The notes beneath the pieces were generated by a model. That model was not told the origin of the DNA and did not search any database. It worked only from the letters and a program-made list of their open reading frames with translations. DNA of 64,000 nt from Rhodocyclales bacterium. GTDB taxonomy: Bacteria > Pseudomonadota > Gammaproteobacteria > Burkholderiales > Rhodocyclaceae. Positions within the stretch are counted from its first letter, which is position 1. The number at the start of each line of letters is the position of its first letter. Below, piece after piece: positions 1 to 64,000 of the stretch. The position numbers and the translations under genes are program-made. The stretch is from contig JAPLQX010000015.1 of assembly GCA_026399435.1 (NCBI GenBank), positions 1 to 64,000 of the forward strand. The letters run 5' to 3'.

Positions 1-38
1 CATTTGATTGTGATGAGTATTGGCATTCTGCTTTTTGG

Positions 39-1547
39 CTAAATTCGATATCGGTCATCGACAACAGTAACGGGCATCGGGAATACAATTCCATGCTTTT
101 TGGCCGATGCCCTTTTCATTTCTTCGTGAGCAACGGCTGCGGATAGATATATCAGCGAACTCCTCACCAGCTTAAGCAACTTGACTGAGGAGGTGGCAAG
201 CTCGGCCTCAGATATAGGGAAACTGACTTCTTGTCCATTGCGCGCACGATCCCCTTCAGCGCTGTATAAGATTTCGTCATGGACTCGCAAGTATTTGTGA
301 GCAATATGATGCCGAATCTCATGCAATATCTTGGCATCAGGATCAAGTGGACGGTCCGCCCTTGATTTGGAATAAAAGTCTCTGCTTAATGAGAACAGTC
401 CTCGCAGAGGCCAATTGTCAGAGGAGGAAAATGGTTCAGAAAGCTTCGGGCTTGATCGATTTTGGGAAAACCAGATCGAATTAAAGGTAACTGATCGGAT
501 GGGTAGTTGAAGTTTCCAATAGTCATTGATCAAGTAGGCTACTTTATCTAGGATTGCGTATGCCGAAAGAAATGCCATCTTCAGCTTCTCAATCCACAAC
601 CGGTAACACCGATAGTCAAGAGCATCATATAAAGTGACGCCTCGATCTGCGAAATGTAGAGGTAAGTGCCGCTCGGCTAGCGCTTCAAAGACGAGAAATC
701 GTGCTGCAACAAATTCCTGTTTGAGTTGATTAAAGATGGCGTATGGGGCGGGCAATGCCGCGCCACTTCCAAGAGCGGAGACCGTAATGGGTGGTAACAC
801 AAGTGTGTCTTGTAGGCTATCAAGCGTATCCGTGAGGTCGTTGGCGGGATTGAGCACCAAGCGTGAGCTAACACACCACTTCCGATAAGTACGCTCGATC
901 TTTGATCTTCCATTTCTGAACACTGGCAATTGCGGGGACGTTTCGTCCCAGTCTGCCAAAGTATCCAAGTGCTGAAGCCAACCTGTCATATGATAGTTGG
1001 CATGATCTTCGACACCGAGTGCCACGGCTCTGGCGAATGCGGCTCGACTTTGTTTGAGAAATAGAGCTTGTATCTCCGCACCGTCGACGTACCTTGCGTA
1101 CCAAAACAGCGCCAAGGCCCTATTTCCTATGGCCATCGAAAATTCTTTGTGTTCGGATGTTGCTTGATCCCAAAGCTCGATGGCCTCGACAAAGCGTCCA
1201 ATATGATTTAACGCGTTGGCAAGGTTAGTGGTAATGCGCAGTTTCAGATCGGTGCCAATCCCTAATGTCGTCAGACTGCCAAGCGATTTCAGTGCTGACC
1301 TTAGGTGATATACCTCGCTTTCAATGGAGGGTTGAATCCAGGTCCAGTCATTATGCTGATTGGTAGCATGTCTAATACCTGCAAAAGCGTTCGCCGCATA
1401 GAAGTCGAGAGTGGCCTTATCCACCTGGGTAAGGAACGACCTGTCAAGAGATGCAATTTCCTCGATGGCTTCCGTAAGACCGCGAACGTCATTTGCGTTT
1501 GTCGCCGCATCAATATTAAGGGCGAGCTTGTTCAGAAGCGCGGGCAT
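39..1547 (-). CDS. HEPN-domain protein with helical-repeat N-terminus (LA2681-like)
   Basis: The 502-residue protein has a helical, TPR-like first half (about residues 1-210; includes a segment around NLANALNHIGRFVEAIELWD). Its C-terminal part contains EIRHHIAHKYLRVHDE near residue 410, which fits the Rx4-6H signature of HEPN ribonuclease folds. The layout resembles LA2681-type HEPN proteins, a family linked to defence and toxin loci. No signal peptide or membrane segment is seen. It is encoded 91 bp downstream of the 1639-3279 gene on the same strand, so the two probably share a transcript. The Shine-Dalgarno is weak. Base composition looks less GC-rich than the catabolic genes. RNase activity is an inference from the motif only. 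Confidence 0.6.
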   Translation of the reverse strand: MPALLNKLALNIDAATNANDVRGLTEAIEEIASLDRSFLTQVDKATLDFYAANAFAGIRHATNQHNDWTWIQPSIESEVYHLRSALKSLGSLTTLGIGTDLKLRITTNLANALNHIGRFVEAIELWDQATSEHKEFSMAIGNRALALFWYARYVDGAEIQALFLKQSRAAFARAVALGVEDHANYHMTGWLQHLDTLADWDETSPQLPVFRNGRSKIERTYRKWCVSSRLVLNPANDLTDTLDSLQDTLVLPPITVSALGSGAALPAPYAIFNQLKQEFVAARFLVFEALAERHLPLHFADRGVTLYDALDYRCYRLWIEKLKMAFLSAYAILDKVAYLINDYWKLQLPIRSVTFNSIWFSQNRSSPKLSEPFSSSDNWPLRGLFSLSRDFYSKSRADRPLDPDAKILHEIRHHIAHKYLRVHDEILYSAEGDRARNGQEVSFPISEAELATSSVKLLKLVRSSLIYLSAAVAHEEMKRASAKKHGIVFPMPVTVVDDRYRI

Positions 1548-1638
1548 GCGAAGGAAGCCCCTAGATGTTTGAGTTTAGGGACGCTACGCGGCTTTATCGC
1601 GCAGCGTCCACTACAAAGATGGGTTAGCGAAGTAATAA

Positions 1639-3279
1639 TTATGTTGCGCGAGTGTCGAGATGAGAAGGCAAATGGCCTATTACCACTAGCTGTCTGTCAT
1701 CATCCCAAAGAAAATAAATCCGCATGCAATAGCGATCTTCTTTAGTACTACCGAATTTCAGATGAGGGCCAAGTACTTGCCGCGAACTTTGTCCTATGCG
1801 GTAGTTAATGGTGTAGGTCTCGCGAAATTCACCGAGGCGGTTTTGTGCAATTGAGTGAGGGTTGTATTCCAGCCGCAGACGCTTGATACCTTCTTCCCAG
1901 GCGTTGGATAGTGTCTGCCGCTGATCTTGTTCTTGGTTCGCTTTCATTGGCCAGTAGGAGTCCGCTAGCAGCTTGAGCGCCTCGTAGACCAGCGCGATAT
2001 TTTCAAACGCAGCATCTTTGATTGCGCGAACGGCGCGAGCGTGTAGAAATAGACGGTCCGCAAAGTACGAATCTAGCCATTTCGGCAACTCCGCGTAAGT
2101 ACCGGGGATGGGTATTGAGGTTTCGCCGCGCGCTTTTCGCAATTCCTTCAAATCGTTCGCAAGGGTGAGATTCCGAGCGCGAAGGCTGCGGTTTTCTTCT
2201 TCGTTTGCCCGCGCTTCAGCGTCCCTGTCGTCGGCTATAAATTGCCACTCTTGCTCTTTGGCCCTAGCCTCTTCGACTTCAATACGTAACGACTGGATTT
2301 CCTCGTCGGTGGTCTTGTTTGGTTTGTCCAACAGTGCGCGGCGGATCGCAAAGTACGAAGGCAACTGCTCGATCTTTGCCGGCGTGCTTACGCTGAACGA
2401 ATGCAACTGACGCGATAGAAACTGCTCGAATGCAGCAGGGCCAGTTCCAGTTTCATCGCTCCATTCGGCAATGCGTTGAGGAAACACAAGATGATGTTGC
2501 CAAGGGTCAGATTCGACCGAGAAACGCGGGTAATAGGTGCGTACCGCTCCGTAAAATACGCTGAGGGCTTTGCCTACGTGGTCGGATAGCCAAAATGTCA
2601 TGGCTGGCGGTAAGCAGAATACATGCACTAGCCCTTGGGTGTCGCGGGCGAGCTTGACAGGATCGAGCGCGTAGTCGGTGCTGTTAGGCAACTGCGTGAG
2701 CACAACGATGGATAGCGATCTATCAGCAGACAGCAGCAATGCCATGAACAGATTGAAAGAGTTCATGTCCCCGATAAAATGGGGTTTCGCGGAAACCGAT
2801 ATTCCTCCGTCGACGAGAGAATGATGTGCAACAAAATCTCTCAGAAAACGTGGCGATGACGCGGGAATGAACTCGCCGGTGAGCGTGCTACATGAGTTCC
2901 GAACGCCAAATGCATCTGTTGGCCCAAGGTCTGCGACCAATGCTTCGGTTACCCAGGTTCGTGATTCGTTGCTGTCGCTACCGAGATGTTCAGACCGAAA
3001 TGCCCAAAGGGTATTGTCAAGGTTGTTGGTAGCCGCAATTCGCAAACCGGCTTGGTCGTGCTCGAACGCCTTACCTTCGTAGGCGTGAGGCGGGATCAGC
3101 CCAGCCCACTTACCCCGTGCCCAATCTAGAACACGTGTCCGCGCCTCGGTGCGGTTCGATTCTGCGTGCTTTGAACTCGCAAGAAAAGACTGCATGACGT
3201 ACCGCAATCGGGGCACCTGCGCGTAACGAGTGCGGCGTAGCTCTGCGAGTTGCGCGGATAGCGTTGAGGGCTCGTTCAT
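1639..3279 (-). CDS. Hypothetical protein with central coiled coil, possible defence partner
   Basis: I do not recognise this 546-residue protein as a named family. Residues about 1-320 look globular. Residues about 325-385 are a charged coiled coil rich in Glu, Arg and Ala (IEVEEARAKEQEW and following). The C-terminus ends with YFLWDDDRQLVVIGHLPSHL, a beta-rich tail reminiscent of small nuclease/toxin folds, though this is only a resemblance. It is the promoter-proximal gene of a two-gene unit with the HEPN gene. GC content appears lower than in the neighbouring metabolic genes, consistent with accessory DNA. Confidence 0.6.
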   Translation of the reverse strand: MNEPSTLSAQLAELRRTRYAQVPRLRYVMQSFLASSKHAESNRTEARTRVLDWARGKWAGLIPPHAYEGKAFEHDQAGLRIAATNNLDNTLWAFRSEHLGSDSNESRTWVTEALVADLGPTDAFGVRNSCSTLTGEFIPASSPRFLRDFVAHHSLVDGGISVSAKPHFIGDMNSFNLFMALLLSADRSLSIVVLTQLPNSTDYALDPVKLARDTQGLVHVFCLPPAMTFWLSDHVGKALSVFYGAVRTYYPRFSVESDPWQHHLVFPQRIAEWSDETGTGPAAFEQFLSRQLHSFSVSTPAKIEQLPSYFAIRRALLDKPNKTTDEEIQSLRIEVEEARAKEQEWQFIADDRDAEARANEEENRSLRARNLTLANDLKELRKARGETSIPIPGTYAELPKWLDSYFADRLFLHARAVRAIKDAAFENIALVYEALKLLADSYWPMKANQEQDQRQTLSNAWEEGIKRLRLEYNPHSIAQNRLGEFRETYTINYRIGQSSRQVLGPHLKFGSTKEDRYCMRIYFLWDDDRQLVVIGHLPSHLDTRAT

Positions 3280-3578
3280 GGTGCGAACACTTTCCTATTC
3301 GGCTGCGGTCGGTGGAGGCGGCAAACGTGAGGTCGCCGACGAAATGGCAAGTAAACGGAATATGCGACAGTCAGATAAATGCGCTATGGATTTAACGCCT
3401 TATCCCTGCTTATGGCAAGTCAGCCCATCCAGGCGACTGACCGGCGATAGCAGCAAGCCCGATCGCCGTACCGCCAGCGCCGACTCTTGCCATTGATACT
3501 GCACGGTTCAAGCGATTGGACTATCATGGTTTGGCTGATACAGAACTCAGCCCAACCAATAGTTCATCGGAGGCGACC
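3280..3578. other. Intergenic region between divergent accessory genes and dodecin
   Basis: About 300 bp separate the minus-strand coiled-coil gene from dodecin. It must hold promoters for both, but I see no clear -35/-10 pair, operator or RNA. An open frame at 3230-3496 overlaps the 5' end of the opposite gene and has no recognisable protein character. Confidence 0.4.
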
Positions 3579-3806
3579 ATGGCAAAGAAATCGAAGACCG
3601 AAAATACCGTTTACAAGATTGTGGAGGTTGTAGGTTCCAGCCCGACATCCTGGGAAGCTGCGGCAAGCGCGGCGGTGGCAGCTGCCGCCAAGACCCTGCG
3701 CGACCTTCGTGTCGCGGAAGTTACCAAGCTGGACATGAAGATCGAGGATGGCAAGGTAGTGGCCTACCGCGCACGCGTTTCGATGTCGTTCAAGTACGAA
3801 GATTGA
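3579..3806 (+). CDS. Dodecin (small flavin-binding protein)
   Basis: This 75-residue protein matches dodecin over its full length: YKIVEVVGSSPTSWEAA, the conserved Trp that stacks on flavin, and a C-terminal VAYRARVSMSFKYE strand. Dodecins form hollow dodecamers that store or buffer flavins in the cytoplasm. The start ATG at 3579 follows GGAGG at 3569-3573. A longer frame upstream has no family similarity and was trimmed. The gene stands alone and is followed by hairpins at 3829-3849 and 3892-3915. A flavin buffer would suit a neighbourhood rich in FAD and FMN enzymes, but it is oriented away from them with no shared promoter. Confidence 0.92.
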   Translation: MAKKSKTENTVYKIVEVVGSSPTSWEAAASAAVAAAAKTLRDLRVAEVTKLDMKIEDGKVVAYRARVSMSFKYED

Positions 3807-3828
3807 AAGCGATGCTTCAGTGAAGGCT

Positions 3829-3849
3829 AACGCCGGCCGTATCGGCGTT
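3829..3849 (+). terminator. Hairpin after dodecin
   Basis: AACGCCG and CGGCGTT form a 7-bp perfect stem with a 7-nt loop just after the dodecin stop codon. No T-run follows, so termination efficiency is uncertain. Confidence 0.4.
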
Positions 3850-3891
3850 AAGCGTAGCGGCCGGAACTAAGACGCTCGCTTTCGATCGTGC

Positions 3892-3915
3892 GAACGGGGA
3901 CTGCGGTCCCCGTTC
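3892..3915. terminator. Probable bidirectional terminator
   Basis: GAACGGGGAC and GTCCCCGTTC make a perfect 10-bp stem with a TGCG loop, located between the convergent dodecin and ACP-GNAT genes, 12 bp from the stop of the latter. The flanking T-tract is short, but position and stem strength fit a shared terminator. Confidence 0.65.
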
Positions 3916-3927
3916 TTGCGTCTGGGC

Positions 3928-4725
3928 TCACAGCATGCGCACCACGTGGACCGTGTCCCGGTCGTCAGCATCGCGATGCATGGTGAATCCCAACTGGCGC
4001 GCAAACTTCAGCATCTTGTGATTGACGGCCAGGACAAAACCCTCCATCTCGGTCACGCCCCGCTCCCGCGCGATCTCGATCAGGTCTCCCATCAGGGAGC
4101 CTGCCAGACCTGAGCCATGCCACGCATCGTCCACTGCGATCGCAAACTCGCAGCAGGTGGTGCCCGGGACAATGACATAACGCGCCACTCCCACCTCGAC
4201 TTCTCTGCCGTCGCGATTTTCCATCGCCACCAGCGCCACATGGTGGTCGGCATCCACTTCGGTCAGGTATTTCAACTTGGACGGCGGAAGTTCATTCATG
4301 CTGACCATGAAGCGCTCATAGCGGGATTCGCTCGACAGATGCCGAACGAAGTCCGCCTCCAGTTGCGCATCCTCCTTCCGGATCGGGCGCACGCTGACCT
4401 GCCTGCCATCCAGCAGTTGGTGGGTCCGGGCAAACTTGGCGGGATCAGTAGGCACAGGATTCTTCGGCCGGGTATCGCGCGCAGCAAGATTTGAAGCTAC
4501 GCAGGCGACGATCGCATCCAGCGTGCCAAGTCGGCCGTAGTCGCTTTCCGGAATGTCGACATGCAGTTTTTCGTGGAGACCGGCAATTACGTTGAGCCAG
4601 TCCATCGAATCCAGGTCGACCTGATGACGCAAGGGCTGGTCCGGCTTGAGGCTGCCGGCATCCATTTCCGGCGCTATCGACTTCAGCGTTTCCAGCACGA
4701 CCGTCCTGATTTCGCTCAAGTCCAT
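3928..4725 (-). CDS. Acyl-carrier domain fused to Pat-like GNAT acetyltransferase
   Basis: Residues 1-75 are an acyl-carrier domain: DLDSMDWLN supplies the Ser expected to carry phosphopantetheine. Residues about 95-265 are a GNAT domain starting RPIRKEDAQLEADFVRHLS, with acetyl-CoA-binding DDAWHGSGLAGSLM. That domain resembles the catalytic part of Pat-type protein lysine acetyltransferases. The start at 4725 (MDLSEIRTV) was preferred because the upstream frame is Cys/Pro-rich and overlaps meaB; this leaves a 34-bp gap to the meaB stop. It is encoded downstream of meaB and divergent from the iaa operon, so it is probably co-expressed with it. A role acetylating the cluster's acyl-CoA ligases is an inference; the carrier domain may instead present an acyl donor. 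Confidence 0.75.
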   Translation of the reverse strand: MDLSEIRTVVLETLKSIAPEMDAGSLKPDQPLRHQVDLDSMDWLNVIAGLHEKLHVDIPESDYGRLGTLDAIVACVASNLAARDTRPKNPVPTDPAKFARTHQLLDGRQVSVRPIRKEDAQLEADFVRHLSSESRYERFMVSMNELPPSKLKYLTEVDADHHVALVAMENRDGREVEVGVARYVIVPGTTCCEFAIAVDDAWHGSGLAGSLMGDLIEIARERGVTEMEGFVLAVNHKMLKFARQLGFTMHRDADDRDTVHVVRML

Positions 4726-4759
4726 GTTGTTCTTCTTGGCTGGCCCCGGGGCTTGCAAC

Positions 4760-5830
4760 TTAGGCGGCGCGGTCGAGCAACAACTGCATCCTGCCACCGG
4801 TGAGATCCAGGTCCTCGACGCTGCAACTCAAGTTCATGTTTGCGGCGAGGACCATGAGCGCGCCTGCCACGGCACCGAGTTGAAACGCATCGCCGCCGGG
4901 CCGGACGCTATACAGAACTTGCAGGCCGGATGCCTCGGCATCGGATTCGGCATTCACCAACTGGATCGACAAACCGGCAGACGGATCGAAGGGCAGGCGG
5001 GTATCCAGTTCGAGCCGGAGATCCTGAAAGGCATCGGCGAGTGAAAAACCCGCTGGTTTCGTGACATGGCCGGCCTTACGTGCCGATGACTCGGAATTCC
5101 GGGCACGCGCAAGAATCGCTTCGGCGAGGGGAACGATCCCGTCGCCGGTCAGCGCGCTGACCGGGTGAATGGGTGGTGCGTTGCGCCATAGCGGCGCCAC
5201 CGCCCGCAAAGCCTGGCAGGCGAGATGCGCCGCGGCCGTGTCGCTCTTGGTAACGACCAGCAGGTCAGCCAGTTCGAGAATGCCGGCCTTGATTGCCTGC
5301 AACTCGTCGCCGAGTCCCGGCGGGAAGGCCACGACCAGGGAGTCGGCCAGCGCGGCAACGTCGATCTCGGACTGGCCGGTACCCACCGTTTCGACGATCA
5401 CGAGGTCGAAGCCGGCCGCGTCCATCAGCGCCACCATTTGACGGGCGGCGCCGGTCAGGCCGCCCAGACTGCCGCGCGTTGCCGTCGATCGAATGAAGGA
5501 CCGGTCGTCGGCGGCCGACTCGCCGATGCGGAATCGATCCCCCAGCAAGGCGCCACCCGTGACCGGGCTCGACGGATCGACGGCCAGCACCGCCACGCGC
5601 TGTCCCATCTGCAGGAACTGCCGCAACATGACGCCGACGAGGGTGGATTTTCCGGCTCCGGGCGGTCCGGTAATGCCGATCACATGAGCGCGGCCCAAGC
5701 TGTCCGCCAGCCGGGAAAGCAGACCTGCGGCGGCAGCCGAATCCCGCTCGGCCAGCGACAGCGCCCGCGCCAGGGCTGGCCGCTCTCCCGCTGCGACCCC
5801 CGCTGCCAAATCGTCAAGCGAAAGACCCAT
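4760..5830 (-). CDS. meaB: MeaB/ArgK-type G-protein chaperone of B12 mutase
   Basis: This is a P-loop GTPase of the G3E family (356 residues). It shows Walker A GITGPPGAGKSTL (about 53-65), DPSSPVTGGALLGDR, the ETVGTGQSEIDVA block and TKSD as base-recognition motif. MeaB proteins load, protect and reactivate adenosylcobalamin in acyl-CoA mutases. The tail of about 90 residues is longer than a minimal MeaB. The gene is divergent from the regulator and iaa operon that encode the mutase at 15-17 kb, and its promoter region contains the GTATACAGTATCC operator. The likely client is the 2-aminophenylsuccinyl-CoA mutase rather than methylmalonyl-CoA mutase; that specificity is inferred from context. 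Confidence 0.93.
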   Translation of the reverse strand: MGLSLDDLAAGVAAGERPALARALSLAERDSAAAAGLLSRLADSLGRAHVIGITGPPGAGKSTLVGVMLRQFLQMGQRVAVLAVDPSSPVTGGALLGDRFRIGESAADDRSFIRSTATRGSLGGLTGAARQMVALMDAAGFDLVIVETVGTGQSEIDVAALADSLVVAFPPGLGDELQAIKAGILELADLLVVTKSDTAAAHLACQALRAVAPLWRNAPPIHPVSALTGDGIVPLAEAILARARNSESSARKAGHVTKPAGFSLADAFQDLRLELDTRLPFDPSAGLSIQLVNAESDAEASGLQVLYSVRPGGDAFQLGAVAGALMVLAANMNLSCSVEDLDLTGGRMQLLLDRAA

Positions 5831-5849
5831 CTATTGTCACCAGTTTCTA

Positions 5850-5879
5850 TTGACACTCGCGATGTACTGCGTATACAGT
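5850..5879 (+). promoter_or_regulatory. Predicted sigma-70 promoter of the gntR-iaa operon
   Basis: TTGACA at 5850-5855 is a perfect -35. An 18-bp spacer leads to TACAGT at 5874-5879 as a plausible -10. The same -35/spacer/-10 arrangement occurs at 49126-49155 upstream of trpB2. The -10 lies inside the operator motif, which suits repression by promoter occlusion. Confidence 0.55.
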
Positions 5880-5883
5880 ATCC
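5871..5883 (+). promoter_or_regulatory. Predicted GntR operator, copy 1
   Basis: GTATACAGTATCC, identical on the opposite strand to the site at 55846-55858. An inverted repeat TACTG-N6-CAGTA (5865-5880) overlaps it. GTATAC-centred sites are typical for FCD-type GntR regulators. The site lies 42 bp before the regulator's ATG and between it and meaB, so it could control both directions. Confidence 0.65.
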
Positions 5884-5925
5884 AGTATTCCATGACGCGA
5901 GTGCAATAGTGCATTTCATTCTGCC

Positions 5926-6633
5926 ATGAACACTTCGATCAAACCCCTTGAAAGACCTGCCGGCCTGGCCGATCGCGTCTATCACCAGTTGCGCGACAAC
6001 ATCGGCAGCCACCAGATCCGTCCGGGGGAGCGCCTGCAGGAAGTCAGCTTGGCCGCGCAGCTCGGCGTTTCGCGCACTCCCGTGCGCGAAGCCTTGGCGC
6101 GGCTCGAAAGCGAAGGCATGATCGCCGTGGAAGGTCGCGGCTTCGTCGTTCCCGAACTGACCGACGCCGACATCGAGGAAATCTACCAGCTGCGCTTTCT
6201 GCTGGAACCCGCGGCCATGCGCACCGCCGTCGCCGAAATCAGCAGTCCCGCCGACCTCGCCAGCATGGCCTCGGCGATCGAGGATGCAACTGCCGCCGAC
6301 AAGAAGGGCGATTTTCGCGCCTTCCTGGAAGCCAACAGCCGCTTCCACAACGCCTGGCGCGCGTTGATCCCGAATCGGCGGATGTCAAAGCTGCTCGACC
6401 AGTACGTCGGTCATGTGCGCTTTTTGCGCGTACTGACGCTGGGCGATGCGAGCGCAAGAAAGACAGCGCTGACCGGCATGAAGAATATTCATGCGGCATT
6501 CAAGAAACGGGATGCGGACGCCGCCGCCGCGGCGATGCACAAGCACCTCGAAGCGGCCAAGCACTTTCTCATCACGGCAATTGAAGAGATCGACCAGGAA
6601 AAAGAGGCGGAACAGCGCGCCTCCGGGCGCTAG
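5926..6633 (+). CDS. GntR-family regulator, FadR/FCD subfamily
   Basis: The 235-residue protein has an N-terminal winged helix (about 15-80) with LGVSRTPVREALARLESEGM, the classic GntR recognition-helix block. An FCD effector domain follows (about 90-220) with the metal-binding pattern around NSRFHNAW and later His residues. Such regulators usually repress catabolic operons until an acyl-CoA or carboxylate ligand binds. It is first in the iaa operon, and an operator-like GTATACAGTATCC overlaps its promoter, so autoregulation is likely. The effector is unknown; 2-aminobenzoyl-CoA or an indoleacetate-derived CoA ester is a reasonable guess. Confidence 0.92.
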   Translation: MNTSIKPLERPAGLADRVYHQLRDNIGSHQIRPGERLQEVSLAAQLGVSRTPVREALARLESEGMIAVEGRGFVVPELTDADIEEIYQLRFLLEPAAMRTAVAEISSPADLASMASAIEDATAADKKGDFRAFLEANSRFHNAWRALIPNRRMSKLLDQYVGHVRFLRVLTLGDASARKTALTGMKNIHAAFKKRDADAAAAAMHKHLEAAKHFLITAIEEIDQEKEAEQRASGR

Positions 6634-6715
6634 AACAGCCCCTTGCCAGCCGCTGCCGGCGCGGCGGCAAGACCCTTGCCGGAATACCCGGCGCCACGCA
6701 TAAAGAGAACTCGAA

Positions 6716-7924
6716 ATGACCTACAAAGCTGAAATTCCCTACGGCGCCTATTGGAGCACTCCCTTCGCCCGCTGGCAGGGCAGCTTCGCCAACCTGCACA
6801 GCATCGAATTCGCCGCGCACGTGGCCAAACTCGAACTGGGCAAACGCAAGATCGACCCGGCGAGCTTCGACTATGGCGTGCTGGGTTTCTCCGTGCCGCA
6901 AAACCACTCCTTCTATGGCCTGCCCTGGCTCACCGGCATGATCGGCGCCACGCAAGCGGGCGGTCCCACGATCATGCAGGCCTGCGCCACCGGCGTACGC
7001 ACGCTGCTCGCCGCAGCACAGGAAATCGAAACCGGCATGGCGACCACCGCGCTCGCCATTAATTGCGACCGCACCTCGAACGGACCGCACCTCTACTACC
7101 CCAATCCGCGCGGCCCGGGCGGCACCGGCGCGGCCGAGGACTGGGTGATGGACAACTTCGGCTGCGATCCCCTCGGCGGACATGCCATGCTGCAGACTGC
7201 GGAAAACGTCGCCAAAAAACATGGCATCGGCACGGCAGAGCAGCACGAACTGGTGCTGCGGCGCGAAGAACAGTACCGTCAGTCGCTGGAGAACGACTCC
7301 GCTTTTCTGCGCCGCTTCATGACCCTGCCCTTCGACGTGCCGGCGCCCAACTTCAAGAAGACCGCGAGCACCATGGCCGGCGACGAGGGCGTATCGCAAT
7401 CGACAGCCGACGGACTGGGCAAGCTGAAGCCCGTCATGCCGGGCGGTTCGGTCACCTTCGGCGGCCAGACCCATCCGGCCGACGGCAACGCGGCGATCGT
7501 CGTCACGACACGCGACAAGGCGCGCGAACTTTCCACCGACAAGAAAATCGCGGTGCGCCTGCATGGCTTCGGCCTGGCCCGCGTACCGCTGGCCTACATG
7601 CCCGAGGCGATGCTGCCGGCGGCGCAGCGCGCGCTGGATCAGGCCGGGCGCAGCGTCGCCCAGATGACCGCGATCAAGACGCACAACCCCTTCGCGGTCA
7701 ACGACCTGTTCTTCGCCAAACAGACCGGCGCCGACCTGAAGTCGATGAACAACTATGGCTGCTCGCTGGTTTGGGGCCACCCGCAGGCGCCGATGGGAAC
7801 TCGCGCCGTCATCGAACTGATCGAGGAACTGGCACTGCGCGGGGGCGGCTTCGGCCTCTTCACCGGCTGCGCCGCGGGTGACACGGCGATGTCGGTGGTG
7901 CTGGAAGTATGCGACGCAAAATGA
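6716..7924 (+). CDS. Thiolase (acyl-CoA C-acetyltransferase) of the indoleacetate pathway
   Basis: A thiolase-superfamily protein of 402 residues. It has the nucleophilic Cys in MQACATGVRTLL, THNPFAVND near residue 320, the GCSLVWGHPQAPMGTR block and a C-terminal GCAAGDTAMS loop that replaces the usual CGGGGQG-type loop. Expected role: thiolytic cleavage of the 3-oxo-3-(2-aminophenyl)propionyl-CoA formed from indoleacetate, giving 2-aminobenzoyl-CoA and acetyl-CoA. It lies 82 bp after the regulator with no promoter or operator seen, so it is probably co-transcribed. Substrate is inferred from the cluster; the fold assignment is firm. Confidence 0.85.
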   Translation: MTYKAEIPYGAYWSTPFARWQGSFANLHSIEFAAHVAKLELGKRKIDPASFDYGVLGFSVPQNHSFYGLPWLTGMIGATQAGGPTIMQACATGVRTLLAAAQEIETGMATTALAINCDRTSNGPHLYYPNPRGPGGTGAAEDWVMDNFGCDPLGGHAMLQTAENVAKKHGIGTAEQHELVLRREEQYRQSLENDSAFLRRFMTLPFDVPAPNFKKTASTMAGDEGVSQSTADGLGKLKPVMPGGSVTFGGQTHPADGNAAIVVTTRDKARELSTDKKIAVRLHGFGLARVPLAYMPEAMLPAAQRALDQAGRSVAQMTAIKTHNPFAVNDLFFAKQTGADLKSMNNYGCSLVWGHPQAPMGTRAVIELIEELALRGGGFGLFTGCAAGDTAMSVVLEVCDAK

Positions 7925-7943
7925 ATGCGGGTGCCGCAAACAC

Positions 7944-9470
7944 ATGAACGTCTCCGAATGGATTGATCGCCATGCCGGGCTGACTCCCGCCAAGACGGCC
8001 ATTCGCTTTTGCGGACGCGATGTTTCGTACGCGCAGTTTGCGGAACTGATCGATCGAGTCGCCGCCGCCCTTGCCGCATCCGGAGTAAAGCGCGGCAGTT
8101 GCGTGGCTTTCCTCGGCTTCAACAGCCCGGAAATGCTGGCCCTGCTGTTCGCCTCTGCCCGCCTCGGTGCCTTGTTCTTGCCGCTCAACTGGCGCCTGGC
8201 GGGTCCCGAGCACCGGCAGATGCTGGAGGATTGCCCGCCGGCGCTGCTCTTCGTCGAAGCGCACTATGTCGCCCAGACCGAAAGCTTCCGCAACGTGCTG
8301 GAGGCCGTGACCCTGGTCAGCTTCGGCCCCGCCGGCGACGGCTGGACTTCCTGGGCCGATTTTTGTTCCCGGGCCAAAAGCCCCACACCCCGCGATCCGC
8401 AGGTCGGTCCGGACACGCCGCTGCTGATTTGCTACACCTCCGGATCGACCGGCAAACCCAAGGGCGTGGTACTGACGCAGCGCGCGCTGGAATGCAACGC
8501 GGCCAACAGCGCCGACATGCACGAGCTGACGGCGAACGACGTCATCCTCACCACCTTGCCGCTGTTCCATGTCGGCGGGCTGAACAACCAGACCACTCCC
8601 GCGCTGCAAGCCGGCTGCACCGTGGTGCTGCATCCCAAGTTCGACGTAGACGCCACTTTCGACGCCATCGAACGCGAGGGCATCACGCTGACCGTGCTGG
8701 TGCCGGCACAGCTGGACATGATGATGGCGCATCGCCGTTGGACCAGCGCCGACTTTGCCAGCCTGCGCATGATCACTACCGGATCGACCATCGTGCCCGG
8801 ACACGTCATCAACGCCGTGCATGCCAAGGGAGTTCCGCTGGTGCAGGTCTATGGCTCCACCGAGACCTGTCCGATCGCGGCGTATCTGAAGACCGCAGAC
8901 GCGCGGCGCAAGGCTGGCTCGACCGGCAAGGCGGCCCTCCACTGCCGGCTGCGGATCGTCGATGGCCAGGACACCGACGTCAAGCCCGGCATCACCGGCG
9001 AGATTCTGGTGCAGGGCGACAACGTCATGATCGGCTACTGGAATGCGCCGCAGGCCACGAAAGCGGTGCTGATCGACGGCTGGTTCCACACCGGCGACAT
9101 GGGCCATCAGGATGAGGATGGCTACCTCTACGTCGATGGCCGCAGCAAGGAAATGATCATCTCCGGTGGCGAGAACATCTATCCGGCCGAGATCGAAAAC
9201 CTGCTGATCGAATGCTCCGACATCCTCGAAGCCTCGGTGATCGGCCGGCCCGACGACCGCTGGGGTGAAATAGTGGTCGCCGTGGTGGTGCCGCGAGCCA
9301 ACAGCCTGCTTACCGGCGACCAGGTCGTGAAACTGCTGGAAGGACGCATTGCCCGCTTCAAGCTTCCCAAGGAAGTGGTGTTGGTCAACCAGCTGCCGAG
9401 AACCGCGCTGGGCAAGATTCGCAAGGAAGACGTGCGCCAGATGGTCGCGCGTACAGCCTCTCCCCACTAA
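7944..9470 (+). CDS. iaaB: AMP-forming acyl-CoA ligase, probable indoleacetate-CoA ligase
   Basis: A class I adenylate-forming ligase (508 residues from the ATG at 7944). It has the P-loop YTSGSTGKPKGVVLTQ, YGSTETCP, HTGDMGHQDEDGYLYV and the C-terminal catalytic Lys in LPRTALGKIRKED. That last motif is also the PX4GK pattern recognised by Pat-type acetyltransferases. An indoleacetate-CoA ligase named IaaB is known from the Aromatoleum auxin operon, and the gene neighbours here match that operon. The upstream extension of the frame overlaps the thiolase and was excluded; the gap to the thiolase is 19 bp. Family certain, substrate inferred. Confidence 0.8.
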   Translation: MNVSEWIDRHAGLTPAKTAIRFCGRDVSYAQFAELIDRVAAALAASGVKRGSCVAFLGFNSPEMLALLFASARLGALFLPLNWRLAGPEHRQMLEDCPPALLFVEAHYVAQTESFRNVLEAVTLVSFGPAGDGWTSWADFCSRAKSPTPRDPQVGPDTPLLICYTSGSTGKPKGVVLTQRALECNAANSADMHELTANDVILTTLPLFHVGGLNNQTTPALQAGCTVVLHPKFDVDATFDAIEREGITLTVLVPAQLDMMMAHRRWTSADFASLRMITTGSTIVPGHVINAVHAKGVPLVQVYGSTETCPIAAYLKTADARRKAGSTGKAALHCRLRIVDGQDTDVKPGITGEILVQGDNVMIGYWNAPQATKAVLIDGWFHTGDMGHQDEDGYLYVDGRSKEMIISGGENIYPAEIENLLIECSDILEASVIGRPDDRWGEIVVAVVVPRANSLLTGDQVVKLLEGRIARFKLPKEVVLVNQLPRTALGKIRKEDVRQMVARTASPH

Positions 9471-9501
9471 TCCCCAAGCCAGGAATCATGGAGTACATCT
9501 T

Positions 9502-11637
9502 ATGGCGCTAAAGATCGGAATCGACGTCGGCGGCACCTTCACCGACTTCGTAGTGACGCGAGACGACGCCGAGCCGGCGATCTTCAAGACGCTGTCGACG
9601 CCGTCCGACCCGTCGATCGCCGTGGTCAATGGCCTCACCGACATCGCGGCGAGCATGACCCCGTCAATGACGCTGGAAGCCTTCGCGCCGACCATCGACA
9701 CCATCGTGCATGGCACCACCGTCACCACCAACGCGACACTGACCGGCACCGGCGCCAAGTGCGCCCTGCTGACCACCGAAGGCGTACGCGATGCGCTTGA
9801 AATGCGCCGTGGCATTCGCGAGGAGCAGTACAACAACCGCTACACCAACGTCAAACCCCTGGTACCGCGCTATCTGCGCGCCGGCATCAGCGGCCGCCTC
9901 GACCGCAACGGGACCGAGACCGCGCCGCTCAACCTGGCGCAGATCCGCGAGGCCATCGACTTGTTCAAGCAGGAAGGGGTGCAGGCCGTCTCGATCTGCT
10001 TCATGAACTCCTTCGCCAACCCGGCCCACGAAAAAGCGGCGGCAGAACTGGTGAAGAAGGAAATGCCCGGCGCCTACCTGTCGGTATCCACCGACCTGCT
10101 GCCGTCGATCCGCTTCTACGAGCGGGTGAGCACCACGGCGCTCAACTCCTATGTCGGTCCCAAGCTCAACCATTACCTCGACCAGCTCGTCGGCCGGCTC
10201 AAGAGCATCGGCTTCAGGAACCTGCTGCTCATCATGCAATCCAACGGCGGCGTCATCTCGCCGCAACTGGCGCGCGAGAAGGCTGCCCTGACGCTGCTTT
10301 CCGGCCCCGCCGGCGGCCCCGGCGCCGGGCTGTTCTACGTTCGCCTGCACGGCCAGAACAAGTGCATCACCACCGACATGGGCGGCACCAGCTTCGAAGC
10401 CTCGGTCGCGGTGGACAGTCCGATGATCAAGAACGACGGCGAAATCGCCCGCCACAAGATCGCCCTGCCGATGCTCGACATCCACACCATCGGCGCCGGC
10501 GGCGGCTCGATCGGCTGGCTGGACGAAGGCGGCATGCTGCGCATGGGGCCGCAAAGCGCCGGCGCCGACCCCGGCCCGGCCTGCTACAGCAAGGGCGGCA
10601 GGCTGCCGGCCACCACCGACGCCAACGTCGTGCTGGGCTACCTCGACCCCGGCTTCTTCGCCGGCGGCAGGATGAAACTCGACGCGGCGGCCGCGCGCAC
10701 CGCGATCGAGGAACACATCGCCAGGCCGATGGGGCTTTCCGTCGAAGAGGCGGCCGCCGGCATGTACCGCGTGGCCTGCAACAACATGGCCCAGGGCGTG
10801 CGCGAAGTCACCATCAAGCGCGGCTTCGACCCGCGCGAATTCCCCTTCATTCCCGCCGGCGGCGCCGGCCCGATCCACTCCTGCCTGATCTGCAGCGAGC
10901 TGGAAATCCCGCTGCAGATCGTGCCGCGCGAGTCGTCCGTGCTGTGCGCCTTCGGCATGCTGATGAGCGAGTTGAAGCACGACTTCGTGCGTACCTTCGT
11001 CGCCCGCCTCGAAGCCATCGACTGGCCCCGGCTCGCGGCCATGATCGACGAAATGTCGGCGGACGGCACACGGCAACTGGTCGAGGAGCGCATCGCCGAA
11101 GAACGCCGTCGCTACGAGGTCAGGTTCGACTGCCGCTACATCAAGCAGTACCACGAGGTGTCCTTCAGCGTGCCGCGCGAGCTGATCGACAGCCGCGACA
11201 CTGCCGCCATCGCCGCCGCCTTCAATGCCGAGCACAACCGGCTCTACGGCTATTCGCTGGAGGGCGAGAAGACGCCGATCGAAATCATCAACGTCCGCGT
11301 CCAGGCCATTGGCATCACCGACAAGCCGACCTACCGCAAGGAAAACTGGGTGGGCGCGAACGCCGCCAATGCGCTGAAGGGCAAGCGCAGCATGTACATC
11401 CCGGAAACCAAGACCTTCCGGGAAACGCCGGTGTATGACGGCCACAAGATGCATTTTGGCAACCGCATAATCGGCCCGGCCATGATCGAGCAGGAAACCA
11501 CCGCGATCTTCGTCAGCGATTCCTACGATTGCGCGGTCGATACTCTGGGTTCCTTCGTCATCTACCAGAAGGGTCGCGAGGATCTTGCCGCGGCCTGCTT
11601 CGAGGACACCAAGGCAAACGCGGAGGCACTGGCATGA
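9502..11637 (+). CDS. Hydantoinase/oxoprolinase family, ATP-binding subunit A
   Basis: The 711-residue protein begins IGIDVGGTFTDFVV, the ASKHA-type phosphate loop of HyuA/acetophenone carboxylase alpha subunits. It also has VHGTTVTTNATL, LLSGPAGGPGAG and DMGGTSFEASV. In the auxin pathway an ATP-dependent hydantoinase-like enzyme opens the lactam ring of the oxidised indole to give 2-aminophenylsuccinate. Start ATG 9502 follows GGAG with an 8-bp gap. It overlaps subunit B by ATGA. Related enzymes (acetone or acetophenone carboxylases) carboxylate instead of hydrolyse; context favours hydrolysis of a cyclic amide. Confidence 0.88.
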   Translation: MALKIGIDVGGTFTDFVVTRDDAEPAIFKTLSTPSDPSIAVVNGLTDIAASMTPSMTLEAFAPTIDTIVHGTTVTTNATLTGTGAKCALLTTEGVRDALEMRRGIREEQYNNRYTNVKPLVPRYLRAGISGRLDRNGTETAPLNLAQIREAIDLFKQEGVQAVSICFMNSFANPAHEKAAAELVKKEMPGAYLSVSTDLLPSIRFYERVSTTALNSYVGPKLNHYLDQLVGRLKSIGFRNLLLIMQSNGGVISPQLAREKAALTLLSGPAGGPGAGLFYVRLHGQNKCITTDMGGTSFEASVAVDSPMIKNDGEIARHKIALPMLDIHTIGAGGGSIGWLDEGGMLRMGPQSAGADPGPACYSKGGRLPATTDANVVLGYLDPGFFAGGRMKLDAAAARTAIEEHIARPMGLSVEEAAAGMYRVACNNMAQGVREVTIKRGFDPREFPFIPAGGAGPIHSCLICSELEIPLQIVPRESSVLCAFGMLMSELKHDFVRTFVARLEAIDWPRLAAMIDEMSADGTRQLVEERIAEERRRYEVRFDCRYIKQYHEVSFSVPRELIDSRDTAAIAAAFNAEHNRLYGYSLEGEKTPIEIINVRVQAIGITDKPTYRKENWVGANAANALKGKRSMYIPETKTFRETPVYDGHKMHFGNRIIGPAMIEQETTAIFVSDSYDCAVDTLGSFVIYQKGREDLAAACFEDTKANAEALA

Positions 11638-13319
11638 GCACCCAAAAGATCGATCCCATCCTGCTTTCCGTCTATGCGCGGACCTTCAAGTCGATCACCG
11701 ACGAGATGAGCATTTCGATGGAGCAGACCACTCGCTCGCCGATCCTCTGCGAGGCCAAGGACTATGTCACCGGGCTCTACGACGCCGACGGCAACATGCT
11801 GGAACAGACCGAGAACCTGCCGATCCTGGCCTTCTCGCTGGCGCCGGTGTGCAAGTACATCAAGGAATTTTTCGGCGACGAGATCTATCCCGGCGACGTG
11901 ATTTTCCACAACGACGTGTTCAGCCTGGGCAACCAGAACAACGACGTCGCCGCCTTCAAGCCGGTGTTCTTCGAGGACAAGCTGGTGGCCTGGACGGCGG
12001 TCAAGGGTCACCAGGCGGACATCGGCGGCAACGTCGCCGGCGGCTACAACCCGAACGCCGTCGAGGTCTGGCAGGAAGCCCTGCGCATCCCGCCGGTCAA
12101 GGTGGTCGAGCGCGGCAAGCTGCGCAAGGACGTGTGGGGCCTGATCTTCGCCAACGTGCGCCTCGACATCGTGCAGCACGACATGAAAGCCGAGATGGGC
12201 GCCTGCACGGTCGGCGAACGCCGCCTGCTGGAACTGCTGAAGAAATACGGCGTGGCAAGCTACGAGTCGCACAAGCAGGCGCTGTTCGAGGCCACGCGCA
12301 AGATGATGGAAGCCGAGATAGCCAAGATCCCCAACGGCAACTACTCGGGCGAAGGCTACGTCTATTACGACGGCCGCTTCGTCGGCTCGAAGTACACCAT
12401 CCGCGTCGACATCGAGGTCAAGGACAAGCACATCAAGTTCGACTACTCGCGCACCGACCCGCAGACCAACGGCTTCGTCAACGGCACCTTCACCTCCAGC
12501 GCTTCGGCCACGATACTCACCCTGCTGCAGATGGTGAATCCGGACATCCCGCACAACGAGGGCATGGTGCAGCCGATCGAGATCATCATTCCGACCGGCA
12601 CCATCCTCAATGCCGCGTATCCGAAGGCCACCACCTTCGGCAACCATCTCTGCCCGCCCAACGCCGATGCCATCCAGCGCGCGCTGGCCCCGGTGATGCC
12701 CGACCGCGTCACGGCCGGCTGGAACAACCTGCTGGCCTCGCTGACAACCGGCCTCGATCCGAAGAACAACGAGAAGTACGTCGACATCGGCTTCATGGGC
12801 CTCAAGGGCGGCTCCGGCGCCATGCTCGGCACCGACGGCTACGACCATATCGGCATGATCGACGCCTCGGGCGGTGTGCTCGACCAGGACTACGAAATGT
12901 TCGAGCAGCAAACGCCGCATACGCTGATCAAGCACGAGTTGCTGACCGATTCGGCGGGCGCCGGCGAATGGCGCGGCGGACTCGGGGTCGAAACGATTTT
13001 CACTATCGGCTCCGACGACACGCAACTGGTGACCTTCGGTGACGGCGATTTCGAACCGGCCTTCGGCCTGTTCGGCGGCGGTGAGGGCGGCCTCAACTTC
13101 ATCCGCCTGCATTACCCCGACGGCCAGACCGTGGTGCCGAAAAACAAGGACCTCATCACCGGCGTGCCCATGGGCACCACCTACCATCAGGTCGCCAGCG
13201 GCGGCGGCGGCTATGGCGACCCGAAAAAGCGCGACCGCAAACTGCTCGCCGAGGAAATCCGCAATGGCGTGATCACTCCGGAAGCTGCCAAGCGCGACTA
13301 CGGCTACGAGGCCGCCTGA
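11634..13319 (+). CDS. Hydantoinase/oxoprolinase family, subunit B
   Basis: This is a HyuB-type protein of 561 residues: SPILCEAKDYVTGLYDADGN, FHNDVFSLGNQNNDV, GHQADIGGNVAGGYNPNA and a C-terminal SGGGGYGDPKKRD are characteristic. It forms the catalytic complex with the A subunit, whose stop it overlaps by ATGA, implying translational coupling. Expected role: ring opening of the oxo-indole intermediate. No DNA between its stop and the following DUF559 gene is available for a promoter; only 4 bp separate them. Confidence 0.88.
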   Translation: MSTQKIDPILLSVYARTFKSITDEMSISMEQTTRSPILCEAKDYVTGLYDADGNMLEQTENLPILAFSLAPVCKYIKEFFGDEIYPGDVIFHNDVFSLGNQNNDVAAFKPVFFEDKLVAWTAVKGHQADIGGNVAGGYNPNAVEVWQEALRIPPVKVVERGKLRKDVWGLIFANVRLDIVQHDMKAEMGACTVGERRLLELLKKYGVASYESHKQALFEATRKMMEAEIAKIPNGNYSGEGYVYYDGRFVGSKYTIRVDIEVKDKHIKFDYSRTDPQTNGFVNGTFTSSASATILTLLQMVNPDIPHNEGMVQPIEIIIPTGTILNAAYPKATTFGNHLCPPNADAIQRALAPVMPDRVTAGWNNLLASLTTGLDPKNNEKYVDIGFMGLKGGSGAMLGTDGYDHIGMIDASGGVLDQDYEMFEQQTPHTLIKHELLTDSAGAGEWRGGLGVETIFTIGSDDTQLVTFGDGDFEPAFGLFGGGEGGLNFIRLHYPDGQTVVPKNKDLITGVPMGTTYHQVASGGGGYGDPKKRDRKLLAEEIRNGVITPEAAKRDYGYEAA

Positions 13320-13323
13320 CAAG

Positions 13324-13866
13324 ATGACTCGACCCAAGGAAAGCCCCATGCATGCCACCGCCATACCTCTCCCTCCCCCTTCACGGGGGAGGGCTGGGGA
13401 GGGGGTGACCCGCATACCCCTGACCCAGGTCGCCCGCAAACTCCGCCACGACATGACGGATGCCGAGCGCAAGCTGTGGAGCCGGATGCGTGCGCACCAG
13501 CTCGGCGTTCATTTCCGACGGCAAACGCCGCTGGGATCGTATGTACTCGATTTCGTCTGCTTCTCCGCGCACCTGGTGATCGAAGTGGACGGTGGCCAGC
13601 ATGCGGACAGCGAGAAAGACCACGTACGTGATGCGTGGCTGCAGGCTGAAGGATTCCGGGTACTACGCTTCTGGAACAACGAAGTGCTGGAGAACATTGA
13701 TGGGGTGCTTGAAACGATCATGGCGGAATTGAACAAGGCACCCCCTCCCCAGCCATCGCCCCCTCCCCAGCCCTCCCCCACGAGGGGGGAGGGAGATGTG
13801 GCATCGGCGCCGTCGACTCCCTCCCCCCTCGTGGGGGAGGGCTGGGGAGGGGGAGCAGGCCAATGA
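13324..13866 (+). CDS. DUF559 endonuclease-like protein inserted in the iaa operon
   Basis: The core (about residues 30-135) is a DUF559 restriction-endonuclease-like fold related to Vsr repair nucleases: ARKLRHDMTDAERKLWSRM, FRRQTPLGSYVLDFVCF, LVIEVDGGQHADSEKDHVRD and RFWNNEVLENIDGVL. The Asp, Glu and Gln of the catalytic core appear intact. Both termini are low-complexity Pro/Gly sequence because the frame runs through G/C-rich repeats at 13366-13405 and 13741-13853. It has no plausible role in indoleacetate catabolism and sits between hydantoinase B and the dehydrogenase in the same orientation, so it looks like an in-frame insertion that keeps the operon transcribed. The start could be 13348 instead. 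Confidence 0.75.
   Translation: MTRPKESPMHATAIPLPPPSRGRAGEGVTRIPLTQVARKLRHDMTDAERKLWSRMRAHQLGVHFRRQTPLGSYVLDFVCFSAHLVIEVDGGQHADSEKDHVRDAWLQAEGFRVLRFWNNEVLENIDGVLETIMAELNKAPPPQPSPPPQPSPTRGEGDVASAPSTPSPLVGEGWGGGAGQ
13366..13405. repeat. Left G/C-rich inverted repeat flanking DUF559
   Basis: CCTCTCCCTCCCCCT, a short TCAC centre, then GGGGGAGGGCTGGGGAGGGGG: an imperfect palindrome. The same unit recurs on the far side of the DUF559 core. Confidence 0.8.
13741..13853. repeat. Right G/C-rich inverted repeats flanking DUF559
   Basis: Two adjoining units. One is CCCCCTCCCCAGCC, repeated, then CCCTCCCCCACGAGGGGGGAGGG. The other (13817-13853) has CTCCCTCCCCCC, TCGT and GGGGGAGGGCTGGGGAGGGGG. They match the left repeat in sequence and palindromic layout, framing DUF559 as a repeat-bounded unit. 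Confidence 0.8.
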
Positions 13867-14996
13867 ACTTCGAACTGACCGAAGACCAGCGCTCGATCCG
13901 CGATACCTTCGCCCGCTTCTGCGACGAGCGCATTGCGCCGCAGGCGGCGGCGCTGGACGAAGCCAAGGTCTATCCGCGCGCGCTGTTCCAGGAGCTGGCC
14001 GACCTCGGCTTCTTCGGCATGCGCTATCCCGAAGACGTCGGCGGCAGCGGCACGGCGCTGACCGAGTTCTGCCTGGCCCTGCAGGAAATCGCCCGCGGCT
14101 CCATGTCGCTGGCCGGCGCCGTGGCGATGCAGTCGCTGATGGGGACCAAGTTCCTCCACCAGTTGGGCAATGAAGACATCATCGAGCGCCTGTTCAAGCC
14201 GGCGCTGCGCGGCGAGAAGATCGGCGCGATCTGCATGACCGAGCCGAACGCCGGTTCCGATCTCGACTCGATCGCCACCACGGCGAAGAAGGTCGATGGC
14301 GGCTACGTCATCAACGGCCAGAAGACCTGGATCACCTCGGCGCCCGTGGCCGATTTCTTCACCGTATTCGCCAAGGCCGGAGAGGAGAAGAAGCTGACCA
14401 TCTTCCTCGTCGAGAAGCACTTCAAGGGCATCACCGTCGGCCGCGAGATTCACAAGATGGGTGTCTGGGCGCTGCCCACATCCGAAGTCGCCTTCGACGA
14501 GTGCTTCGTACCCGACAGCCATCGCCTGTCGAAGGAGGAAGGCGACGGCGAGGGACACCTGCGCAAGACCCTGGGCGAGATCCGCATCATCACCGGCGCC
14601 ATGGGCCTCGGCGTGGCACGTGCCGCACTGGCAGAAGCCGTACGCTATGCCGGGGAACGCAAGCAGTTCGGCAAGGCGATCAACCGCTATCAGGCGATCC
14701 AGATGAAGCTGGCCGAGATGGCCACCGAACTCGAAGCAGCCGACCACCTGGTGTATTACGCGGCATGGCGGCGCGACGCGGGGAAGCCTTATCACAAGGA
14801 AGCCGCGATGGCGAAATTGTTCGCCACGGAAACGGCGGCCACCGTCTGCGACAAGGCCGCGCGGGTGTTCGCCTCCTACGGTTACGCCATGGAATATCCG
14901 GTCCAACGCTATCTGCGCGATGTCCGCTTCACCCTGATCGGCGGCGGCACCAGCGAGATACTGAAACTCATCATTGCCAAGGAAGTCTCGTCATGA
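13863..14996 (+). CDS. iaaF: Acyl-CoA dehydrogenase, probable decarboxylating (2-aminobenzyl)malonyl-CoA dehydrogenase
   Basis: An acyl-CoA dehydrogenase of 377 residues: CMTEPNAGSDLDSIATTA, INGQKTWITSA, RKQFGKAINRYQAIQMKLA and the C-terminal IGGGTSEILKLIIAKE. IaaF of Aromatoleum aromaticum oxidises and decarboxylates benzylmalonyl-CoA to cinnamoyl-CoA, and operon position here, next to the mutase genes, matches. The expected product is 2-aminocinnamoyl-CoA. The start has a G-rich Shine-Dalgarno supplied by the preceding repeat. It overlaps the B12 subunit by ATGA. Substrate inferred from context. Confidence 0.82.
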   Translation: MNFELTEDQRSIRDTFARFCDERIAPQAAALDEAKVYPRALFQELADLGFFGMRYPEDVGGSGTALTEFCLALQEIARGSMSLAGAVAMQSLMGTKFLHQLGNEDIIERLFKPALRGEKIGAICMTEPNAGSDLDSIATTAKKVDGGYVINGQKTWITSAPVADFFTVFAKAGEEKKLTIFLVEKHFKGITVGREIHKMGVWALPTSEVAFDECFVPDSHRLSKEEGDGEGHLRKTLGEIRIITGAMGLGVARAALAEAVRYAGERKQFGKAINRYQAIQMKLAEMATELEAADHLVYYAAWRRDAGKPYHKEAAMAKLFATETAATVCDKAARVFASYGYAMEYPVQRYLRDVRFTLIGGGTSEILKLIIAKEVSS

Positions 14997-15394
14997 CGGC
15001 ATCACAACGCAGGATCAAAGTCCTGCTCGGCAAACCCGGTCTCGATGGCCACGACCAGGGGGCCAAGGTCGTCGCCCGCGCCATGATGGATGCCGGCTTC
15101 GAAGTGATCTACACCGGCCTGCGCCAGACGCCGGAACAGATTACACGCATCGCGCTGGAAGAGGACGTCGACGTGATTTCGCTGTCTTCGATGGCAGGCT
15201 CGCACATCCCCTTCTGCCGCAAGCTGAAGCCCCTGCTCGAAGCCAACGGCCTCACCGACAAGCTCTGGGTGATCGGCGGCAACCTGCCGGCGCAGGACCA
15301 CGAGGCACTGCGCGAACTCGGCTTCAAGGGCATCTTCCCCTCGGGGTCCAAGCTGGATGCGATTACCGAGTACATCCGGAGCAACGTGAAATGA
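14993..15394 (+). CDS. Cobalamin-binding small subunit of acyl-CoA mutase
   Basis: A 133-residue B12-binding domain standing alone. LGKPGLDGHDQGAKVVARAM carries the DxHxxG cobalt-ligand motif. SLSSMAGSH and VIGGNLPAQD follow; the usual GG-x-I-P is GGNLP here. With the large subunit it makes the two-part type of mutase seen in isobutyryl-CoA and 2-hydroxyisobutyryl-CoA mutases. Proposed reaction: (2-aminophenyl)succinyl-CoA to (2-aminobenzyl)malonyl-CoA. It overlaps both neighbours by ATGA. Confidence 0.9.
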   Translation: MTASQRRIKVLLGKPGLDGHDQGAKVVARAMMDAGFEVIYTGLRQTPEQITRIALEEDVDVISLSSMAGSHIPFCRKLKPLLEANGLTDKLWVIGGNLPAQDHEALRELGFKGIFPSGSKLDAITEYIRSNVK

Positions 15395-16686
15395 ACGCCC
15401 CGAAAAAGCCAGCTATAAAGAAGGTGATCAACGAGTCCGGCATCGAAGTCAAACCGCTGTACACGGCGGAGGATGTCGCGGCCAGCGGCGGCATGGCGAT
15501 GGTCGGTGAGCCCGGCCAATACCCCTTCACGCGCGGCATCCACCGCGAGATGTACCGCAAGCAGCCGTGGACCATGCGCCAGTACGCCGGCTTCGGCAAT
15601 CCGGCCGACACCAATCAGCGCTTCAAGTACCTGATCGCCAACGGCCAGACCGGCCTCAACGTCGCCTTCGACCTGCCGACCCAGATCGGCCTCGATTCCG
15701 ACGACCCGCTGGCCGAAGGCGAAATCGGCCGCGTCGGCATGTCGATCGACACGCTGCGCGATTTCGAAATCGCCTTCGACGGCATCGACCTGAAGAAGAT
15801 CACCGTCTCGCTGACCATCAACGGCGCCGCCGCGATCCTGATCGCGATGTACCTCGCGATGGCGGAGAAGCGCGGCTACGACGTTAAGGAACTGCGCGGC
15901 ACGGCGCAGAACGACATCCTCAAGGAATTCATCGGCCGCGGCACCTGGATCTTCCCGGTCGAGCCATCGATCCGCCTGGTCGGCGACACCATCGAGTACT
16001 GCGCCACGCATGCGCCGAAATACACCCCGGTGTCGGTCTGCGGCTATCACATCCGCGAATCGGGGGCGACACCCGCACAGGAAATCGCCTACGCCTTCTG
16101 CATCGCCAAGGCCTATGCCGACGACGCGATCAAACGCGGTCTGTCGGTGGACGAGTTCGCCGGACGGCTTTCGTACAACTTCAACATCTTCGGCAACATC
16201 TTCGAGCAGGTGTGCAAGTTCCGCGCTGGGCGCGGGCTGTGGGCCAAGATCATGAAGGAGGAGTACGGCGCCGAGAAACCGGGCTCGATGTGGCTGCGCA
16301 TGATCGCCGCCGGAGGCGGTGGCGGCCTCACCTTCGAGCAACCCGAAGTCAACATCGTGCGCGGCGCCTACTACGCGCTGATCTCGGCGCTATCCGGCAC
16401 GCAGACCATGGCGCTGTGTTCCTACGACGAGGCCTACACGATACCCACCGAGTACTCGGCACGCATCTCGCTGCGCACCATGCAGTTGCTGATCGAGGAA
16501 ATGGGCCTTACCGAAACCGTCGATCCGCTGGCAGGCTCCTTCTACGTCGAGACCATGACCAACGAGATGCGCAAGAAGAGGGAGGACATCATGGCCGAGG
16601 TCGATGCCCAGGGCGGCATCGTCAAGATGGTGGCCGAAGGCAGCATCCAGTCCAAGGTCTCGGCCCGTCAACTGCTACAAGAATGA
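15391..16686 (+). CDS. Acyl-CoA mutase large (substrate) subunit, reading frame broken near the C-terminus
   Basis: A methylmalonyl-CoA-mutase-type TIM barrel: YPFTRGIHREMYRKQPWTMRQYAGFG, FDLPTQIGLDSDDP, SLTINGAAAILIAMY, GTAQNDILKE, SVCGYHIRESGATPAQEIA and SALSGTQTMALCSYDEA. The frame stops at 16684-16686, giving 431 residues, whereas stand-alone large subunits are about 520-565. The missing tail is encoded directly downstream in another frame, so the gene has a +1 shift between about 16657 and 16684. It could be a real mutation, programmed shift or sequence error. Essential catalytic residues lie before the break; the lost tail normally helps subunit contact. Confidence 0.88.
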   Translation: MNAPKKPAIKKVINESGIEVKPLYTAEDVAASGGMAMVGEPGQYPFTRGIHREMYRKQPWTMRQYAGFGNPADTNQRFKYLIANGQTGLNVAFDLPTQIGLDSDDPLAEGEIGRVGMSIDTLRDFEIAFDGIDLKKITVSLTINGAAAILIAMYLAMAEKRGYDVKELRGTAQNDILKEFIGRGTWIFPVEPSIRLVGDTIEYCATHAPKYTPVSVCGYHIRESGATPAQEIAYAFCIAKAYADDAIKRGLSVDEFAGRLSYNFNIFGNIFEQVCKFRAGRGLWAKIMKEEYGAEKPGSMWLRMIAAGGGGGLTFEQPEVNIVRGAYYALISALSGTQTMALCSYDEAYTIPTEYSARISLRTMQLLIEEMGLTETVDPLAGSFYVETMTNEMRKKREDIMAEVDAQGGIVKMVAEGSIQSKVSARQLLQE

Positions 16687-16951
16687 GCAGGAGGAAGACC
16701 ACCCGGTCGAATTCCACCCCTACAACGAAGACGATGCGCGGGTGCAGATCGACAGCCTCAAGCGCATCCGCGCCGAGCGCGACAACAAGGCCGTCGATGC
16801 CGCGCTGACCCGTCTGCGCGGGGACGCCGCCGCCGGCCACAACGTCATGCCGGCCCTGGTCGAAGCGGTGAAGGCCTACGCCAGCGTCGGCGAGATGACC
16901 AGGGAACTTGTCAATGTTTTCGGGCGCTACCAGGAACCGATCCGGTTCTGA
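16673..16951 (+). pseudogene. C-terminal part of the mutase large subunit in the shifted frame
   Basis: From TGC at 16673 this frame reads CYKNEQEEDHPVEFHPYNED, then QIDSLKRIRAERDNKAVDAA, then MPALVEAVKAYASVGEMTRE, closing at 16951. This is the usual end of mutase large subunits (linker, RxxRD helix, and final VEAVKAYASVGEM helix). No start codon or Shine-Dalgarno precedes it, so it is not an independent gene. Deleting one base between about 16666 and 16673 would restore a continuous protein of roughly 520 residues. Confidence 0.75.
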
Positions 16952-16973
16952 ACCGCCCCTGAGGATGAATCAA

Positions 16974-17823
16974 ATGACCGAACTCAAACACTACTTCGCA
17001 CCCACCAGCCTCGATCAGGCGGTCGAGTGTCTCAAGGACGGCGATGTGACGATACTCGCCGGCGGTACCGATCTGACGCCGCAAAGCCAGGCCGGACGCA
17101 TCAAGATCAAGCACACGCTGATGAACATCCGCCACATTCCGCAACTGTCCGGCATCACGCTCGAAGGCACGGAAATCCGCATCGGCGCGCTGGCGACGAT
17201 TACGGAAATCATGGAGCACCCCCTGGTGAAGGAACATCTGCCGGTGCTGATCGAGGCCTGCGACCACTTCGCCAGCGACCAGATCCGCAACGCCGGCACC
17301 ATCGGCGGCAACATCTGCAATGCCTCGCCGGCCGGCGACACGCTGATTCCGCTGCTGGTGCTCGACGCCTGCGTGGAACTGGCCTCGATGCCTGAAAGCA
17401 AGATCTACCGTCACTGCATGCCGCTATCGACCTTTTTCGTCGGGCCCGGCAAAACGCGCAAGTCGCTGTGCGAACTGGTCACCTGCGTGCGCATCCCGCT
17501 GCCGGCGCCGGGTCATGTCGCGCGTTTCTACAAGCTCGGGACACGACCGGCACTGGACATCTCGACGATTTCGATCGGCGTCGGCGGCACTCTCAAGCAA
17601 GGCATCCTGTCCAACGCAAGAGTCGCCTTCGGCGCCGTGGCGCCAACGCCGACTCGTGCTTCGCAGACCGAGCAGGCCCTGGAAGGACAGCGGCTGGATG
17701 CAGCCACCATCGACAAGGTCGCCGCAGTCGCCCGCGACGAAGTCAAGCCGATCGACGACGTGCGCGCCACCGCCTGGTATCGCAAGGAAATGATCCACAA
17801 CATCACCAAGAGGATACTCAGCC

Positions 17824-17840
<17 letters not shown>
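16974..17840 (+). CDS. Molybdenum hydroxylase, FAD subunit
   Basis: A CoxM/XdhB-type FAD subunit: ILAGGTDLTPQSQAG and RNAGTIGGNICNASPAGD bind the cofactor. It lacks the 4Fe-4S insertion found in the beta subunit of 4-hydroxybenzoyl-CoA reductase, so it is an ordinary xanthine-dehydrogenase-like member. ATG 16974 was chosen because GAGG at 16961-16964 is 9 bp away; the ATG at 16965 abuts it. It overlaps the 2Fe-2S subunit by 17 bp. The complex likely oxidises the C2 of the indole ring, transferring electrons through the iron-sulfur and FAD subunits. Confidence 0.9.
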
Positions 17841-18291
<451 letters not shown>

Positions 18292-18307
18292 GGACAAGGA
18301 CAAGATC

Positions 18308-20722
18308 ATGAACGTCGCCGAAAAGAAAGCCCGCATCATCGAGCCCGAAACGCTGATCGGCAAGCGCATCCAGAAGATGGATGCACCAGAGAAGGCCAGC
18401 GGCAAGACCCGCTACATCCACGACATCAACTTGTCGGGACAGCTCTACGGCAAGATCCTGCGCTCAGGCAGAATCCACGCCCTGATCAAGTCGATCGACA
18501 CCTCCGCCGCCAGGGCCCTGCCCGGCGTGCACGTGGTGATCACCGCGGCAGACATCCCCGATCAGCGTCCGATCGGCGTCGCCAAGGACCACTTCCCGCT
18601 GAAAGTCGGGCGCGTCAGGAGCCAGCGCGACGAAATCGCGGCCGTGGCGGCCGAATCGGAAGAAATCGCCGAAGCCGCGCTGAAGCTGATCAAGGTCGAG
18701 TACGAAGACCTGCCGGTGATCTCGAATCCCGAAGATGCCATCAAGCCCGGTGCGGCGCTGATCCATCCCGAACCGCACGGCGCCGACGGTACCCATCTGC
18801 ACTTGAAGCAGGGCATGTCGATCGCGCACAAGGGCAAGCCGGACAATATCGCCATGCGCTTCGACTACGTTCATGGCGACGTGATCCAGGGCGAGGCCGA
18901 ATCCGATGTGGTGATCGAAGATACCTTCAAGCTGCACTACGTCACCCATTGCTGCATGGGCGTCTCGGGCATGATCGCCGAGTTCGATGCATCGGGAAAC
19001 CTGCTGATGTACTCGAACACCCAGGTGCCTTTCCTGCACAAGCGCGAGTTCGCCGAATACCTGAACATGGATCCGGCCCGCATCCGCATCATCCAGCCGC
19101 CGATCGGCGGCGGCTTCGGCTCCAAGCTGGACATCTATCCCTTCGAGGTGATCTGCCTGTATCTGGCCCGCGCCGCGAAGCGGCCGGTGAAAATGCTGTT
19201 CACCCGCGAGGAGGAGTTCCTTGCCTCGCCAACGCGGCAGCCGGTGCTGCTGACCTTGCGCTCCGGCTGCAAGAAGGACGGCACGCTGACCTTCCGCCAG
19301 GTGCATACGCTGCACGACAACGGCGCCTACACGTCCTGGGGTGCGACCACGCCCTTCGTCATGATGCAGACCTTCTCTTCGCTCTATCGCGTGCCGCACT
19401 GCGACTATCACACGGCTGCGGTCTATACCAACAATCCCTATGCCGGTTCCTTCCGCGGCTACGGCAACTTGCAGGCCACCTTTGCCATCGAGCAGCACAT
19501 GGACATGCTGGCCGAAAAGATCGGCATGGACCCGCTGGAATTCCGCTTGAAGAACGCCCAGGACGCCGGCGAGACCACCGGCCAGGGCATGTCGTTCAAG
19601 AGCTGCGGCTTCAAGGACTGCCTCAACACGGCGGCGCAGCGCAGCGACTACTCGCGCAAGGTCAAGGAAAATACCGCCAACCGGAGCAAGCCCGGCAACA
19701 TAAAGCGCGGCATCGGCATGGCCTCCATGCTGCATGTCGGCGGCGGCGCCAAGATCTACCCGTCGGATGGCTGCGGCACCATCCTCAAGCTGGACGATTT
19801 TGCCAACGTGACGCTGATCACCGGCGCCTCGGAAATCGGCCAGGGCTCGGAAACCGTGCTGTCGCAACTGGTCTGCGAAGAACTCGGCCTGCCCATCTCG
19901 GCCATCACGGTGGTCAACAACGACACGGCCATCACGCCGTGGGATGTGGGCGTGCACGCCAGCCGCACCACCTTCATCGCCGGCAACTCGGCCATCGGCG
20001 CGGCGAAGAAGGCCAAGACAAAGATCCTCGCCGTGGCCGCGAAGAAGTACGAAGCGGCCGAGAGCGACCTCGACCTGCGCGGCGGCTTCGTCATCAAGGC
20101 CGCCAGCGGTGAAGTCGTGGTCGAACTGTCCAAGCTGCTGCGCAACCTGCACTTTCAGGACAAGGCCGAACTGGTGATGACCACCTTCTATTACGAACCG
20201 CCCAGCGTGCATCAGGACAAGGGCTTCAAGGGCGACGTCTCGGCCGCCTATGCCTGGGGCACCCAGGTGGTGGAAGTCGAAGTCGATACGGACACCGGAC
20301 AGGTGCGAATGACCAGGGTCACCGGCGCACACGACGTCGGCCGGGTGCTGAACCGGCTCGGCATCGAGGGACAGATCGAAGGCGGCGTGATCATGGGCCA
20401 AGGCTACGCGCTGACCGAAGACCTGATGATCGAAAACGGCGTCATGAAGAATCCGAATTTCCGCGACTACAAGCTGGTGACGGCGCCCGAGATTCCGGAA
20501 ATGGACATCTCCTTCATCGAATCGATGGACGGCGAAGGACCGCAGGGCGCCAAGGGGGTCGGCGAGGCGCCGTCAATCTGCATCGCCGCTGCCACCGCCA
20601 ACGCCATCGCCAACGCCACCGGGGTGCGCATGTTCGAACTGCCTTTCACTCCGGAAAAGGTCTATCGCGCTCTCCACGGCCAGACGCCGAAGCTGTACTG
20701 GAAACCCTGGAGAGCCGAATAG
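18308..20722 (+). CDS. Molybdenum hydroxylase, catalytic Moco subunit
   Basis: An 804-residue xanthine-oxidase-family catalytic chain. It has the [19 protein letters not shown]-terminal domain, [32 protein letters not shown] and the catalytic Glu in KGVGEAPS near residue 755. The start at 18308 (MNVAEKKAR) lies 17 bp after the iron-sulfur subunit; the open frame further upstream overlaps that gene. Likely substrate is indoleacetate or its CoA ester, hydroxylated with water to an oxo-indole. A matching maturation operon (XdhC, MocA-like, SufS) is at 44.6-48.9 kb. Confidence 0.92.
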
Positions 20723-20723
20723 C

Positions 20724-21917
20724 ATGCGACGCCGCACCGTGCTTTCCATGGAACAAGCGCTGTCGCTGCCCTATGCGACTTTGCGCTTCGCCCAGCTCGG
20801 CTGGCGTGTGATCCGCATTGAATCGACCCCAAGCGGCGAAGGCCTGCCCGGCGATCCGAACCGCTACATCGGCGGCAAGGTCGTCGATGACGACCGCCGC
20901 AGCTACTTCATCGCACCGAACGTCGGCAAGGAAGCCATCGCGATCAACCTGAAGGACCCGCAGGGCCAGGAACTGCTGAAACGGCTGATCACAGAACTCG
21001 ACGTCGACGTCTTCTGCTGCAACACCGTGCCCAAACGCTACAAGCAACTGGGCATCGACTACGAGAGCCTTTCGGCGGTGAAGCCGGACCTGATCTGGGC
21101 AGGCATCTCGGCCATGGGGCCCGAGTACCCGGATGCGCCCGGCTATGACCCGGTGATACAGGCGATGGCCGGCTACATGGAACTGACGGGGCCCGCCGAC
21201 GGTCCGCCGACGCTCTCCGGCGTGCCGCTGATCGACCTCAAGGCCGGCGACGAGGTCTACGCCGGCGTCATGATGGCGCTGCTGGAGCGCGCCGAAACCG
21301 GCAAGGGCAGCCGCATCGATGTGTCGATGCTGCAGGCGGCCGCATCGTGGCTGATCACCACCCTGCCCCTGCTCGACTTCGACTGCGATCCGTCAGAAAT
21401 CACCCGCTGCGGCAATGAGCATCGCAAGTTCATCCCGACCAATGTCTATCCCACGTCCGACGGCTTCATCTACATGGCCATCGGCAGCGACGTGCAATGG
21501 CGGCGCCTGACCGAAATCCCCTGCTTCGCGCCGGTGGCGAATGCCGTGCGCGTCACCAACGAAGGCCGCCACCAGGAGCGCGAGGCGATCCACCGCGACA
21601 TGGCGGCGGTAACTCGCCGCATCGCCACCGCCGACATTGCCACGGAGTTCCGCAAGGCGACCATTCCCCATGCACCGATCCACGACATTCCGGCAGTGCG
21701 TGAAATGCCGGCCGTCAGCAGCCGGCTGACGACCACGCGGGCGCCCACCGGCAAGACGATACGCATGCAACCGATGGCGGTGGATGTTCCGGGTGTGGCG
21801 ACCGAACTGAGCTTTCCCGCCAAGTACGGGCAGGACACCATGAAAATACTTGAGGAAGCAGGATTCACTGCGGCAGATTGTGCGCGCCTGAAGAATCAGG
21901 GCATCATCGCAGGCTGA
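20724..21917 (+). CDS. iaaL: Family III CoA-transferase, probable 2-aminophenylsuccinyl-CoA transferase
   Basis: A CaiB/BaiF (family III) CoA-transferase of 397 residues. It shows [17 protein letters not shown], the catalytic Asp in [16 protein letters not shown], and [17 protein letters not shown]. IaaL of Aromatoleum is a phenylsuccinyl-CoA transferase that activates the ring-opened product, usually from succinyl-CoA, and the operon context is the same. The ATG is 1 bp after the Moco-subunit stop. The N-terminus ([13 protein letters not shown]) is slightly shorter than many family members. Confidence 0.85.
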
Positions 21918-21986
21918 AGCGCACAATCCATCGCATGCAATTCGCCGCACACAGTTTCATACAACATCAATCGAGGAGGAGACACC

Positions 21987-23138
21987 ATGCAAGCAAGAAA
22001 ACTTTTACTGGCCCTGAGCGGGCTGGCATTGGCCGCGTCGATGTCGGTGCAAGCGCAGGTAAAAATCGGCGTCATCGCGTCGTCGACGGGGCCAACCGCC
22101 TTCATCGGTATTCCACAGAAGAACGCGGTCGCCCTGCTGCCGAAGAAGATGGGCGAGTACAGCATTGAGTACCTGGTCTTCGATGACGCCAGCGATCCGA
22201 CACAGAGCGTGCAGATAACCAAGAAACTGCTCGGCGAGCACAAGATCGACGCCCTGATCGGCCCATCCGGCTCGCCAAATTCCATGGGCGTGCTGCAGGT
22301 TATGGCCGAGGCGCAAACACCCATGCTGGCGCCTGTGGGCACCTCGGCCGCCGTGCTGCCGATGGACGACAAAAAGCGCTGGGTGTTCAAGACCCATCCC
22401 AACGACGACGTGATCAGTGAAGGCCTGGTGGTCGCCATGACCAAGCGCGGCGTCAAGACCGTAGGCTTCATCGGTCGCAACGATCCCTACGGCGAGAACT
22501 GGTACAAGACCTTCGCCCCCATGGCGCAGAAGGCCGGCATCCAGATCGTCGCCAACGAACGTTACAACCAGCAGGACACCAGCGTTACCGCACAGGCGCT
22601 CAAGCTGATCGCTGCCAAGCCGGATGCCATCATGGTCGCCGGCGTTGCCGCCGACGCTGCTCTGCCGCATTCACAACTGGTCGATTCCGGCTACAAGGGT
22701 CCCATTTTCCAGACTCATGGCGCGGCTTCAGGGGCCTTCATCAAGATCGGCGGCAAGAAGGTCGAGGGGGCGCTGATAGTTGGTCCCCTCCTGGCTGTGC
22801 CCGACGAAATACCCGACAGTTTTGTGACGAAGAAGGTGACCCTCGACTTCGTCAATGGCTACGAGAAACTGGTTGGAGCCCGCCCACCGATATTCGCCGC
22901 CGGTACCTACGACGCCGGGCTGCTGTTGACCCGCGCCATCCCGGAGGCCGCCAAGAAAGGCAAGCCAGGCACCCCGGAGTTTCGCACGGCGCTGCGCGAC
23001 GCACTGGAGACCACCAAGGACATGATCACTTCGCAAGGCGTGGTGACCATGACCGCGACCGATCACGCCGGCTATGACCATCGTGGCCGTGCGCTGATCA
23101 CCGTCAAGGACGGCAAGTTCTCGCTGGTGAAGGACTGA
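21987..23138 (+). CDS. Periplasmic binding protein of a Liv-type ABC transporter
   Basis: A 383-residue type I periplasmic-binding protein. It has a signal peptide with a hydrophobic core, LLALSGLALAASMSVQAQ, followed by KIGVIASSTGPTAFIG and a branched-chain amino acid binding fold (DASDPTQSV, AEAQTPMLAPV). A strong GAGGAGGAG Shine-Dalgarno precedes the ATG. Last gene of the iaa operon, and followed by a terminator-like hairpin. It probably captures indoleacetate or another aromatic acid. The membrane and ATPase genes are not beside it; the Liv genes at 61.4-64 kb may be its partners. Confidence 0.88.
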   Translation: MQARKLLLALSGLALAASMSVQAQVKIGVIASSTGPTAFIGIPQKNAVALLPKKMGEYSIEYLVFDDASDPTQSVQITKKLLGEHKIDALIGPSGSPNSMGVLQVMAEAQTPMLAPVGTSAAVLPMDDKKRWVFKTHPNDDVISEGLVVAMTKRGVKTVGFIGRNDPYGENWYKTFAPMAQKAGIQIVANERYNQQDTSVTAQALKLIAAKPDAIMVAGVAADAALPHSQLVDSGYKGPIFQTHGAASGAFIKIGGKKVEGALIVGPLLAVPDEIPDSFVTKKVTLDFVNGYEKLVGARPPIFAAGTYDAGLLLTRAIPEAAKKGKPGTPEFRTALRDALETTKDMITSQGVVTMTATDHAGYDHRGRALITVKDGKFSLVKD

Positions 23139-23154
23139 CCGCCTTGTCCGCAAA

Positions 23155-23188
23155 GGCCGGGCTCGATCCTCCGGGATAGAGCCCGGCC
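23155..23188 (+). terminator. Terminator-like hairpin ending the iaa operon
   Basis: GGCCGGGCTC (23155-23164) and GAGCCCGGCC (23179-23188) form a perfect 10-bp stem with a 14-nt loop, 16 bp after the binding-protein stop. No T-run follows. Confidence 0.55.
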
Positions 23189-23421
23189 CAAGCGGCCAGC
23201 GCCAGAATCCTCGCGTCGCCATCATGGCAGCCCGATCATGACCCCCTCCTTCAGAATCTCGACCCGCTACAGAACGTGGTGGTGCACCACCACGCACAGT
23301 TCCCGACCATCCCGCCACCGCGCAGGATGACGCGCGTTGCGATCCGGCACGGATCGCACCTGTGACGGACGGCGCGAAGTGTTTCGCAAACTCGCGCGCA
23401 CCAGCACCAAGGGAAGAGCAG

Positions 23422-26400
23422 ATGAATCTCGCAAACGTTTCACTCGAAGACAAATACCGGATCGAGCACGGTCGCGTGTTCCTCACCGGCATGCAGGCCT
23501 TGGCGCGCCTGCCCATGCTGCAGCATGCCATCGACCGCGGCGCCGGCCTGCATACCGCCGGCTACATTTCCGGCTATCGCGGCTCGCCGCTGGGCGGACT
23601 GGACACGGCCCTGCATGCGGCGCAACCCTTCCTCCGGGAACACGAAATCAAGTTCCAGCCGGGGGTCAACGAAGACATCGCGGCCACCGCCATTTGGGGC
23701 ACGCAGCAACTGCATTTCTTTCCGCAGCCAAAGTTCGACGGCATCTTTTCGATGTGGTACGGCAAGGGGCCGGGCGTCGACCGTTGCGGCGACGTCTTCA
23801 AGCATGCCAACCACGCCGGCAGCGCCAAGCATGGCGGCGTGCTGCTGATCGCCGGCGACGATCCCTCGGCCCGCTCCTCGGCCGTCGCGCACCAGAGCGA
23901 ACACATGTTCTCGGCCTGCGGCATTCCGGTGCTGGCGCCGGCCGACCTGCAGGAGTATCTCGACTTCGGCCTCCACGGCTGGGCCATGTCGCGCTATTCG
24001 GGCTGCTGGGTGGCGATGAAGGTCACCTCGGACACCGCGGAGAGTTCGGCCACCGTGGAACTCGACGCCGAGCGGCTGAAGATAGTCATTCCCGACGATT
24101 TCCGTCTGCCGGAGGACGGCGTGCATATCCGCTGGCCCGACCCGCAACTGGCGCAGGAACATCGCCTGCAGGAGTTCAAGGTTTATGCCGCGATTGCCTA
24201 TGCCCGCGTCAATCGGCTGAACCGCATCATTTTCGACAGCCCGCGCCCGCGCCTCGGCATCATCGCCTGCGGCAAGGCCTATCTCGACGTGCGCCAGGCG
24301 CTCGACGATCTCGGCATCGACGAAGCCTACGCCGCGGACATAGGCCTGCGCCTGTTCAAGGTCGGCATGCCCTGGCCGCTGGAGGCAGACTCGGTGCGCC
24401 ATTTCGCCGAAGGCCTGGAGGAAATCCTGGTCGTCGAGGAGAAGCGCCAGATCATCGAATACCAGTTGAAGGAAATGCTCTACAACTGGCGCGAAGATGT
24501 GCGCCCGCGCGTCATCGGCAAGTACGACGAATCCGGCGAATGGCCGGTGCCGGTGAATCGCTGGCTGTTGCCGCCCACTGCCGAGCTGACGCCGGCCATC
24601 GTCGCGCGCGCCATCGCAGCGCGTATCGCCCGCTTCCATACCTCGGAGCGCATCACCGGCTACATTGCCTTCCTCGACGAGAAGGCCAGGGTCTTGTCGA
24701 GGCCGCGCGTGGCACTGCTGCGCATGCCATGGTTCTGCCCCGGCTGCCCGCACAACCAATCGACCAAGGTTCCGGAAGGCAGTTGCGCCCTGGGTGGCGT
24801 CGGCTGCCACCTGATGGCGGTGGCGATGGATCGCAACACCGTCACCATTTCCCAGATGGGCGGCGAAGGCGCTGCATGGCTGGGTGTGTCGGGGCACAGC
24901 GGCACGCTGCACGTATTCGCCAACCTGGGCGATGGCACCTACTTCCATTCCGGCGTGCTGGCGATCCGCGCCGCGGTCGCCGGAAAGATCAACATCACCT
25001 ACAAGATCCTCTACAACGATGCCGTCGCCATGACCGGCGGCCAGCCGCTGGACGGCACGCTGACGGTGCCGCAACTGACGCGGCAACTCGCGGCGGAGGA
25101 TGTCAAGCGGATCATCGTGATGTCCGACGAGCCGGAGAAGTACGAGAAAGTCACCGACTTCGCGCCCGGCATCCAGATTCGCCACCGCGACGAGCTTGAA
25201 GCCACGCAACGCGAACTGCGCGATACCCCGGGCGTCACCGCCCTGATCTACGACCAGACCTGCGCCGCAGAGAAGCGTCGCCGGCGCAAGCGCGGCCTCT
25301 TTCCCGATCCTGCGGTACGCGTTTTCATCAACGAAATGGTCTGCGAAGGCTGCGGCGACTGCAGCATCAAGTCCAACTGCCTCGCCGTGATTCCGGTCGA
25401 AACGGAATTCGGCCGCAAGCGCGCCATCGACCAGTCTTCCTGCAACAAGGACTATTCCTGCGTCAACGGCTTCTGCCCCAGCATCGTCACCGTGCATGGC
25501 GGCACGGTGCGCCGCGGACGCGCCCTGCAGTCGGCGGCCGCCGACTTCGCCGACCTGCCCGAGCCTGCGCCCGCCAGTCTGGCGCAACCCTGTGGCATCC
25601 TGGTGACCGGCGTCGGCGGCACCGGCGTGGTGACCGTCGGCGCCCTGCTCGGCATGGCCGCGCATCTCGAAGGCAAGGGCGTCACCGTGCTCGACATGAC
25701 CGGCCTGGCGCAGAAAGGCGGCGCCGTGATGTCCCACATACGCATCGCTGAACGGCAGAGCCAGCTGCATTCGGTGCGGATTGCCACCGGCGAGGCCATG
25801 CTCCTGCTCGGCTGCGATATTGTCGTCGCGGTCAGCGACGATGCCCTTTCCAAAACCGCCACCGGCACCACGCAAGCCGTCGTGAACACCGCACAAACCA
25901 TCACCGGCGAATTCATGCGCAACCCCGATCGCGCCTTTCCGGAGGGCGCCATGGAGCAGTCGGTGATCGATGCCGTGGGCGCCGCTGCGGCGACCTTCAT
26001 CGACGCCAGCCGGCTGGCCATGCGCCTGATGGGAAATGCGATGGCCACCAATATCTTCATGCTCGGCTATGCCTTCCAGCGAGGCTTGTTGCCGCTATCG
26101 TCCGCAGCCCTGCTGCGCGCCATCGAACTCAATGGTGCCAGCATCGAAGAGAATCAGCGTGCCTTCGCCTGGGGCCGGCGCACGGCCCTCGATCCGGCAG
26201 GCGTCGAAGCACTGGCCGCCTCGGGCGAAACCGGCGCACCGACACACCGGCTGTCCGCCAATCTCGACGAGGCAATCGAACGTCGCCGCGACTACCTGAC
26301 GGCCTATCAGGATGCCGCCTACGCCGGTCGCTACGTCGCCCTGGTCGAGCGGGTAAGGGAGCAGCAGGCATTGAAAGTTGGCGCTGGCTCGCTCTGCGTA

Positions 26401-26955
26401 CCTGTAATTCCGCTTCGCGGGCAGGCAACGGCGTTGACCGAAGCCGTGGCCCGCAATTACTTCAAGCTGCTGGCCTACAAGGACGAATATGAAGTCGCGC
26501 GGCTATTCATCGACCCGGAATTCCAGCGCACGCTGGCAGCCAGCTTCGAAGGCGGCTACCGCCTCAACTTCCACATCACCCTGCCCTGGAGCCGCGGCGC
26601 CAAACCCGGCGACGAGCCCAGGAAAATTCGTTTCGGCCCGTGGCTGATGCCGGCCATGAAGTTGCTCGCCGGCTTCAAGTTCCTGCGCGGCACGGCGCTC
26701 AACCCCTTCGGTCCGATTGCCGAACGCAGGCAGGAACGCGAACTGATCGCCGACTACGAGCGCACCGTCGCACACATCCTCGACAAGCTCGATCACAGCC
26801 GGCTCGATACGGCCGTAGCGCTGGCCCGCATCCCGGAGACCATCCGCGGCTACGGCCCGGTCAAGGAACGCTCCATCGCTCAAGCGCAGGCCAAGCACAA
26901 GGAACTGATGGTGGCCTTCGATCAGCCGCCGGACGTGACAGCAAAGGCTGCCTGA
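23422..26955 (+). CDS. Fused indolepyruvate:ferredoxin oxidoreductase
   Basis: A single 1177-residue chain with an N-terminal pyrimidine-binding domain (GYISGYRGSPLGGLD), a TPP domain with MPWFCPGCPHNQST and NLGDGTYFHSG, a Cys-rich ferredoxin-like segment (CEGCGDCSIKSNC ... CNKDYSC), and a gamma domain starting GILVTGVGGTGVVTVGALL. The C-terminal region of about 200 residues fits DUF6537 of such fusions. It oxidatively decarboxylates indolepyruvate or related 2-oxo acids to the acyl-CoA, reducing ferredoxin. Start 23422 follows AAGGGAAGAG. It can feed tryptophan-derived indolepyruvate into the iaa route as indoleacetyl-CoA. Substrate range is inferred. Confidence 0.88.
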   Translation: MNLANVSLEDKYRIEHGRVFLTGMQALARLPMLQHAIDRGAGLHTAGYISGYRGSPLGGLDTALHAAQPFLREHEIKFQPGVNEDIAATAIWGTQQLHFFPQPKFDGIFSMWYGKGPGVDRCGDVFKHANHAGSAKHGGVLLIAGDDPSARSSAVAHQSEHMFSACGIPVLAPADLQEYLDFGLHGWAMSRYSGCWVAMKVTSDTAESSATVELDAERLKIVIPDDFRLPEDGVHIRWPDPQLAQEHRLQEFKVYAAIAYARVNRLNRIIFDSPRPRLGIIACGKAYLDVRQALDDLGIDEAYAADIGLRLFKVGMPWPLEADSVRHFAEGLEEILVVEEKRQIIEYQLKEMLYNWREDVRPRVIGKYDESGEWPVPVNRWLLPPTAELTPAIVARAIAARIARFHTSERITGYIAFLDEKARVLSRPRVALLRMPWFCPGCPHNQSTKVPEGSCALGGVGCHLMAVAMDRNTVTISQMGGEGAAWLGVSGHSGTLHVFANLGDGTYFHSGVLAIRAAVAGKINITYKILYNDAVAMTGGQPLDGTLTVPQLTRQLAAEDVKRIIVMSDEPEKYEKVTDFAPGIQIRHRDELEATQRELRDTPGVTALIYDQTCAAEKRRRRKRGLFPDPAVRVFINEMVCEGCGDCSIKSNCLAVIPVETEFGRKRAIDQSSCNKDYSCVNGFCPSIVTVHGGTVRRGRALQSAAADFADLPEPAPASLAQPCGILVTGVGGTGVVTVGALLGMAAHLEGKGVTVLDMTGLAQKGGAVMSHIRIAERQSQLHSVRIATGEAMLLLGCDIVVAVSDDALSKTATGTTQAVVNTAQTITGEFMRNPDRAFPEGAMEQSVIDAVGAAAATFIDASRLAMRLMGNAMATNIFMLGYAFQRGLLPLSSAALLRAIELNGASIEENQRAFAWGRRTALDPAGVEALAASGETGAPTHRLSANLDEAIERRRDYLTAYQDAAYAGRYVALVERVREQQALKVGAGSLCVPVIPLRGQATALTEAVARNYFKLLAYKDEYEVARLFIDPEFQRTLAASFEGGYRLNFHITLPWSRGAKPGDEPRKIRFGPWLMPAMKLLAGFKFLRGTALNPFGPIAERRQERELIADYERTVAHILDKLDHSRLDTAVALARIPETIRGYGPVKERSIAQAQAKHKELMVAFDQPPDVTAKAA

Positions 26956-27164
26956 CGCGCTCTTCGACGTCCGAGCGGCCTCGCCCCGTGACCTGCCTTG
27001 ACTGCTTCTGTCTTGAATGTTTCCGCGTACCGCCTGGTGTTCATGACACCTCCTCAGCTTGCCCAAGATCAAGCCTTCGGAGCGTCTGCTGGTTCCGGGG
27101 CGATTCGCTTTCGGCGTTCGCGGCGAACAACGGTCGACCGATTGACCGCTGCGCAAGCAACGGA

Positions 27165-28043
27165 TTATTCGCCTGCCATTACCTTCAGCCGGGGATCATC
27201 CTGCCGTTCGGCCGCGGCAGCTTTCCAGTACTTGCGTGCTTCATCGCGCAGCGCCATCTCTTCCAACCAGGCGGCAAACGCGACGCGCTCGGAGAACGGC
27301 GAATTGTCGGCGGGACGCAGCGATTCGACCTGCCGCCGCAGGTCTGCCGACACCAGGCTGAAATCACTGGCATTCGAGAACACCGACCCGTCCGGATGTT
27401 GCGTCGAGACCACCCACGTATAGGTGGCGGCTTCCTTCAATTGAACCTGCTGCGGCAACTGCAGCGAGGTGTCTTCCACGGTCACCTCATACAGCGATTT
27501 GCCGGTTTCATCGAGCAAGCGGAAGCGATACTGGAGGTCTGGTGCAAGACCTTTCCAGGCGAATACCGGACGCTCTTCAAGAGTCTTGTTGCCCAATGGA
27601 TTGAGCAACTTGAGCTTCAGGCTCGGTTTGACGGAGCGCATTACCAGCGCAGCCTGGGCCACCACGACGGGCTTGATGCGAATGTCCTTGCCTCCCTTGG
27701 ACAAGGCATTGCCGCGGGCTTGGGGCTTGTCGCCCGACAGCGACTCGGGTTGCTGCAGGCGGAACAGCACGACCGAGGGCCCCTTCATTTCGTAGGTTTG
27801 GCCCGAGCTCAAATAGACCGCGACCAGCCGCGCGCCGGCATCGACCTGTACGCGGGCGTCCTGTCGAATCTCGGAAAGAATCGAAACCGCGGGCTTCCGG
27901 AAATCGTCCAGCACGACCGCCTTCCCCTCAAGATCAGTGACCATCGCCACAGCGGGATCTCCCGCCGCGCTGGACGCGATGCAATAACCCAGCAACAGGA
28001 CCGCACCATAAAGCTTGCTGAAAGCCCGCCAGTCTGTTCGCAT
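27165..28043 (-). CDS. FecR-domain exported protein
   Basis: From the ATG at 28043, with GGAG six bases upstream, the protein is 292 residues with a signal peptide (LYGAVLLLGYCIASSAAG). A FecR-type domain (about 25-125) includes GKAVVLDDFRKPAVSIL, DARVQVDAGARL and SGQTYEMKGPS. A second beta-sandwich segment with PVFAWKGLAPDLQYRFRL (about 170-240) follows. Such proteins often accompany CHASE2 cyclases and probably act in the periplasm as sensors or scaffolds. It is last in a three-gene unit, 26 bp after the cyclase stop. Confidence 0.78.
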   Translation of the reverse strand: MRTDWRAFSKLYGAVLLLGYCIASSAAGDPAVAMVTDLEGKAVVLDDFRKPAVSILSEIRQDARVQVDAGARLVAVYLSSGQTYEMKGPSVVLFRLQQPESLSGDKPQARGNALSKGGKDIRIKPVVVAQAALVMRSVKPSLKLKLLNPLGNKTLEERPVFAWKGLAPDLQYRFRLLDETGKSLYEVTVEDTSLQLPQQVQLKEAATYTWVVSTQHPDGSVFSNASDFSLVSADLRRQVESLRPADNSPFSERVAFAAWLEEMALRDEARKYWKAAAAERQDDPRLKVMAGE

Positions 28044-28069
28044 GCTGATCTCCATCCAAGGGTTAGCCT

Positions 28070-29872
28070 CTAACGTGGTCTCCACCCGTATGCATGTACC
28101 GGCGTATGACCTTTTATTGATTGCGGCCCGACCGAAATCAGGTCACTGTTCGACTCGAGTGCATCGACGACATCCTTGGAGCAGACTATCTCGAATCCGA
28201 CATCTTTTGTCAGTCCTTCAAGGCGGGAAGCTACATTGGTAACGTCGCCTATCGCGGTGTAGTCATGTCTGCCCGATGAGCCTACCTGACCAATCACCGC
28301 ATCCCCGGCATGGAGTCCGACACCGATCTGGATCGGGGCGGCTCCCTCCTGCACCAAAGCTTCATTCAGCTTGACCACTTCACGCTGCATCCCCTTGGCG
28401 GCCAGAAGTGCCGATTCACAAGGATTGTGCAAACGCTTGGGGGCGCCGAAAATCGCCATGATGCCGTCGCCCATGAAGCAGACCACCGCACCTTCCTGAT
28501 GGTGAATCTGATCCACTACCCGATCGAAATAACGATTGAGCAGGGTAATCACCGCTTCTGGCGGAAGTGACTCGCTCAAAGTCGTGAACCCGCGAATATC
28601 GGCAAAGAGTACGCACACATATTTCCGCTCGCCCCCCAGGCCAGGGGAGAGTTTCCCCGACAAAATCTCGTGCATGACCACCGGGCTTACGGATCCCGAA
28701 AATGACCGTTTCAGGAACAAGCGTTCCTTCAGCTTGTTCAAGGCATCACGAGCAAGCGGCCCGATCAGCCCGATGCAGATGGCCGCATACACGCCACTGA
28801 GAGGCAGATACCAGCCTCGTCGAAAAAGCCAGGCGGAGCCGACAAAGGCACCGCCAAGCATGACAGCCAGGACCCCGCCCGCCAGAACGGGCCGCAAGCC
28901 TGCGAGCCACCCTGTCGATACCGACAAGATCAAAGCAGCGACAAGCCAGAGGGGTACATCCTTGATCAAGCCGTGATTCAGAATGCTGCGCAGCGCCTGG
29001 GCGTGAATCAGGACGCCCGGCGCAAGATTGCCGTTGTCCTCCCACGATGCGAGGTTCACTGGTTGAAGGATGGCATCGCTGGAGGGAAGCACCGAACCAA
29101 GCAGCACGGGTCTCCCTGCGAACATTTGCCCCAGCCTCACGTCGTCGCCAGCCTGGAGCGTGGCGAGTACTTCATGTATCGGGATATATGTGAATGGGGC
29201 GCCACGGGAGAAATCGATGATTCCCGGTTCCGGATCTTTGCCCAACTGCCGGCTTAATTGACCGACCATCGTCGGAACGACCGAAGCGTTTTCTCCGATT
29301 CGTTCATCGAAGCGCCTGACAACGTGATCCGCGTCTCGGGGGAACAGTGCCAGACCGGTTCCATCTTCTCCGGCAACCAGCTGGAATTTCCGGAAAAGGC
29401 CGCGCTGCTTGCCGGATGCCTCGACGGTAAGCGCCAGCACGACCGGAATTTCCTTCTTTGCCGCCAAAATGCCCATCATCAGCGCCTCGTCGCTGCCCGG
29501 CAAGACTTCGTTGTACGAATGATCCGGCAGTACCAGATCGAGCCCGACCGCGGTGGCTTTTCCGGCGGCAGCGGCGCGCAGGAACTCGCCAACATAGCGA
29601 TGCCAAAGGGTCAGTGGTTCAGGATACCGGGCAGCGCTTGCTTCATCGATGCCAACGACGACGACCTCATTGCTTACCGCAACGGGAAAGTATTCCCTCA
29701 GGACATTGGTCGTGGTGTCCAGTAATGCCAAATCGATCCTGGCTCCCAGCGAGGAAACCTGCAGCAGGCAGCCGAAAAAAGCACAGGCAAACACGCTTGC
29801 CAACTTTTCCAGCCATCCTCTTGTGAAGGCCGGGCTAGACATTGAATCCGGCGACTGAAATGAATCGCTCAT
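28070..29872 (-). CDS. CHASE2-domain adenylate cyclase
   Basis: A 600-residue membrane protein. One N-terminal membrane segment (near 25-45) precedes a periplasmic CHASE2 sensor (about 50-310). A cluster of membrane helices lies at about 320-385. The class III cyclase domain (about 420-595) has metal-binding Asp in LFADIRGFTTLSE and FMGDGIMAIFGAP. The Lys in GGERKYVCV, Thr in HDYTAIGDVTNVASR and the N/R pair there fit ATP-specific catalysis. GAGG seven bases upstream supports the start. It overlaps the kinase gene by 38 bp. Confidence 0.9.
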   Translation of the reverse strand: MSDSFQSPDSMSSPAFTRGWLEKLASVFACAFFGCLLQVSSLGARIDLALLDTTTNVLREYFPVAVSNEVVVVGIDEASAARYPEPLTLWHRYVGEFLRAAAAGKATAVGLDLVLPDHSYNEVLPGSDEALMMGILAAKKEIPVVLALTVEASGKQRGLFRKFQLVAGEDGTGLALFPRDADHVVRRFDERIGENASVVPTMVGQLSRQLGKDPEPGIIDFSRGAPFTYIPIHEVLATLQAGDDVRLGQMFAGRPVLLGSVLPSSDAILQPVNLASWEDNGNLAPGVLIHAQALRSILNHGLIKDVPLWLVAALILSVSTGWLAGLRPVLAGGVLAVMLGGAFVGSAWLFRRGWYLPLSGVYAAICIGLIGPLARDALNKLKERLFLKRSFSGSVSPVVMHEILSGKLSPGLGGERKYVCVLFADIRGFTTLSESLPPEAVITLLNRYFDRVVDQIHHQEGAVVCFMGDGIMAIFGAPKRLHNPCESALLAAKGMQREVVKLNEALVQEGAAPIQIGVGLHAGDAVIGQVGSSGRHDYTAIGDVTNVASRLEGLTKDVGFEIVCSKDVVDALESNSDLISVGPQSIKGHTPVHAYGWRPR

Positions 29873-31142
29873 CGGCTTTCCTCAGGCGACTGATCATCAC
29901 CCTGAGGAATGCGTTGGAAAAGCGCGCCTGTAGACCGCCTGAGGCCTGGCGCAACGATTCACCCTCAATTTCAATCATGCTCATCGACGAACCGGCCGTG
30001 ACCGTGGCCGAGCGCACGAACTGATTTTCATCGAGATAGGTCATTTCGCCAAAGCATTCGCCGGCGCACATTTTGTTGATGACGACTCCCTTCCTGGTAA
30101 CCTGGGCATCACCGCTGGTAATGACGAACAGACTCTTGCCGACGAAATCCTCTTCCACAATGATTTCGCCCGGTTCCTTCTTTTGCCAGTGGCTGATGCC
30201 GACGGTCTCCCACAATTCAATATCCGAAAACCCGGCGAAAAACGGCAGGCAGCGCAGCACATTGAAATGCGCACTGTCGAAATTGGCCTCTTCCGGTCTG
30301 GGCACCAGCGGCAATGCGATGGCCAGGTCATCACAAAAGTCTTTCCAGGTGTCGTAACGGACCGCCACGTCGCGGTGCATGGCACGGTGTACCGCGAAGC
30401 GGAGCGACGCAGGAATATCGTGCCGGCGCCTGTCCATGGGCACCGCGTCCTGGTTCAGCTTTTCGTAAATGAGCCCTTCGTGGGAATCTGCAGTGAATGG
30501 CAGCATTCCCGTCAGCAGCTGATAGGCCATGACCCCGACCGCATAGATATCGGACTTGAGCGTCGGGGTTTCCTTCCTGAACAGCTCAGGAGGCATGAAG
30601 GCCAGCGATCCGACGAAGAGCACTTGCGTAAATTCGGCATCGTTACAGTAGGCAGCCCCGAAGTCCGAAATTTTTATCGCGTTGTCTTCTCCCACCAGAA
30701 TATTTTCCGGTTTGATGTCCCGGTGCAGAACCCCTAGCTTGTTCGCATAGTCCAGGGCGTTGCAAACCTTGTAAAGGATGTCGATCACCCGATCGAGCGG
30801 CAACAGTTTCCCCGGAGCGGTGAATTGTTTCAGGGTACCGCCGGCAAGGTACTCCATGATCAGGTAATCGAAGTCATCGGTGCTGCCGGCTTCCATGACC
30901 TGAACAATGAAAGGGTGCAGGAGCTTTCCTGCCAGGCGCGTTTCATTGAGCCACATGTTGCGGTTTTGCCGGTCGGCTTCCGGATCGCCGGATTCCTTCC
31001 TGCGGATAATCTTGATCGCGACCTGTCGCTGTAAAAAGTTGTCGAACGCGAGATGTACCTCGCCATTGGCGCCTTTGCCCAATTCCTGAAGAATTTCGAA
31101 GCGGTTGCCGAAGTTTTCAGAATTGATGGTCATAAGTGGCAT
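29835..31142 (-). CDS. Ser/Thr protein kinase with C-terminal cyclic-nucleotide-binding domain
   Basis: An intact Hanks-type kinase domain (about residues 10-275): ELGKGANGEVHLA, VAIKIIRR with the ATP-binding Lys, VLHRDIKPENIL, KISDFGAAYC and FMPPELFRKE. Residues about 300-420 form a cyclic-nucleotide-binding fold with GEIIVEEDFVGKSLFVI and AGECFGEMTYLDE. No membrane segment, so cytoplasmic. The start is uncertain; a GTG at 31202 is possible, but a TATAAT only 18-23 bases before it would leave almost no leader, so an ATG at 31142 or 31133 is preferred. Co-transcription with the cyclase suggests cAMP made by one directly controls the other. Confidence 0.85.
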   Translation of the reverse strand: MPLMTINSENFGNRFEILQELGKGANGEVHLAFDNFLQRQVAIKIIRRKESGDPEADRQNRNMWLNETRLAGKLLHPFIVQVMEAGSTDDFDYLIMEYLAGGTLKQFTAPGKLLPLDRVIDILYKVCNALDYANKLGVLHRDIKPENILVGEDNAIKISDFGAAYCNDAEFTQVLFVGSLAFMPPELFRKETPTLKSDIYAVGVMAYQLLTGMLPFTADSHEGLIYEKLNQDAVPMDRRRHDIPASLRFAVHRAMHRDVAVRYDTWKDFCDDLAIALPLVPRPEEANFDSAHFNVLRCLPFFAGFSDIELWETVGISHWQKKEPGEIIVEEDFVGKSLFVITSGDAQVTRKGVVINKMCAGECFGEMTYLDENQFVRSATVTAGSSMSMIEIEGESLRQASGGLQARFSNAFLRVMISRLRKADERFISVAGFNV

Positions 31143-31558
31143 TCGATTGCGCGCAGCAGGCTCGGTCTTCCGGATCGCTACCGACAGTCCGATCAAGGTC
31201 ACCCACTTTCACGGAGCGCATTATAGGGTCGGGATCGAGTCCATCCCGGACGTCTCGATGTTTCGCTGGCCTTGGCCCGTGCAGGGATGATGGCTTCGCC
31301 CCCGATAATGGCTGTGCAGTTCGCACATGATATGGGAATCGCTATTGGCCAATTCGTTGCACGCCCCGAATTTGTATAAGAATAGTTGAGAGTATGCAGG
31401 TAGACGCCGGCAGTGTGTCCGCTTTCTGGCGCAAAGCCGACCACGAACTCCAAGCTTGAGAAGCGCCACGGCCAAGGCCTGCGGCAACGTGGCGATCTGC
31501 AAAGGCAGCAATGCAAAGCGAGCTCCATACCGCATAATTCTGCCTCTCCCTTCCATCG
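31143..31558. other. Intergenic region between the kinase operon and nnrS
   Basis: About 416 bp between divergent genes. A perfect minus-strand TATAAT lies at 31220-31225 without a convincing -35; it may be the kinase promoter. No operator, RNA or repeat was recognised, and no FNR- or NnrR-type box was seen before nnrS. Confidence 0.35.
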
Positions 31559-32740
31559 ATGAACCAAACCTTGACCTCATCGCTACTATGGGCCAGTGCC
31601 TTCCGGCCCTTCTATTTTCTCGGTGCGCTCTATGCGCCGCTGCTGGTCGCGGTCTGGCTCGGGGCATTTCTCGGATTATGGAGCCTGCCCTCGGGCCAGC
31701 TGCTTAAACTGCAACACGGCCACGAGTTCATCTTCGGCTTCTCGGCCGCGATCATCACGGGCATCGTGTTGACGGCGCTGCCAAGCTGGGCAGGCACCGA
31801 GGAAATCCTCGGGCGCCGGCTGGTCCTGCTGGTCGCGCTGTGGCTCCTCGGACGCATCGCGTTCTGGGCCTCGCCCTGGCTGCCGGCGCTGCTGCCGGCA
31901 CTGGTCGACTGCCTGCTCTTCCCCACCATGTTCATCATGCTCGCACCGCAGTTGCTGCGTGCCGCCAACCGGCTCTACCTGCTGCTGCTGCCCATTCTGT
32001 TCGCGTTGTTCGCCGCCAACCTGATCTATCACCATGGCCTGCTCACGGCGAACGACACCGAAGCCTGGCTCGCACTGCGCCTCGCCGTCTATGCAATCGT
32101 CGTGCTGTATGTCCTCAAGGGTGGCGTGCTGACACCGATTTTCACCGGCAACGCCCTGCGCGAAAAAGGCCGCGGCGAACCGGCGCCGTTCAACATGACG
32201 CTGGAGATTGCCGCCGTCGCCACGCTGCTCCTGCTCGCCGTGCTTGACCTGGCCGCCGCTCCGGCGCCATGGACCGGCTGCGCGGCCCTGGCCTGCGCGC
32301 TGCTGTACGGCTGGCGATGTGCGCGCTGGCAAGGCTGGCGCGTGGCCGACGTGCCGCTGGTGCTGGTCATGCATCTGGGCTTCGCCTGGCTGGTGCTGGC
32401 CTTCGCCCTCAAGGCCGCCGCCGAGCTGACCGGCATCGTTCCCGAAGCCGCGTGGCTGCATGCCTTCACGGTCGGCAGCCTCGGTCTGATGATGCTGGGA
32501 CTGATGACCCGCGTCAGCCTGCGCCACACCGGGCGCCCGCTGGTAGTACCGCCTGCCATGCTGGTTGCCTACGCGCTGATGTTCGTTGCCGCCCTGCTGC
32601 GCTTGGCAGCCACCGTCCATGGCCTGGGCAATGCAGTGGTCGCGCTCGCCGCCGCGCTTTGGGCCGCCGCGTTCATGCTCTATTTCCTCGTGTTCTGTAA
32701 AACGCTCGTGACGCCGAGCGCACCGCGTTCCTCACCATGA
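31559..32740 (+). CDS. nnrS: NnrS-family haem-copper membrane protein
   Basis: A 393-residue polytopic protein with about 12 hydrophobic segments. ASAFRPFYFLGALYA at the N-terminus, HGHEFIFGFSAAIITG, LIYHHGLL and GLMTRVSLRHTGRPL match NnrS, with the conserved His residues present. NnrS is associated with denitrification and eases nitrosative stress. It suggests the host respires nitrogen oxides, consistent with anaerobic aromatic catabolism. It overlaps the following ligase gene by 4 bp. Confidence 0.9.
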   Translation: MNQTLTSSLLWASAFRPFYFLGALYAPLLVAVWLGAFLGLWSLPSGQLLKLQHGHEFIFGFSAAIITGIVLTALPSWAGTEEILGRRLVLLVALWLLGRIAFWASPWLPALLPALVDCLLFPTMFIMLAPQLLRAANRLYLLLLPILFALFAANLIYHHGLLTANDTEAWLALRLAVYAIVVLYVLKGGVLTPIFTGNALREKGRGEPAPFNMTLEIAAVATLLLLAVLDLAAAPAPWTGCAALACALLYGWRCARWQGWRVADVPLVLVMHLGFAWLVLAFALKAAAELTGIVPEAAWLHAFTVGSLGLMMLGLMTRVSLRHTGRPLVVPPAMLVAYALMFVAALLRLAATVHGLGNAVVALAAALWAAAFMLYFLVFCKTLVTPSAPRSSP

Positions 32741-34263
32741 GCGTCAACGTCGCCCATCTCCTCGCCCGCGCCGCGCAGACTTACCCGCAGCGGCCCGCAC
32801 TGGCCCATGGACAGCGCCTGCTGGCAAGCTATGCCGAACTGGCCGCGCGCGTGGGCCACCTTGCCGCCGGCCTGGCGGAGCGGCTGCAAGCCAACGATCG
32901 CGTCGGCCTGGTGATGAAAAACTGCCCGCAGTACGTCGAGCTGATGTTCGCCTGCTGGCACGCGGGGCTGGTCGTCGTGCCGATCAACGCCAAGCTGCAC
33001 CCGAAGGAACTGGAATTCATCCTGGCCGACAGCGGCGCCCGCCTGTGCTTTGCCACTGCCGACTTGTACTCCGCACTCACCCCGCTCGCCGGCGCCGGTC
33101 TGGAACAGGTGATCGACGTCGACGGCCGAGATTACGCGGAGCTTTTTGCCGCGACCGCGATACCTATCGCGCCGCGCACGACAGACGATGCGGCCTGGCT
33201 GTTCTATACCAGCGGCACCACCGGCCGGCCCAAGGGCGTGACCCTGACCATGCGCAACCTGATGGCGGCGATCCTCAACTATTTGTCCGACGTCGACAGC
33301 ATCGCACCGGGCGACGCCATTCTCCACGCCGCGCCGATGTCGCACGGCTCGGGCTTCTACATGCTGCCCCACGTCGCCCGCGCCGGCCTCAATGTGGTGC
33401 CCGAATCGGGCGGTTTCGATCCCGCCGAAATTTACGCGCTGCTGCAGGCGCACCGCGGCGTCAGCCTGTTCGCGGCACCGACCATGGTCAAGCGTCTGGT
33501 CGAGCACCCCGGCGAGGCCGACACCACCGGACTCAAGACCATCATCTACGGCGGCGGACCGATGTACGTGGCCGACTGCAAGGCGGCGCTGCAGCGCTTC
33601 GGCTTCAAGCTGGCACAGATTTACGGCCAGGGCGAATCGCCGATGACCATCACCTGCCTCGACAAGACCCTGCACGCCGACACCGCGCACCCGCGCTACG
33701 AGCAGCGCCTGGCCTCCGTCGGCCATGCCTTCACCGGGGTCGAGGTCAGGGTCGCCGACGCCGACGACCGGCCCCTGCCCGCGGGCGAGATCGGCGAAAT
33801 CCTGGTGCGCGGCGACACGGTCATGGCCGGCTACTGGAACAATCCCGGCGCCACTGCCGAAACCCTGCGCAACGGCTGGCTGCACACGGGCGACGTCGGC
33901 AGCCTGGACGAAGACGGCTTCCTCACGCTGAAAGACCGTAGCAAGGATGTGATCATCTCCGGCGGCTCCAACATCTATCCGCGCGAAGTCGAGGAAGTGC
34001 TGCTGCGCCATCCGGCGGTCAGCGAGGTTTCAGTGGTGGGCCAGGCCGACCCCGAATGGGGCGAGATCGTGATCGCCTTCATCGTCCCGCGCGGGCATGC
34101 GCCCGACGGCACCGAACTCGATGACCTCTGCCTCGATAACATCGCCCGCTTCAAGCGGCCCAAGCGCTATGTCGTGGTAGATTCGCTGCCGAAGAACAAT
34201 ACCGGCAAGGTGCTGAAGACGCGGCTGCGCGAACTGCTGGCAGTAAAGAGCCCGCCTGGTTGA
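32737..34263 (+). CDS. AMP-forming acyl-CoA ligase, substrate unknown
   Basis: A class I adenylate-forming enzyme (508 residues): FYTSGTTGRPKGVTLTMRNL, YGQGESPMTITC, HTGDVGSLDEDGFLTLKDRS and LPKNNTGKVLKTRLRE with the catalytic Lys. It resembles long-chain or aromatic acyl-CoA ligases but nothing visible fixes the substrate. ATGA overlap with nnrS implies coupling. It could activate a side-chain acid or an aromatic acid; no operator motif links it to the iaa regulon. Confidence 0.82.
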   Translation: MSVNVAHLLARAAQTYPQRPALAHGQRLLASYAELAARVGHLAAGLAERLQANDRVGLVMKNCPQYVELMFACWHAGLVVVPINAKLHPKELEFILADSGARLCFATADLYSALTPLAGAGLEQVIDVDGRDYAELFAATAIPIAPRTTDDAAWLFYTSGTTGRPKGVTLTMRNLMAAILNYLSDVDSIAPGDAILHAAPMSHGSGFYMLPHVARAGLNVVPESGGFDPAEIYALLQAHRGVSLFAAPTMVKRLVEHPGEADTTGLKTIIYGGGPMYVADCKAALQRFGFKLAQIYGQGESPMTITCLDKTLHADTAHPRYEQRLASVGHAFTGVEVRVADADDRPLPAGEIGEILVRGDTVMAGYWNNPGATAETLRNGWLHTGDVGSLDEDGFLTLKDRSKDVIISGGSNIYPREVEEVLLRHPAVSEVSVVGQADPEWGEIVIAFIVPRGHAPDGTELDDLCLDNIARFKRPKRYVVVDSLPKNNTGKVLKTRLRELLAVKSPPG

Positions 34264-34342
34264 AACGGGCGCGCAGAATTTCGATTCATGCTGGTAATCT
34301 GGCGTCTGGACCCATCTCAATCATTGAAGCCAGAACTTCATC

Positions 34343-35347
34343 ATGACCCCGAGCCAGATCGTCAAATTTCTTGACCAGCACGTCATAGGCCAGGACGAGG
34401 CAAAGCGCCAGCTGGCTGTCGCCGTCTACACCCATTACCGGAAGATCGAACTCGCCGCGCCCGCCAAGGTGGAAATCGTCAAGAGCAATGTTCTCCTGAT
34501 CGGTCCCACCGGCACCGGCAAGACGCTGCTGTGCGAGACGCTTTCCCGGGTGCTGCAGGTACCCTTCGTCACAGCCAACGCCACTTCGCTGGCGCAGAGC
34601 GAATACGTGAACGAAGAAATCGAGGCGATTCTGCAGCGGCTCATCGACAAGGCCGAGGGCGACATCGGGCGGGCCCAGCGCGGCATCGTTTTCATCGACG
34701 AGATCGACAAGCTCAAGGCCATCAGCAGCAAGCACGGGCAGGCGCCCGGAACTTCCGGCGAAGGCGTCCAGCATGCGCTGTTGAAGATCATGGAGGGCGT
34801 GCCGGTCAAGATCAAGGACGCGCGCTACATCGACACCACCCAGATTCTCTTCATCTGCGGCGGGGCCTTCGTCGGAATCGACGAGATTCTCGCCAAGACC
34901 CATTCCTTCGGCTTCATCTCGACATCGGACGATGACAATCCGAAGCTGCTTGAGCGTCTCAACACGCGTGTCAAGCCGACCGACCTGTTCGAGTTCGGAC
35001 TGATTCAGGAGTTCGCCGGCCGCCTGCCGATCGTCGCCCACGTCAAGCCGCTGTCGCGCGAGATGATGGTCAGGATCATGACCGAACCACAAAACTCGAT
35101 CTACAAACAATACCGCCAGATGCTGCAAAACAACGATGTGGAGCTGACGATCGAGCCACTGGTGTTCGAGCAGATCGCCGACCTCGCGATGGAGTACCGC
35201 GTCGGCGCGCGCAGCCTGCGGGGGATCTTCGAGGAAATGCTGACGCCGGTCATGTACCTGGTACCGGACCATCCCGAAGTACGCCAGGTCAGAATCGCCT
35301 CCTTGTTCGAAGACCCGAGATTCATCGGAAGCCGCCCATCGGCCTAG
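34343..35347 (+). CDS. ClpX-like AAA+ ATPase with degenerate functional loops
   Basis: The AAA+ core of ClpX is clear: Walker A LLIGPTGTGKT, Walker B IVFIDEIDKL, SGEGVQHALLKIMEG, FICGGAFVGIDEIL and sensor-2 VGARSLRGIFEEML. At 334 residues it lacks ClpX's N-terminal zinc-binding domain. The pore-1 loop GYVG is EYVN (LAQSEYVNEEIEA), the RKH loop is missing (EGVPVKIKDARYIDTT) and the ClpP-docking IGF-type loop reads SFGFIST. It is therefore probably not a normal ClpP unfoldase; it may remodel specific proteins. Encoded alone before a UspA gene. ClpX ancestry certain, role unknown. Confidence 0.85.
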   Translation: MTPSQIVKFLDQHVIGQDEAKRQLAVAVYTHYRKIELAAPAKVEIVKSNVLLIGPTGTGKTLLCETLSRVLQVPFVTANATSLAQSEYVNEEIEAILQRLIDKAEGDIGRAQRGIVFIDEIDKLKAISSKHGQAPGTSGEGVQHALLKIMEGVPVKIKDARYIDTTQILFICGGAFVGIDEILAKTHSFGFISTSDDDNPKLLERLNTRVKPTDLFEFGLIQEFAGRLPIVAHVKPLSREMMVRIMTEPQNSIYKQYRQMLQNNDVELTIEPLVFEQIADLAMEYRVGARSLRGIFEEMLTPVMYLVPDHPEVRQVRIASLFEDPRFIGSRPSA

Positions 35348-35395
35348 CGCCAGCGTCTGCTGCACGCGGACTTCTTCGCAGGAAATTTCCCAGTC

Positions 35396-35401
35396 TATAA
35401 T
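35396..35401 (+). promoter_or_regulatory. Putative -10 element of the uspA gene
   Basis: A perfect TATAAT 25 bp before the UspA ATG, with TTCTTC as a weak -35 at 18 bp. AGGAG at 35413-35417 is the ribosome site. Confidence 0.35.
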
Positions 35402-35426
35402 TCCCCAAAAACAGGAGTCGAAAATC

Positions 35427-36239
35427 ATGCCGCTGAAGAACTTGATGGTCCATCTGGATCAGGGTGAACGAACTGCCGCAAGACTCGAACTGGCGGTAAC
35501 GCTTGCACGCAAGCATCACGCCCGGCTGACGGGCGTATTCGGGCAGCGGGCCGAGGCGCAACGAGTGGGCGTGGTCGCCTCGTGGCCCAGCCAGGAATAC
35601 GTCGCAGCCCGCGACGCCAGCAAGGCTGCATTCGAAAAAGCCGCTGCCGGCCTGCCCAAGGCAGAATGGCGCGACATCAATCGCGGCAGCGATACCGAAG
35701 TGCTGCGCCACGTCACCGACCTTGCCCGCCATGCCGACCTGGTGATACTCGGCCAGCATGACGACAGGATCAAGAGCCATGTGCCGGAGGATCTGGTCAG
35801 CGAGGTGATCCTCAATTGCGGCCGTCCGGTGCTGATCCTTCCCTACATCGGAACGTATCCCGAAGTCGGCAAGCATCCGCTGATCGCATGGAACGACGGC
35901 CGCGAAGCGGCCCATGCGCTCAACGACGCCCTGCCCCTGATCGAGGGCTGCAAGGAAGCGGTTGTCGTGTCCTTTGCCGCCCGCCACGAGGATGGCCAGG
36001 CATCCTGCGCAGAGGTGGCGCGCCATCTTGACGCCCACGGCATCAAATCGCGTACGGAAGTGCTGGTGGTGGAGGACGTCGGCATCATGGACATGCTGCT
36101 GAACCGGGTCACCGACCGCGACGCCGACCTGCTGGTCATGGGCGCCCACGGCCACATCGGCTTCCCCTTCATCAGCCGCGGCGCCGGCACGCGCTACATC
36201 CTGCGGCACATGACCGTGCCCGTGCTGATGTCCAACTGA
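35427..36239 (+). CDS. Tandem universal stress protein
   Basis: A 270-residue protein with two UspA-like repeats. The second half ends DADLLVMGAHGHIGFPFISRGAGTRYIL, the usual nucleotide-binding G-rich loop (GxxGH-like). The first half has ADLVILGQHDDR, a degenerate version. Such proteins respond to starvation or oxygen change and bind ATP in the cytoplasm. A TATAAT is 25 bp before the ATG. It follows the ClpX-like gene but probably has its own promoter. Confidence 0.88.
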   Translation: MPLKNLMVHLDQGERTAARLELAVTLARKHHARLTGVFGQRAEAQRVGVVASWPSQEYVAARDASKAAFEKAAAGLPKAEWRDINRGSDTEVLRHVTDLARHADLVILGQHDDRIKSHVPEDLVSEVILNCGRPVLILPYIGTYPEVGKHPLIAWNDGREAAHALNDALPLIEGCKEAVVVSFAARHEDGQASCAEVARHLDAHGIKSRTEVLVVEDVGIMDMLLNRVTDRDADLLVMGAHGHIGFPFISRGAGTRYILRHMTVPVLMSN

Positions 36240-36485
36240 CAGCCGGTCGGGGGGCGGGCTGCGCTCGTGGCCCGATCCCGTCACGGCGGCGCTTCGCTGC
36301 TCCGTTCTTGTCCCTGGCAGCCCCTAACTCGCGGGTAGACTGCGCACTGCATGGCGCGCCCGAGAGGACGAAGCCGGGCAATGGGCCGAGGTGGTTTCGG
36401 TGACCTCACTGACTGCGATGTGCCCAAAGCGGAAGTAGCCAGCCTGGGAAGGCAGACGTTCGAGGTGGAGGGACGGTGCACGGCT

Positions 36486-36965
36486 TCATCGCGCGGCATC
36501 CGGTGGAATGATGGGTTGGACATCGGCCGAATACCTGGCTACAAGGCGCTTAATTTCAGGAAGAATCTTTGCGTCCCAATTCTTGGTGCCATAGAACGTA
36601 GCCACGCGGATCTTATTCACATAGAACCCCCACCCTGGGCGGCCTAGATTTTTTTCCTCACCACGGTCTATGCGTTCTTTGAGCCACTTTATGTCTGATG
36701 CAAAGTATTCGTCGGTATATGGATCAGCTAGCCTCGCGTTCTTGATTACTCGGTAGGTGAGCTTTTTGAACTCTTCCGAACTCGTCAGGCCACTTTCCAT
36801 TCCCGACCACGAGCTTTCCCAGTAGGTGCACCAAGTACAGTCCTTTGAACTCCAGTACACCAGTAAGAGTTCAGGCTTCGACGCGGCTTGTGTGTCAGCG
36901 AGAACGGAGAACTGAGCCCCGCAAGTGGCTAACAGCACTAGCAGACTAGCAATCCAGCGATTCAT
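36486..36965 (-). CDS. Exported thioredoxin-fold protein with CTWC motif
   Basis: The protein has a signal peptide (MNRWIASLLVLLATCGAQFS) and a thioredoxin-like active site, YWSSKDCTWCTYWESSW, with a CxxC pair at about residues 43-46. About 159 residues from ATG 36965, supported by GAGGG just upstream. It probably acts as a periplasmic thiol oxidoreductase or dithiol carrier. It is the last of four minus-strand exported proteins in a lower-GC block. Exact family not recognised. Confidence 0.7.
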   Translation of the reverse strand: MNRWIASLLVLLATCGAQFSVLADTQAASKPELLLVYWSSKDCTWCTYWESSWSGMESGLTSSEEFKKLTYRVIKNARLADPYTDEYFASDIKWLKERIDRGEEKNLGRPGWGFYVNKIRVATFYGTKNWDAKILPEIKRLVARYSADVQPIIPPDAAR

Positions 36966-37039
36966 TGCGTCCCTCAAATGCAATTCATGTCCAACCGGGG
37001 AATAGCATCAGCGCGGCTCTTGCGCAGCCGTGAAGTTGG

Positions 37040-37603
37040 TTACCAACTACCGCTTTCGGGTTTCTTCCATTCGAGATTTGCACCGGTCCATGCGTTGGTA
37101 CCGCCACGATACCAAATGACATCTTTATATCCGGCTTCGAGCGCGTGCAGAGCTGCGTTGTAGGAGAGCCAGCACTCGGAGCTGAGACATAGAAAAACGA
37201 TCGGCCGGGTCTTGTCACCGCCGGTAAGTCTTTCTAACGCAGTGGAGAATCTACTTGTCTCTGCAGCGAAAAACTGGCCATCACCGGCTCCAGGCATCCA
37301 GACTGCACCGGGAATTGATTTTCGAGTCTTGGACTCGAGAACATCTACAACCACTATGTTCTTGTTTGTTTCGAGAAGTACCTTGAGTTCGATCGTCCTT
37401 ATCACCCGTGCGCCGGGAATGGACGTAGGCGTCGGCGCATGGTACAGCGGCCCTCTTTTTGGCGTCGTTGTCGCTTCGATACTCCAATCCTTATCCTCCA
37501 AGGAGAAGGCCGCTATCGGCGGTGGTAACCGCGGAAACGGGACTTGCCCCAAGGCAAGAGCCGGAAAGAGGCAAAACAAGAATGAGACAAGTGTACGAAG
37601 CAT
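37040..37603 (-). CDS. Exported rhodanese-like protein with Cx4CW motif
   Basis: A 187-residue protein with signal peptide (MLRTLVSFLFCLFPALALG). Its rhodanese-like core has VVDVLESKTRKSIPGAVWMP and an active-site loop FLCLSSECWLSYNAALHALE, then GYKDVIWYRGGTNAW. The loop resembles the CxxCW-type proteins associated with PQQ-dependent catabolism, with an extra residue between the cysteines. Likely periplasmic sulfur or thiol chemistry. Encoded 74 bp upstream of the thioredoxin-fold gene, suggesting a shared redox task. Confidence 0.75.
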   Translation of the reverse strand: MLRTLVSFLFCLFPALALGQVPFPRLPPPIAAFSLEDKDWSIEATTTPKRGPLYHAPTPTSIPGARVIRTIELKVLLETNKNIVVVDVLESKTRKSIPGAVWMPGAGDGQFFAAETSRFSTALERLTGGDKTRPIVFLCLSSECWLSYNAALHALEAGYKDVIWYRGGTNAWTGANLEWKKPESGSW

Positions 37604-37718
37604 GATTACTCCCGACTGAAAGGCCCAAGACGCACGAGGTTGATAACCTCACCCACAACTGACATCCCCCGCACCCAAATGGGTCGCCCGTCAGATCAAG
37701 CCGTGTTCATTACCCTTA

Positions 37719-38075
37719 CTAAGGGCGATACACAAAATGCACTCTGCCATCCGGCCACAGATGCTGGATCTCATTTCCCTGTCGACGCACTACGCCGCAA
37801 CCTTCGTAGTCCCAGCGTCGCCACTCCAGACAAAGCTTTCCGTCCGCCACTCGCCACTTTCCAGAGTCAGATCCGCCGTTGTTGTTGCCATAGACAGTGC
37901 CGTCTTCTTTGAATTGAAGGCTCACACCGCCCCAGCGTGTGTTTTGGGTCGATAGCGACTTTCCTTTGACTAGAACGACAACTTCATCATTTGTCAGACT
38001 CACTGGCTCGATGGTCTGAGAATGGACTGTAGTTGCTACAAAAAATGCTATGCAAAATGGGACTATCCGGTTCAC
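37719..38075 (-). CDS. Small exported hypothetical protein
   Basis: A 118-residue protein starting at GTG, with signal peptide (IVPFCIAFFVATTVHSQ). The mature part is a beta-rich domain with GKSLSTQNTRWGGVSLQFKE and SGKWRVADGKLCLEW, reminiscent of lipocalin-like DUF995-type periplasmic proteins. Function unknown. It lies in the lower-GC block and shares orientation with its neighbours. Confidence 0.6.
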   Translation of the reverse strand: MNRIVPFCIAFFVATTVHSQTIEPVSLTNDEVVVLVKGKSLSTQNTRWGGVSLQFKEDGTVYGNNNGGSDSGKWRVADGKLCLEWRRWDYEGCGVVRRQGNEIQHLWPDGRVHFVYRP

Positions 38076-38113
38076 TGGTGCTCCTAGACTTGAATCACTG
38101 GCGGCGTATGGCT

Positions 38114-38779
38114 CTAAAGCTTCTTGATTTCCTTGACGTTCAATCGATACGAGCTTTCATGCGCCTGTCCTTGTGGGTTGTAGCCAATGTGCTCGATTGA
38201 TACTACCGCGCCGAGGTCTTTGGACACCAGAAAGCGCGTATATCGTTTTCCGCTGTAGCACTTGGTCCACCAACCACGCTCTACCACAGGTGTGACCTCC
38301 AATTTGGTTTCCTTGCCGTCGATGATCAGCGTGTATGGCTCTCGAGGACCCACCTCGAACTTTGAGTCATATTTTGACCTATTGTCATGACACCAAGACG
38401 CGGATGGGTTCGCGTAGATTCGATCAGCCTTCCAAGAACTACCGGGCTCCAGCGTCTGGCCCTCACGTGTCGAACTTTGCTCGATGGTTTCGCTTAGCTC
38501 GGAAACACCGGCCGCGACTTGGTAGTGCAGATACGTTCTGGTATCAATGAGCACTCCGGCCGTAGAACCAGCGAGCACCTCCACCCCTTGAACTGTGCGG
38601 GACCATTTCACTTCCCTTGGCGTGAAATCTGACCACGTGTTCTTGTCGTTCGACCCGAGGGACACATTGCGGGTGACTTCCGTAACGAGCACTACACCAG
38701 CAGTCAGAGGAGCAACGCTTTGCGCAAGAGCAGCGCTGCTCGATAAGACGAGAGTTATGGCGGCGATGATGTATTTCAT
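38114..38779 (-). CDS. Exported hypothetical protein
   Basis: A 221-residue protein with a clear signal peptide (MKYIIAAITLVLSSSAALAQ). The mature region has two Cys (ASWCHDNRSK, WTKCYSGKRY) that could form a disulfide and no recognised domain. It is the first of four exported minus-strand proteins, 38 bp upstream of the next gene. Function unknown. Confidence 0.6.
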   Translation of the reverse strand: MKYIIAAITLVLSSSAALAQSVAPLTAGVVLVTEVTRNVSLGSNDKNTWSDFTPREVKWSRTVQGVEVLAGSTAGVLIDTRTYLHYQVAAGVSELSETIEQSSTREGQTLEPGSSWKADRIYANPSASWCHDNRSKYDSKFEVGPREPYTLIIDGKETKLEVTPVVERGWWTKCYSGKRYTRFLVSKDLGAVVSIEHIGYNPQGQAHESSYRLNVKEIKKL

Positions 38780-39225
38780 GGACCCGTTCCTTAAGTTATC
38801 GTTATTCGGTTGAAGGTCTCCTGCCCGAGAGCCTTATCGACTGCCAGTTGCGACCAACATTCGCGGCGTGCAATTGGAGCATACATCCCGCATATTGTCG
38901 ATATCAAAAAGTGGGCTTTATATCGATGGTAATAGACACCGATACTGTGACAATTCGCTGATGGTCCGGCGTGCTGCTGCGAACACCCACAACGGGTCAT
39001 GCAGTTGTAAAGAAGGACAGGAATGGGCAGTCGTGATCGACTGCTGTGGAGGAGGAACTCCATCGTCTGGTATTGGTGATTATGCATAGCTCCGCATGGC
39101 CGTTAGCGCCAGTCAGCCATTCGTGGTAGTTTCTCGTTTTTCCTTTTTTTGGGAGAAACCCCAATCTACCTGCTCAGGTGATGATTGGGGCGTGAAACAC
39201 CTTCCCAACACATTGATGAACAACA
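38780..39225. other. Intergenic region, no clear content
   Basis: About 446 bp of lower-GC DNA between divergent genes. The short frames here lack ribosome sites and family resemblance. No operator of the GTATAC type, tRNA or terminator was recognised. Confidence 0.4.
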
Positions 39226-40419
39226 ATGGATGCTGAACTGGAGCAAGCGCGCCAACACTTTTCCCAGGGAATCGAGAATTTTGAAGCGGGACGCTTAGCC
39301 CAAGCACGTCTATGCTTTGAGACTTCGCTCACTTTGGCGCCGGGCCGCCCATCGGTGTTGCTCAATCTGGGGATCACACATTTTCGTCTGAGCCAATGGA
39401 GCGAGGCGATCCCATTGTTGCAGCAGGCCGCAGCCGCAGATCCCGGTCAGGCGGATGTCTGGGTTTTTCTGGGGCTGTCTCATGAAGCGCTGGCGCAATG
39501 GCAAGCAGCCGTTGATTCCTTGGTGCCGGCCTTGAAGCTTGCGCCCCAGCACCCGGATCTGTGGTTGACTTACGGGCGGTGCCAGTTGCGTCTCGGCTCT
39601 GTCGAATTGGCATTGGAGGCCTTTGATCGAGCAGTGGCAGTCAATCCGAACATGGCGGAGGCGTGGAGCGAGCGTGGCAGTCTATTGCGCAAATTGCATC
39701 GTTTGGAGGATGCGGCCCGGTGCTTTGAGAAGGCCCTATCGCTCGGCGCCGATCCAAAACTACATGGTTACTACTTGGCTTCGGTACGAGGCGCTGGCGC
39801 TCCTGCTAATCCACCCCGCCAGTATGTGGAAGCCCTGTTTGACGAATACGCTTCCGATTTCCAAGAGCATTTGGTCGAACAATTGCAGTACCAGGCCCAC
39901 GAGTCTCTGGTCCGGCCTCTGATCCAATCCGCACGGCGGTATCACGCGGTGCTGGACTTGGGCTGTGGCTCCGGTTTATGCGGCAAACTCATCCATCCAC
40001 TCGCTGACTCAATTGATGGAGTTGATGTTTCCAAGGCGATGCTGGGACAGGCCCGTAAGTTAGGAGTGTACCGAGATCTGATACATGCTGATCTGCTGCC
40101 CTTTCTGGCTGAAACGAACTGCAGCGCAGACTTGGTGTTGGCTGCGGATGTCTTTATCTATGTCGGAGAACTGTCGGCAGTCTTTCAATCGGTTCGTCGC
40201 CTGCTTGAGCCGACGGGTTGCTTCGCGTTTACCGTGGAGTTGTCACTCGAAGAACAGGATGTTCGCCTGCTTCCCAGTTTGCGCTACGCGCATTCGGAGG
40301 CGTATATCCGTCGACTGGCGCAGACCCATGGATTCAAAGTGCGCGATCTTTTCACAGCCCCTTTGCGCCATGACCAATTGCAACCGGTTCAGGGGCTATA
40401 TGTTTTCTTGGGTCTTTAG
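39226..40419 (+). CDS. TPR-repeat protein fused to SAM-dependent methyltransferase
   Basis: Residues about 1-185 are tandem TPR units (for example ARLCFETSLTLAPGRPSVL, ALEAFDRAVAVNPNMAEAW). Residues about 200-397 are a class I methyltransferase with AVLDLGCGSGLCGKLIHPL, GVDVSKAMLGQARKLG and LVLAADVFIYVGEL. The length of 397 is normal for such fusions. The methyl acceptor is unknown; the TPR part suggests a protein or glycan partner. The ribosome site is weak. GC is lower than in the catabolic genes, and no operon partner is evident. Confidence 0.82.
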   Translation: MDAELEQARQHFSQGIENFEAGRLAQARLCFETSLTLAPGRPSVLLNLGITHFRLSQWSEAIPLLQQAAAADPGQADVWVFLGLSHEALAQWQAAVDSLVPALKLAPQHPDLWLTYGRCQLRLGSVELALEAFDRAVAVNPNMAEAWSERGSLLRKLHRLEDAARCFEKALSLGADPKLHGYYLASVRGAGAPANPPRQYVEALFDEYASDFQEHLVEQLQYQAHESLVRPLIQSARRYHAVLDLGCGSGLCGKLIHPLADSIDGVDVSKAMLGQARKLGVYRDLIHADLLPFLAETNCSADLVLAADVFIYVGELSAVFQSVRRLLEPTGCFAFTVELSLEEQDVRLLPSLRYAHSEAYIRRLAQTHGFKVRDLFTAPLRHDQLQPVQGLYVFLGL

Positions 40420-40586
40420 GCATTTGGTTGCTGTCATTGGTATGGGTGTGTCAGCTATCTAGTCGGAGCGCATGTATACCGGTTCAGGAATTGCCGACTC
40501 TTGCCGCTGAACCTGCGCATCCCCACCAGTTTCGTCAGGGTCGCATGGCAATTGTGCGATCGCCGATAATGTTGGATAATTTGATT

Positions 40587-40599
40587 GTATACCGCATAC
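40587..40599 (+). promoter_or_regulatory. Predicted GntR operator, copy 2
   Basis: GTATACCGCATAC, a perfect GTAT-N5-ATAC inverted repeat, 17 bp before the ATG of the fused beta-oxidation gene. It matches copy 1 at 10 of 13 positions. Confidence 0.6.
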
Positions 40600-40616
40600 A
40601 CAAACAGGATCCGACC

Positions 40617-42629
40617 ATGACCACAGCCTTCGCCAACCCCTTGCTTGCCACTCCTGACCGCCCCCTGCCCCGCGCCGTCGCCATCATCGGAGCGGGCACC
40701 ATCGGGCCCGACATCGGCTATTACCTCAAGAGCGCGCTGCCGGACCTGAAGCTGTATCTCGTCGACGTCTCCCAAAAGGCCGTGGAGGCCGCGTTGCTGC
40801 GCTTCGCCGAGTATTCGCGCAAGGCCGTGGCGCGCGGCAAGATGAGCGAGGCCGACGCCAAGGCGGTCATCACCAATCTCTACGGCACGCTCGACTACGC
40901 CGACATCGCCGATGCCGACTGGGTGATCGAGGCCGCCACGGAAAACCTGCCCCTCAAGCGCAAGATCTTCGCGCAGATCGAGGCCGTCGTCCGCCCCGAT
41001 GCGCTGATCACCTCCAACACCAGCTCGCTGCCCGCGGAACAGATCTTCTCGCAGCTGAAGCACCCGGAGCGGGCCACGGTGACGCATTTCTTCGCCCCGG
41101 CCTGGCGCAATCCGGCGGTCGAAGTGATCCGCTGGGCGAAGACCGATCCGGCGGTGGTCGAGTACCTGCGCTGGGTCTTCTGCACCACCGGCAAGGTGCC
41201 GCTGGTGACCGCCGACGTCGCCTGCTTCATGCTCGACCGCATTTTCGACAACTGGTGCAACGAATCGGCGATGCTGCTCGACCGCGCCACTGCCGCCGAA
41301 GTCGACAGCGTCGCCGCCGAGTTCGTGCACGCCGGCCCCTTCTTCGTGCTCAACATGGCGCACGGCAATCCGATCATCACCGAGACCAACACGCTGCAGG
41401 CCGAGATGGAAGGCGAGCACTATCGCCCGGCGCCTGTGTTCCGCTCGGTCGATACTTGGGTCACCGTGCCGCCCGGCAAGCGCGTCGAAGTCGCCAGGGA
41501 AACTGCACAGGCGGTGCGCGAACGCCTGCTCGGCATCCTGTTCTCGCAGAGCGTGGACATCGTCGACCGCAAGATCGGCGATCCGGCCGACCTCGATCTG
41601 GGCTGCCGGCTCGCACTCGGTTTCAAGGACGGCCCGCTCGACCTCATGCGCAACCTGGGCGAGCAAACCACCGGCCGCGCGCTGATGCGCCTGCGCGAGG
41701 AGCGCCCCGGCATGCCCATGCCGCAGCGTCCCTTCGATGCCTACCAGGGTTTTCTGCGCCACATCCTGGTCGATGATCTCGACGGCATCAAGGTCATCAC
41801 CCTGCGCCGTCCCGAAGCCATGAACGCGCTGCACGACGAGATGAACGACGAAATCCTCTCCGTCATCCGCCGCTTCGAGAACGACCCCAAGGTCACCGGC
41901 TTCGTCATCACCGGCTACGGCACCCGCGTCTTCTGTGCCGGCGGCGACATCGGCCGCTTCGTCGACATGCTGGGCGACGCGCCCGCGTCCGAGCAGTACG
42001 CGCGCGACTGCTCGCGCCTGCTGGTGCACCTGGACCAGATGAAGAAGCCCGTGGTAGCCGCGCTGAACGGCATGGCGCTGGGCGGCGGCTTCGAGCTCGC
42101 GGCGCGCTGCCACGGCATCGTGGCGCTGAAGCGCGCATGGATCCAGATGCCCGAAGTCACGCTGGGCATCGTGCACGGCATCGGCGCCATGGTGGTGCCC
42201 TACCGCCGCTGGCCGCATGCCAGCTCGACCTTCAACGCCATGCTGCGCCAGGCCGAGCGCCTCAAGGCCGGCCGCGCCCACGAACTCGGCGTGATCGACG
42301 CGCTGGCCGACGACTACGAGCAGCTGATCGGCATGGCCGTGGCGCGCGTGCGCGCATTGTCGGGGCGCGTCGTGCCGATCGGCGATGCGCCGGTTTCCGT
42401 AACCATCGAACCGGTGGAAGCCCGGGCCGCCAGCGGCCAGATGCTGAGCCGCGAATGCATCGATCTCATGGAGCAGGCCATCCTCGAAGCGGCGGCGGCG
42501 GAAAGCTTCGCCGAGGCGCTGGAGGTCGGCTACAAGGCCTTCGGCCTCTCGGCCTGCATCGAAAGCGCACGCGAGGGCATCACATCCTTCAAGGAAAAGC
42601 GCACGCCGGATTTCAGCAAGACGAAGTAG
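40617..42629 (+). CDS. Fused 3-hydroxyacyl-CoA dehydrogenase/enoyl-CoA hydratase
   Basis: A 670-residue bifunctional protein. Residues about 18-290 are the NAD-binding dehydrogenase (VAIIGAGTIGPDIGYYL, SNTSSLPAEQIFSQL, THFFAPAWRNPAVEVI). Residues about 385-660 are a crotonase domain (RRPEAMNALHDEMND, GTRVFCAGGDIGRFVDML, LNGMALGGGFELAARCHGI). The order is reversed relative to FadB. Expected role: hydrating 2-aminocinnamoyl-CoA and oxidising the 3-hydroxy product, the two steps otherwise missing between the IaaF-type dehydrogenase and the thiolase. The regulator's operator directly upstream supports that. The ATG at 40617 was chosen over an upstream extension that crosses the operator. Confidence 0.85.
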   Translation: MTTAFANPLLATPDRPLPRAVAIIGAGTIGPDIGYYLKSALPDLKLYLVDVSQKAVEAALLRFAEYSRKAVARGKMSEADAKAVITNLYGTLDYADIADADWVIEAATENLPLKRKIFAQIEAVVRPDALITSNTSSLPAEQIFSQLKHPERATVTHFFAPAWRNPAVEVIRWAKTDPAVVEYLRWVFCTTGKVPLVTADVACFMLDRIFDNWCNESAMLLDRATAAEVDSVAAEFVHAGPFFVLNMAHGNPIITETNTLQAEMEGEHYRPAPVFRSVDTWVTVPPGKRVEVARETAQAVRERLLGILFSQSVDIVDRKIGDPADLDLGCRLALGFKDGPLDLMRNLGEQTTGRALMRLREERPGMPMPQRPFDAYQGFLRHILVDDLDGIKVITLRRPEAMNALHDEMNDEILSVIRRFENDPKVTGFVITGYGTRVFCAGGDIGRFVDMLGDAPASEQYARDCSRLLVHLDQMKKPVVAALNGMALGGGFELAARCHGIVALKRAWIQMPEVTLGIVHGIGAMVVPYRRWPHASSTFNAMLRQAERLKAGRAHELGVIDALADDYEQLIGMAVARVRALSGRVVPIGDAPVSVTIEPVEARAASGQMLSRECIDLMEQAILEAAAAESFAEALEVGYKAFGLSACIESAREGITSFKEKRTPDFSKTK

Positions 42630-42645
42630 CGGATCGGCAAGCGGG

Positions 42646-42666
42646 ACCGCGACGCCATGTCGCGGT
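42646..42666 (+). terminator. Hairpin after the fused beta-oxidation gene
   Basis: ACCGCGAC and GTCGCGGT make a perfect 8-bp stem with a 5-nt loop, 16 bp after the stop. There is no T-tract. Confidence 0.4.
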
Positions 42667-42812
42667 TACGCCTTCAATAGCGGTTTGATTCTGCCTGCTT
42701 GGTGCCCTGAGCGAAAGTAACCCCATTCAGAAAGCGGACGGCCACACCGGACTTCAGCGCCCTATGGAAAAATCCGCGCAGACCCTGTACGGCTGGTGGG
42801 TTGAACCATGAC

Positions 42813-43166
42813 CTACCTACGTCTTTTTGAGAGTTCGCCGACCAAAGCGGTAGTTGCATCGGAGAGACTGTCCAAAGGTTTTGCCGTACAAAAGTTGTTG
42901 ATCCAAAGATCCCACGCGGCGGGGTCAGTACGTGCTGCGACGTTGCTACGGGATACGACACGCTCGTTAACGGCTGTGATATGTCCAGCAACCCAAATAC
43001 TATTAATGAGCTTGCCACGACCATCCTCTTTGAAGTCGGCAACCACCTCGCCACATGACTTAGTACCCATCCCAAGGACAGTGAACTTCCCTGAGGAATC
43101 GGCACCGAAGCTCGGCGCTGCTATGAGCGCCCAAGTAAACGCGAACAGCAACCGGAAACACATCAT
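42813..43166 (-). CDS. Small exported hypothetical protein
   Basis: From ATG 43166, preceded by GAGAGGA, it is 117 residues with a signal peptide (MMCFRLLFAFTWALIAAPSF). The mature part has two Cys (KSCGEVVADF, INNFCTAKPLDSL) and a helical pattern seen in many small periplasmic proteins with HdeA-like size. Function unknown. It lies next to an attC-like element in a lower-GC patch. Confidence 0.6.
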   Translation of the reverse strand: MMCFRLLFAFTWALIAAPSFGADSSGKFTVLGMGTKSCGEVVADFKEDGRGKLINSIWVAGHITAVNERVVSRSNVAARTDPAAWDLWINNFCTAKPLDSLSDATTALVGELSKRRR

Positions 43167-43183
43167 TGTTCCTCTCCCGAAAT

Positions 43184-43244
43184 GGCTAACGAAAAACCCC
43201 GCCAGCACTGCTTCACTAAACGTGCCCGCGGCATAGGGTTAGGC
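43184..43244. repeat. attC-like imperfect palindrome
   Basis: GGCTAAC at 43184-43190 and GTTAGGC at 43238-43244 bound a 61-bp imperfect palindrome. GTTAGGC fits the integron core GTTRRRY exactly; the partner differs from RYYYAAC at one base. The inner arms GTGCCCGCGGC and the segment around GCCAGCAC are partly complementary. It overlaps the stop of one small gene and precedes the next, as in a cassette array. Not proven. Confidence 0.35.
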
Positions 43245-43793
43245 AGGTTGTGCGGTCGCAACTAGAAGTCTTTCTATTAGTGGTACCGCCGACTTCTGCA
43301 AAGATAGCGCGAACGACTCCAGTCTGGGTTCCGCGAACGTGTCAGGGAAAATGACTTCCCTCACCCAATTGTCGTAGTAGTACGCGACGGCGAGCGCCGT
43401 GTCAAAGTTGGGGACCGGGCTTGCATACTCTAGCTCACGATGCGCCGCGTATTTGTTACGAAAATTGATCATGCCTTTCCAGTATTGTTGCCATGTGTCT
43501 CGCTCAAGGCCAGTTGTTCTGAAAAGTCCTTCACGAAAACTTCGATGGAGTGTCTTTGATTCGGCTATGGCCAACTGCTTCCAGTGGGTTGGATTAGACT
43601 GATCCGAACCGAACACCATGCACCAATTGATAGTGGCACGGAGCAAGTGCGCATCAATGGTCAAAGTCCAGAACTCATTCTGCAGTCGGTGTTCTCTATA
43701 GCCCTTTGATAGGGTTCGATAGTAAGTCAGGTGGTAAACAAACCATTTCACTACCGGGTATTGAGACTTGAACACCTCAGGGTCGTAATTCAT
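43239..43793 (-). CDS. Hypothetical protein with HEPN-like Rx5H motif
   Basis: A 184-residue, mostly helical protein with no signal peptide. It contains MINFRNKYAAHRELEY near residue 110, an R-x5-H pattern similar to HEPN nucleases, surrounded by predicted helices. I do not recognise the family. Its stop codon overlaps the attC-like palindrome. A toxin or RNA-cleaving role is possible but unproven. Confidence 0.55.
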   Translation of the reverse strand: MNYDPEVFKSQYPVVKWFVYHLTYYRTLSKGYREHRLQNEFWTLTIDAHLLRATINWCMVFGSDQSNPTHWKQLAIAESKTLHRSFREGLFRTTGLERDTWQQYWKGMINFRNKYAAHRELEYASPVPNFDTALAVAYYYDNWVREVIFPDTFAEPRLESFALSLQKSAVPLIERLLVATAQPA

Positions 43794-44023
43794 GGTGATT
43801 ACACCGAACGGTTATTTACCAAATGGGCCTGTCTGGACTATTGAAATTCGCAGAATATGTCGATACTCAGCAACTACTTGATTCATTGTGGGGACTCTGA
43901 GGTAGCGTACCAGTATGCTCAATGATAGTACCGATCGAGTGCCTACGTAGGGGGAACTACTCGACCGCCTCCTCTTGGTCGAAAGCGGAACCCAGCACTG
44001 TCGGGAGCGAACTTCAGTGCAAG

Positions 44024-44590
44024 CTATTTCTTCGGCTCTATCAACTCGGGGTATTCCTGCCGCATCGCCTCGCCATCCTGACGCCACGCGTAGCACTTGT
44101 CGACGAAGGCCGGTGCGCGGCCTCCCGGCCAGTTGCGCGGATCCGGGTCGATGGCGATCTGCCGGGAAATGCGGTCCGGCCATGAGGCCTGCATATAAGT
44201 GTTGGCGGCCTGCGTTACCAGTTCGGTAACATGGGTGCAGCCCTGGACGCCGCCGAGGATCTCCCTCACCTTGCGCGAAAAGCCGTCGTTGATGCGCAGC
44301 CCGATCAGCCCGCGGTAGACCGCGTCGGTGCTGCCGCACACGGGCCAGGGTGCCTTCAGGGTCTGCGCCTTGACGTCCCTGACGACGTAGTCGTCGTCGA
44401 TCACCAGCGACAGCGACATGCTGTGCATGTGCTCGCCCGCGCGCACCGGCGGGCGCGAGCGGAAGGGCACTTCCTGGCCCTTCAGGTCGGTCACCGTGGC
44501 TTCGATTTCGAGAAACCCGTTCTTCAGGCGGAAGGCGCGGCAGGTAATCGTCCGCGTATGCACCAGTTTGCGATCATCATCTGTGGACAC
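44024..44590 (-). CDS. DUF2889 family protein
   Basis: A 188-residue protein matching DUF2889: EATVTDLKGQEVPFRSR, AGEHMHSMSLSLVIDDDY, GGVQGCTHVTELV. Members often sit beside aromatic-degradation genes in betaproteobacteria. The conserved Cys-Thr-His could bind a metal. It is the last gene of the maturation operon, 61 bp after sufU. Function unknown. Confidence 0.75.
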   Translation of the reverse strand: MSTDDDRKLVHTRTITCRAFRLKNGFLEIEATVTDLKGQEVPFRSRPPVRAGEHMHSMSLSLVIDDDYVVRDVKAQTLKAPWPVCGSTDAVYRGLIGLRINDGFSRKVREILGGVQGCTHVTELVTQAANTYMQASWPDRISRQIAIDPDPRNWPGGRAPAFVDKCYAWRQDGEAMRQEYPELIEPKK

Positions 44591-44651
44591 GTTTTATCTC
44601 GCTAAGGAAACATCGGTATCGGGCAATCTGCTTCAATGAATCGCTGTATCG

Positions 44652-45080
44652 TCAGCGCCGACTCTCTGTCAGCGCCGCCAGCAGCGCACGAAACGGCAGC
44701 AGGACACAGCGGTGCCGGCTCGGGTAGGCGCGTGCCGGCTCGAACATCGACAGTTCGGGCCAGCCGGCGGGAACTGGGGCCTTATTCTTCAGCATGCTTT
44801 CGAGGGCGGTGGCAACCGACTCGATGGCCGCTTCATCCTGCCCGACCGCGCGGGCGCCGATCACCGACGCCGCGGCCCGGCACAGCAGGCAGCCCTTGGT
44901 TTCATGGGCTACTGCCGTGATGCGGCCGGAGGCAAAGGCCACCTGCATGCGAACGCGGTCGCCGCACAAGGGATTATCCAGCCTGGCCTCGCCATCGGCC
45001 GCTTCCAGCCGTCCGTGGCCGTGCGCGGCCTGGGCGAACTGCTTGATGGCTTCCTGGTAGAGCGCGCTGCTGTCGTTCAT
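44652..45080 (-). CDS. sufU: SufU-like sulfurtransferase/scaffold protein
   Basis: A 142-residue IscU-fold protein. LDNPLCGDRVRMQV supplies the first Cys and the Asp used by zinc-type SufU, then HETKGCLLCRAAASV and RHRCVLLPFRALLA. This set (C, D, C, C) fits Zn-SufU, which accepts persulfide from SufS, rather than an IscU scaffold. SufU is uncommon in Proteobacteria. It overlaps sufS by ATGA. In this context it may help deliver sulfur for the molybdenum cofactor or the 2Fe-2S subunit. Confidence 0.78.
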   Translation of the reverse strand: MNDSSALYQEAIKQFAQAAHGHGRLEAADGEARLDNPLCGDRVRMQVAFASGRITAVAHETKGCLLCRAAASVIGARAVGQDEAAIESVATALESMLKNKAPVPAGWPELSMFEPARAYPSRHRCVLLPFRALLAALTESRR

Positions 45081-46291
45081 GCCAGTTCCCGCAGCACGAA
45101 GCCCAATCCATCGAGCAGCGCCGCGATGTCGGCCTCGTCGTTGTAGAGCGCGATGCTGGCGCGCGTGCAAACCTCGGCGCCGAGCGCGGCCAGCAGCGGC
45201 TGGGCGCAATGGTGGCCGCCGCGCAGCGCGAGCTGGTGCGCATCGAGCACCTGGCAGATGTCGTGCGGATGCAGGCCGGGAATCTCGAAGGAGACGATCG
45301 GTGCGCGCGCCTCCTGCGCCTCCGGGCCGAGCAGACGCAGACCCGGAATGCGCTGCAGGCCCTCGATCATGAGTTCGCACAGGCGAGCTTCCCGGGCATG
45401 AATCTGCGGCCAGTCGAGGCTCATCATCCATTCCAGCGCGGCGGCGAGCCCCACGGCCTGTGCGATGGGCGGCGTCCCGGCTTCGAAGCGCTGCGGCGGC
45501 GCGGCCCACGTGGTGGCCTGCGGCGTCACCTCGCCGATCATTCCGCCGCCGGTGAGGAACGGCGGCATCGCCGCCAGCAGTTCGCCCCTGCCCCACAGCA
45601 TGCCGACGCCGCCCGGACCGAAGCACTTGTGGCCGGAAAACGCGTAGAAATCGATACCCAGGGCGCGCACATCCTGCGGGCCGTGCTGCGCGCCTTGCGC
45701 GCCGTCGAGCAGCACCTTGGCCCCCACCTTGCGCGCCGCCGTGACCAGCGTCGCCACGTCGGTCCATGCCCCGGTGACGTTGGAGCATTGCGTCACGGCA
45801 ACCAGGCGGCACTTGCTGTCGATCAGTTCGGGCAGGCGGGCCAAGTCGAGTTGCCCCGCGGCCGTCACCGGAATCAATGCAAGTTCGATCCCTGTCCGCT
45901 CGCGCAGCATCTGCCAGGGCACGAAATTGCTGTGGTGCTCGGCGACCGAGATCACCACCCTGTCACCTGCCTTGAGCGTGCCACCGAAGGCATGCGCGAC
46001 GAGGTTGAGCGACGCCGTCGCGCCCGAGGTGAAGATCACTTCGTCGGTCGAGGTCGCGTTGAGAAAGCGCGCCGCGGTTTGTCGCGCCTGTTCATAGGCG
46101 AGGTCGGCGGCTTCGGCGAGGCGGTAGGTGCCGCGCGACACATTGGCGCGCCGGGTGGTCTCGTGGCGCACCACGGCGTCGAGCGCCAGACGGTGAATCT
46201 GTGCGGTGGCGGCGCTGTCCAGGTAATGCAACTCCGGCGTTGCCGCCAGCAGCGGAAACTCGTCGCGCAGCGATGCCGGCGCCGCGTTCAT
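45077..46291 (-). CDS. sufS: SufS-type cysteine desulfurase
   Basis: A group II cysteine desulfurase of 404 residues. It has EHHSNFVPWQML, the PLP-binding Lys in FSGHKCFGPGGVGMLWG, and the catalytic Cys in ALRGGHHCAQPLL. Length and motifs are standard. It produces persulfide sulfur from cysteine. It is coupled by 4-bp overlaps to the MocA-like gene upstream and sufU downstream, and lies in the operon with XdhC. This suggests a dedicated sulfurase for the terminal Mo=S ligand of the indoleacetate hydroxylase, as cysteine desulfurase with XdhC does for xanthine dehydrogenase. Confidence 0.88.
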   Translation of the reverse strand: MNAAPASLRDEFPLLAATPELHYLDSAATAQIHRLALDAVVRHETTRRANVSRGTYRLAEAADLAYEQARQTAARFLNATSTDEVIFTSGATASLNLVAHAFGGTLKAGDRVVISVAEHHSNFVPWQMLRERTGIELALIPVTAAGQLDLARLPELIDSKCRLVAVTQCSNVTGAWTDVATLVTAARKVGAKVLLDGAQGAQHGPQDVRALGIDFYAFSGHKCFGPGGVGMLWGRGELLAAMPPFLTGGGMIGEVTPQATTWAAPPQRFEAGTPPIAQAVGLAAALEWMMSLDWPQIHAREARLCELMIEGLQRIPGLRLLGPEAQEARAPIVSFEIPGLHPHDICQVLDAHQLALRGGHHCAQPLLAALGAEVCTRASIALYNDEADIAALLDGLGFVLRELA

Positions 46292-47916
46292 CGGCCCACC
46301 AGTTCTTCCATCGCCGCCGGCGTATCGACATCGGCGAAAATTGCATCGTCGTCGAAGGCCACGGCTTCGATCCGGTCGGCATGACGGCGCAGCACGTCGC
46401 GGGCGCCGACATCACCTTCCACGGCCTGCATTTCGGCGAAGAAGGCGCGCGGCCACAGGATCGGGTTGCCGCGCCGCCCGGCTTTCATCGGCACCACGAT
46501 CTTCGCTTGCTGCGGATCGAAGGCGGCGATCAGGCGGTCGATGTGCCCGCCATGAATGCAGGGCATGTCCGCCAGCAGAACCACCACGGCGTCGGCAGCG
46601 GCGGGCAGCGCCGCCAGGCCGCAGCGCAGCGAGGAGGCCATGCCCGTCGCATGCCCGACGTTGTGCGCGAATTCGACGTCGAGCCCTGCCAGGCAGGCTT
46701 GCACCTCTTCCGCCGCAAAGCCTGTGACGACGGTCACCGAAGTGCTGCGCGAAGCCAGCGCCGCATTCGCCACGCGACGCACCATGGGCACACCGCCGAC
46801 GGCTTGCAGCAACTTGTTGCCGCTGCCCATCCGCTGGCTGCTGCCTGCCCCCAGGACCAACGCGGCGACGCGGCGGCCGACCGGCGCCCGGACCGGCTCG
46901 GGCTGCGCCGACTTGTCTTCCTCATCGGCTTCCAGCGGGCTGCGGATCAGGCCGCCGACGCCCATGGCCATGATCTGTTCGGCCGCCATCGGCAATCCCG
47001 CCAGCATGCGCTGCAAGACCCAGTCGAGGCCGTTGCTGCGCCGCGAACGGGCGCAACCGGGAAGGATAATGACGGGCACCGCGCCCACGCGCGCAAGCAG
47101 CAGCATGTTGCCGGGTTCCACCGGCATGCCGAAATGCACGATCTCGCCACCTGCCGCGACGATGGCGGCAGGAACGGTATCGGTCCTGTCCTTGGGCACC
47201 GTAGCGCCGGCGATCAGTATCAGCGAGCAGCCGGCCGCGAGTGCCTCCTGCACTGCCGCGGCGACGGCGTCGGTGCGATGCGCGCAGCGCTGCACCAGGC
47301 CGAGATGGCTGCCGAGATCTTCCAGACGGCGGCGGCTGCTATTGACGGCGGCGATGGTGTTGCGTGGCGAATCATTGGGCTGTTCGGTGACGATCAGCGC
47401 CGCGCGCTGCGGCCGGAACGGCAGCAGCGCCAAGGCACCCTGTTCCCCAACCTGCCCCGCCTGAGCAATGCAGGCCGCGATCAGGCTGCGGCTCACCGCC
47501 AGCGGAATGATCTTGACCGTGGCGACGACGGCGCCGCCCCTGACCGCCGAATGCGGCGGCAAAGTGGCTACGGTGACCGACTCGTCGAGCCGGTTGATCC
47601 GGTTGATGATGTCGGCATCGACTGTCACCAGGCCGCGCTCCGCAGCGTACAGGTTGCAGCGGCCGGCATGCGGCACGCGTGCGGCAACGCCTATACCGAC
47701 AAGGGCCGCGGCAACGGCGCCGGCAGCGGCGTTTTCATCGAGATCGTCGGCGTCCAGGCGCGCACCGTTGACCCGCTGGATTCCGGCGGCAACGAGAACC
47801 TGTAGGTCGGCGCTGGTGAGACGGCGACCTTTCTTCATGATCTGGTCTGGCAGGCGCAGGCTGTGTGCCAGCAGCAGGCCTTCGCATTCGGCCAGCGGAA
47901 ATTCGCCGAAGATCAC
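46288..47916 (-). CDS. MoeA-like/MocA fusion, molybdenum cofactor cytidylyltransferase
   Basis: A 542-residue fusion. The first 330 residues resemble a molybdopterin-binding domain (NDSPRNTIAAVNSS, LILIAGATVPKDRTD, HFGMPVEPGNMLLL). The C-terminal part (about 345-540) is a MobA/MocA nucleotidyltransferase with LVLGAGSSQRMGSGNKLL, VVVLLADMPCIHGGH and GNPILWPRAFF. MocA attaches CMP to molybdopterin, giving the MCD cofactor used by xanthine-oxidase-family enzymes. The fusion is found in other bacteria with such enzymes. Coupled by overlaps to both neighbours, it almost certainly serves the hydroxylase at 17-20.7 kb. Confidence 0.86.
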   Translation of the reverse strand: MIFGEFPLAECEGLLLAHSLRLPDQIMKKGRRLTSADLQVLVAAGIQRVNGARLDADDLDENAAAGAVAAALVGIGVAARVPHAGRCNLYAAERGLVTVDADIINRINRLDESVTVATLPPHSAVRGGAVVATVKIIPLAVSRSLIAACIAQAGQVGEQGALALLPFRPQRAALIVTEQPNDSPRNTIAAVNSSRRRLEDLGSHLGLVQRCAHRTDAVAAAVQEALAAGCSLILIAGATVPKDRTDTVPAAIVAAGGEIVHFGMPVEPGNMLLLARVGAVPVIILPGCARSRRSNGLDWVLQRMLAGLPMAAEQIMAMGVGGLIRSPLEADEEDKSAQPEPVRAPVGRRVAALVLGAGSSQRMGSGNKLLQAVGGVPMVRRVANAALASRSTSVTVVTGFAAEEVQACLAGLDVEFAHNVGHATGMASSLRCGLAALPAAADAVVVLLADMPCIHGGHIDRLIAAFDPQQAKIVVPMKAGRRGNPILWPRAFFAEMQAVEGDVGARDVLRRHADRIEAVAFDDDAIFADVDTPAAMEELVGR

Positions 47917-48620
47917 CCGCGTTCGCCCTTGTAGCGGACCTGGATCACTTCGGCGAGGATGGCCACCGCGATTTCGGCGGGCGAGCGGCCGCCGAGACCG
48001 AGGCCGATCGGCGAATGGATGCGGCCGACGAGTTCGCCCAGCCCCGCGGCGCTCAATCGCTCCAGCCGCTTTTCATGCGTGCGCCGGCTGCCCAGTGCGC
48101 CAATGTAGAAGGCCTTGCTGGGCAGGGCCAGTTCGAGCGCCGGGTCATCGAGCTTCGGATCATGCGAGAGGGCCACCAGCGCCGTCGCGTCGTCAAGGCC
48201 CAACCGGGCCAGCGCTTCGTCGGGCCACTCGTCGCTCAGTTGCACGCTGGGAAAGCGCTCGGGCGAAGCGAAAGCTCCGCGCGGATCGATCACCACGACC
48301 TCGAAGCCGGCCGCGTCGGCCATCTTCGACAGCGCCTGCGCGATATGCACGGCGCCAACGATCAGCATGCGCGGCGACGGCACATAGGCCCGTGCGAACA
48401 AGCCCTCGGCACCCGGGAGCACGCCGGACAGCGATGCGCTGCGCCCGGAGCTCATGAGGCTTCTGGCCGCGGCCAGTTCGGCCTGCGACAGCGTCAGTTC
48501 GCCATCGACGGTTTCGGCGTCCACCAGACACTGCACACCATCCGCGAGACGCGTCACTGCCACCAGCGCGCGTCGCCCGCGCTGTGCGTCGGCAATTCTC
48601 GCCAGCGCCTCGCGCTTCAT
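47913..48620 (-). CDS. XdhC-family maturation protein, Rossmann-domain part
   Basis: A 235-residue protein carrying the C-terminal domain of XdhC/CoxI: PRMLIVGAVHIAQALSKMAD, VVVIDPRGAFASPERFP, ALVALSHDPKLDD, YIGALGSRRTHEKRLERL and IHSPIGLGLGGRSPAEIAVA. The start at 48620 (MKREALARI) was chosen because the upstream frame overlaps the partner gene. XdhC binds sulfurated MCD cofactor and inserts it into the apoenzyme. Here the two XdhC domains are separate genes overlapping by 4 bp. Confidence 0.88.
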   Translation of the reverse strand: MKREALARIADAQRGRRALVAVTRLADGVQCLVDAETVDGELTLSQAELAAARSLMSSGRSASLSGVLPGAEGLFARAYVPSPRMLIVGAVHIAQALSKMADAAGFEVVVIDPRGAFASPERFPSVQLSDEWPDEALARLGLDDATALVALSHDPKLDDPALELALPSKAFYIGALGSRRTHEKRLERLSAAGLGELVGRIHSPIGLGLGGRSPAEIAVAILAEVIQVRYKGERG

Positions 48621-48940
48621 TCGACGGGCTCCACGAAGACCTGCACGCGGCCGCCGCAGGCAAGACCGACCTGCCAAGCCTGTTCGTCGCTGACGCCGAA
48701 CTCCAGCAACTGCGGGCGGCCGGAGGCCATGACCTCTCGCGCGGCGTCGATCACGGCGCCCTCGATGCAGCCGCCGGACACCGAGCCGACAAAATGTCCG
48801 GCTTCATCGACGGCGAGATGGCTGCCCTCGGGACGCGGCGAGGAACCCCAGGTGCTCACCACGGTCGCCAGCGCCGCTGACTTGCCCGCGGCCCGCCACT
48901 GCTGGAGGGTTTCGAACAGGGAATCGTTGTCTGATTGCAC
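48617..48940 (-). CDS. XdhC-family maturation protein, N-terminal domain
   Basis: About 107 residues from a GTG at 48940. It shows ATVVSTWGSSPRPEGSHLAV, FVGSVSGGCIEGAVIDAA and WQVGLACGGRVQVFVEP, the CoxI/XdhC N-terminal signature with its Cys residues. The open frame extends to an ATG at 49042, but the added stretch is unlike the family. It is the first gene of the maturation operon and is divergent from trpB2, sharing the control region with the operator at 49148-49167. No strong Shine-Dalgarno; a GGCAG is nearby. Confidence 0.82.
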   Translation of the reverse strand: MQSDNDSLFETLQQWRAAGKSAALATVVSTWGSSPRPEGSHLAVDEAGHFVGSVSGGCIEGAVIDAAREVMASGRPQLLEFGVSDEQAWQVGLACGGRVQVFVEPVE

Positions 48941-49125
48941 GTTGTTTTCTGCCTTTTTTCGGGATGATCCCTGTCTGCGACAGGCGCCATCAACTCCGCT
49001 GACTCGTGGATTGTGCCGCAACTGGATCGAACTGCATGGCACTCGACGCCGAAGGGCAGCGGCACTGCTTTAAACATCGAGAATCTTCACACACGGAAGG
49101 CCGCAAAAAAACCATATCAAAGAGA

Positions 49126-49155
49126 TTGACATCACGGCATTTGTTTGCATACAGT
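49126..49155 (+). promoter_or_regulatory. Predicted sigma-70 promoter of trpB2
   Basis: TTGACA at 49126-49131 and TACAGT near 49150-49156 separated by 18 bp, the same arrangement as at 5850-5879. The -10 lies inside the operator pair. Confidence 0.5.
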
Positions 49156-49167
49156 GTACCGTATCCT
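49148..49167 (+). promoter_or_regulatory. Predicted GntR operator, copy 3 (two overlapping matches)
   Basis: GCATACAGTGTAC (49148-49160) and GTGTACCGTATCC (49155-49167) match copy 1 at 9-10 and 11 of 13 positions. They overlap by 6 bp, so one or two dimers could bind. The site serves both the plus-strand trpB2 and, 208 bp away, the minus-strand maturation operon. Confidence 0.6.
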
Positions 49168-49289
49168 GAATTGGACTTGCCAGCCAAAGGCGAATACGGA
49201 CTTCCGTCGGCCTTCGAGCCATCTCTGATCCAAGATCGAAACGCAGCCGCTGCCCGAACCGCCCAAAATAATTGCCAAGGAGACAGGAC

Positions 49290-50660
49290 ATGAGCCAGAC
49301 CCGCATCATGCTGGATGAAAGCGAGATACCAACCCATTGGTACAACGTAGTCGCCGATATGCCGAATCCGCCGCTGCCACCGCTGGCGCCCGACGGCAAT
49401 CCGGTGACACCGGAGCAGATGCTGGCGATCTTCCCCGGCAACCTGCTTGAGCAGGAGATGAGCGCCGAACGCTGGATCAAGATTCCCGAAGAGGTTCGTG
49501 AAATTTACAAACTGTGGCGTCCGACGCCCCTGATGCGGGCGCACCGTCTGGAGAAAATGCTCGGCACGCCGGCGAAGATTTTCTACAAATACGAAGGCGT
49601 CAGCCCGTCCGGTTCGCACAAGACCAACACCTCGGTGCCGCAGGCCTATTACAACAAGCAGGCCGGCTTTTCGCGCCTGACCACCGAGACCGGCGCCGGC
49701 CAATGGGGTTCGGCACTGTCCTTTGCCGGGCAGTTGTTCGACATCGATGTACGCATCTACATGGTGAAGATCAGCTACGAACAGAAGCCCTACCGTCGTT
49801 CGATGATGCAGACGTGGGGCGCCAACGTCTTCCCCAGCCCGACCGACATGACCCAGGCCGGCCGCGATGCACTGGCCAAGGACCCGAACAACCAGGGCAG
49901 TCTCGGCTTGGCGATTTCCGAGGCCGTTGAAGAAGCCGCATCGCGCAAAGACACCAACTATGCGCTGGGTTCCGTGCTCAACCATGTGCTGTTGCACCAG
50001 ACGATCATCGGCCAGGAAGCCAAAAAGCAGCTGGAAAAGGTGGGGGAATATCCCGACATGGTCTTCGCACCCTGCGGCGGCGGATCGAACTTTGCCGGCA
50101 TCGCTTTTCCCTTCCTCGCCGACAAGGCGGCCGGCAAGAAGGTGCGTCTGGTGGGTGTCGAGCCGACGTCCTGCCCCTCGATGACCAAGGGCGTGTATGC
50201 CTATGACTACGGCGATGTCTCCGGCTACACCCCGCTGATGAAGATGTACACGCTGGGCCACAATTTCATGCCGCCGGGCATTCATGCCGGCGGTCTGCGC
50301 TATCACGGCGAGTCGCCGCTGGTATCCCAGCTCTATCACGAGAAACTGATCGAAGCCGTGGCGGTCCCTCAGGTGGCGACGTTCGCCGCGGGGGTGATGT
50401 TTGCCAAGGCCGAAGGCATCATACCGGCGCCGGAGTCCTGCCACGGGATTCGTGCGGTGATCGACGAGGCCTTGCGCTGCAAGGAATCCGGAGAGCCGAA
50501 AACGCTGCTCTTCAACCTGTCGGGACACGGTCACTTCGATATGGCGTCCTACGACCGCTATCTTTCCGGCAAGCTGGAAGACTTCGATTATCCGAAGGCA
50601 CTCGTGGATGAGGCGCTCAAGGACCTGCCGAAGGTCGACTGGCCGCCGAAGGCTGCCTGA
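49290..50660 (+). CDS. trpB: Stand-alone tryptophan synthase beta chain, TrpB2 type
   Basis: A 456-residue PLP enzyme. Its N-terminus and [20 protein letters not shown], carrying the PLP Lys, plus [16 protein letters not shown] identify TrpB2 rather than the TrpA-partnered TrpB1. ATG 49290 follows AGGAG at 7 bp; a TTG 18 bp upstream was rejected. There is no trpA nearby. TrpB2 joins indole with serine or phosphoserine. Placement between Moco maturation genes and 2-aminobenzoyl-CoA genes, with the regulon operator, suggests indole capture into tryptophan or another catabolic PLP reaction. Followed by a strong terminator. Confidence 0.9.
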
Positions 50661-50682
50661 TCGGCGAGCAAGCTGATGTTGT

Positions 50683-50713
50683 AAGAAAGGGAGCCGAGGC
50701 TCCCTTTCTTTTT
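50683..50713. terminator. Rho-independent bidirectional terminator
   Basis: AAGAAAGGGAGCC and GGCTCCCTTTCTT form a perfect 13-bp stem with a 2-nt loop, followed by TTT and preceded by A-rich sequence. It lies between convergent trpB2 and the zinc-ribbon gene and can serve both. Confidence 0.9.
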
Positions 50714-50734
50714 GCCAGCGGCACGCCCGATGGT

Positions 50735-50938
50735 TTACTTGGCGCTGTCCTGTCGCCCGGCCCCCTTGGCCGAGAATTCGACCAGCGCCTGCTGAAACTC
50801 CGCAATGGACGCGGCGGTGATTTCTTCGCCGCATTCGTAGCAGTAGGCGGTGCCCTTGAGCCGATCCACCCAGCGGCAGCCGCAGTGGTCGCAGGCCAAC
50901 TCCGGCGCGCCGCGCGGGTTGATGAAAATCATCTGCAC
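50735..50938 (-). CDS. Small zinc-ribbon protein
   Basis: A 67-residue protein with two Cys pairs, CDHCGC and CYECGE, spaced about 14 residues apart as in zinc ribbons. The tail (SIAEFQQALVEFSAK) is helical. It overlaps the preceding gene by 10 bp and is last in the reductase operon, beside the terminator. It may act as a small regulator or adaptor of the adjacent unknown proteins. No family name recognised. Confidence 0.7.
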   Translation of the reverse strand: MQMIFINPRGAPELACDHCGCRWVDRLKGTAYCYECGEEITAASIAEFQQALVEFSAKGAGRQDSAK

Positions 50939-51399
50939 GCTCCCAGAAAGGCCAGCCCTAGCGAGTCGAGGAAGTCCTCGTAGCCGGCGTCCTGGAGCTG
51001 GGCCTTGTTCTTGAACACGAAGAACATCATGCGGCCGCGGCGGATCAGGCGCTTGATGACCGTCAGTGTATCGCCGCCCAATTCGCCGAGCATGGTCTCC
51101 AGTGCCTCTTCGTCGGCCACCAGCAACAGATCGACCTTGGTCGACGCCATGCCGGCAAAACGCTCGATGCGCGCCGACATGCCGTTGTCTTCAAGCTGCC
51201 AGGCGAGCATCGGCACCTCTGACGCGACCTTCATGCCGTCCAGATGCTTGCCGGGAAGAATGCCCGAGGCTTCGCGCGAGACGAAGCCGATGCGCGAGCC
51301 CTGTACCATGTCGAGGAACAATTCGCGATGGCGATCCAGCATGGATTGCCACGAGGCGATCTCGCCGAAAGTTTGGTCAGTAGTAGCTGTAGTCATCAA
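50929..51399 (-). CDS. Unknown protein, paralogue of the neighbouring gene
   Basis: A 156-residue soluble protein with no known family. Its C-terminal half (VDLLLVADEEALETMLGE, LIRRGRMMFFVFKNKAQLQD, EDFLDSLGLAFL) aligns with the 51396-51785 product: both have an LLV-x-EEALET block, then RRGR/KxMxF, then a xxxLxxAGxxDFxxxL helix. This points to duplication. The pattern faintly recalls SCP2-like lipid or acyl-CoA binding folds, but that is weak. Overlaps its neighbours by 4 and 10 bp in the reductase operon. Confidence 0.7.
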   Translation of the reverse strand: MMTTATTDQTFGEIASWQSMLDRHRELFLDMVQGSRIGFVSREASGILPGKHLDGMKVASEVPMLAWQLEDNGMSARIERFAGMASTKVDLLLVADEEALETMLGELGGDTLTVIKRLIRRGRMMFFVFKNKAQLQDAGYEDFLDSLGLAFLGACR

Positions 51400-51785
51400 T
51401 GTTTGGGAGTCGCCAGTTCAAGCGCCTCAATAAAGTCCAGAATTCCGGCAGCCTCCAGCGCATCCCGCTGCTGCAGGAGGAAAGGCATGATTTTGCCGCG
51501 GCGTACCAGGCCAGCCATGCACGAATCGCCTTCGGCGCACACGGTCTCGAGCGCCGCCTCGCTCATGACCAGCAGCATGCCCCAGTCGGCGGGAAATCGT
51601 TCATCGTAGTCGCATTGCTCAACCGGGCGACCCTGGCTGCCCGGCCACCAGAGCCAGGCCGAGCCGCTCTTCGCCGCAAAATCCTCGCTGCCGACGAAGG
51701 CGACTGCCAGCGCTTCGCTCACCTCGACGTCGCCTGCAGGCATTGCCGCCAGAACTTGCCGCCAGGTCGACTCGTCAAGCTTCAT
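51396..51785 (-). CDS. Unknown protein, paralogue of the neighbouring gene
   Basis: A 129-residue soluble protein. It has EALAVAFVGSEDFAAKSGSA, then WGMLLVMSEAALETVCAEGD, LVRRGKIMPFLLQQRDALEA and AGILDFIEALELA. The latter half is related to the 50929-51399 product. It overlaps the Rid gene by ATGA. No catalytic motif is obvious. It is probably a substrate-binding or stabilising factor for the 2-aminobenzoyl-CoA enzymes; this is inference from operon position only. Confidence 0.7.
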   Translation of the reverse strand: MKLDESTWRQVLAAMPAGDVEVSEALAVAFVGSEDFAAKSGSAWLWWPGSQGRPVEQCDYDERFPADWGMLLVMSEAALETVCAEGDSCMAGLVRRGKIMPFLLQQRDALEAAGILDFIEALELATPKH

Positions 51786-52177
51786 GCGCCGGGAAGTACC
51801 GCCGTGGCTTCGATTTCGACCCTGGCGCCTTCCTCGACGAATCCGGCGACCTGCACCGCCGTCATCGCCGCGCCGTAGCTGCCGATGATCCTGCGGAAGA
51901 CGTCGCCGAGCTCCTTCTGTTTCGCCCAGTATTCCTCCTTGCTACCGAGGTACCAGGTCATGCGCACGATGTGCTCGGGCTTCGCTCCGGCCTCGGCGAG
52001 GATCGCGACGATGTTTTTCAGCGCCTGTTCGGCTTGAGTGACGATGTCGTCGCCAGGGAACTTGCAATTCTCGTCCCAGCCGACCTGCCCGGCGACGAAC
52101 ACCATTTCACCGCGTGCAACCACACCGTGGGCATAGCCCTTGGCCAGCGTCCAGCCCTTCGGCAATAAAGTCTTCAA
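51782..52177 (-). CDS. Rid/YjgF family protein lacking the usual catalytic Arg
   Basis: A 131-residue Rid fold: VFVAGQVGWDENCKFPGDDI, TQAEQALKNIVAILAEAGA and RVEIEATAVL. In RidA the deaminase Arg near position 105 occurs in a P/A-R-S block before the last strand; here that place reads GAAMTAVQVAG with Met, so classical enamine deaminase chemistry is doubtful. Family members in aminoaromatic pathways hydrolyse enamines or imines. It sits between a 2-aminobenzoate-CoA ligase and the unknown paralogues with 4-11 bp junctions. Confidence 0.85.
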   Translation of the reverse strand: MKTLLPKGWTLAKGYAHGVVARGEMVFVAGQVGWDENCKFPGDDIVTQAEQALKNIVAILAEAGAKPEHIVRMTWYLGSKEEYWAKQKELGDVFRRIIGSYGAAMTAVQVAGFVEEGARVEIEATAVLPGA

Positions 52178-52188
52178 TGTAAACCTCC

Positions 52189-53802
52189 TTAAGAATTCTG
52201 TCGCAGGCGGAAGCGCTGCAGCTTGCCGGTTTCGGTGCGCGGCAAGGTGGTGGCGAATTCGACCTGGCGCGGATACTTGTAGGGAGCGATGGTCTGCTTG
52301 ACGAAGTCCTGCAATTCCTTTGCCGTTGCCGGCGTCGGCTCGGCTTCCGGCCGCAACACGACGAAGGCCTTGACTATCTGGCCGCGCTCATCGTCGGCCA
52401 CGCCGATGACGCCGCACTCGGCCACCTTCGGATGGCGCAGCAAGGCATCCTCGACCTCCGGGCCGGCGATGTTGTAACCAGCCGAAATGATCATGTCATC
52501 GGTGCGCGAATGGTAGTGAAAGTAGCCCTCGGCATCCATCGAATAGGCATCGCCGGTGTAGTTCCAGCCGTTCTTGACATAACTGGCCTGGCGCTCGTCG
52601 GCGAGATAGCGGCAACCCGTGGGCCCCTTCACCGCCAGCTTGCCGACCTGCCCGATGGGCGCCGGTTTTCCGTCGTCGTCCATCACGCAGGCGAGATAGC
52701 CGGGTACCACGGTGCCGGTGGCGCCGGGCAGCGCGTGCGCTTCATCGGCCGAGATGAAGATGTGCATCAGTTCCGTGGCGCCAATGCCGTCGATCATCTC
52801 GATGCCGGTCGCCTCCTTCCACAGCGCGCGTGTCGCCGCTGGCAGGGCCTCGCCGGCAGAAACGCATTTGCGCAGGCTGCTGTTGCGCAGCGGCCCAGCG
52901 ATCGGCGCTATGGCGCGATAGGAAGTCGGCGCGGTAAACAGCACCGTGGCCTTGTAGTTGGCAATCGCATCGACCAGATCCTGCGGCGCCCCCTGCTCCA
53001 GCAATACCGTCGAGGCGCCGACGCTGAGCGGAAATAGCAGCAGCCCGCCGAGGCCGAAGGTGAAGGCCAGCGGCGGCGTGCCCATGAAGACATCGTCGGC
53101 GACCGGGCGCAAGACGTGCGGCGGCCAGCAAACGCAGGAAGCCATGACGTCGCGATGGAAATGCATGGTCGCCTTGGGTTGCCCGGTAGTACCCGAGGTG
53201 AAGGCCAGGAGGCAGGTATCGGTCAGCGCGGTATCGACGTTGCTGAAGGCCGTCGATTGCTTCGCCATTGCCGCTTCGAGCCCCTCTGCCGACGTATCGT
53301 TGAAATGGCGGACGTGCTGCAGTTCCGGGCACTCTGCCGCTGCGCCCTTCAGTTCGTCTGCCAGGCGCAGATCGCAAAGCGCATGGGTCACGCGCGCCTT
53401 GGTGATGACGTGCTTGAGTTCCTTCGCCCGCAGCAGCGGCATGGTCGCCACCGCGACGGCGCCGGCCTTCATTACGGCAAACCAGCACGCGGCCATCATC
53501 GGATTGTTTGGCGCCCGCAGCAGCACGCGATTGCCGGGCACCATGCCCATGTCCCTGACCAGCACATTGGCGATGCGGTTGGCGCGCTCCTGCAGATCGG
53601 CGTAGGTCCAGCGCACACCCGGCGCCTGGATGCACAACCGTGCGCCGCGCCCTTCCGCCACGTGGCGGTCGAGCAAGGGGTCGGAACAGTTCAGGCGCTC
53701 GGGAAACCTGAGCGCCGGCAAGTCGAAAAGGAACTCCGGCTGCTGCTCCGGCGGCGGCAGATTGTCGCGGGTAAAGGTATCGACATGGGCGCTGTAGGAC
53801 AT
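52189..53802 (-). CDS. Probable 2-aminobenzoate-CoA ligase
   Basis: An AMP-forming benzoate-CoA-ligase-type enzyme of 537 residues. The N-terminus (SAHVDTFTRDNLPPPEQQPE, then FLFDLPALRFPERLNC) looks like bacterial 2-aminobenzoate-CoA ligases. It has AFTSGTTGQPKATMHFHRD, GIGATELMHIFISA, NYTGDAYSMDAEGYFHYHSR and LPRTETGKLQRFRLRQ. It makes 2-aminobenzoyl-CoA from free anthranilate, so the operon can use anthranilate as well as the thiolase product. It lies 25 bp after the reductase and 11 bp before the Rid gene. Confidence 0.82.
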   Translation of the reverse strand: MSYSAHVDTFTRDNLPPPEQQPEFLFDLPALRFPERLNCSDPLLDRHVAEGRGARLCIQAPGVRWTYADLQERANRIANVLVRDMGMVPGNRVLLRAPNNPMMAACWFAVMKAGAVAVATMPLLRAKELKHVITKARVTHALCDLRLADELKGAAAECPELQHVRHFNDTSAEGLEAAMAKQSTAFSNVDTALTDTCLLAFTSGTTGQPKATMHFHRDVMASCVCWPPHVLRPVADDVFMGTPPLAFTFGLGGLLLFPLSVGASTVLLEQGAPQDLVDAIANYKATVLFTAPTSYRAIAPIAGPLRNSSLRKCVSAGEALPAATRALWKEATGIEMIDGIGATELMHIFISADEAHALPGATGTVVPGYLACVMDDDGKPAPIGQVGKLAVKGPTGCRYLADERQASYVKNGWNYTGDAYSMDAEGYFHYHSRTDDMIISAGYNIAGPEVEDALLRHPKVAECGVIGVADDERGQIVKAFVVLRPEAEPTPATAKELQDFVKQTIAPYKYPRQVEFATTLPRTETGKLQRFRLRQNS

Positions 53803-53827
53803 GACATCACTCCATCAATGCGCCGCC

Positions 53828-55795
53828 TCAGATCCTGACGCCGAGGCGGTAACCTTCCTGGATCGCCTGATCGAGGCCGCGCGGCACCGTGGCGTCACCG
53901 CCGCCGTGCAACTCGTCGACCATCCACTGGAACTCGTGGAACAGGTCGTGGTTGGCCTTGCGCGGACTGGACACGATGACGCTGTCGCAAGGAATGAACT
54001 GCTCGCCCTTGGGCGTCTTCACGGTTGCACCCTCTTTGGTCACCTTGACCAGTTCGGCCAGGGTCACGGTCTTGATGCCCAGTTCGTCCACCCAGGCGGT
54101 ATGCCGCCACTTGAAGGTGGGCATGATGTCGCCGCCGATGCGTTTTTCCTTTTCCACCACGGTGACTTCGTGCCCGGCCTTGGCGAGGAACTCGGAGATG
54201 GTCAGGCCGATCATGCCGCCGCCGATCATCACCACGCGCTTGCCCGTCTTGACGCGGCCGTGTGCCACTTCCAGCGCATCGACCAGTAGTTCGGCGCCTT
54301 CGAGGTACTGGAACACCGCCATGTCGGTGCGAGCGCCCGCCGCGACGATGCAGACGTCGTACTCGTGCAGCACGCTGCGCATGAACTTGGCATTGGCCTC
54401 GGTGTTGAGACGCACTTCGACGCCGAGCTTCTTCGCCATCACGCCGTAGTAGTCGATGACGCTTTGCAGGTCGGCCGGGCGGGCCAGGTCGTTGGCGGCA
54501 TAGGCACCGAGAGCGCCGCCGATCCTGTCGGCCTTGTCGAATACGGTCACCGTGTGACCGCGCTTGCGGGCGGTGATTGCCGCTTCCATGCCGGCCGGTC
54601 CGGCGCCGATGATCATGATGCGCTTCTTCTCGGTCGCCTCGGTGACGTGGTACTCGGGCTCGACCTCGTGGCCCAACATCGGGTTCATGGTGCAGGTGTA
54701 AGGCAGGTCGCGGAACAGGCGCGACAGGCAGTTCAGCGAACCGATGCACGGACGCACTTCTTCCATTCGATCCTCGGCGGCCTTGTGGATCAGTTCCGGA
54801 TCGGCCAGCAGCGGGCGGCAGACTTCCCAGTAGTCGAACACATCGTCGCGCACGCAGGCATTGGCCATGGCCGGATCGGGCAGGCGGTTGCCGAAGGCGA
54901 CCAGCACGTTGGGGAACATCTTCTTGGCTTTTTCGGAGAGGAAGTTCCAGTAGCCCGGCTCGACGTCGCGGCCGAAGGAGGACTCCGGCGCTTCCTGCCA
55001 GCCGACCGTGACCGAAATCATGTCCACGCCGCAGTCGGCGGCCTGCTGCATCAGTTCGAAGGATTCGTCCTGGGTATTGCCGCCCCAGCGGTCCATCAGT
55101 TCCGCGCCGTTGAGGCGAATGGAAAGCGGATTGTCGGGAGTCGCCTGCTTGATGGCGTCGATCAGTTCGCGCATGAAGCGGCCGCGGTTCTCCACCGAAC
55201 CGCCGTATTCGTCGGTGCGCTGGTTGGTGAAGCGCGAATTGAAGTTGGCCAGCAGGTAGCCCATGAAACTGGTGACCTCGGTGGCGTCGAAGCCGGCGCG
55301 AATCGCCCGCTTTGCCGCGTCGGCATGCTGCGCGATGACGACCTTGATCTGGTCCTTGGTCAGTTCGCGCGGCGGACGAAAGTGCGGCAGGGTCTGCGGC
55401 ACCACCGAAGGCTGCACGCAGTAGCCGAGGTCGATGCCACCGTAGCGTCCGGCATGCAGGATCTGCTGCATGGCCATGGCGCCTGCGTCATGGATGTAGC
55501 GCGCGATCATCTCGAACTGCGGCAGGAACTTGTCGTCGTGGATGGCGATCTGGCGGAAGTAGGACTTGCCCTCTCCCAGCGCATCGGGGTAGGCGCCCTG
55601 ATTGGTGATCAGGCCGCAACCGGTGCCGGCGATGACGCGAACCCGCGCCAGTTCGCGCGGCGTAATCGTGCCGTCACGGCCGTTGTAGTTGGAGACGCAG
55701 CAGGCGCCGTACTTGATGCGGTTCTTGACCTCGAACTTGCCGATTTTGCCCGGCTGGAACAGATGATTGAGCTTGGCTTCGCCTGGTTTTGTCAC
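53828..55795 (-). CDS. Old-yellow-enzyme-family reductase of the 2,4-dienoyl-CoA reductase type
   Basis: A 655-residue FMN/FAD protein. Residues about 10-360 are an OYE barrel (GKFEVKNRIKYGACC, FTNQRTDEYGGSVENRGRF). Residues about 395-650 are a dinucleotide-binding module (RIMIIGAGPAGMEAAITARK). The iron-sulfur motif is RPCIGSLNCLSRLFRDLPYTC: the second Cys of the usual CxxCxxCx11C is Ser. The start is GTG with AGGAGG 7 bp upstream. Preceded by operator copy 4. Expected role: reducing the monooxygenase product of 2-aminobenzoyl-CoA. A class III aromatic acyl-CoA reductase-like role is an alternative. Confidence 0.85.
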   Translation of the reverse strand: MTKPGEAKLNHLFQPGKIGKFEVKNRIKYGACCVSNYNGRDGTITPRELARVRVIAGTGCGLITNQGAYPDALGEGKSYFRQIAIHDDKFLPQFEMIARYIHDAGAMAMQQILHAGRYGGIDLGYCVQPSVVPQTLPHFRPPRELTKDQIKVVIAQHADAAKRAIRAGFDATEVTSFMGYLLANFNSRFTNQRTDEYGGSVENRGRFMRELIDAIKQATPDNPLSIRLNGAELMDRWGGNTQDESFELMQQAADCGVDMISVTVGWQEAPESSFGRDVEPGYWNFLSEKAKKMFPNVLVAFGNRLPDPAMANACVRDDVFDYWEVCRPLLADPELIHKAAEDRMEEVRPCIGSLNCLSRLFRDLPYTCTMNPMLGHEVEPEYHVTEATEKKRIMIIGAGPAGMEAAITARKRGHTVTVFDKADRIGGALGAYAANDLARPADLQSVIDYYGVMAKKLGVEVRLNTEANAKFMRSVLHEYDVCIVAAGARTDMAVFQYLEGAELLVDALEVAHGRVKTGKRVVMIGGGMIGLTISEFLAKAGHEVTVVEKEKRIGGDIMPTFKWRHTAWVDELGIKTVTLAELVKVTKEGATVKTPKGEQFIPCDSVIVSSPRKANHDLFHEFQWMVDELHGGGDATVPRGLDQAIQEGYRLGVRI

Positions 55796-55845
55796 TGCAA
55801 TTCCTCCTAGTGGCCCGGCCGTCGGCGGGCGTTGAATTTATCTTT

Positions 55846-55858
55846 GGATACTGTATAC
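55846..55858 (-). promoter_or_regulatory. Predicted GntR operator, copy 4
   Basis: GGATACTGTATAC, the exact reverse complement of copy 1 (5871-5883), 50 bp upstream of the reductase GTG. A TTGAC overlapping the preceding stop codon may be part of a promoter, but no good -10 spacing was found. Confidence 0.65.
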
Positions 55859-55881
55859 ATTAAGCGCAAAGGGTCGGCGCG

Positions 55882-57039
55882 TCAATACGACGCGCCGAAG
55901 ATTTCGGGGTGGCCATGCTCCCACGCGGTCGCCAGTTTCGGATCGCGGCGCGTCACTTCGTCGTGGTCGACGCGGCCGGTGCGCGTCATGTAGCTGTAGG
56001 CAAAATCGATCGGCGAAAGCCGTATCAGTTCATCCATGCGTTCGTACCAGCGGATGCTGGCATTGGCCGCGTCCAGGATCTTCGTCATCGGCGGCAGGCG
56101 GCGCGCCTGGTAGAGCGCCAGGGCCTCTGTCAGGCTTTCCGTGTCGCGCAACGCCTTCCACAAGGCGATGGCGTCTTCCATGGCGAGGCGCGTGCCGGAG
56201 CCAATCGAAAAGTGCGCCGTGCGCAACGCGTCACCCATCAGGACGACATTGTCGAAGCTCCACTGCCGGTTCGAAACCGCCGGAAACTGCCGCCAGAAGG
56301 ACTTGTTGGAGAGTATCGGATGGCCGTCCAGATCCGTGGCGAATACCGCCTCGCAATGACGGATGGTTTCCTCCTCGCTCATGTCGGCGAAGCCGGCGCG
56401 CTGCCAAGTGGCGTCGGTGACTTCGACCAGAAAGGTGCTCATGCGCGGGCTGTAGCGGTAATGGTGGGCGCAGAACACGCCGTGCCCGGTTTCGCGAAAG
56501 GTCAGCGACAGGCTGTCGAAAGGCTTGCCGGTGCCGTACCAGATGAAGCGATTGCGGCGCAGGTCGCTGATCGTGCCGAACTTGTCCTCGTTCTCATTGC
56601 GCACCCAGGAAAAGGCACCGTTGGCGGCGGCGATCAGGTCGGCACCTGCCAGCGCGGGATGATCCAGCGCGGCCAGCTCGCTGTCGAATTCGATTCTCAC
56701 GCCCAGCGATTCGGCATGGGCATACAAATGGCTCAACAGCTCCAGCCGCCCGATCGCGGCGAAGCCGTTGCCGGCGACGGGGATGGGCGTGTCGTTATGG
56801 GCGATCGTGAGATTGGGCCAGGTCTCCATCAGTGGCGTCAGCAACTGGTATATGGGCTCGTCGTCGGCGCGCAGGAATTCCAGCGCACGGTCCGAAAACA
56901 CCACGCCGAAACCCCAGGTCGCGTCGCGCGGGCCGCGCTCGTAGATCACGATGTCGTGCGCCGGATCCTCCCGTTTCATCAGGGACGCGAAATAGAGGCC
57001 CGCCGGGCCACCGCCGATGATGCGAATCTTCATGCTCAT
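55882..57039 (-). CDS. FAD-dependent aromatic acyl-CoA monooxygenase
   Basis: A 385-residue flavoprotein hydroxylase: RIIGGGPAGLYFASLMKRED, the DG-like segment and NVVLMGDALRTAHFSIGSGT for FAD binding. It resembles the N-terminal half of 2-aminobenzoyl-CoA monooxygenase/reductase and salicylyl-CoA 5-hydroxylase. In the classic enzyme the OYE half is fused; here monooxygenase and reductase are separate genes. It overlaps the EntE-like ligase by ATGA. Substrate could be 2-aminobenzoyl-CoA or 2-hydroxybenzoyl-CoA. Confidence 0.83.
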   Translation of the reverse strand: MSMKIRIIGGGPAGLYFASLMKREDPAHDIVIYERGPRDATWGFGVVFSDRALEFLRADDEPIYQLLTPLMETWPNLTIAHNDTPIPVAGNGFAAIGRLELLSHLYAHAESLGVRIEFDSELAALDHPALAGADLIAAANGAFSWVRNENEDKFGTISDLRRNRFIWYGTGKPFDSLSLTFRETGHGVFCAHHYRYSPRMSTFLVEVTDATWQRAGFADMSEEETIRHCEAVFATDLDGHPILSNKSFWRQFPAVSNRQWSFDNVVLMGDALRTAHFSIGSGTRLAMEDAIALWKALRDTESLTEALALYQARRLPPMTKILDAANASIRWYERMDELIRLSPIDFAYSYMTRTGRVDHDEVTRRDPKLATAWEHGHPEIFGASY

Positions 57040-58685
57040 CCTGCCTTTTCCTTGTCCATCTTCTCGGCAATCGCCTCGCGCAAGGCCCGTTTGAGAATCT
57101 TGCCGACAGGGCTGAGGGGAAATTCGCTCACCACCTCCAGCCGCTCCGGCAGCTTGAAGCTGGCGATGTTCTGCTGCCGCAGGAAGGCGATCAGCTCGGC
57201 GAATTCGAGGCCCTGCCCGTCCCTGGTGATGACGAAGGCACAGGCCTTCTCGCCGAACACCGGGTCGGGCATCGCTACCAAAGTGACAGCCTTCACCCTG
57301 GGATGGCCGAAGATCAGGTTCTCGACTTCCTCGCAGCTGATCTTCTCGCCGCCGCGGTTGATCAGGTCCTTCTTGCGGCCCTCGGTGAAGACATAGCGGC
57401 CTTCCTTGCGCACGATGTCGCCCATGCGATAGAAGCCGTCAGGCGTGAAGGCCTCGACGTTCTTTTCCGGCGCCTTGTAGTAGCCGTGGATGGTGTAAGG
57501 ACCGCGCGTCACCAGCTCACCGGGAGTGCCGTCGGGCACTTCATTGCCGTCGTCGTCGAGCACCTTGATCTCGTCATCCTCGCAGACCGGCGCCCCGGAA
57601 CTGTTCAGCAGCATCTCGTCGGGCGCATCGAGCGGAACGATGTTGATCAGGCCCTCGGCCGTACCGTAGATCTCCTGCGGAGTGCAACTGAAGCGGGCCC
57701 GCAGGCGGCTGCGCAGTTCGGGCGCCAGGCGCGCGCCGCCGTTCTGGATGACCTTCAGCGAGGACAAATCGTAATCATCGGGAACCGGCGAATTGAGCCA
57801 GTTGGAAATCAGCGGCACCACGGCGGCAATCGCCGTCACCTTCTCGCGCTCGACCAGCGAAAACACGTCCGCCGCATCGCCGGAGGGCGCCAGGACGACC
57901 GTGCCGCCGTGATACCAGGTGCCGAGCATGCCGGGCGAGGCCAGGTTGTAGTTGTGTCCGAGCGGCAGGATCGCCATGAACACGGTGTCTTCGCCGAAGC
58001 CACCGACGCGGCCGCAAAGGCGGGCGTTCAGTACGTAATCGTCATGGGTGCGCGGGATCAGTTTGGAGAGCGAGGTCGTGCCGCCCGACAGCAGCATGGT
58101 CGCCACTTCGGATGCATCCGGGCGACGTTGTGCCAGCACCGCACGGACCTCGTTCGCCGGCATCGGCGCGACTATCATCGCACGCAGGTCCTGTTGTCCG
58201 GAAGCCGGTTCGCCGGCGACGAACACGGCGCGCAAAGCGGGAAAATCGGCTTGGACCTCCGTCGCCATCGCGCGGTAGTCGAAGGCACCGATCCGGTCCG
58301 GGATCACATACGCGGTGGCACCCGAGGCCCGGATGAAATGGCGGATTTCCGTGTGCCGGTGGGCGCGCAGAGCCATGACGGGTACGGCCCCGATGCGCGT
58401 CAGCGCGAAGTAGGTGTGAACGAACTCGGGCCCGTTGGGCAACTGCACGACCACCCGGTCGAGGGGCTCGATGCCGGCCTCGATCAAACGGCAGGCAAGC
58501 CGGTCGGAGATTTCCACCAGATCGCGGTAGCTCAGGCGCAGATCGCCACTGACCAGGGCGGTCTTCCCGGGATGGCGCCCGGCGCTGCGCGCCAGCATTT
58601 CCGGGATGGTGATTCCTTCCCACCAGCCGCGGGCGCGGTAACGTGCCGCCAGATCGGCGGGCCAGGGCACACAGCCTTCGAGCAT
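57036..58685 (-). CDS. EntE/DhbE-like aryl-AMP (aryl-CoA) ligase
   Basis: A 549-residue adenylating enzyme close to 2,3-dihydroxybenzoate- and salicylate-AMP ligases. VPVMALRAHRHTEIRHFIRA, LSGGTTSLSKLIPRTHDDY (a modified P-loop), YGTAEGLINIVPLD and FPLSPVGKILKRALRE are seen. ATG 58685 follows a strong GGAGGAGG; a longer start at 58733 is less likely. It is divergent from the LysR gene and coupled to the monooxygenase, like salicylate ligase/hydroxylase pairs. It may broaden the route to 2-substituted benzoates. Confidence 0.82.
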   Translation of the reverse strand: MLEGCVPWPADLAARYRARGWWEGITIPEMLARSAGRHPGKTALVSGDLRLSYRDLVEISDRLACRLIEAGIEPLDRVVVQLPNGPEFVHTYFALTRIGAVPVMALRAHRHTEIRHFIRASGATAYVIPDRIGAFDYRAMATEVQADFPALRAVFVAGEPASGQQDLRAMIVAPMPANEVRAVLAQRRPDASEVATMLLSGGTTSLSKLIPRTHDDYVLNARLCGRVGGFGEDTVFMAILPLGHNYNLASPGMLGTWYHGGTVVLAPSGDAADVFSLVEREKVTAIAAVVPLISNWLNSPVPDDYDLSSLKVIQNGGARLAPELRSRLRARFSCTPQEIYGTAEGLINIVPLDAPDEMLLNSSGAPVCEDDEIKVLDDDGNEVPDGTPGELVTRGPYTIHGYYKAPEKNVEAFTPDGFYRMGDIVRKEGRYVFTEGRKKDLINRGGEKISCEEVENLIFGHPRVKAVTLVAMPDPVFGEKACAFVITRDGQGLEFAELIAFLRQQNIASFKLPERLEVVSEFPLSPVGKILKRALREAIAEKMDKEKAG

Positions 58686-58814
58686 GATCCCCTCCTCCAG
58701 AATTTTGCCGGGTTGCTCCCGGTCGTCCGGCACGTAATCCCTGCCGTGAGATGCACTTTATTCCTATACCGTTGGCCCTTCCAGCAAATAGCGGGAATAG
58801 AATCCATTCACATC
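58686..58814. promoter_or_regulatory. Divergent promoter region of ligase and LysR regulator
   Basis: 129 bp between divergent genes, the usual location for a LysR-type binding site. No GTATAC-type operator is present here, so this unit is probably LysR-controlled rather than GntR-controlled. No precise T-N11-A box was fixed. Confidence 0.4.
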
Positions 58815-59720
58815 ATGAATATCTCCGATTTCGATCTGAACCTTCTTGTGGTCTTCGATGCCGTCATCACCGAGGGCGGCATCAGCCGCGCCGCCGATCG
58901 CCTGGACCTGTCGCAGCCGGCGGTCAGCAACGCCATGGCCCGACTGCGCAAGGCCACAGGCGACCGGCTGTTCGTTCGCATGGCCAACGGCATGGCGCCG
59001 ACACCCTATGCGCTGCGCATCGCCGGTCCCGTCCGCCAGGCGCTGGCCACCATCCGTGACTCCCTGTCGGATAGCCAGGGGTTCGACGCCGCCACCGCGG
59101 AGAGGAGTTTCGCTCTCTATCTGACCGACCTCGGCGAGGCATTTTTCCTGCCGCTACTGCTGGCCCGCCTTAGCCAAGTCGCGCCGGGGGTGCGCATCCG
59201 CACCCTGCCCATGCCGCCGGAGGCGGCCCAGGAAGCGCTGAAGAGCGGCGAAGTGGATCTGGCCGTCGGCAATCTGCCGGACTTCCGTACCGGCTTCTAT
59301 CAGCAGCGACTCTTCCGCGAGCATTACGTCTGCGCCGTTCGCCGCGACCACCCTGCGATCGGCGATCGCATTACGCCACGCCAGTTCGCCGCCGCCTCCC
59401 ATGCGATCGTCACGCCGGCCGGAACCGGTCACGGCGTGATCGAGCGGAAACTGATGGAGCACGGCCTGGAGAACCGCATCGTGCTGCGGGTGCAGAATTT
59501 CCTCGTGCTGCCGAGTATCGTCGCCACGACCAACCTGATCGCCCTCGTGCCCCACAGTGTCGGCAGCCAGCTCTCGCGCAACAACGACATCAAGCTGCTG
59601 CCGGTGCCGATTTCCATCCCCGCCTTCGACGTCAAGCAATGCTGGCACGAACGCTTTCATGGCGACAAAGGGAACCGCTGGCTGCGAGAGCAATTCGCGG
59701 AACTGTTCACGAGCCACTAG
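58815..59720 (+). CDS. LysR-family transcriptional regulator
   Basis: A 301-residue LysR protein: DFDLNLLVVFDAVITEGGIS and RAADRLDLSQPAVSNAMARL form the winged helix. A periplasmic-binding-like effector domain (about 90-295) follows. The ATG at 58815 gives normal LysR length; the open frame upstream is antisense to the ligase. It likely activates the divergent ligase-monooxygenase pair with an aromatic acid or CoA ester as effector. Confidence 0.92.
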   Translation: MNISDFDLNLLVVFDAVITEGGISRAADRLDLSQPAVSNAMARLRKATGDRLFVRMANGMAPTPYALRIAGPVRQALATIRDSLSDSQGFDAATAERSFALYLTDLGEAFFLPLLLARLSQVAPGVRIRTLPMPPEAAQEALKSGEVDLAVGNLPDFRTGFYQQRLFREHYVCAVRRDHPAIGDRITPRQFAAASHAIVTPAGTGHGVIERKLMEHGLENRIVLRVQNFLVLPSIVATTNLIALVPHSVGSQLSRNNDIKLLPVPISIPAFDVKQCWHERFHGDKGNRWLREQFAELFTSH

Positions 59721-59839
59721 TTCAGTCACCTTGAAGCCCGCGGACAGGCGCAACCAGACAAAAGTCGGCGCTGACGGTACGGCGGCTTGAGTCCATCAGC
59801 CCACTTGAACCATTATGGCTTTAAGTCCATAATTCATGC

Positions 59840-60226
59840 ATGAGTTGGACCGTCCTCTTTCACGACGATTTTGCCGCCGAATTCGCGGCCCTGACCGAAT
59901 CCTTGCAGGACGAGTTGCTGGCCCATGCCCTGCTGCTGCGGGATTTCGGCCCCGGCTTGGGGCGGCCGACTGTGGATACGCTGAAGGGCTCGAAGCACGC
60001 CAACATGAAGGAGTTGCGCTTTGGCTGGGCTGGCGAGGTATGGCGCGTGGCCTTTGCGTTCGACCCCGCGCGGCAGGCGATTCTGCTGGTGGGCGGCGAC
60101 AAGGGTGGCGCGGATCAACGGCGCTTTTACAAACGATTGATTGCGTTGGCGGATGCGCGCTTTGATGCGCATCTGGTCACATTGGCCGCAACGAACAAGG
60201 AGCATCGACATGGCAAAAAAACTTGA
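59840..60226 (+). CDS. higB: HigB/RelE-type toxin (Gp49-like)
   Basis: A 128-residue protein with TVDTLKGSKHANMKELRFGW, VWRVAFAFDPARQAILLVGG, then GDKGGADQRRFYKRLIALAD, typical of HigB-like (DUF891) mRNA interferases. It overlaps the antitoxin gene by 17 bp, toxin first, as in HigBA. It sits between LysR and the hydrolase, oriented with the former. Confidence 0.85.
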   Translation: MSWTVLFHDDFAAEFAALTESLQDELLAHALLLRDFGPGLGRPTVDTLKGSKHANMKELRFGWAGEVWRVAFAFDPARQAILLVGGDKGGADQRRFYKRLIALADARFDAHLVTLAATNKEHRHGKKT

Positions 60227-60551
60227 TCATCTGCTGGAGCGACTGCCGGCCAAGCGCCGCGCTGCCATCGAGGCGCGTGCGGGCGAACTGGCAACGCTGA
60301 AAGATTTGCGCCAGGCCGTGGCACAAACGCAGCAAGACCTTGCCGCCGCGCTGGGGGTGGGGCAGGACACCATTTCGCGACTGGAAAAACGCAGCGACAT
60401 GCTGCTCTCCACGCTGCGCCGCTATGTCGAGGCGATGGGCGGCAAGCTGGAACTGGTGGCGCAATTTCCCAACCGGCCGCCGGTGGTCATCGACCATCTG
60501 GCCCCGACCAGTCCGGCGCGCGAAACGCATGGCGGCAAGGTGGCGGCCTGA
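60210..60551 (+). CDS. higA: HigA-type antitoxin with XRE helix-turn-helix
   Basis: A 113-residue protein with the HTH TQQDLAAALGVGQDTISRLE (about 43-62), then LEKRSDMLLSTLRRYVEAMG. It neutralises the HigB-type toxin upstream and probably represses the pair. The start ATG 60210 overlaps the toxin's end. Followed closely by the convergent hydrolase. Confidence 0.86.
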   Translation: MAKKLDHLLERLPAKRRAAIEARAGELATLKDLRQAVAQTQQDLAAALGVGQDTISRLEKRSDMLLSTLRRYVEAMGGKLELVAQFPNRPPVVIDHLAPTSPARETHGGKVAA

Positions 60552-60610
60552 CGCCGACCCGACCAGGATAGATACCGTCGCTTCGCGGCGCGATCTGTCA
60601 GGCTGTCGAA

Positions 60611-61414
60611 TCAGAAAGTCGGTGCTGGCGGGACGGCGGTATCGACGCGGTCGGCGAAGCGCCCGATTGCCTCGATCACCGCAAGCGTCTGATCGCGATG
60701 CGGCGAGTGGCGGCAGTCCGCCAGCTTCAGCAGTTCGACGTCCGGCGAGGCCGTTGCTTGCGCGGCAATCGCTTCGATCTGCGCCATGGTGCCGTATTCG
60801 TCATCGACGCCCTGGATCGCCAGGATCGGACAACGGATATGCGACAGGCAATCCTCGATGTTCCATGAGCGAAAATCAGTATGCAGCCAGATGTCATTCC
60901 AGCCGTAGAAGGTGCGCCTGACGTCATGGTGGTACTTGGCGAGTTTGGCCGGCAGGTCGGTGGTTTCGAAGGCGACCTTCGCCGCTTGAATGCTGCGGAT
61001 CGAGATGTCTTCGACGAAGCAGTGCGGCGCCATGACCACCAGGCCGGCGACCTTGCTGCGGCTGTCTCCGGCATGCAGCAGGGCGATCGAGGCGCCGTCG
61101 GAATGCCCGACCAGAACCGGGTTCTCGATATCCAGCTCCGCCAGCAGTTCCGTAAGCACCTCGCGTCCCTCGCGGTGCATGAAATCGGTCGCGAAGGCCT
61201 CCGCGAGGACATCGGACTGGCCATAGCCATAGCGCGAATAGACCAGCGTCCGGCACCCTGTGGCAGCGGCAAGCCGTTCCGGAAAGTCGCGCCACATCGC
61301 CACCGACCCCAGGCCCTCGTGCAGCAGCACCAGTGTCGGGCGGTTGATCTGGTGAGCGGGGATCAGCAGGTACTCGAGATTCCGCTCGCAGACCCTGACG
61401 AAACCGCTATGCAC
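60611..61414 (-). CDS. Alpha/beta hydrolase
   Basis: A 267-residue alpha/beta-hydrolase: LVLLHEGLGSVAMWRDFPER for the oxyanion region, nucleophile Ser in LVGHSDGASIALLHAG, acid GVDDEYG and a His in DCRHSPHRD. It has no signal peptide. Members of this type accompany aromatic-CoA operons and may hydrolyse a ring-derived CoA thioester or lactone. Located 4 bp downstream of livF, so possibly the last gene of the transporter operon. Confidence 0.82.
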   Translation of the reverse strand: MHSGFVRVCERNLEYLLIPAHQINRPTLVLLHEGLGSVAMWRDFPERLAAATGCRTLVYSRYGYGQSDVLAEAFATDFMHREGREVLTELLAELDIENPVLVGHSDGASIALLHAGDSRSKVAGLVVMAPHCFVEDISIRSIQAAKVAFETTDLPAKLAKYHHDVRRTFYGWNDIWLHTDFRSWNIEDCLSHIRCPILAIQGVDDEYGTMAQIEAIAAQATASPDVELLKLADCRHSPHRDQTLAVIEAIGRFADRVDTAVPPAPTF

Positions 61415-61418
61415 GCGC

Positions 61419-62124
61419 TCAGACTCCGAGGAAACGATGCATCAATTCTTGATTGTCCGAGAGCTCGCTGGAGTCTCCGGAAAATACCACCCTGCCCTTC
61501 ACCAGCACCACGCTGCGATTCGCCAGCGCCATGACGGCAGCGTAATTCTTGTCGACGATCACCGTCGCAATGCCGGAAGCGCGGATGGTCTTGATGATGC
61601 TCCAGATCTCCCTGGCGATCAGTGGCGCCAGGCCTTCGGTGGCCTCGTCCAGGATCAGCAGGTCCGGATTGGTCATCAGCGCGCGGCCGATGGTCAGCAT
61701 CTGCTGCTCGCCGCCGGACAGCTGGGCGCCGCCGTTGGTCAAACGTTCGCCCAGACGCGGGAAGGTATGGATGACCCGGTCGAAGGTCCACTCGCGGCGA
61801 CCATCGACACCGGCCCGCGCCGCCATGACCAGGTTTTCGCGCACCGAAAGATTGGGAAAGATGCCGCGCCCTTCCGGCACATAGGCAATGCCACGGCGGG
61901 CGATGGCATGGGTCGCCGCCTGGGTCATGTCCTCGCCGCGAACCTTGACCACGCCCTCGCGCGGACGCACCAGGCCGAGCATGGTCTTGAGCAAGGTCGT
62001 CTTGCCCATGCCGTTGCGCCCCATGAGGCCGATGGTCTCGCCCTTGCGCACGGAGAAATCGACGCCATGCAGGATGTGGCTGACGCCATAGAATGTGTGC
62101 AGGCCGGTCGCTTCGATCAGCAGC

Positions 62125-62132
<8 letters not shown>
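61419..62132 (-). CDS. livF: Branched-chain/aromatic ABC transporter ATPase, LivF type
   Basis: A 237-residue ATPase: Walker A GLMGRNGMGKTTLL, signature LSGGEQQMLTIGRALM, Walker B LLILDEATEGLAPLI. Overlaps livG by 8 bp. In this setting the transporter probably imports aromatic acids. Confidence 0.92.
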
Positions 62133-62878
<746 letters not shown>

Positions 62879-62886
<8 letters not shown>

Positions 62887-63868
62887 CGGAGGTCTCCTCC
62901 GCTGGCTTGCGGCCGAACTTCTGCGCCAGGCCGGCGAGGCCCTGCGGCATATAGAGGGCGACCAGCATGATGAAAATGCCCATGGCGAGTTGCCAATGCT
63001 TTGCGGCAATGCCGAACCAGGCCTGGTTGGACAGCACTTCCTGCAGCAGGACAAAGGCGAAGGCGCCGATCACCGACCCGTAAAGCGTGCCCATGCCGCC
63101 AAGGATGACCATCATCAGCACCGCGCCTGACTGGTGCCAGGAGAGGATCTCCGGATTGACGAAGCCATACTGCACGGCCGCCATGTAGCCGGCGAGGCCC
63201 GCCAGTGCGCCCGACAGCGTGAAGCTGGCCAACTGGTATTTGAAGACCGGGAATCCGAGCGCCCGCATGCGATGCTCATTGACCTTGATGCCGAGCAGGG
63301 CTCGACCGAAGCTCGACCCGAGGATGCGCCTTAGCAGCAGGTAACTCCCTGCCGTCAATAGCAGCACCAGCCAGTAGAAGTTTTCCAGTTTCTCCAGACT
63401 GCCGAGTTCCATCTCACCCAACTTCATCGTCGGCTTGGCATAGATGTAGATGCCGTCGGAACCGCCGCCGAGCTTGGTATCGTGAAAGATGAAGAACAGC
63501 ATCTGGGAGAATGCCAATGTGACCATGATGAAGTAGATGCCGCGCGTGCGCAGCACCAGCGTGCCGGTGATCAGCGCGAACAGCGCGCAGACGCCTATCG
63601 AGGCCGGCAGGGACCACCACAGGCTGACCGTCTCGTACTTGGGTGCCATCAGCGCCAGCGCATAGCCGGCAAGCCCGAAGTAGGCGGCATGGCCGAAGCT
63701 GACCAGCCCGGTATAGCCGACCAGAAGGTCGAGGCTCATGGCAAAGATGGCCATGATCAGGACCTTGGTCAGCAACTGCATGTAGAACGTGCTCTCGACC
63801 AGCGGAAACAGTGCGAGCAGGCCGACCACCAGCCAGGGCAGAAAGCCAATCAAACGGGAATTCTTCAT
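62879..63868 (-). CDS. livM: Branched-chain/aromatic ABC transporter permease, LivM type
   Basis: A 329-residue permease with about 8-9 membrane segments. It contains SLDLLVGYTGLVSFGHAAYF, GRALLGIKVNEHRMRALG and ILGGMGTLYGSVIGAF, all typical of LivM. Located 4 bp after the livH stop. Confidence 0.92.
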
Positions 63869-63872
63869 CCTC

Positions 63873-64000
63873 TCACGCCCGCCCGAACAGGCCTTCCGGC
63901 CTCCACACCAGTACGATGGCCATCAGCACATAGACGATCATGCCCGCGACTTCGGGCACCAGCACCTGGCCGAAGGTCTCGGCCAGGCCGATGATCAGCG
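63873..64000 (-). CDS. livH: LivH-type permease, partial (C-terminal end only)
   Basis: The window edge cuts this gene. The visible 41 residues read LIIGLAETFGQVLVPEVAGM, then IVYVLMAIVLVWRPEGLFGR before the stop. The VWRPEGLFGR ending is characteristic of LivH/LivM-type permeases. Confidence 0.85.
   Translation of the reverse strand, partial: LIIGLAETFGQVLVPEVAGMIVYVLMAIVLVWRPEGLFGRA

What the first reader, a model, noticed from the sequence alone, without database searches (positions are those of the whole stretch)
5871..55858. A shared 13-bp operator links four scattered units into one regulon
Seen directly: GTATACAGTATCC (5871-5883), GTATACCGCATAC (40587-40599), GTGTACCGTATCC (49155-49167, with an overlapping GCATACAGTGTAC at 49148) and GGATACTGTATAC (55846-55858, exact reverse complement of the first). 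All lie just upstream of gene starts, across about 50 kb. FCD-type GntR proteins are known to bind GTATAC-centred palindromes, and such a gene is at 5926. The inference is that this regulator controls the indoleacetate operon and meaB, the fused beta-oxidation gene, the Moco maturation operon with trpB2, and the 2-aminobenzoyl-CoA reductase operon.
Basis: partly seen in the sequence, partly recalled or inferred. Interest (0 to 1): 0.85.

Follow-up and report, generated by a model that had tools for sequence, protein, structure and literature searches.

The report
Operator of an auxin-degradation regulon
A short repeated DNA signal in front of several gene groups marks them as one jointly controlled set for breaking down the plant hormone indoleacetate, and related bacteria carry the same signal in front of the same genes together with the gene of the likely switch protein.

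Summary
Observation confirmed: sites at 5871, 40587, 49154 (reader: 49155), overlapping 49147 (reader: 49148), and 55846. In the 2.88-Mb genome only three places lie within one mismatch of GTATACNGTATAC, all in this window. Within two mismatches there are 15: six in the window, between genes; nine elsewhere, inside ORFs by rough calls.

All 28 homologues of the FCD-GntR gene, in 27 genomes, have the operator upstream (26 within one mismatch), mostly on the -10 box. Those genomes hold 81 such places; 20 genomes without the gene hold 6. By my count 71 of the 81 lie at gntR, the iaa operon, the fused beta-oxidation gene, the flavin reductase, trpB2, meaB/Moco or a transporter. A matrix trained only outside the genus ranks the six window sites first. 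In relatives the scattered units are joined: the fusion lies in the iaa operon in seven genomes, and in one it heads reductase, meaB and Moco genes behind one site.

Best reading: an autoregulated repressor of indoleacetate and 2-aminobenzoyl-CoA catabolism. Binding, sign and inducer are untested. trpB2 is the surprise.

The parts
5871..5890 (+). Operator at gntR/meaB: three GTATNC units every 7 bp (GTATAC, GTATCC, GTATTC)
   Evidence: 20 of 20 columns invariant in 5 congeneric genomes
5850..5855 (+). -35 box TTGACA of the gntR promoter; the operator covers the -10 box
5926..6633 (+). FCD-type GntR regulator, the likely binder
   Evidence: Pfam GntR and FCD; 28 homologues share the upstream site
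4760..5830 (-). meaB, divergent from gntR
   Evidence: meaB and Moco genes next to a site in G004
6716..23138 (+). iaa-type operon: thiolase, CoA ligase, two hydantoinase-type subunits, acyl-CoA dehydrogenase, B12 mutase, Mo hydroxylase, CoA transferase, binding protein
   Evidence: same order in relatives
40587..40599 (+). Operator 30 bp before the fused beta-oxidation gene, just after a GATAAT box
40617..42629 (+). Fused 3-hydroxyacyl-CoA dehydrogenase / enoyl-CoA hydratase
   Evidence: Pfam 3HCDH_N, ECH_1; inside the iaa operon in seven relatives
49147..49166 (+). Operator of three overlapping units between the Moco genes and trpB2
   Evidence: 19 of 20 columns invariant
49126..49155 (+). 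Promoter-like TTGACA-18-TACAGT pointing to trpB2; the second hexamer lies in the operator
49290..50660 (+). trpB2 (standalone TrpB-like enzyme)
   Evidence: site before trpB2 in 12 of 27 genomes with the regulator, 0 of 8 without
44652..49042 (-). Mo-hydroxylase maturation genes: XdhC/CoxI, XdhC_C, MobA-like, class-V aminotransferase (cysteine desulfurase type), NifU-like
55846..55858 (-). Operator before the flavin reductase gene
53828..55795 (-). OYE-type flavin reductase, taken as the 2-aminobenzoyl-CoA reductase half; followed by a benzoate-CoA-ligase-type gene (52189-53802) and a Rid-type gene (51782-52177)

Best explanation
The sites are operators of the FCD-GntR protein encoded at 5926. 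It binds arrays of GTATNC units spaced 7 bp (core T-GTATAC-N-GTATNC-A) that sit on the -10 box or start point of sigma-70 promoters, and so represses its own gene with the iaa operon, the fused hydroxyacyl-CoA dehydrogenase/enoyl-CoA hydratase, the flavin reductase with the genes after it, and the trpB2/Moco divergent region. A metabolite of the pathway, perhaps an aromatic CoA thioester, releases it. Shown here: the sites, their conservation, their link to this regulator and to these genes. Inferred: binding, repression, inducer, substrates. The set makes metabolic sense: MeaB would serve the B12 mutase, the Moco genes the Mo hydroxylase, the fusion would supply hydration and 3-hydroxyacyl oxidation of 2-aminocinnamoyl-CoA before the thiolase, and the reductase with the neighbouring monooxygenase would act on the product 2-aminobenzoyl-CoA.
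For: 28 of 28 gntR homologues in 27 genomes have the site upstream, 26 within one mismatch. 81 places in 27 genomes with the gene against 6 in 20 without (Mann-Whitney p 2.9e-8). A matrix from outside-genus gntR promoters ranks the six window sites 1 to 6. 65 of 66 site columns invariant against 166 of 471 flanking. Same targets in other genera. Fusion gene inside the iaa operon in seven genomes, and one row of fusion, reductase, meaB and Moco genes behind one site in G048. A -35 box 19-21 bp before the site in 26 of 28 gntR promoters. Site present with regulator and iaa genes in Xanthobacteraceae and Telmatospirillum.
Against: No binding or expression data. The two units at 49147/49154 each differ from the consensus at two positions and score inside the range of random maxima. 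Target sets vary: the fusion has its own site in 12 of 25 places, the reductase in 14 of 26 examined, trpB2 in 12 of 27 genomes. Some regulator-bearing genomes have one site or none within one mismatch (G114, G017, G132: 1; G055: 0). 7 of the 81 places are unexplained. Six places occur in genomes without the gene. A distant FCD regulator in a Rhodobacteraceae genome (34% identity) has the same motif beside a Rieske oxygenase gene, so the motif alone does not name the binder.
Confidence: 0.88

Rival explanations
1. The matches are only -10 boxes (TATACA/TACAGT) of strong sigma-70 promoters, conserved as promoters and not as operators.
For: A -35 box stands 19-21 bp before the site in 26 of 28 gntR promoters, and the trpB2 site overlaps a promoter-like second hexamer.
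Against: Each genome should have very many -10 boxes (established knowledge), yet there are about three places per genome with the regulator and 6 in 20 genomes without it. Invariant positions reach beyond the hexamer, to the G and C at both ends of the 13 bp. At the fusion gene the site lies after the -10-like box.
Confidence: 0.03
2. The sites are real operators of one regulon, but of another regulator, such as another FCD-GntR or an AraC-type protein encoded near the reductase in some relatives.
For: The own genome gave 14 candidate stretches for this protein. A distant FCD regulator has the same motif. An AraC-type gene follows a site near the reductase in G044, G167 and G009.
Against: The site is upstream of this gntR in 28 of 28 cases and rare where this gntR is missing. 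The AraC gene appears as a target, not a constant partner.
Confidence: 0.05
3. The GntR protein binds these sites but activates transcription.
For: Some FCD regulators activate, for example CitO (abstract in a search listing).
Against: The sites cover -10 or start-point positions, where a bound protein normally blocks polymerase; the nearest solved relative, Atu1419, is a repressor with operators on -10 boxes.
Confidence: 0.08

Closest known systems
Atu1419 (VanR-group FCD-GntR repressor, Agrobacterium fabrum; PMC7797058, passages seen)
   Same: First Foldseek hit of the model; its operator ATGTATACAT has the same GTATAC core and overlaps -10 boxes
   Different: 28% identity in the Foldseek alignment; single 10-bp palindromes rather than units every 7 bp; other pathway; its three zinc-binding histidines are not conserved here (two of the matching positions vary)
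NanR (E. coli sialic acid repressor; PMC8012715, passages seen)
   Same: FCD-type GntR that binds a tandem (GGTATA)3 operator as cooperating dimers
   Different: Other repeat and spacing; cooperativity rests on a 32-residue N-terminal extension, whereas here the wHTH starts near residue 14
iaa cluster regulators IaaR and IaaQ of Aromatoleum aromaticum (PMC8360864, figure legend and introduction)
   Same: Regulator genes in an iaa gene cluster of the same pathway
   Different: Their family and operators are not given in the passages seen; orthology with this GntR not tested
MarR-type regulators of auxin catabolism (PMC9613470, title and start of abstract in search listings)
   Same: Local control of bacterial indoleacetate degradation
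   Different: MarR family; the gene sets were not compared here

Membership tests
FCD-type (FadR subfamily) GntR regulators | N-terminal GntR winged helix-turn-helix (PF00392) | tested here: met
   68 bits, cut-off 27
FCD-type (FadR subfamily) GntR regulators | C-terminal FCD effector domain (PF07729) | tested here: met
   75.5 bits, cut-off 24.3; model closest to VanR-group structures
FCD-type (FadR subfamily) GntR regulators | Binds GT-N-AC type operators | not testable with these tools
   GT-AT-AC sites stand upstream of 28 of 28 homologues; no binding assay
Metal-binding FCD subgroup | Three histidines that hold the metal (in Atu1419 His141, His192, His214) | tested here: not met
   The window protein has His141, His189 and His207, but position 141 is Arg in 18 of 24 homologues and position 189 is His in 5 of 24; position 207 is His in 24 of 24. 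That these positions correspond is my reading, not a structural superposition
NanR-type tandem-repeat operators | Several dimers cooperating on repeated units | not testable with these tools
   Three units seen at 5871-5890 and 49147-49166, two at 40587 and 55846
IaaR/IaaQ of A. aromaticum | Sequence orthology | not tested
   No Aromatoleum sequence among the 80 best of 594 loci kept; the 2012 paper on the pathway is not held
Indoleacetate (iaa) regulon | Operator at the iaa operon and at genes for the remaining steps | tested here: met
   enzyme substrates themselves not tested

The most novel reading that the evidence does not exclude
The regulon runs an indole funnel: TrpB2 joins indole with serine to tryptophan, the indolepyruvate ferredoxin oxidoreductase (23362-26955, 224 bp after the iaa operon) makes indoleacetyl-CoA from it after transamination, and the iaa enzymes with the 2-aminobenzoyl-CoA branch finish the job. 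In two genera the same operator also precedes serC-serA, the serine supply. This would be a route for indole catabolism that uses serine as a carrier.
Probability: 0.15. Interest if true: 0.8.

Novelty: new member of a known kind. Interest (0 to 1): 0.58.

Why it matters
It gives a testable operator and regulon for the anaerobic-type degradation of the plant hormone indoleacetate; my searches of the held open-access library found two regulator genes named but no operator. It points, by regulation and by neighbourhood, to the enzyme likely to fill the hydration and 3-hydroxyacyl oxidation steps for which the iaa operon in this window shows no gene. It also ties a standalone TrpB to the catabolism of an indole compound in four genera.

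Tried and rejected
A general link to serine synthesis was tested and not upheld: the operator precedes serC in 2 (G117, G078) of the 27 genomes whose serC upstream region could be examined, and not in the window's own genome (28 were looked at, but the G181 locus is cut by a contig end). Own-genome matches outside the window were considered as extra members and rejected: 9 of 9 fall inside ORFs. In one search eight minus-strand gntR loci seemed to lack the site; that was my strand error, corrected, where 8 of 8 have it. The same error affected minus-strand trpB2 and reductase loci and was corrected. Mere -10 boxes: see rivals. The structure model gave no more than the fold class.

Limits: the genomes without the gene were 20 of the 172 in the sample (G069 and 19 of the first listed, not drawn at random), and 'without' means no match at E 1e-40. 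Mismatches were counted without gaps. ORF calls outside the window are rough. One reductase hit (G037, cut by a contig end) was left out, and two serC hits (G183, second copy in G048) out. The pattern read backwards gave 18 places in the 21 genomes against 59 for the motif, and 9 in the 6 genomes against 19; so the plain count excess is modest and the weight lies on where the places are. In the 19 genomes the backward pattern outnumbers the motif (36 against 6; 16 of the 36 in one genome). Four gntR copies (L025, L034, L035, L043) were left out of alignment A1.
Full report
Observation. A further overlapping unit lies at 5878. The own genome (2.88 Mb in 57 contigs, 80.9% complete) has GTATACNGTATAC within one mismatch at three places only, and all three are in this window. 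Within two mismatches it has 15 places, six of them in the window. The other nine fall inside ORFs by rough gene calls (the highest-scoring one checked further); the six in the window are between genes.

Shape of the operator. From 23 gntR promoters outside the genus the conserved core is T-GTATAC-A-GTAT-n-C-A. It reads both as a near-palindrome of 15 bp and as a tandem of GTATNC units every 7 bp. Three units are present at gntR (5871-5890) and at trpB2 (49147-49166). In 26 of 28 gntR promoters a -35 box within one mismatch of TTGACA lies 19-21 bp before the site (25 at 20 or 21 bp; rate at random positions for those two offsets 1.2%), so the operator covers the -10 box. At the fusion gene the site follows a GATAAT box. 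A weight matrix made only from those outside-genus sites ranks the six window sites 1 to 6 in the 64 kb, with scores 25.8, 25.8, 17.3, 16.7, 12.7 and 9.7; the maxima of 20 random sequences were 3.7 to 13.5. The two trpB2 units are thus not significant by score alone.

Link to the regulator. A search of 199 genomes of the family, the own one included, found the GntR gene in 27 at E 1e-40. All 28 homologues have the operator upstream of the start, 26 of 28 within one mismatch and 2 of 28 at two. The 27 genomes hold 81 places within one mismatch (own 3; 19 in five genomes; 59 in 21 genomes). Twenty genomes without the gene hold 6 (G069 0; 19 others 6); Mann-Whitney p 2.9e-8. The pattern read backwards occurs 18 times in the 21 genomes, 9 times in the 6 and 36 times in the 19, so chance matches at this stringency are not negligible; what matters is where the places lie. 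By my own count, of the 81 places 27 lie at gntR (one promoter has two), 12 at the fusion gene, 15 at the reductase (one on a contig fragment), 4 upstream of an AraC-type gene beside the reductase (in G137 an IS66-type transposase gene lies between), 7 at trpB2, 4 at branched-chain-type ABC transporter genes, 1 at an iaa thiolase and 1 at meaB/Moco, together 71. Of the other 10, 2 are at serC, 1 at a UbiD-type gene and 7 are unexplained.

Of 13 loci with 39% identity or more in the named genome collection, 10 have the site within one mismatch and one at two; two have none, one of which has only 259 bases upstream. That list held the best 80 of 594 loci, and some of its contigs look the same as those of G-handle genomes. 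It includes Xanthobacteraceae (L161) and Telmatospirillum (L168), where regulator, operator and iaa genes occur together, as if transferred together (inference). Of the 67 more distant loci, 3 have the site within one mismatch, so a wider group of FCD regulators can use this motif.

Link to the targets. In five congeneric genomes the four operators are invariant at 65 of 66 columns against 166 of 471 flanking columns. The fused 3-hydroxyacyl-CoA dehydrogenase/enoyl-CoA hydratase is found in 25 of 27 genomes with the regulator and in 0 of 4 without (E 1e-200). In 12 of 25 it has its own site, and in seven others (G010, G095, G119, G006, G121, G073, G155) it lies in the iaa row near the CoA transferase or the binding protein. 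The flavin reductase is found in 25 of 27 and 0 of 4 (E 1e-250), with a site within 300 bp in 14 of 26 places examined. trpB2 occurs with and without the regulator, but the site stands before it in 12 of 27 genomes with the regulator (five congeneric ones with two overlapping two-mismatch units, seven others at one mismatch; one more, G055, is weak at three mismatches) and in 0 of 8 without it. In G048 one site heads a row, on one strand, of fusion, reductase, Rid protein, monooxygenase-like, meaB and Moco genes (one weak hit in it lies on the other strand); G044 and G137 have reductase, meaB and Moco genes in one row. So units that are scattered in this window are joined in relatives. In all five congeneric genomes the Moco genes and trpB2 flank the same operator.

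Mechanism. The protein has GntR and FCD domains. Its model (mean pLDDT 87) matches VanR-group regulators best; for the first hit, Atu1419, the published operator ATGTATACAT overlaps -10 boxes (PMC7797058, passages seen). NanR, another FCD protein, binds (GGTATA)3 as three cooperating dimers (PMC8012715, passages), which is a model for the unit arrays here. The general FadR-subfamily motif is a GT/AC palindrome, with NanR as a direct-repeat exception (PMC4494728, passages). I take the protein as a repressor released by a pathway metabolite. Indoleacetyl-CoA or 2-aminobenzoyl-CoA are guesses: two of the three positions that would match the metal-binding histidines of Atu1419 are not conserved in most homologues, which speaks for different ligand chemistry.

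Pathway sense. In A. aromaticum the iaa enzymes lead from indoleacetyl-CoA through a B12 mutase and IaaF to 2-aminocinnamoyl-CoA for beta-oxidation (PMC8360864, introduction and passages). The window's iaa row has a thiolase, but none of its genes scanned matched a hydratase or hydroxyacyl dehydrogenase first; the fusion supplies both domains. MeaB would serve the mutase, and the XdhC, MobA-like and class-V aminotransferase genes the Mo hydroxylase. The monooxygenase (55882) and the reductase match the two halves of the salicylyl-CoA 5-hydroxylase/oxidoreductase model, both far below its whole-protein cut-off, in line with the 2-aminobenzoyl-CoA monooxygenase/reductase of Azoarcus evansii (recalled). 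Substrates are inferred, not tested.

What is new. Searches of the held open-access library for the operator letters and for the regulator found no report of this operator; the 2012 paper on the pathway is not held. The kind of system, a local FCD-GntR controlling a catabolic regulon, is well known. TrpB2 as a member, and serC-serA in two genera, are the unexpected parts.

Noticed in passing
L146:3001 (G117) and L136:3001 (G078): The operator stands about 45 bp before a class-V aminotransferase gene of serC type, followed by a 2-hydroxyacid dehydrogenase of serA type, in two genera; not in the own genome.
   Followed up: yes
L107:1802-2866, L137:3152-4213, L108:3153-4208: An AraC-type regulator gene beside the reductase has the operator upstream in G044, G009 and G167, so the GntR may control a second regulator there.
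   Followed up: partly
L104:1262-3013 (G137): An IS66-type transposase gene lies between the operator and the AraC/reductase genes.
   Followed up: partly
L170:3852 and L170:4788: A Rhodobacteraceae genome has two perfect GTATACCGTATAC sites around a distant FCD-GntR gene (34% identity) beside a Rieske oxygenase and a reductase gene.
   Followed up: partly
L144:3001 (G151): The operator stands before a UbiD-type decarboxylase gene in one congeneric genome.
   Followed up: no
L141:3001, L142:3001, L143:3001, L145:3001: In four congeneric genomes a site stands before branched-chain-type ABC transporter genes; no such site was found in the own, incomplete genome.
   Followed up: partly
34343-35347: A ClpX-type ATPase gene whose match starts only at about residue 61 of the ClpX model, so it seems to lack the N-terminal part; in G151 it sits next to the fused beta-oxidation gene.
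   Followed up: no
27165-31202: A Ser/Thr kinase gene with a CRP-like tail and uncharacterised neighbours lie on the minus strand inside the catabolic region.
   Followed up: no
31559-32740: An NnrS-type gene lies between the kinase genes and a CoA ligase; a homologue follows the iaa genes in several relatives.
   Followed up: no
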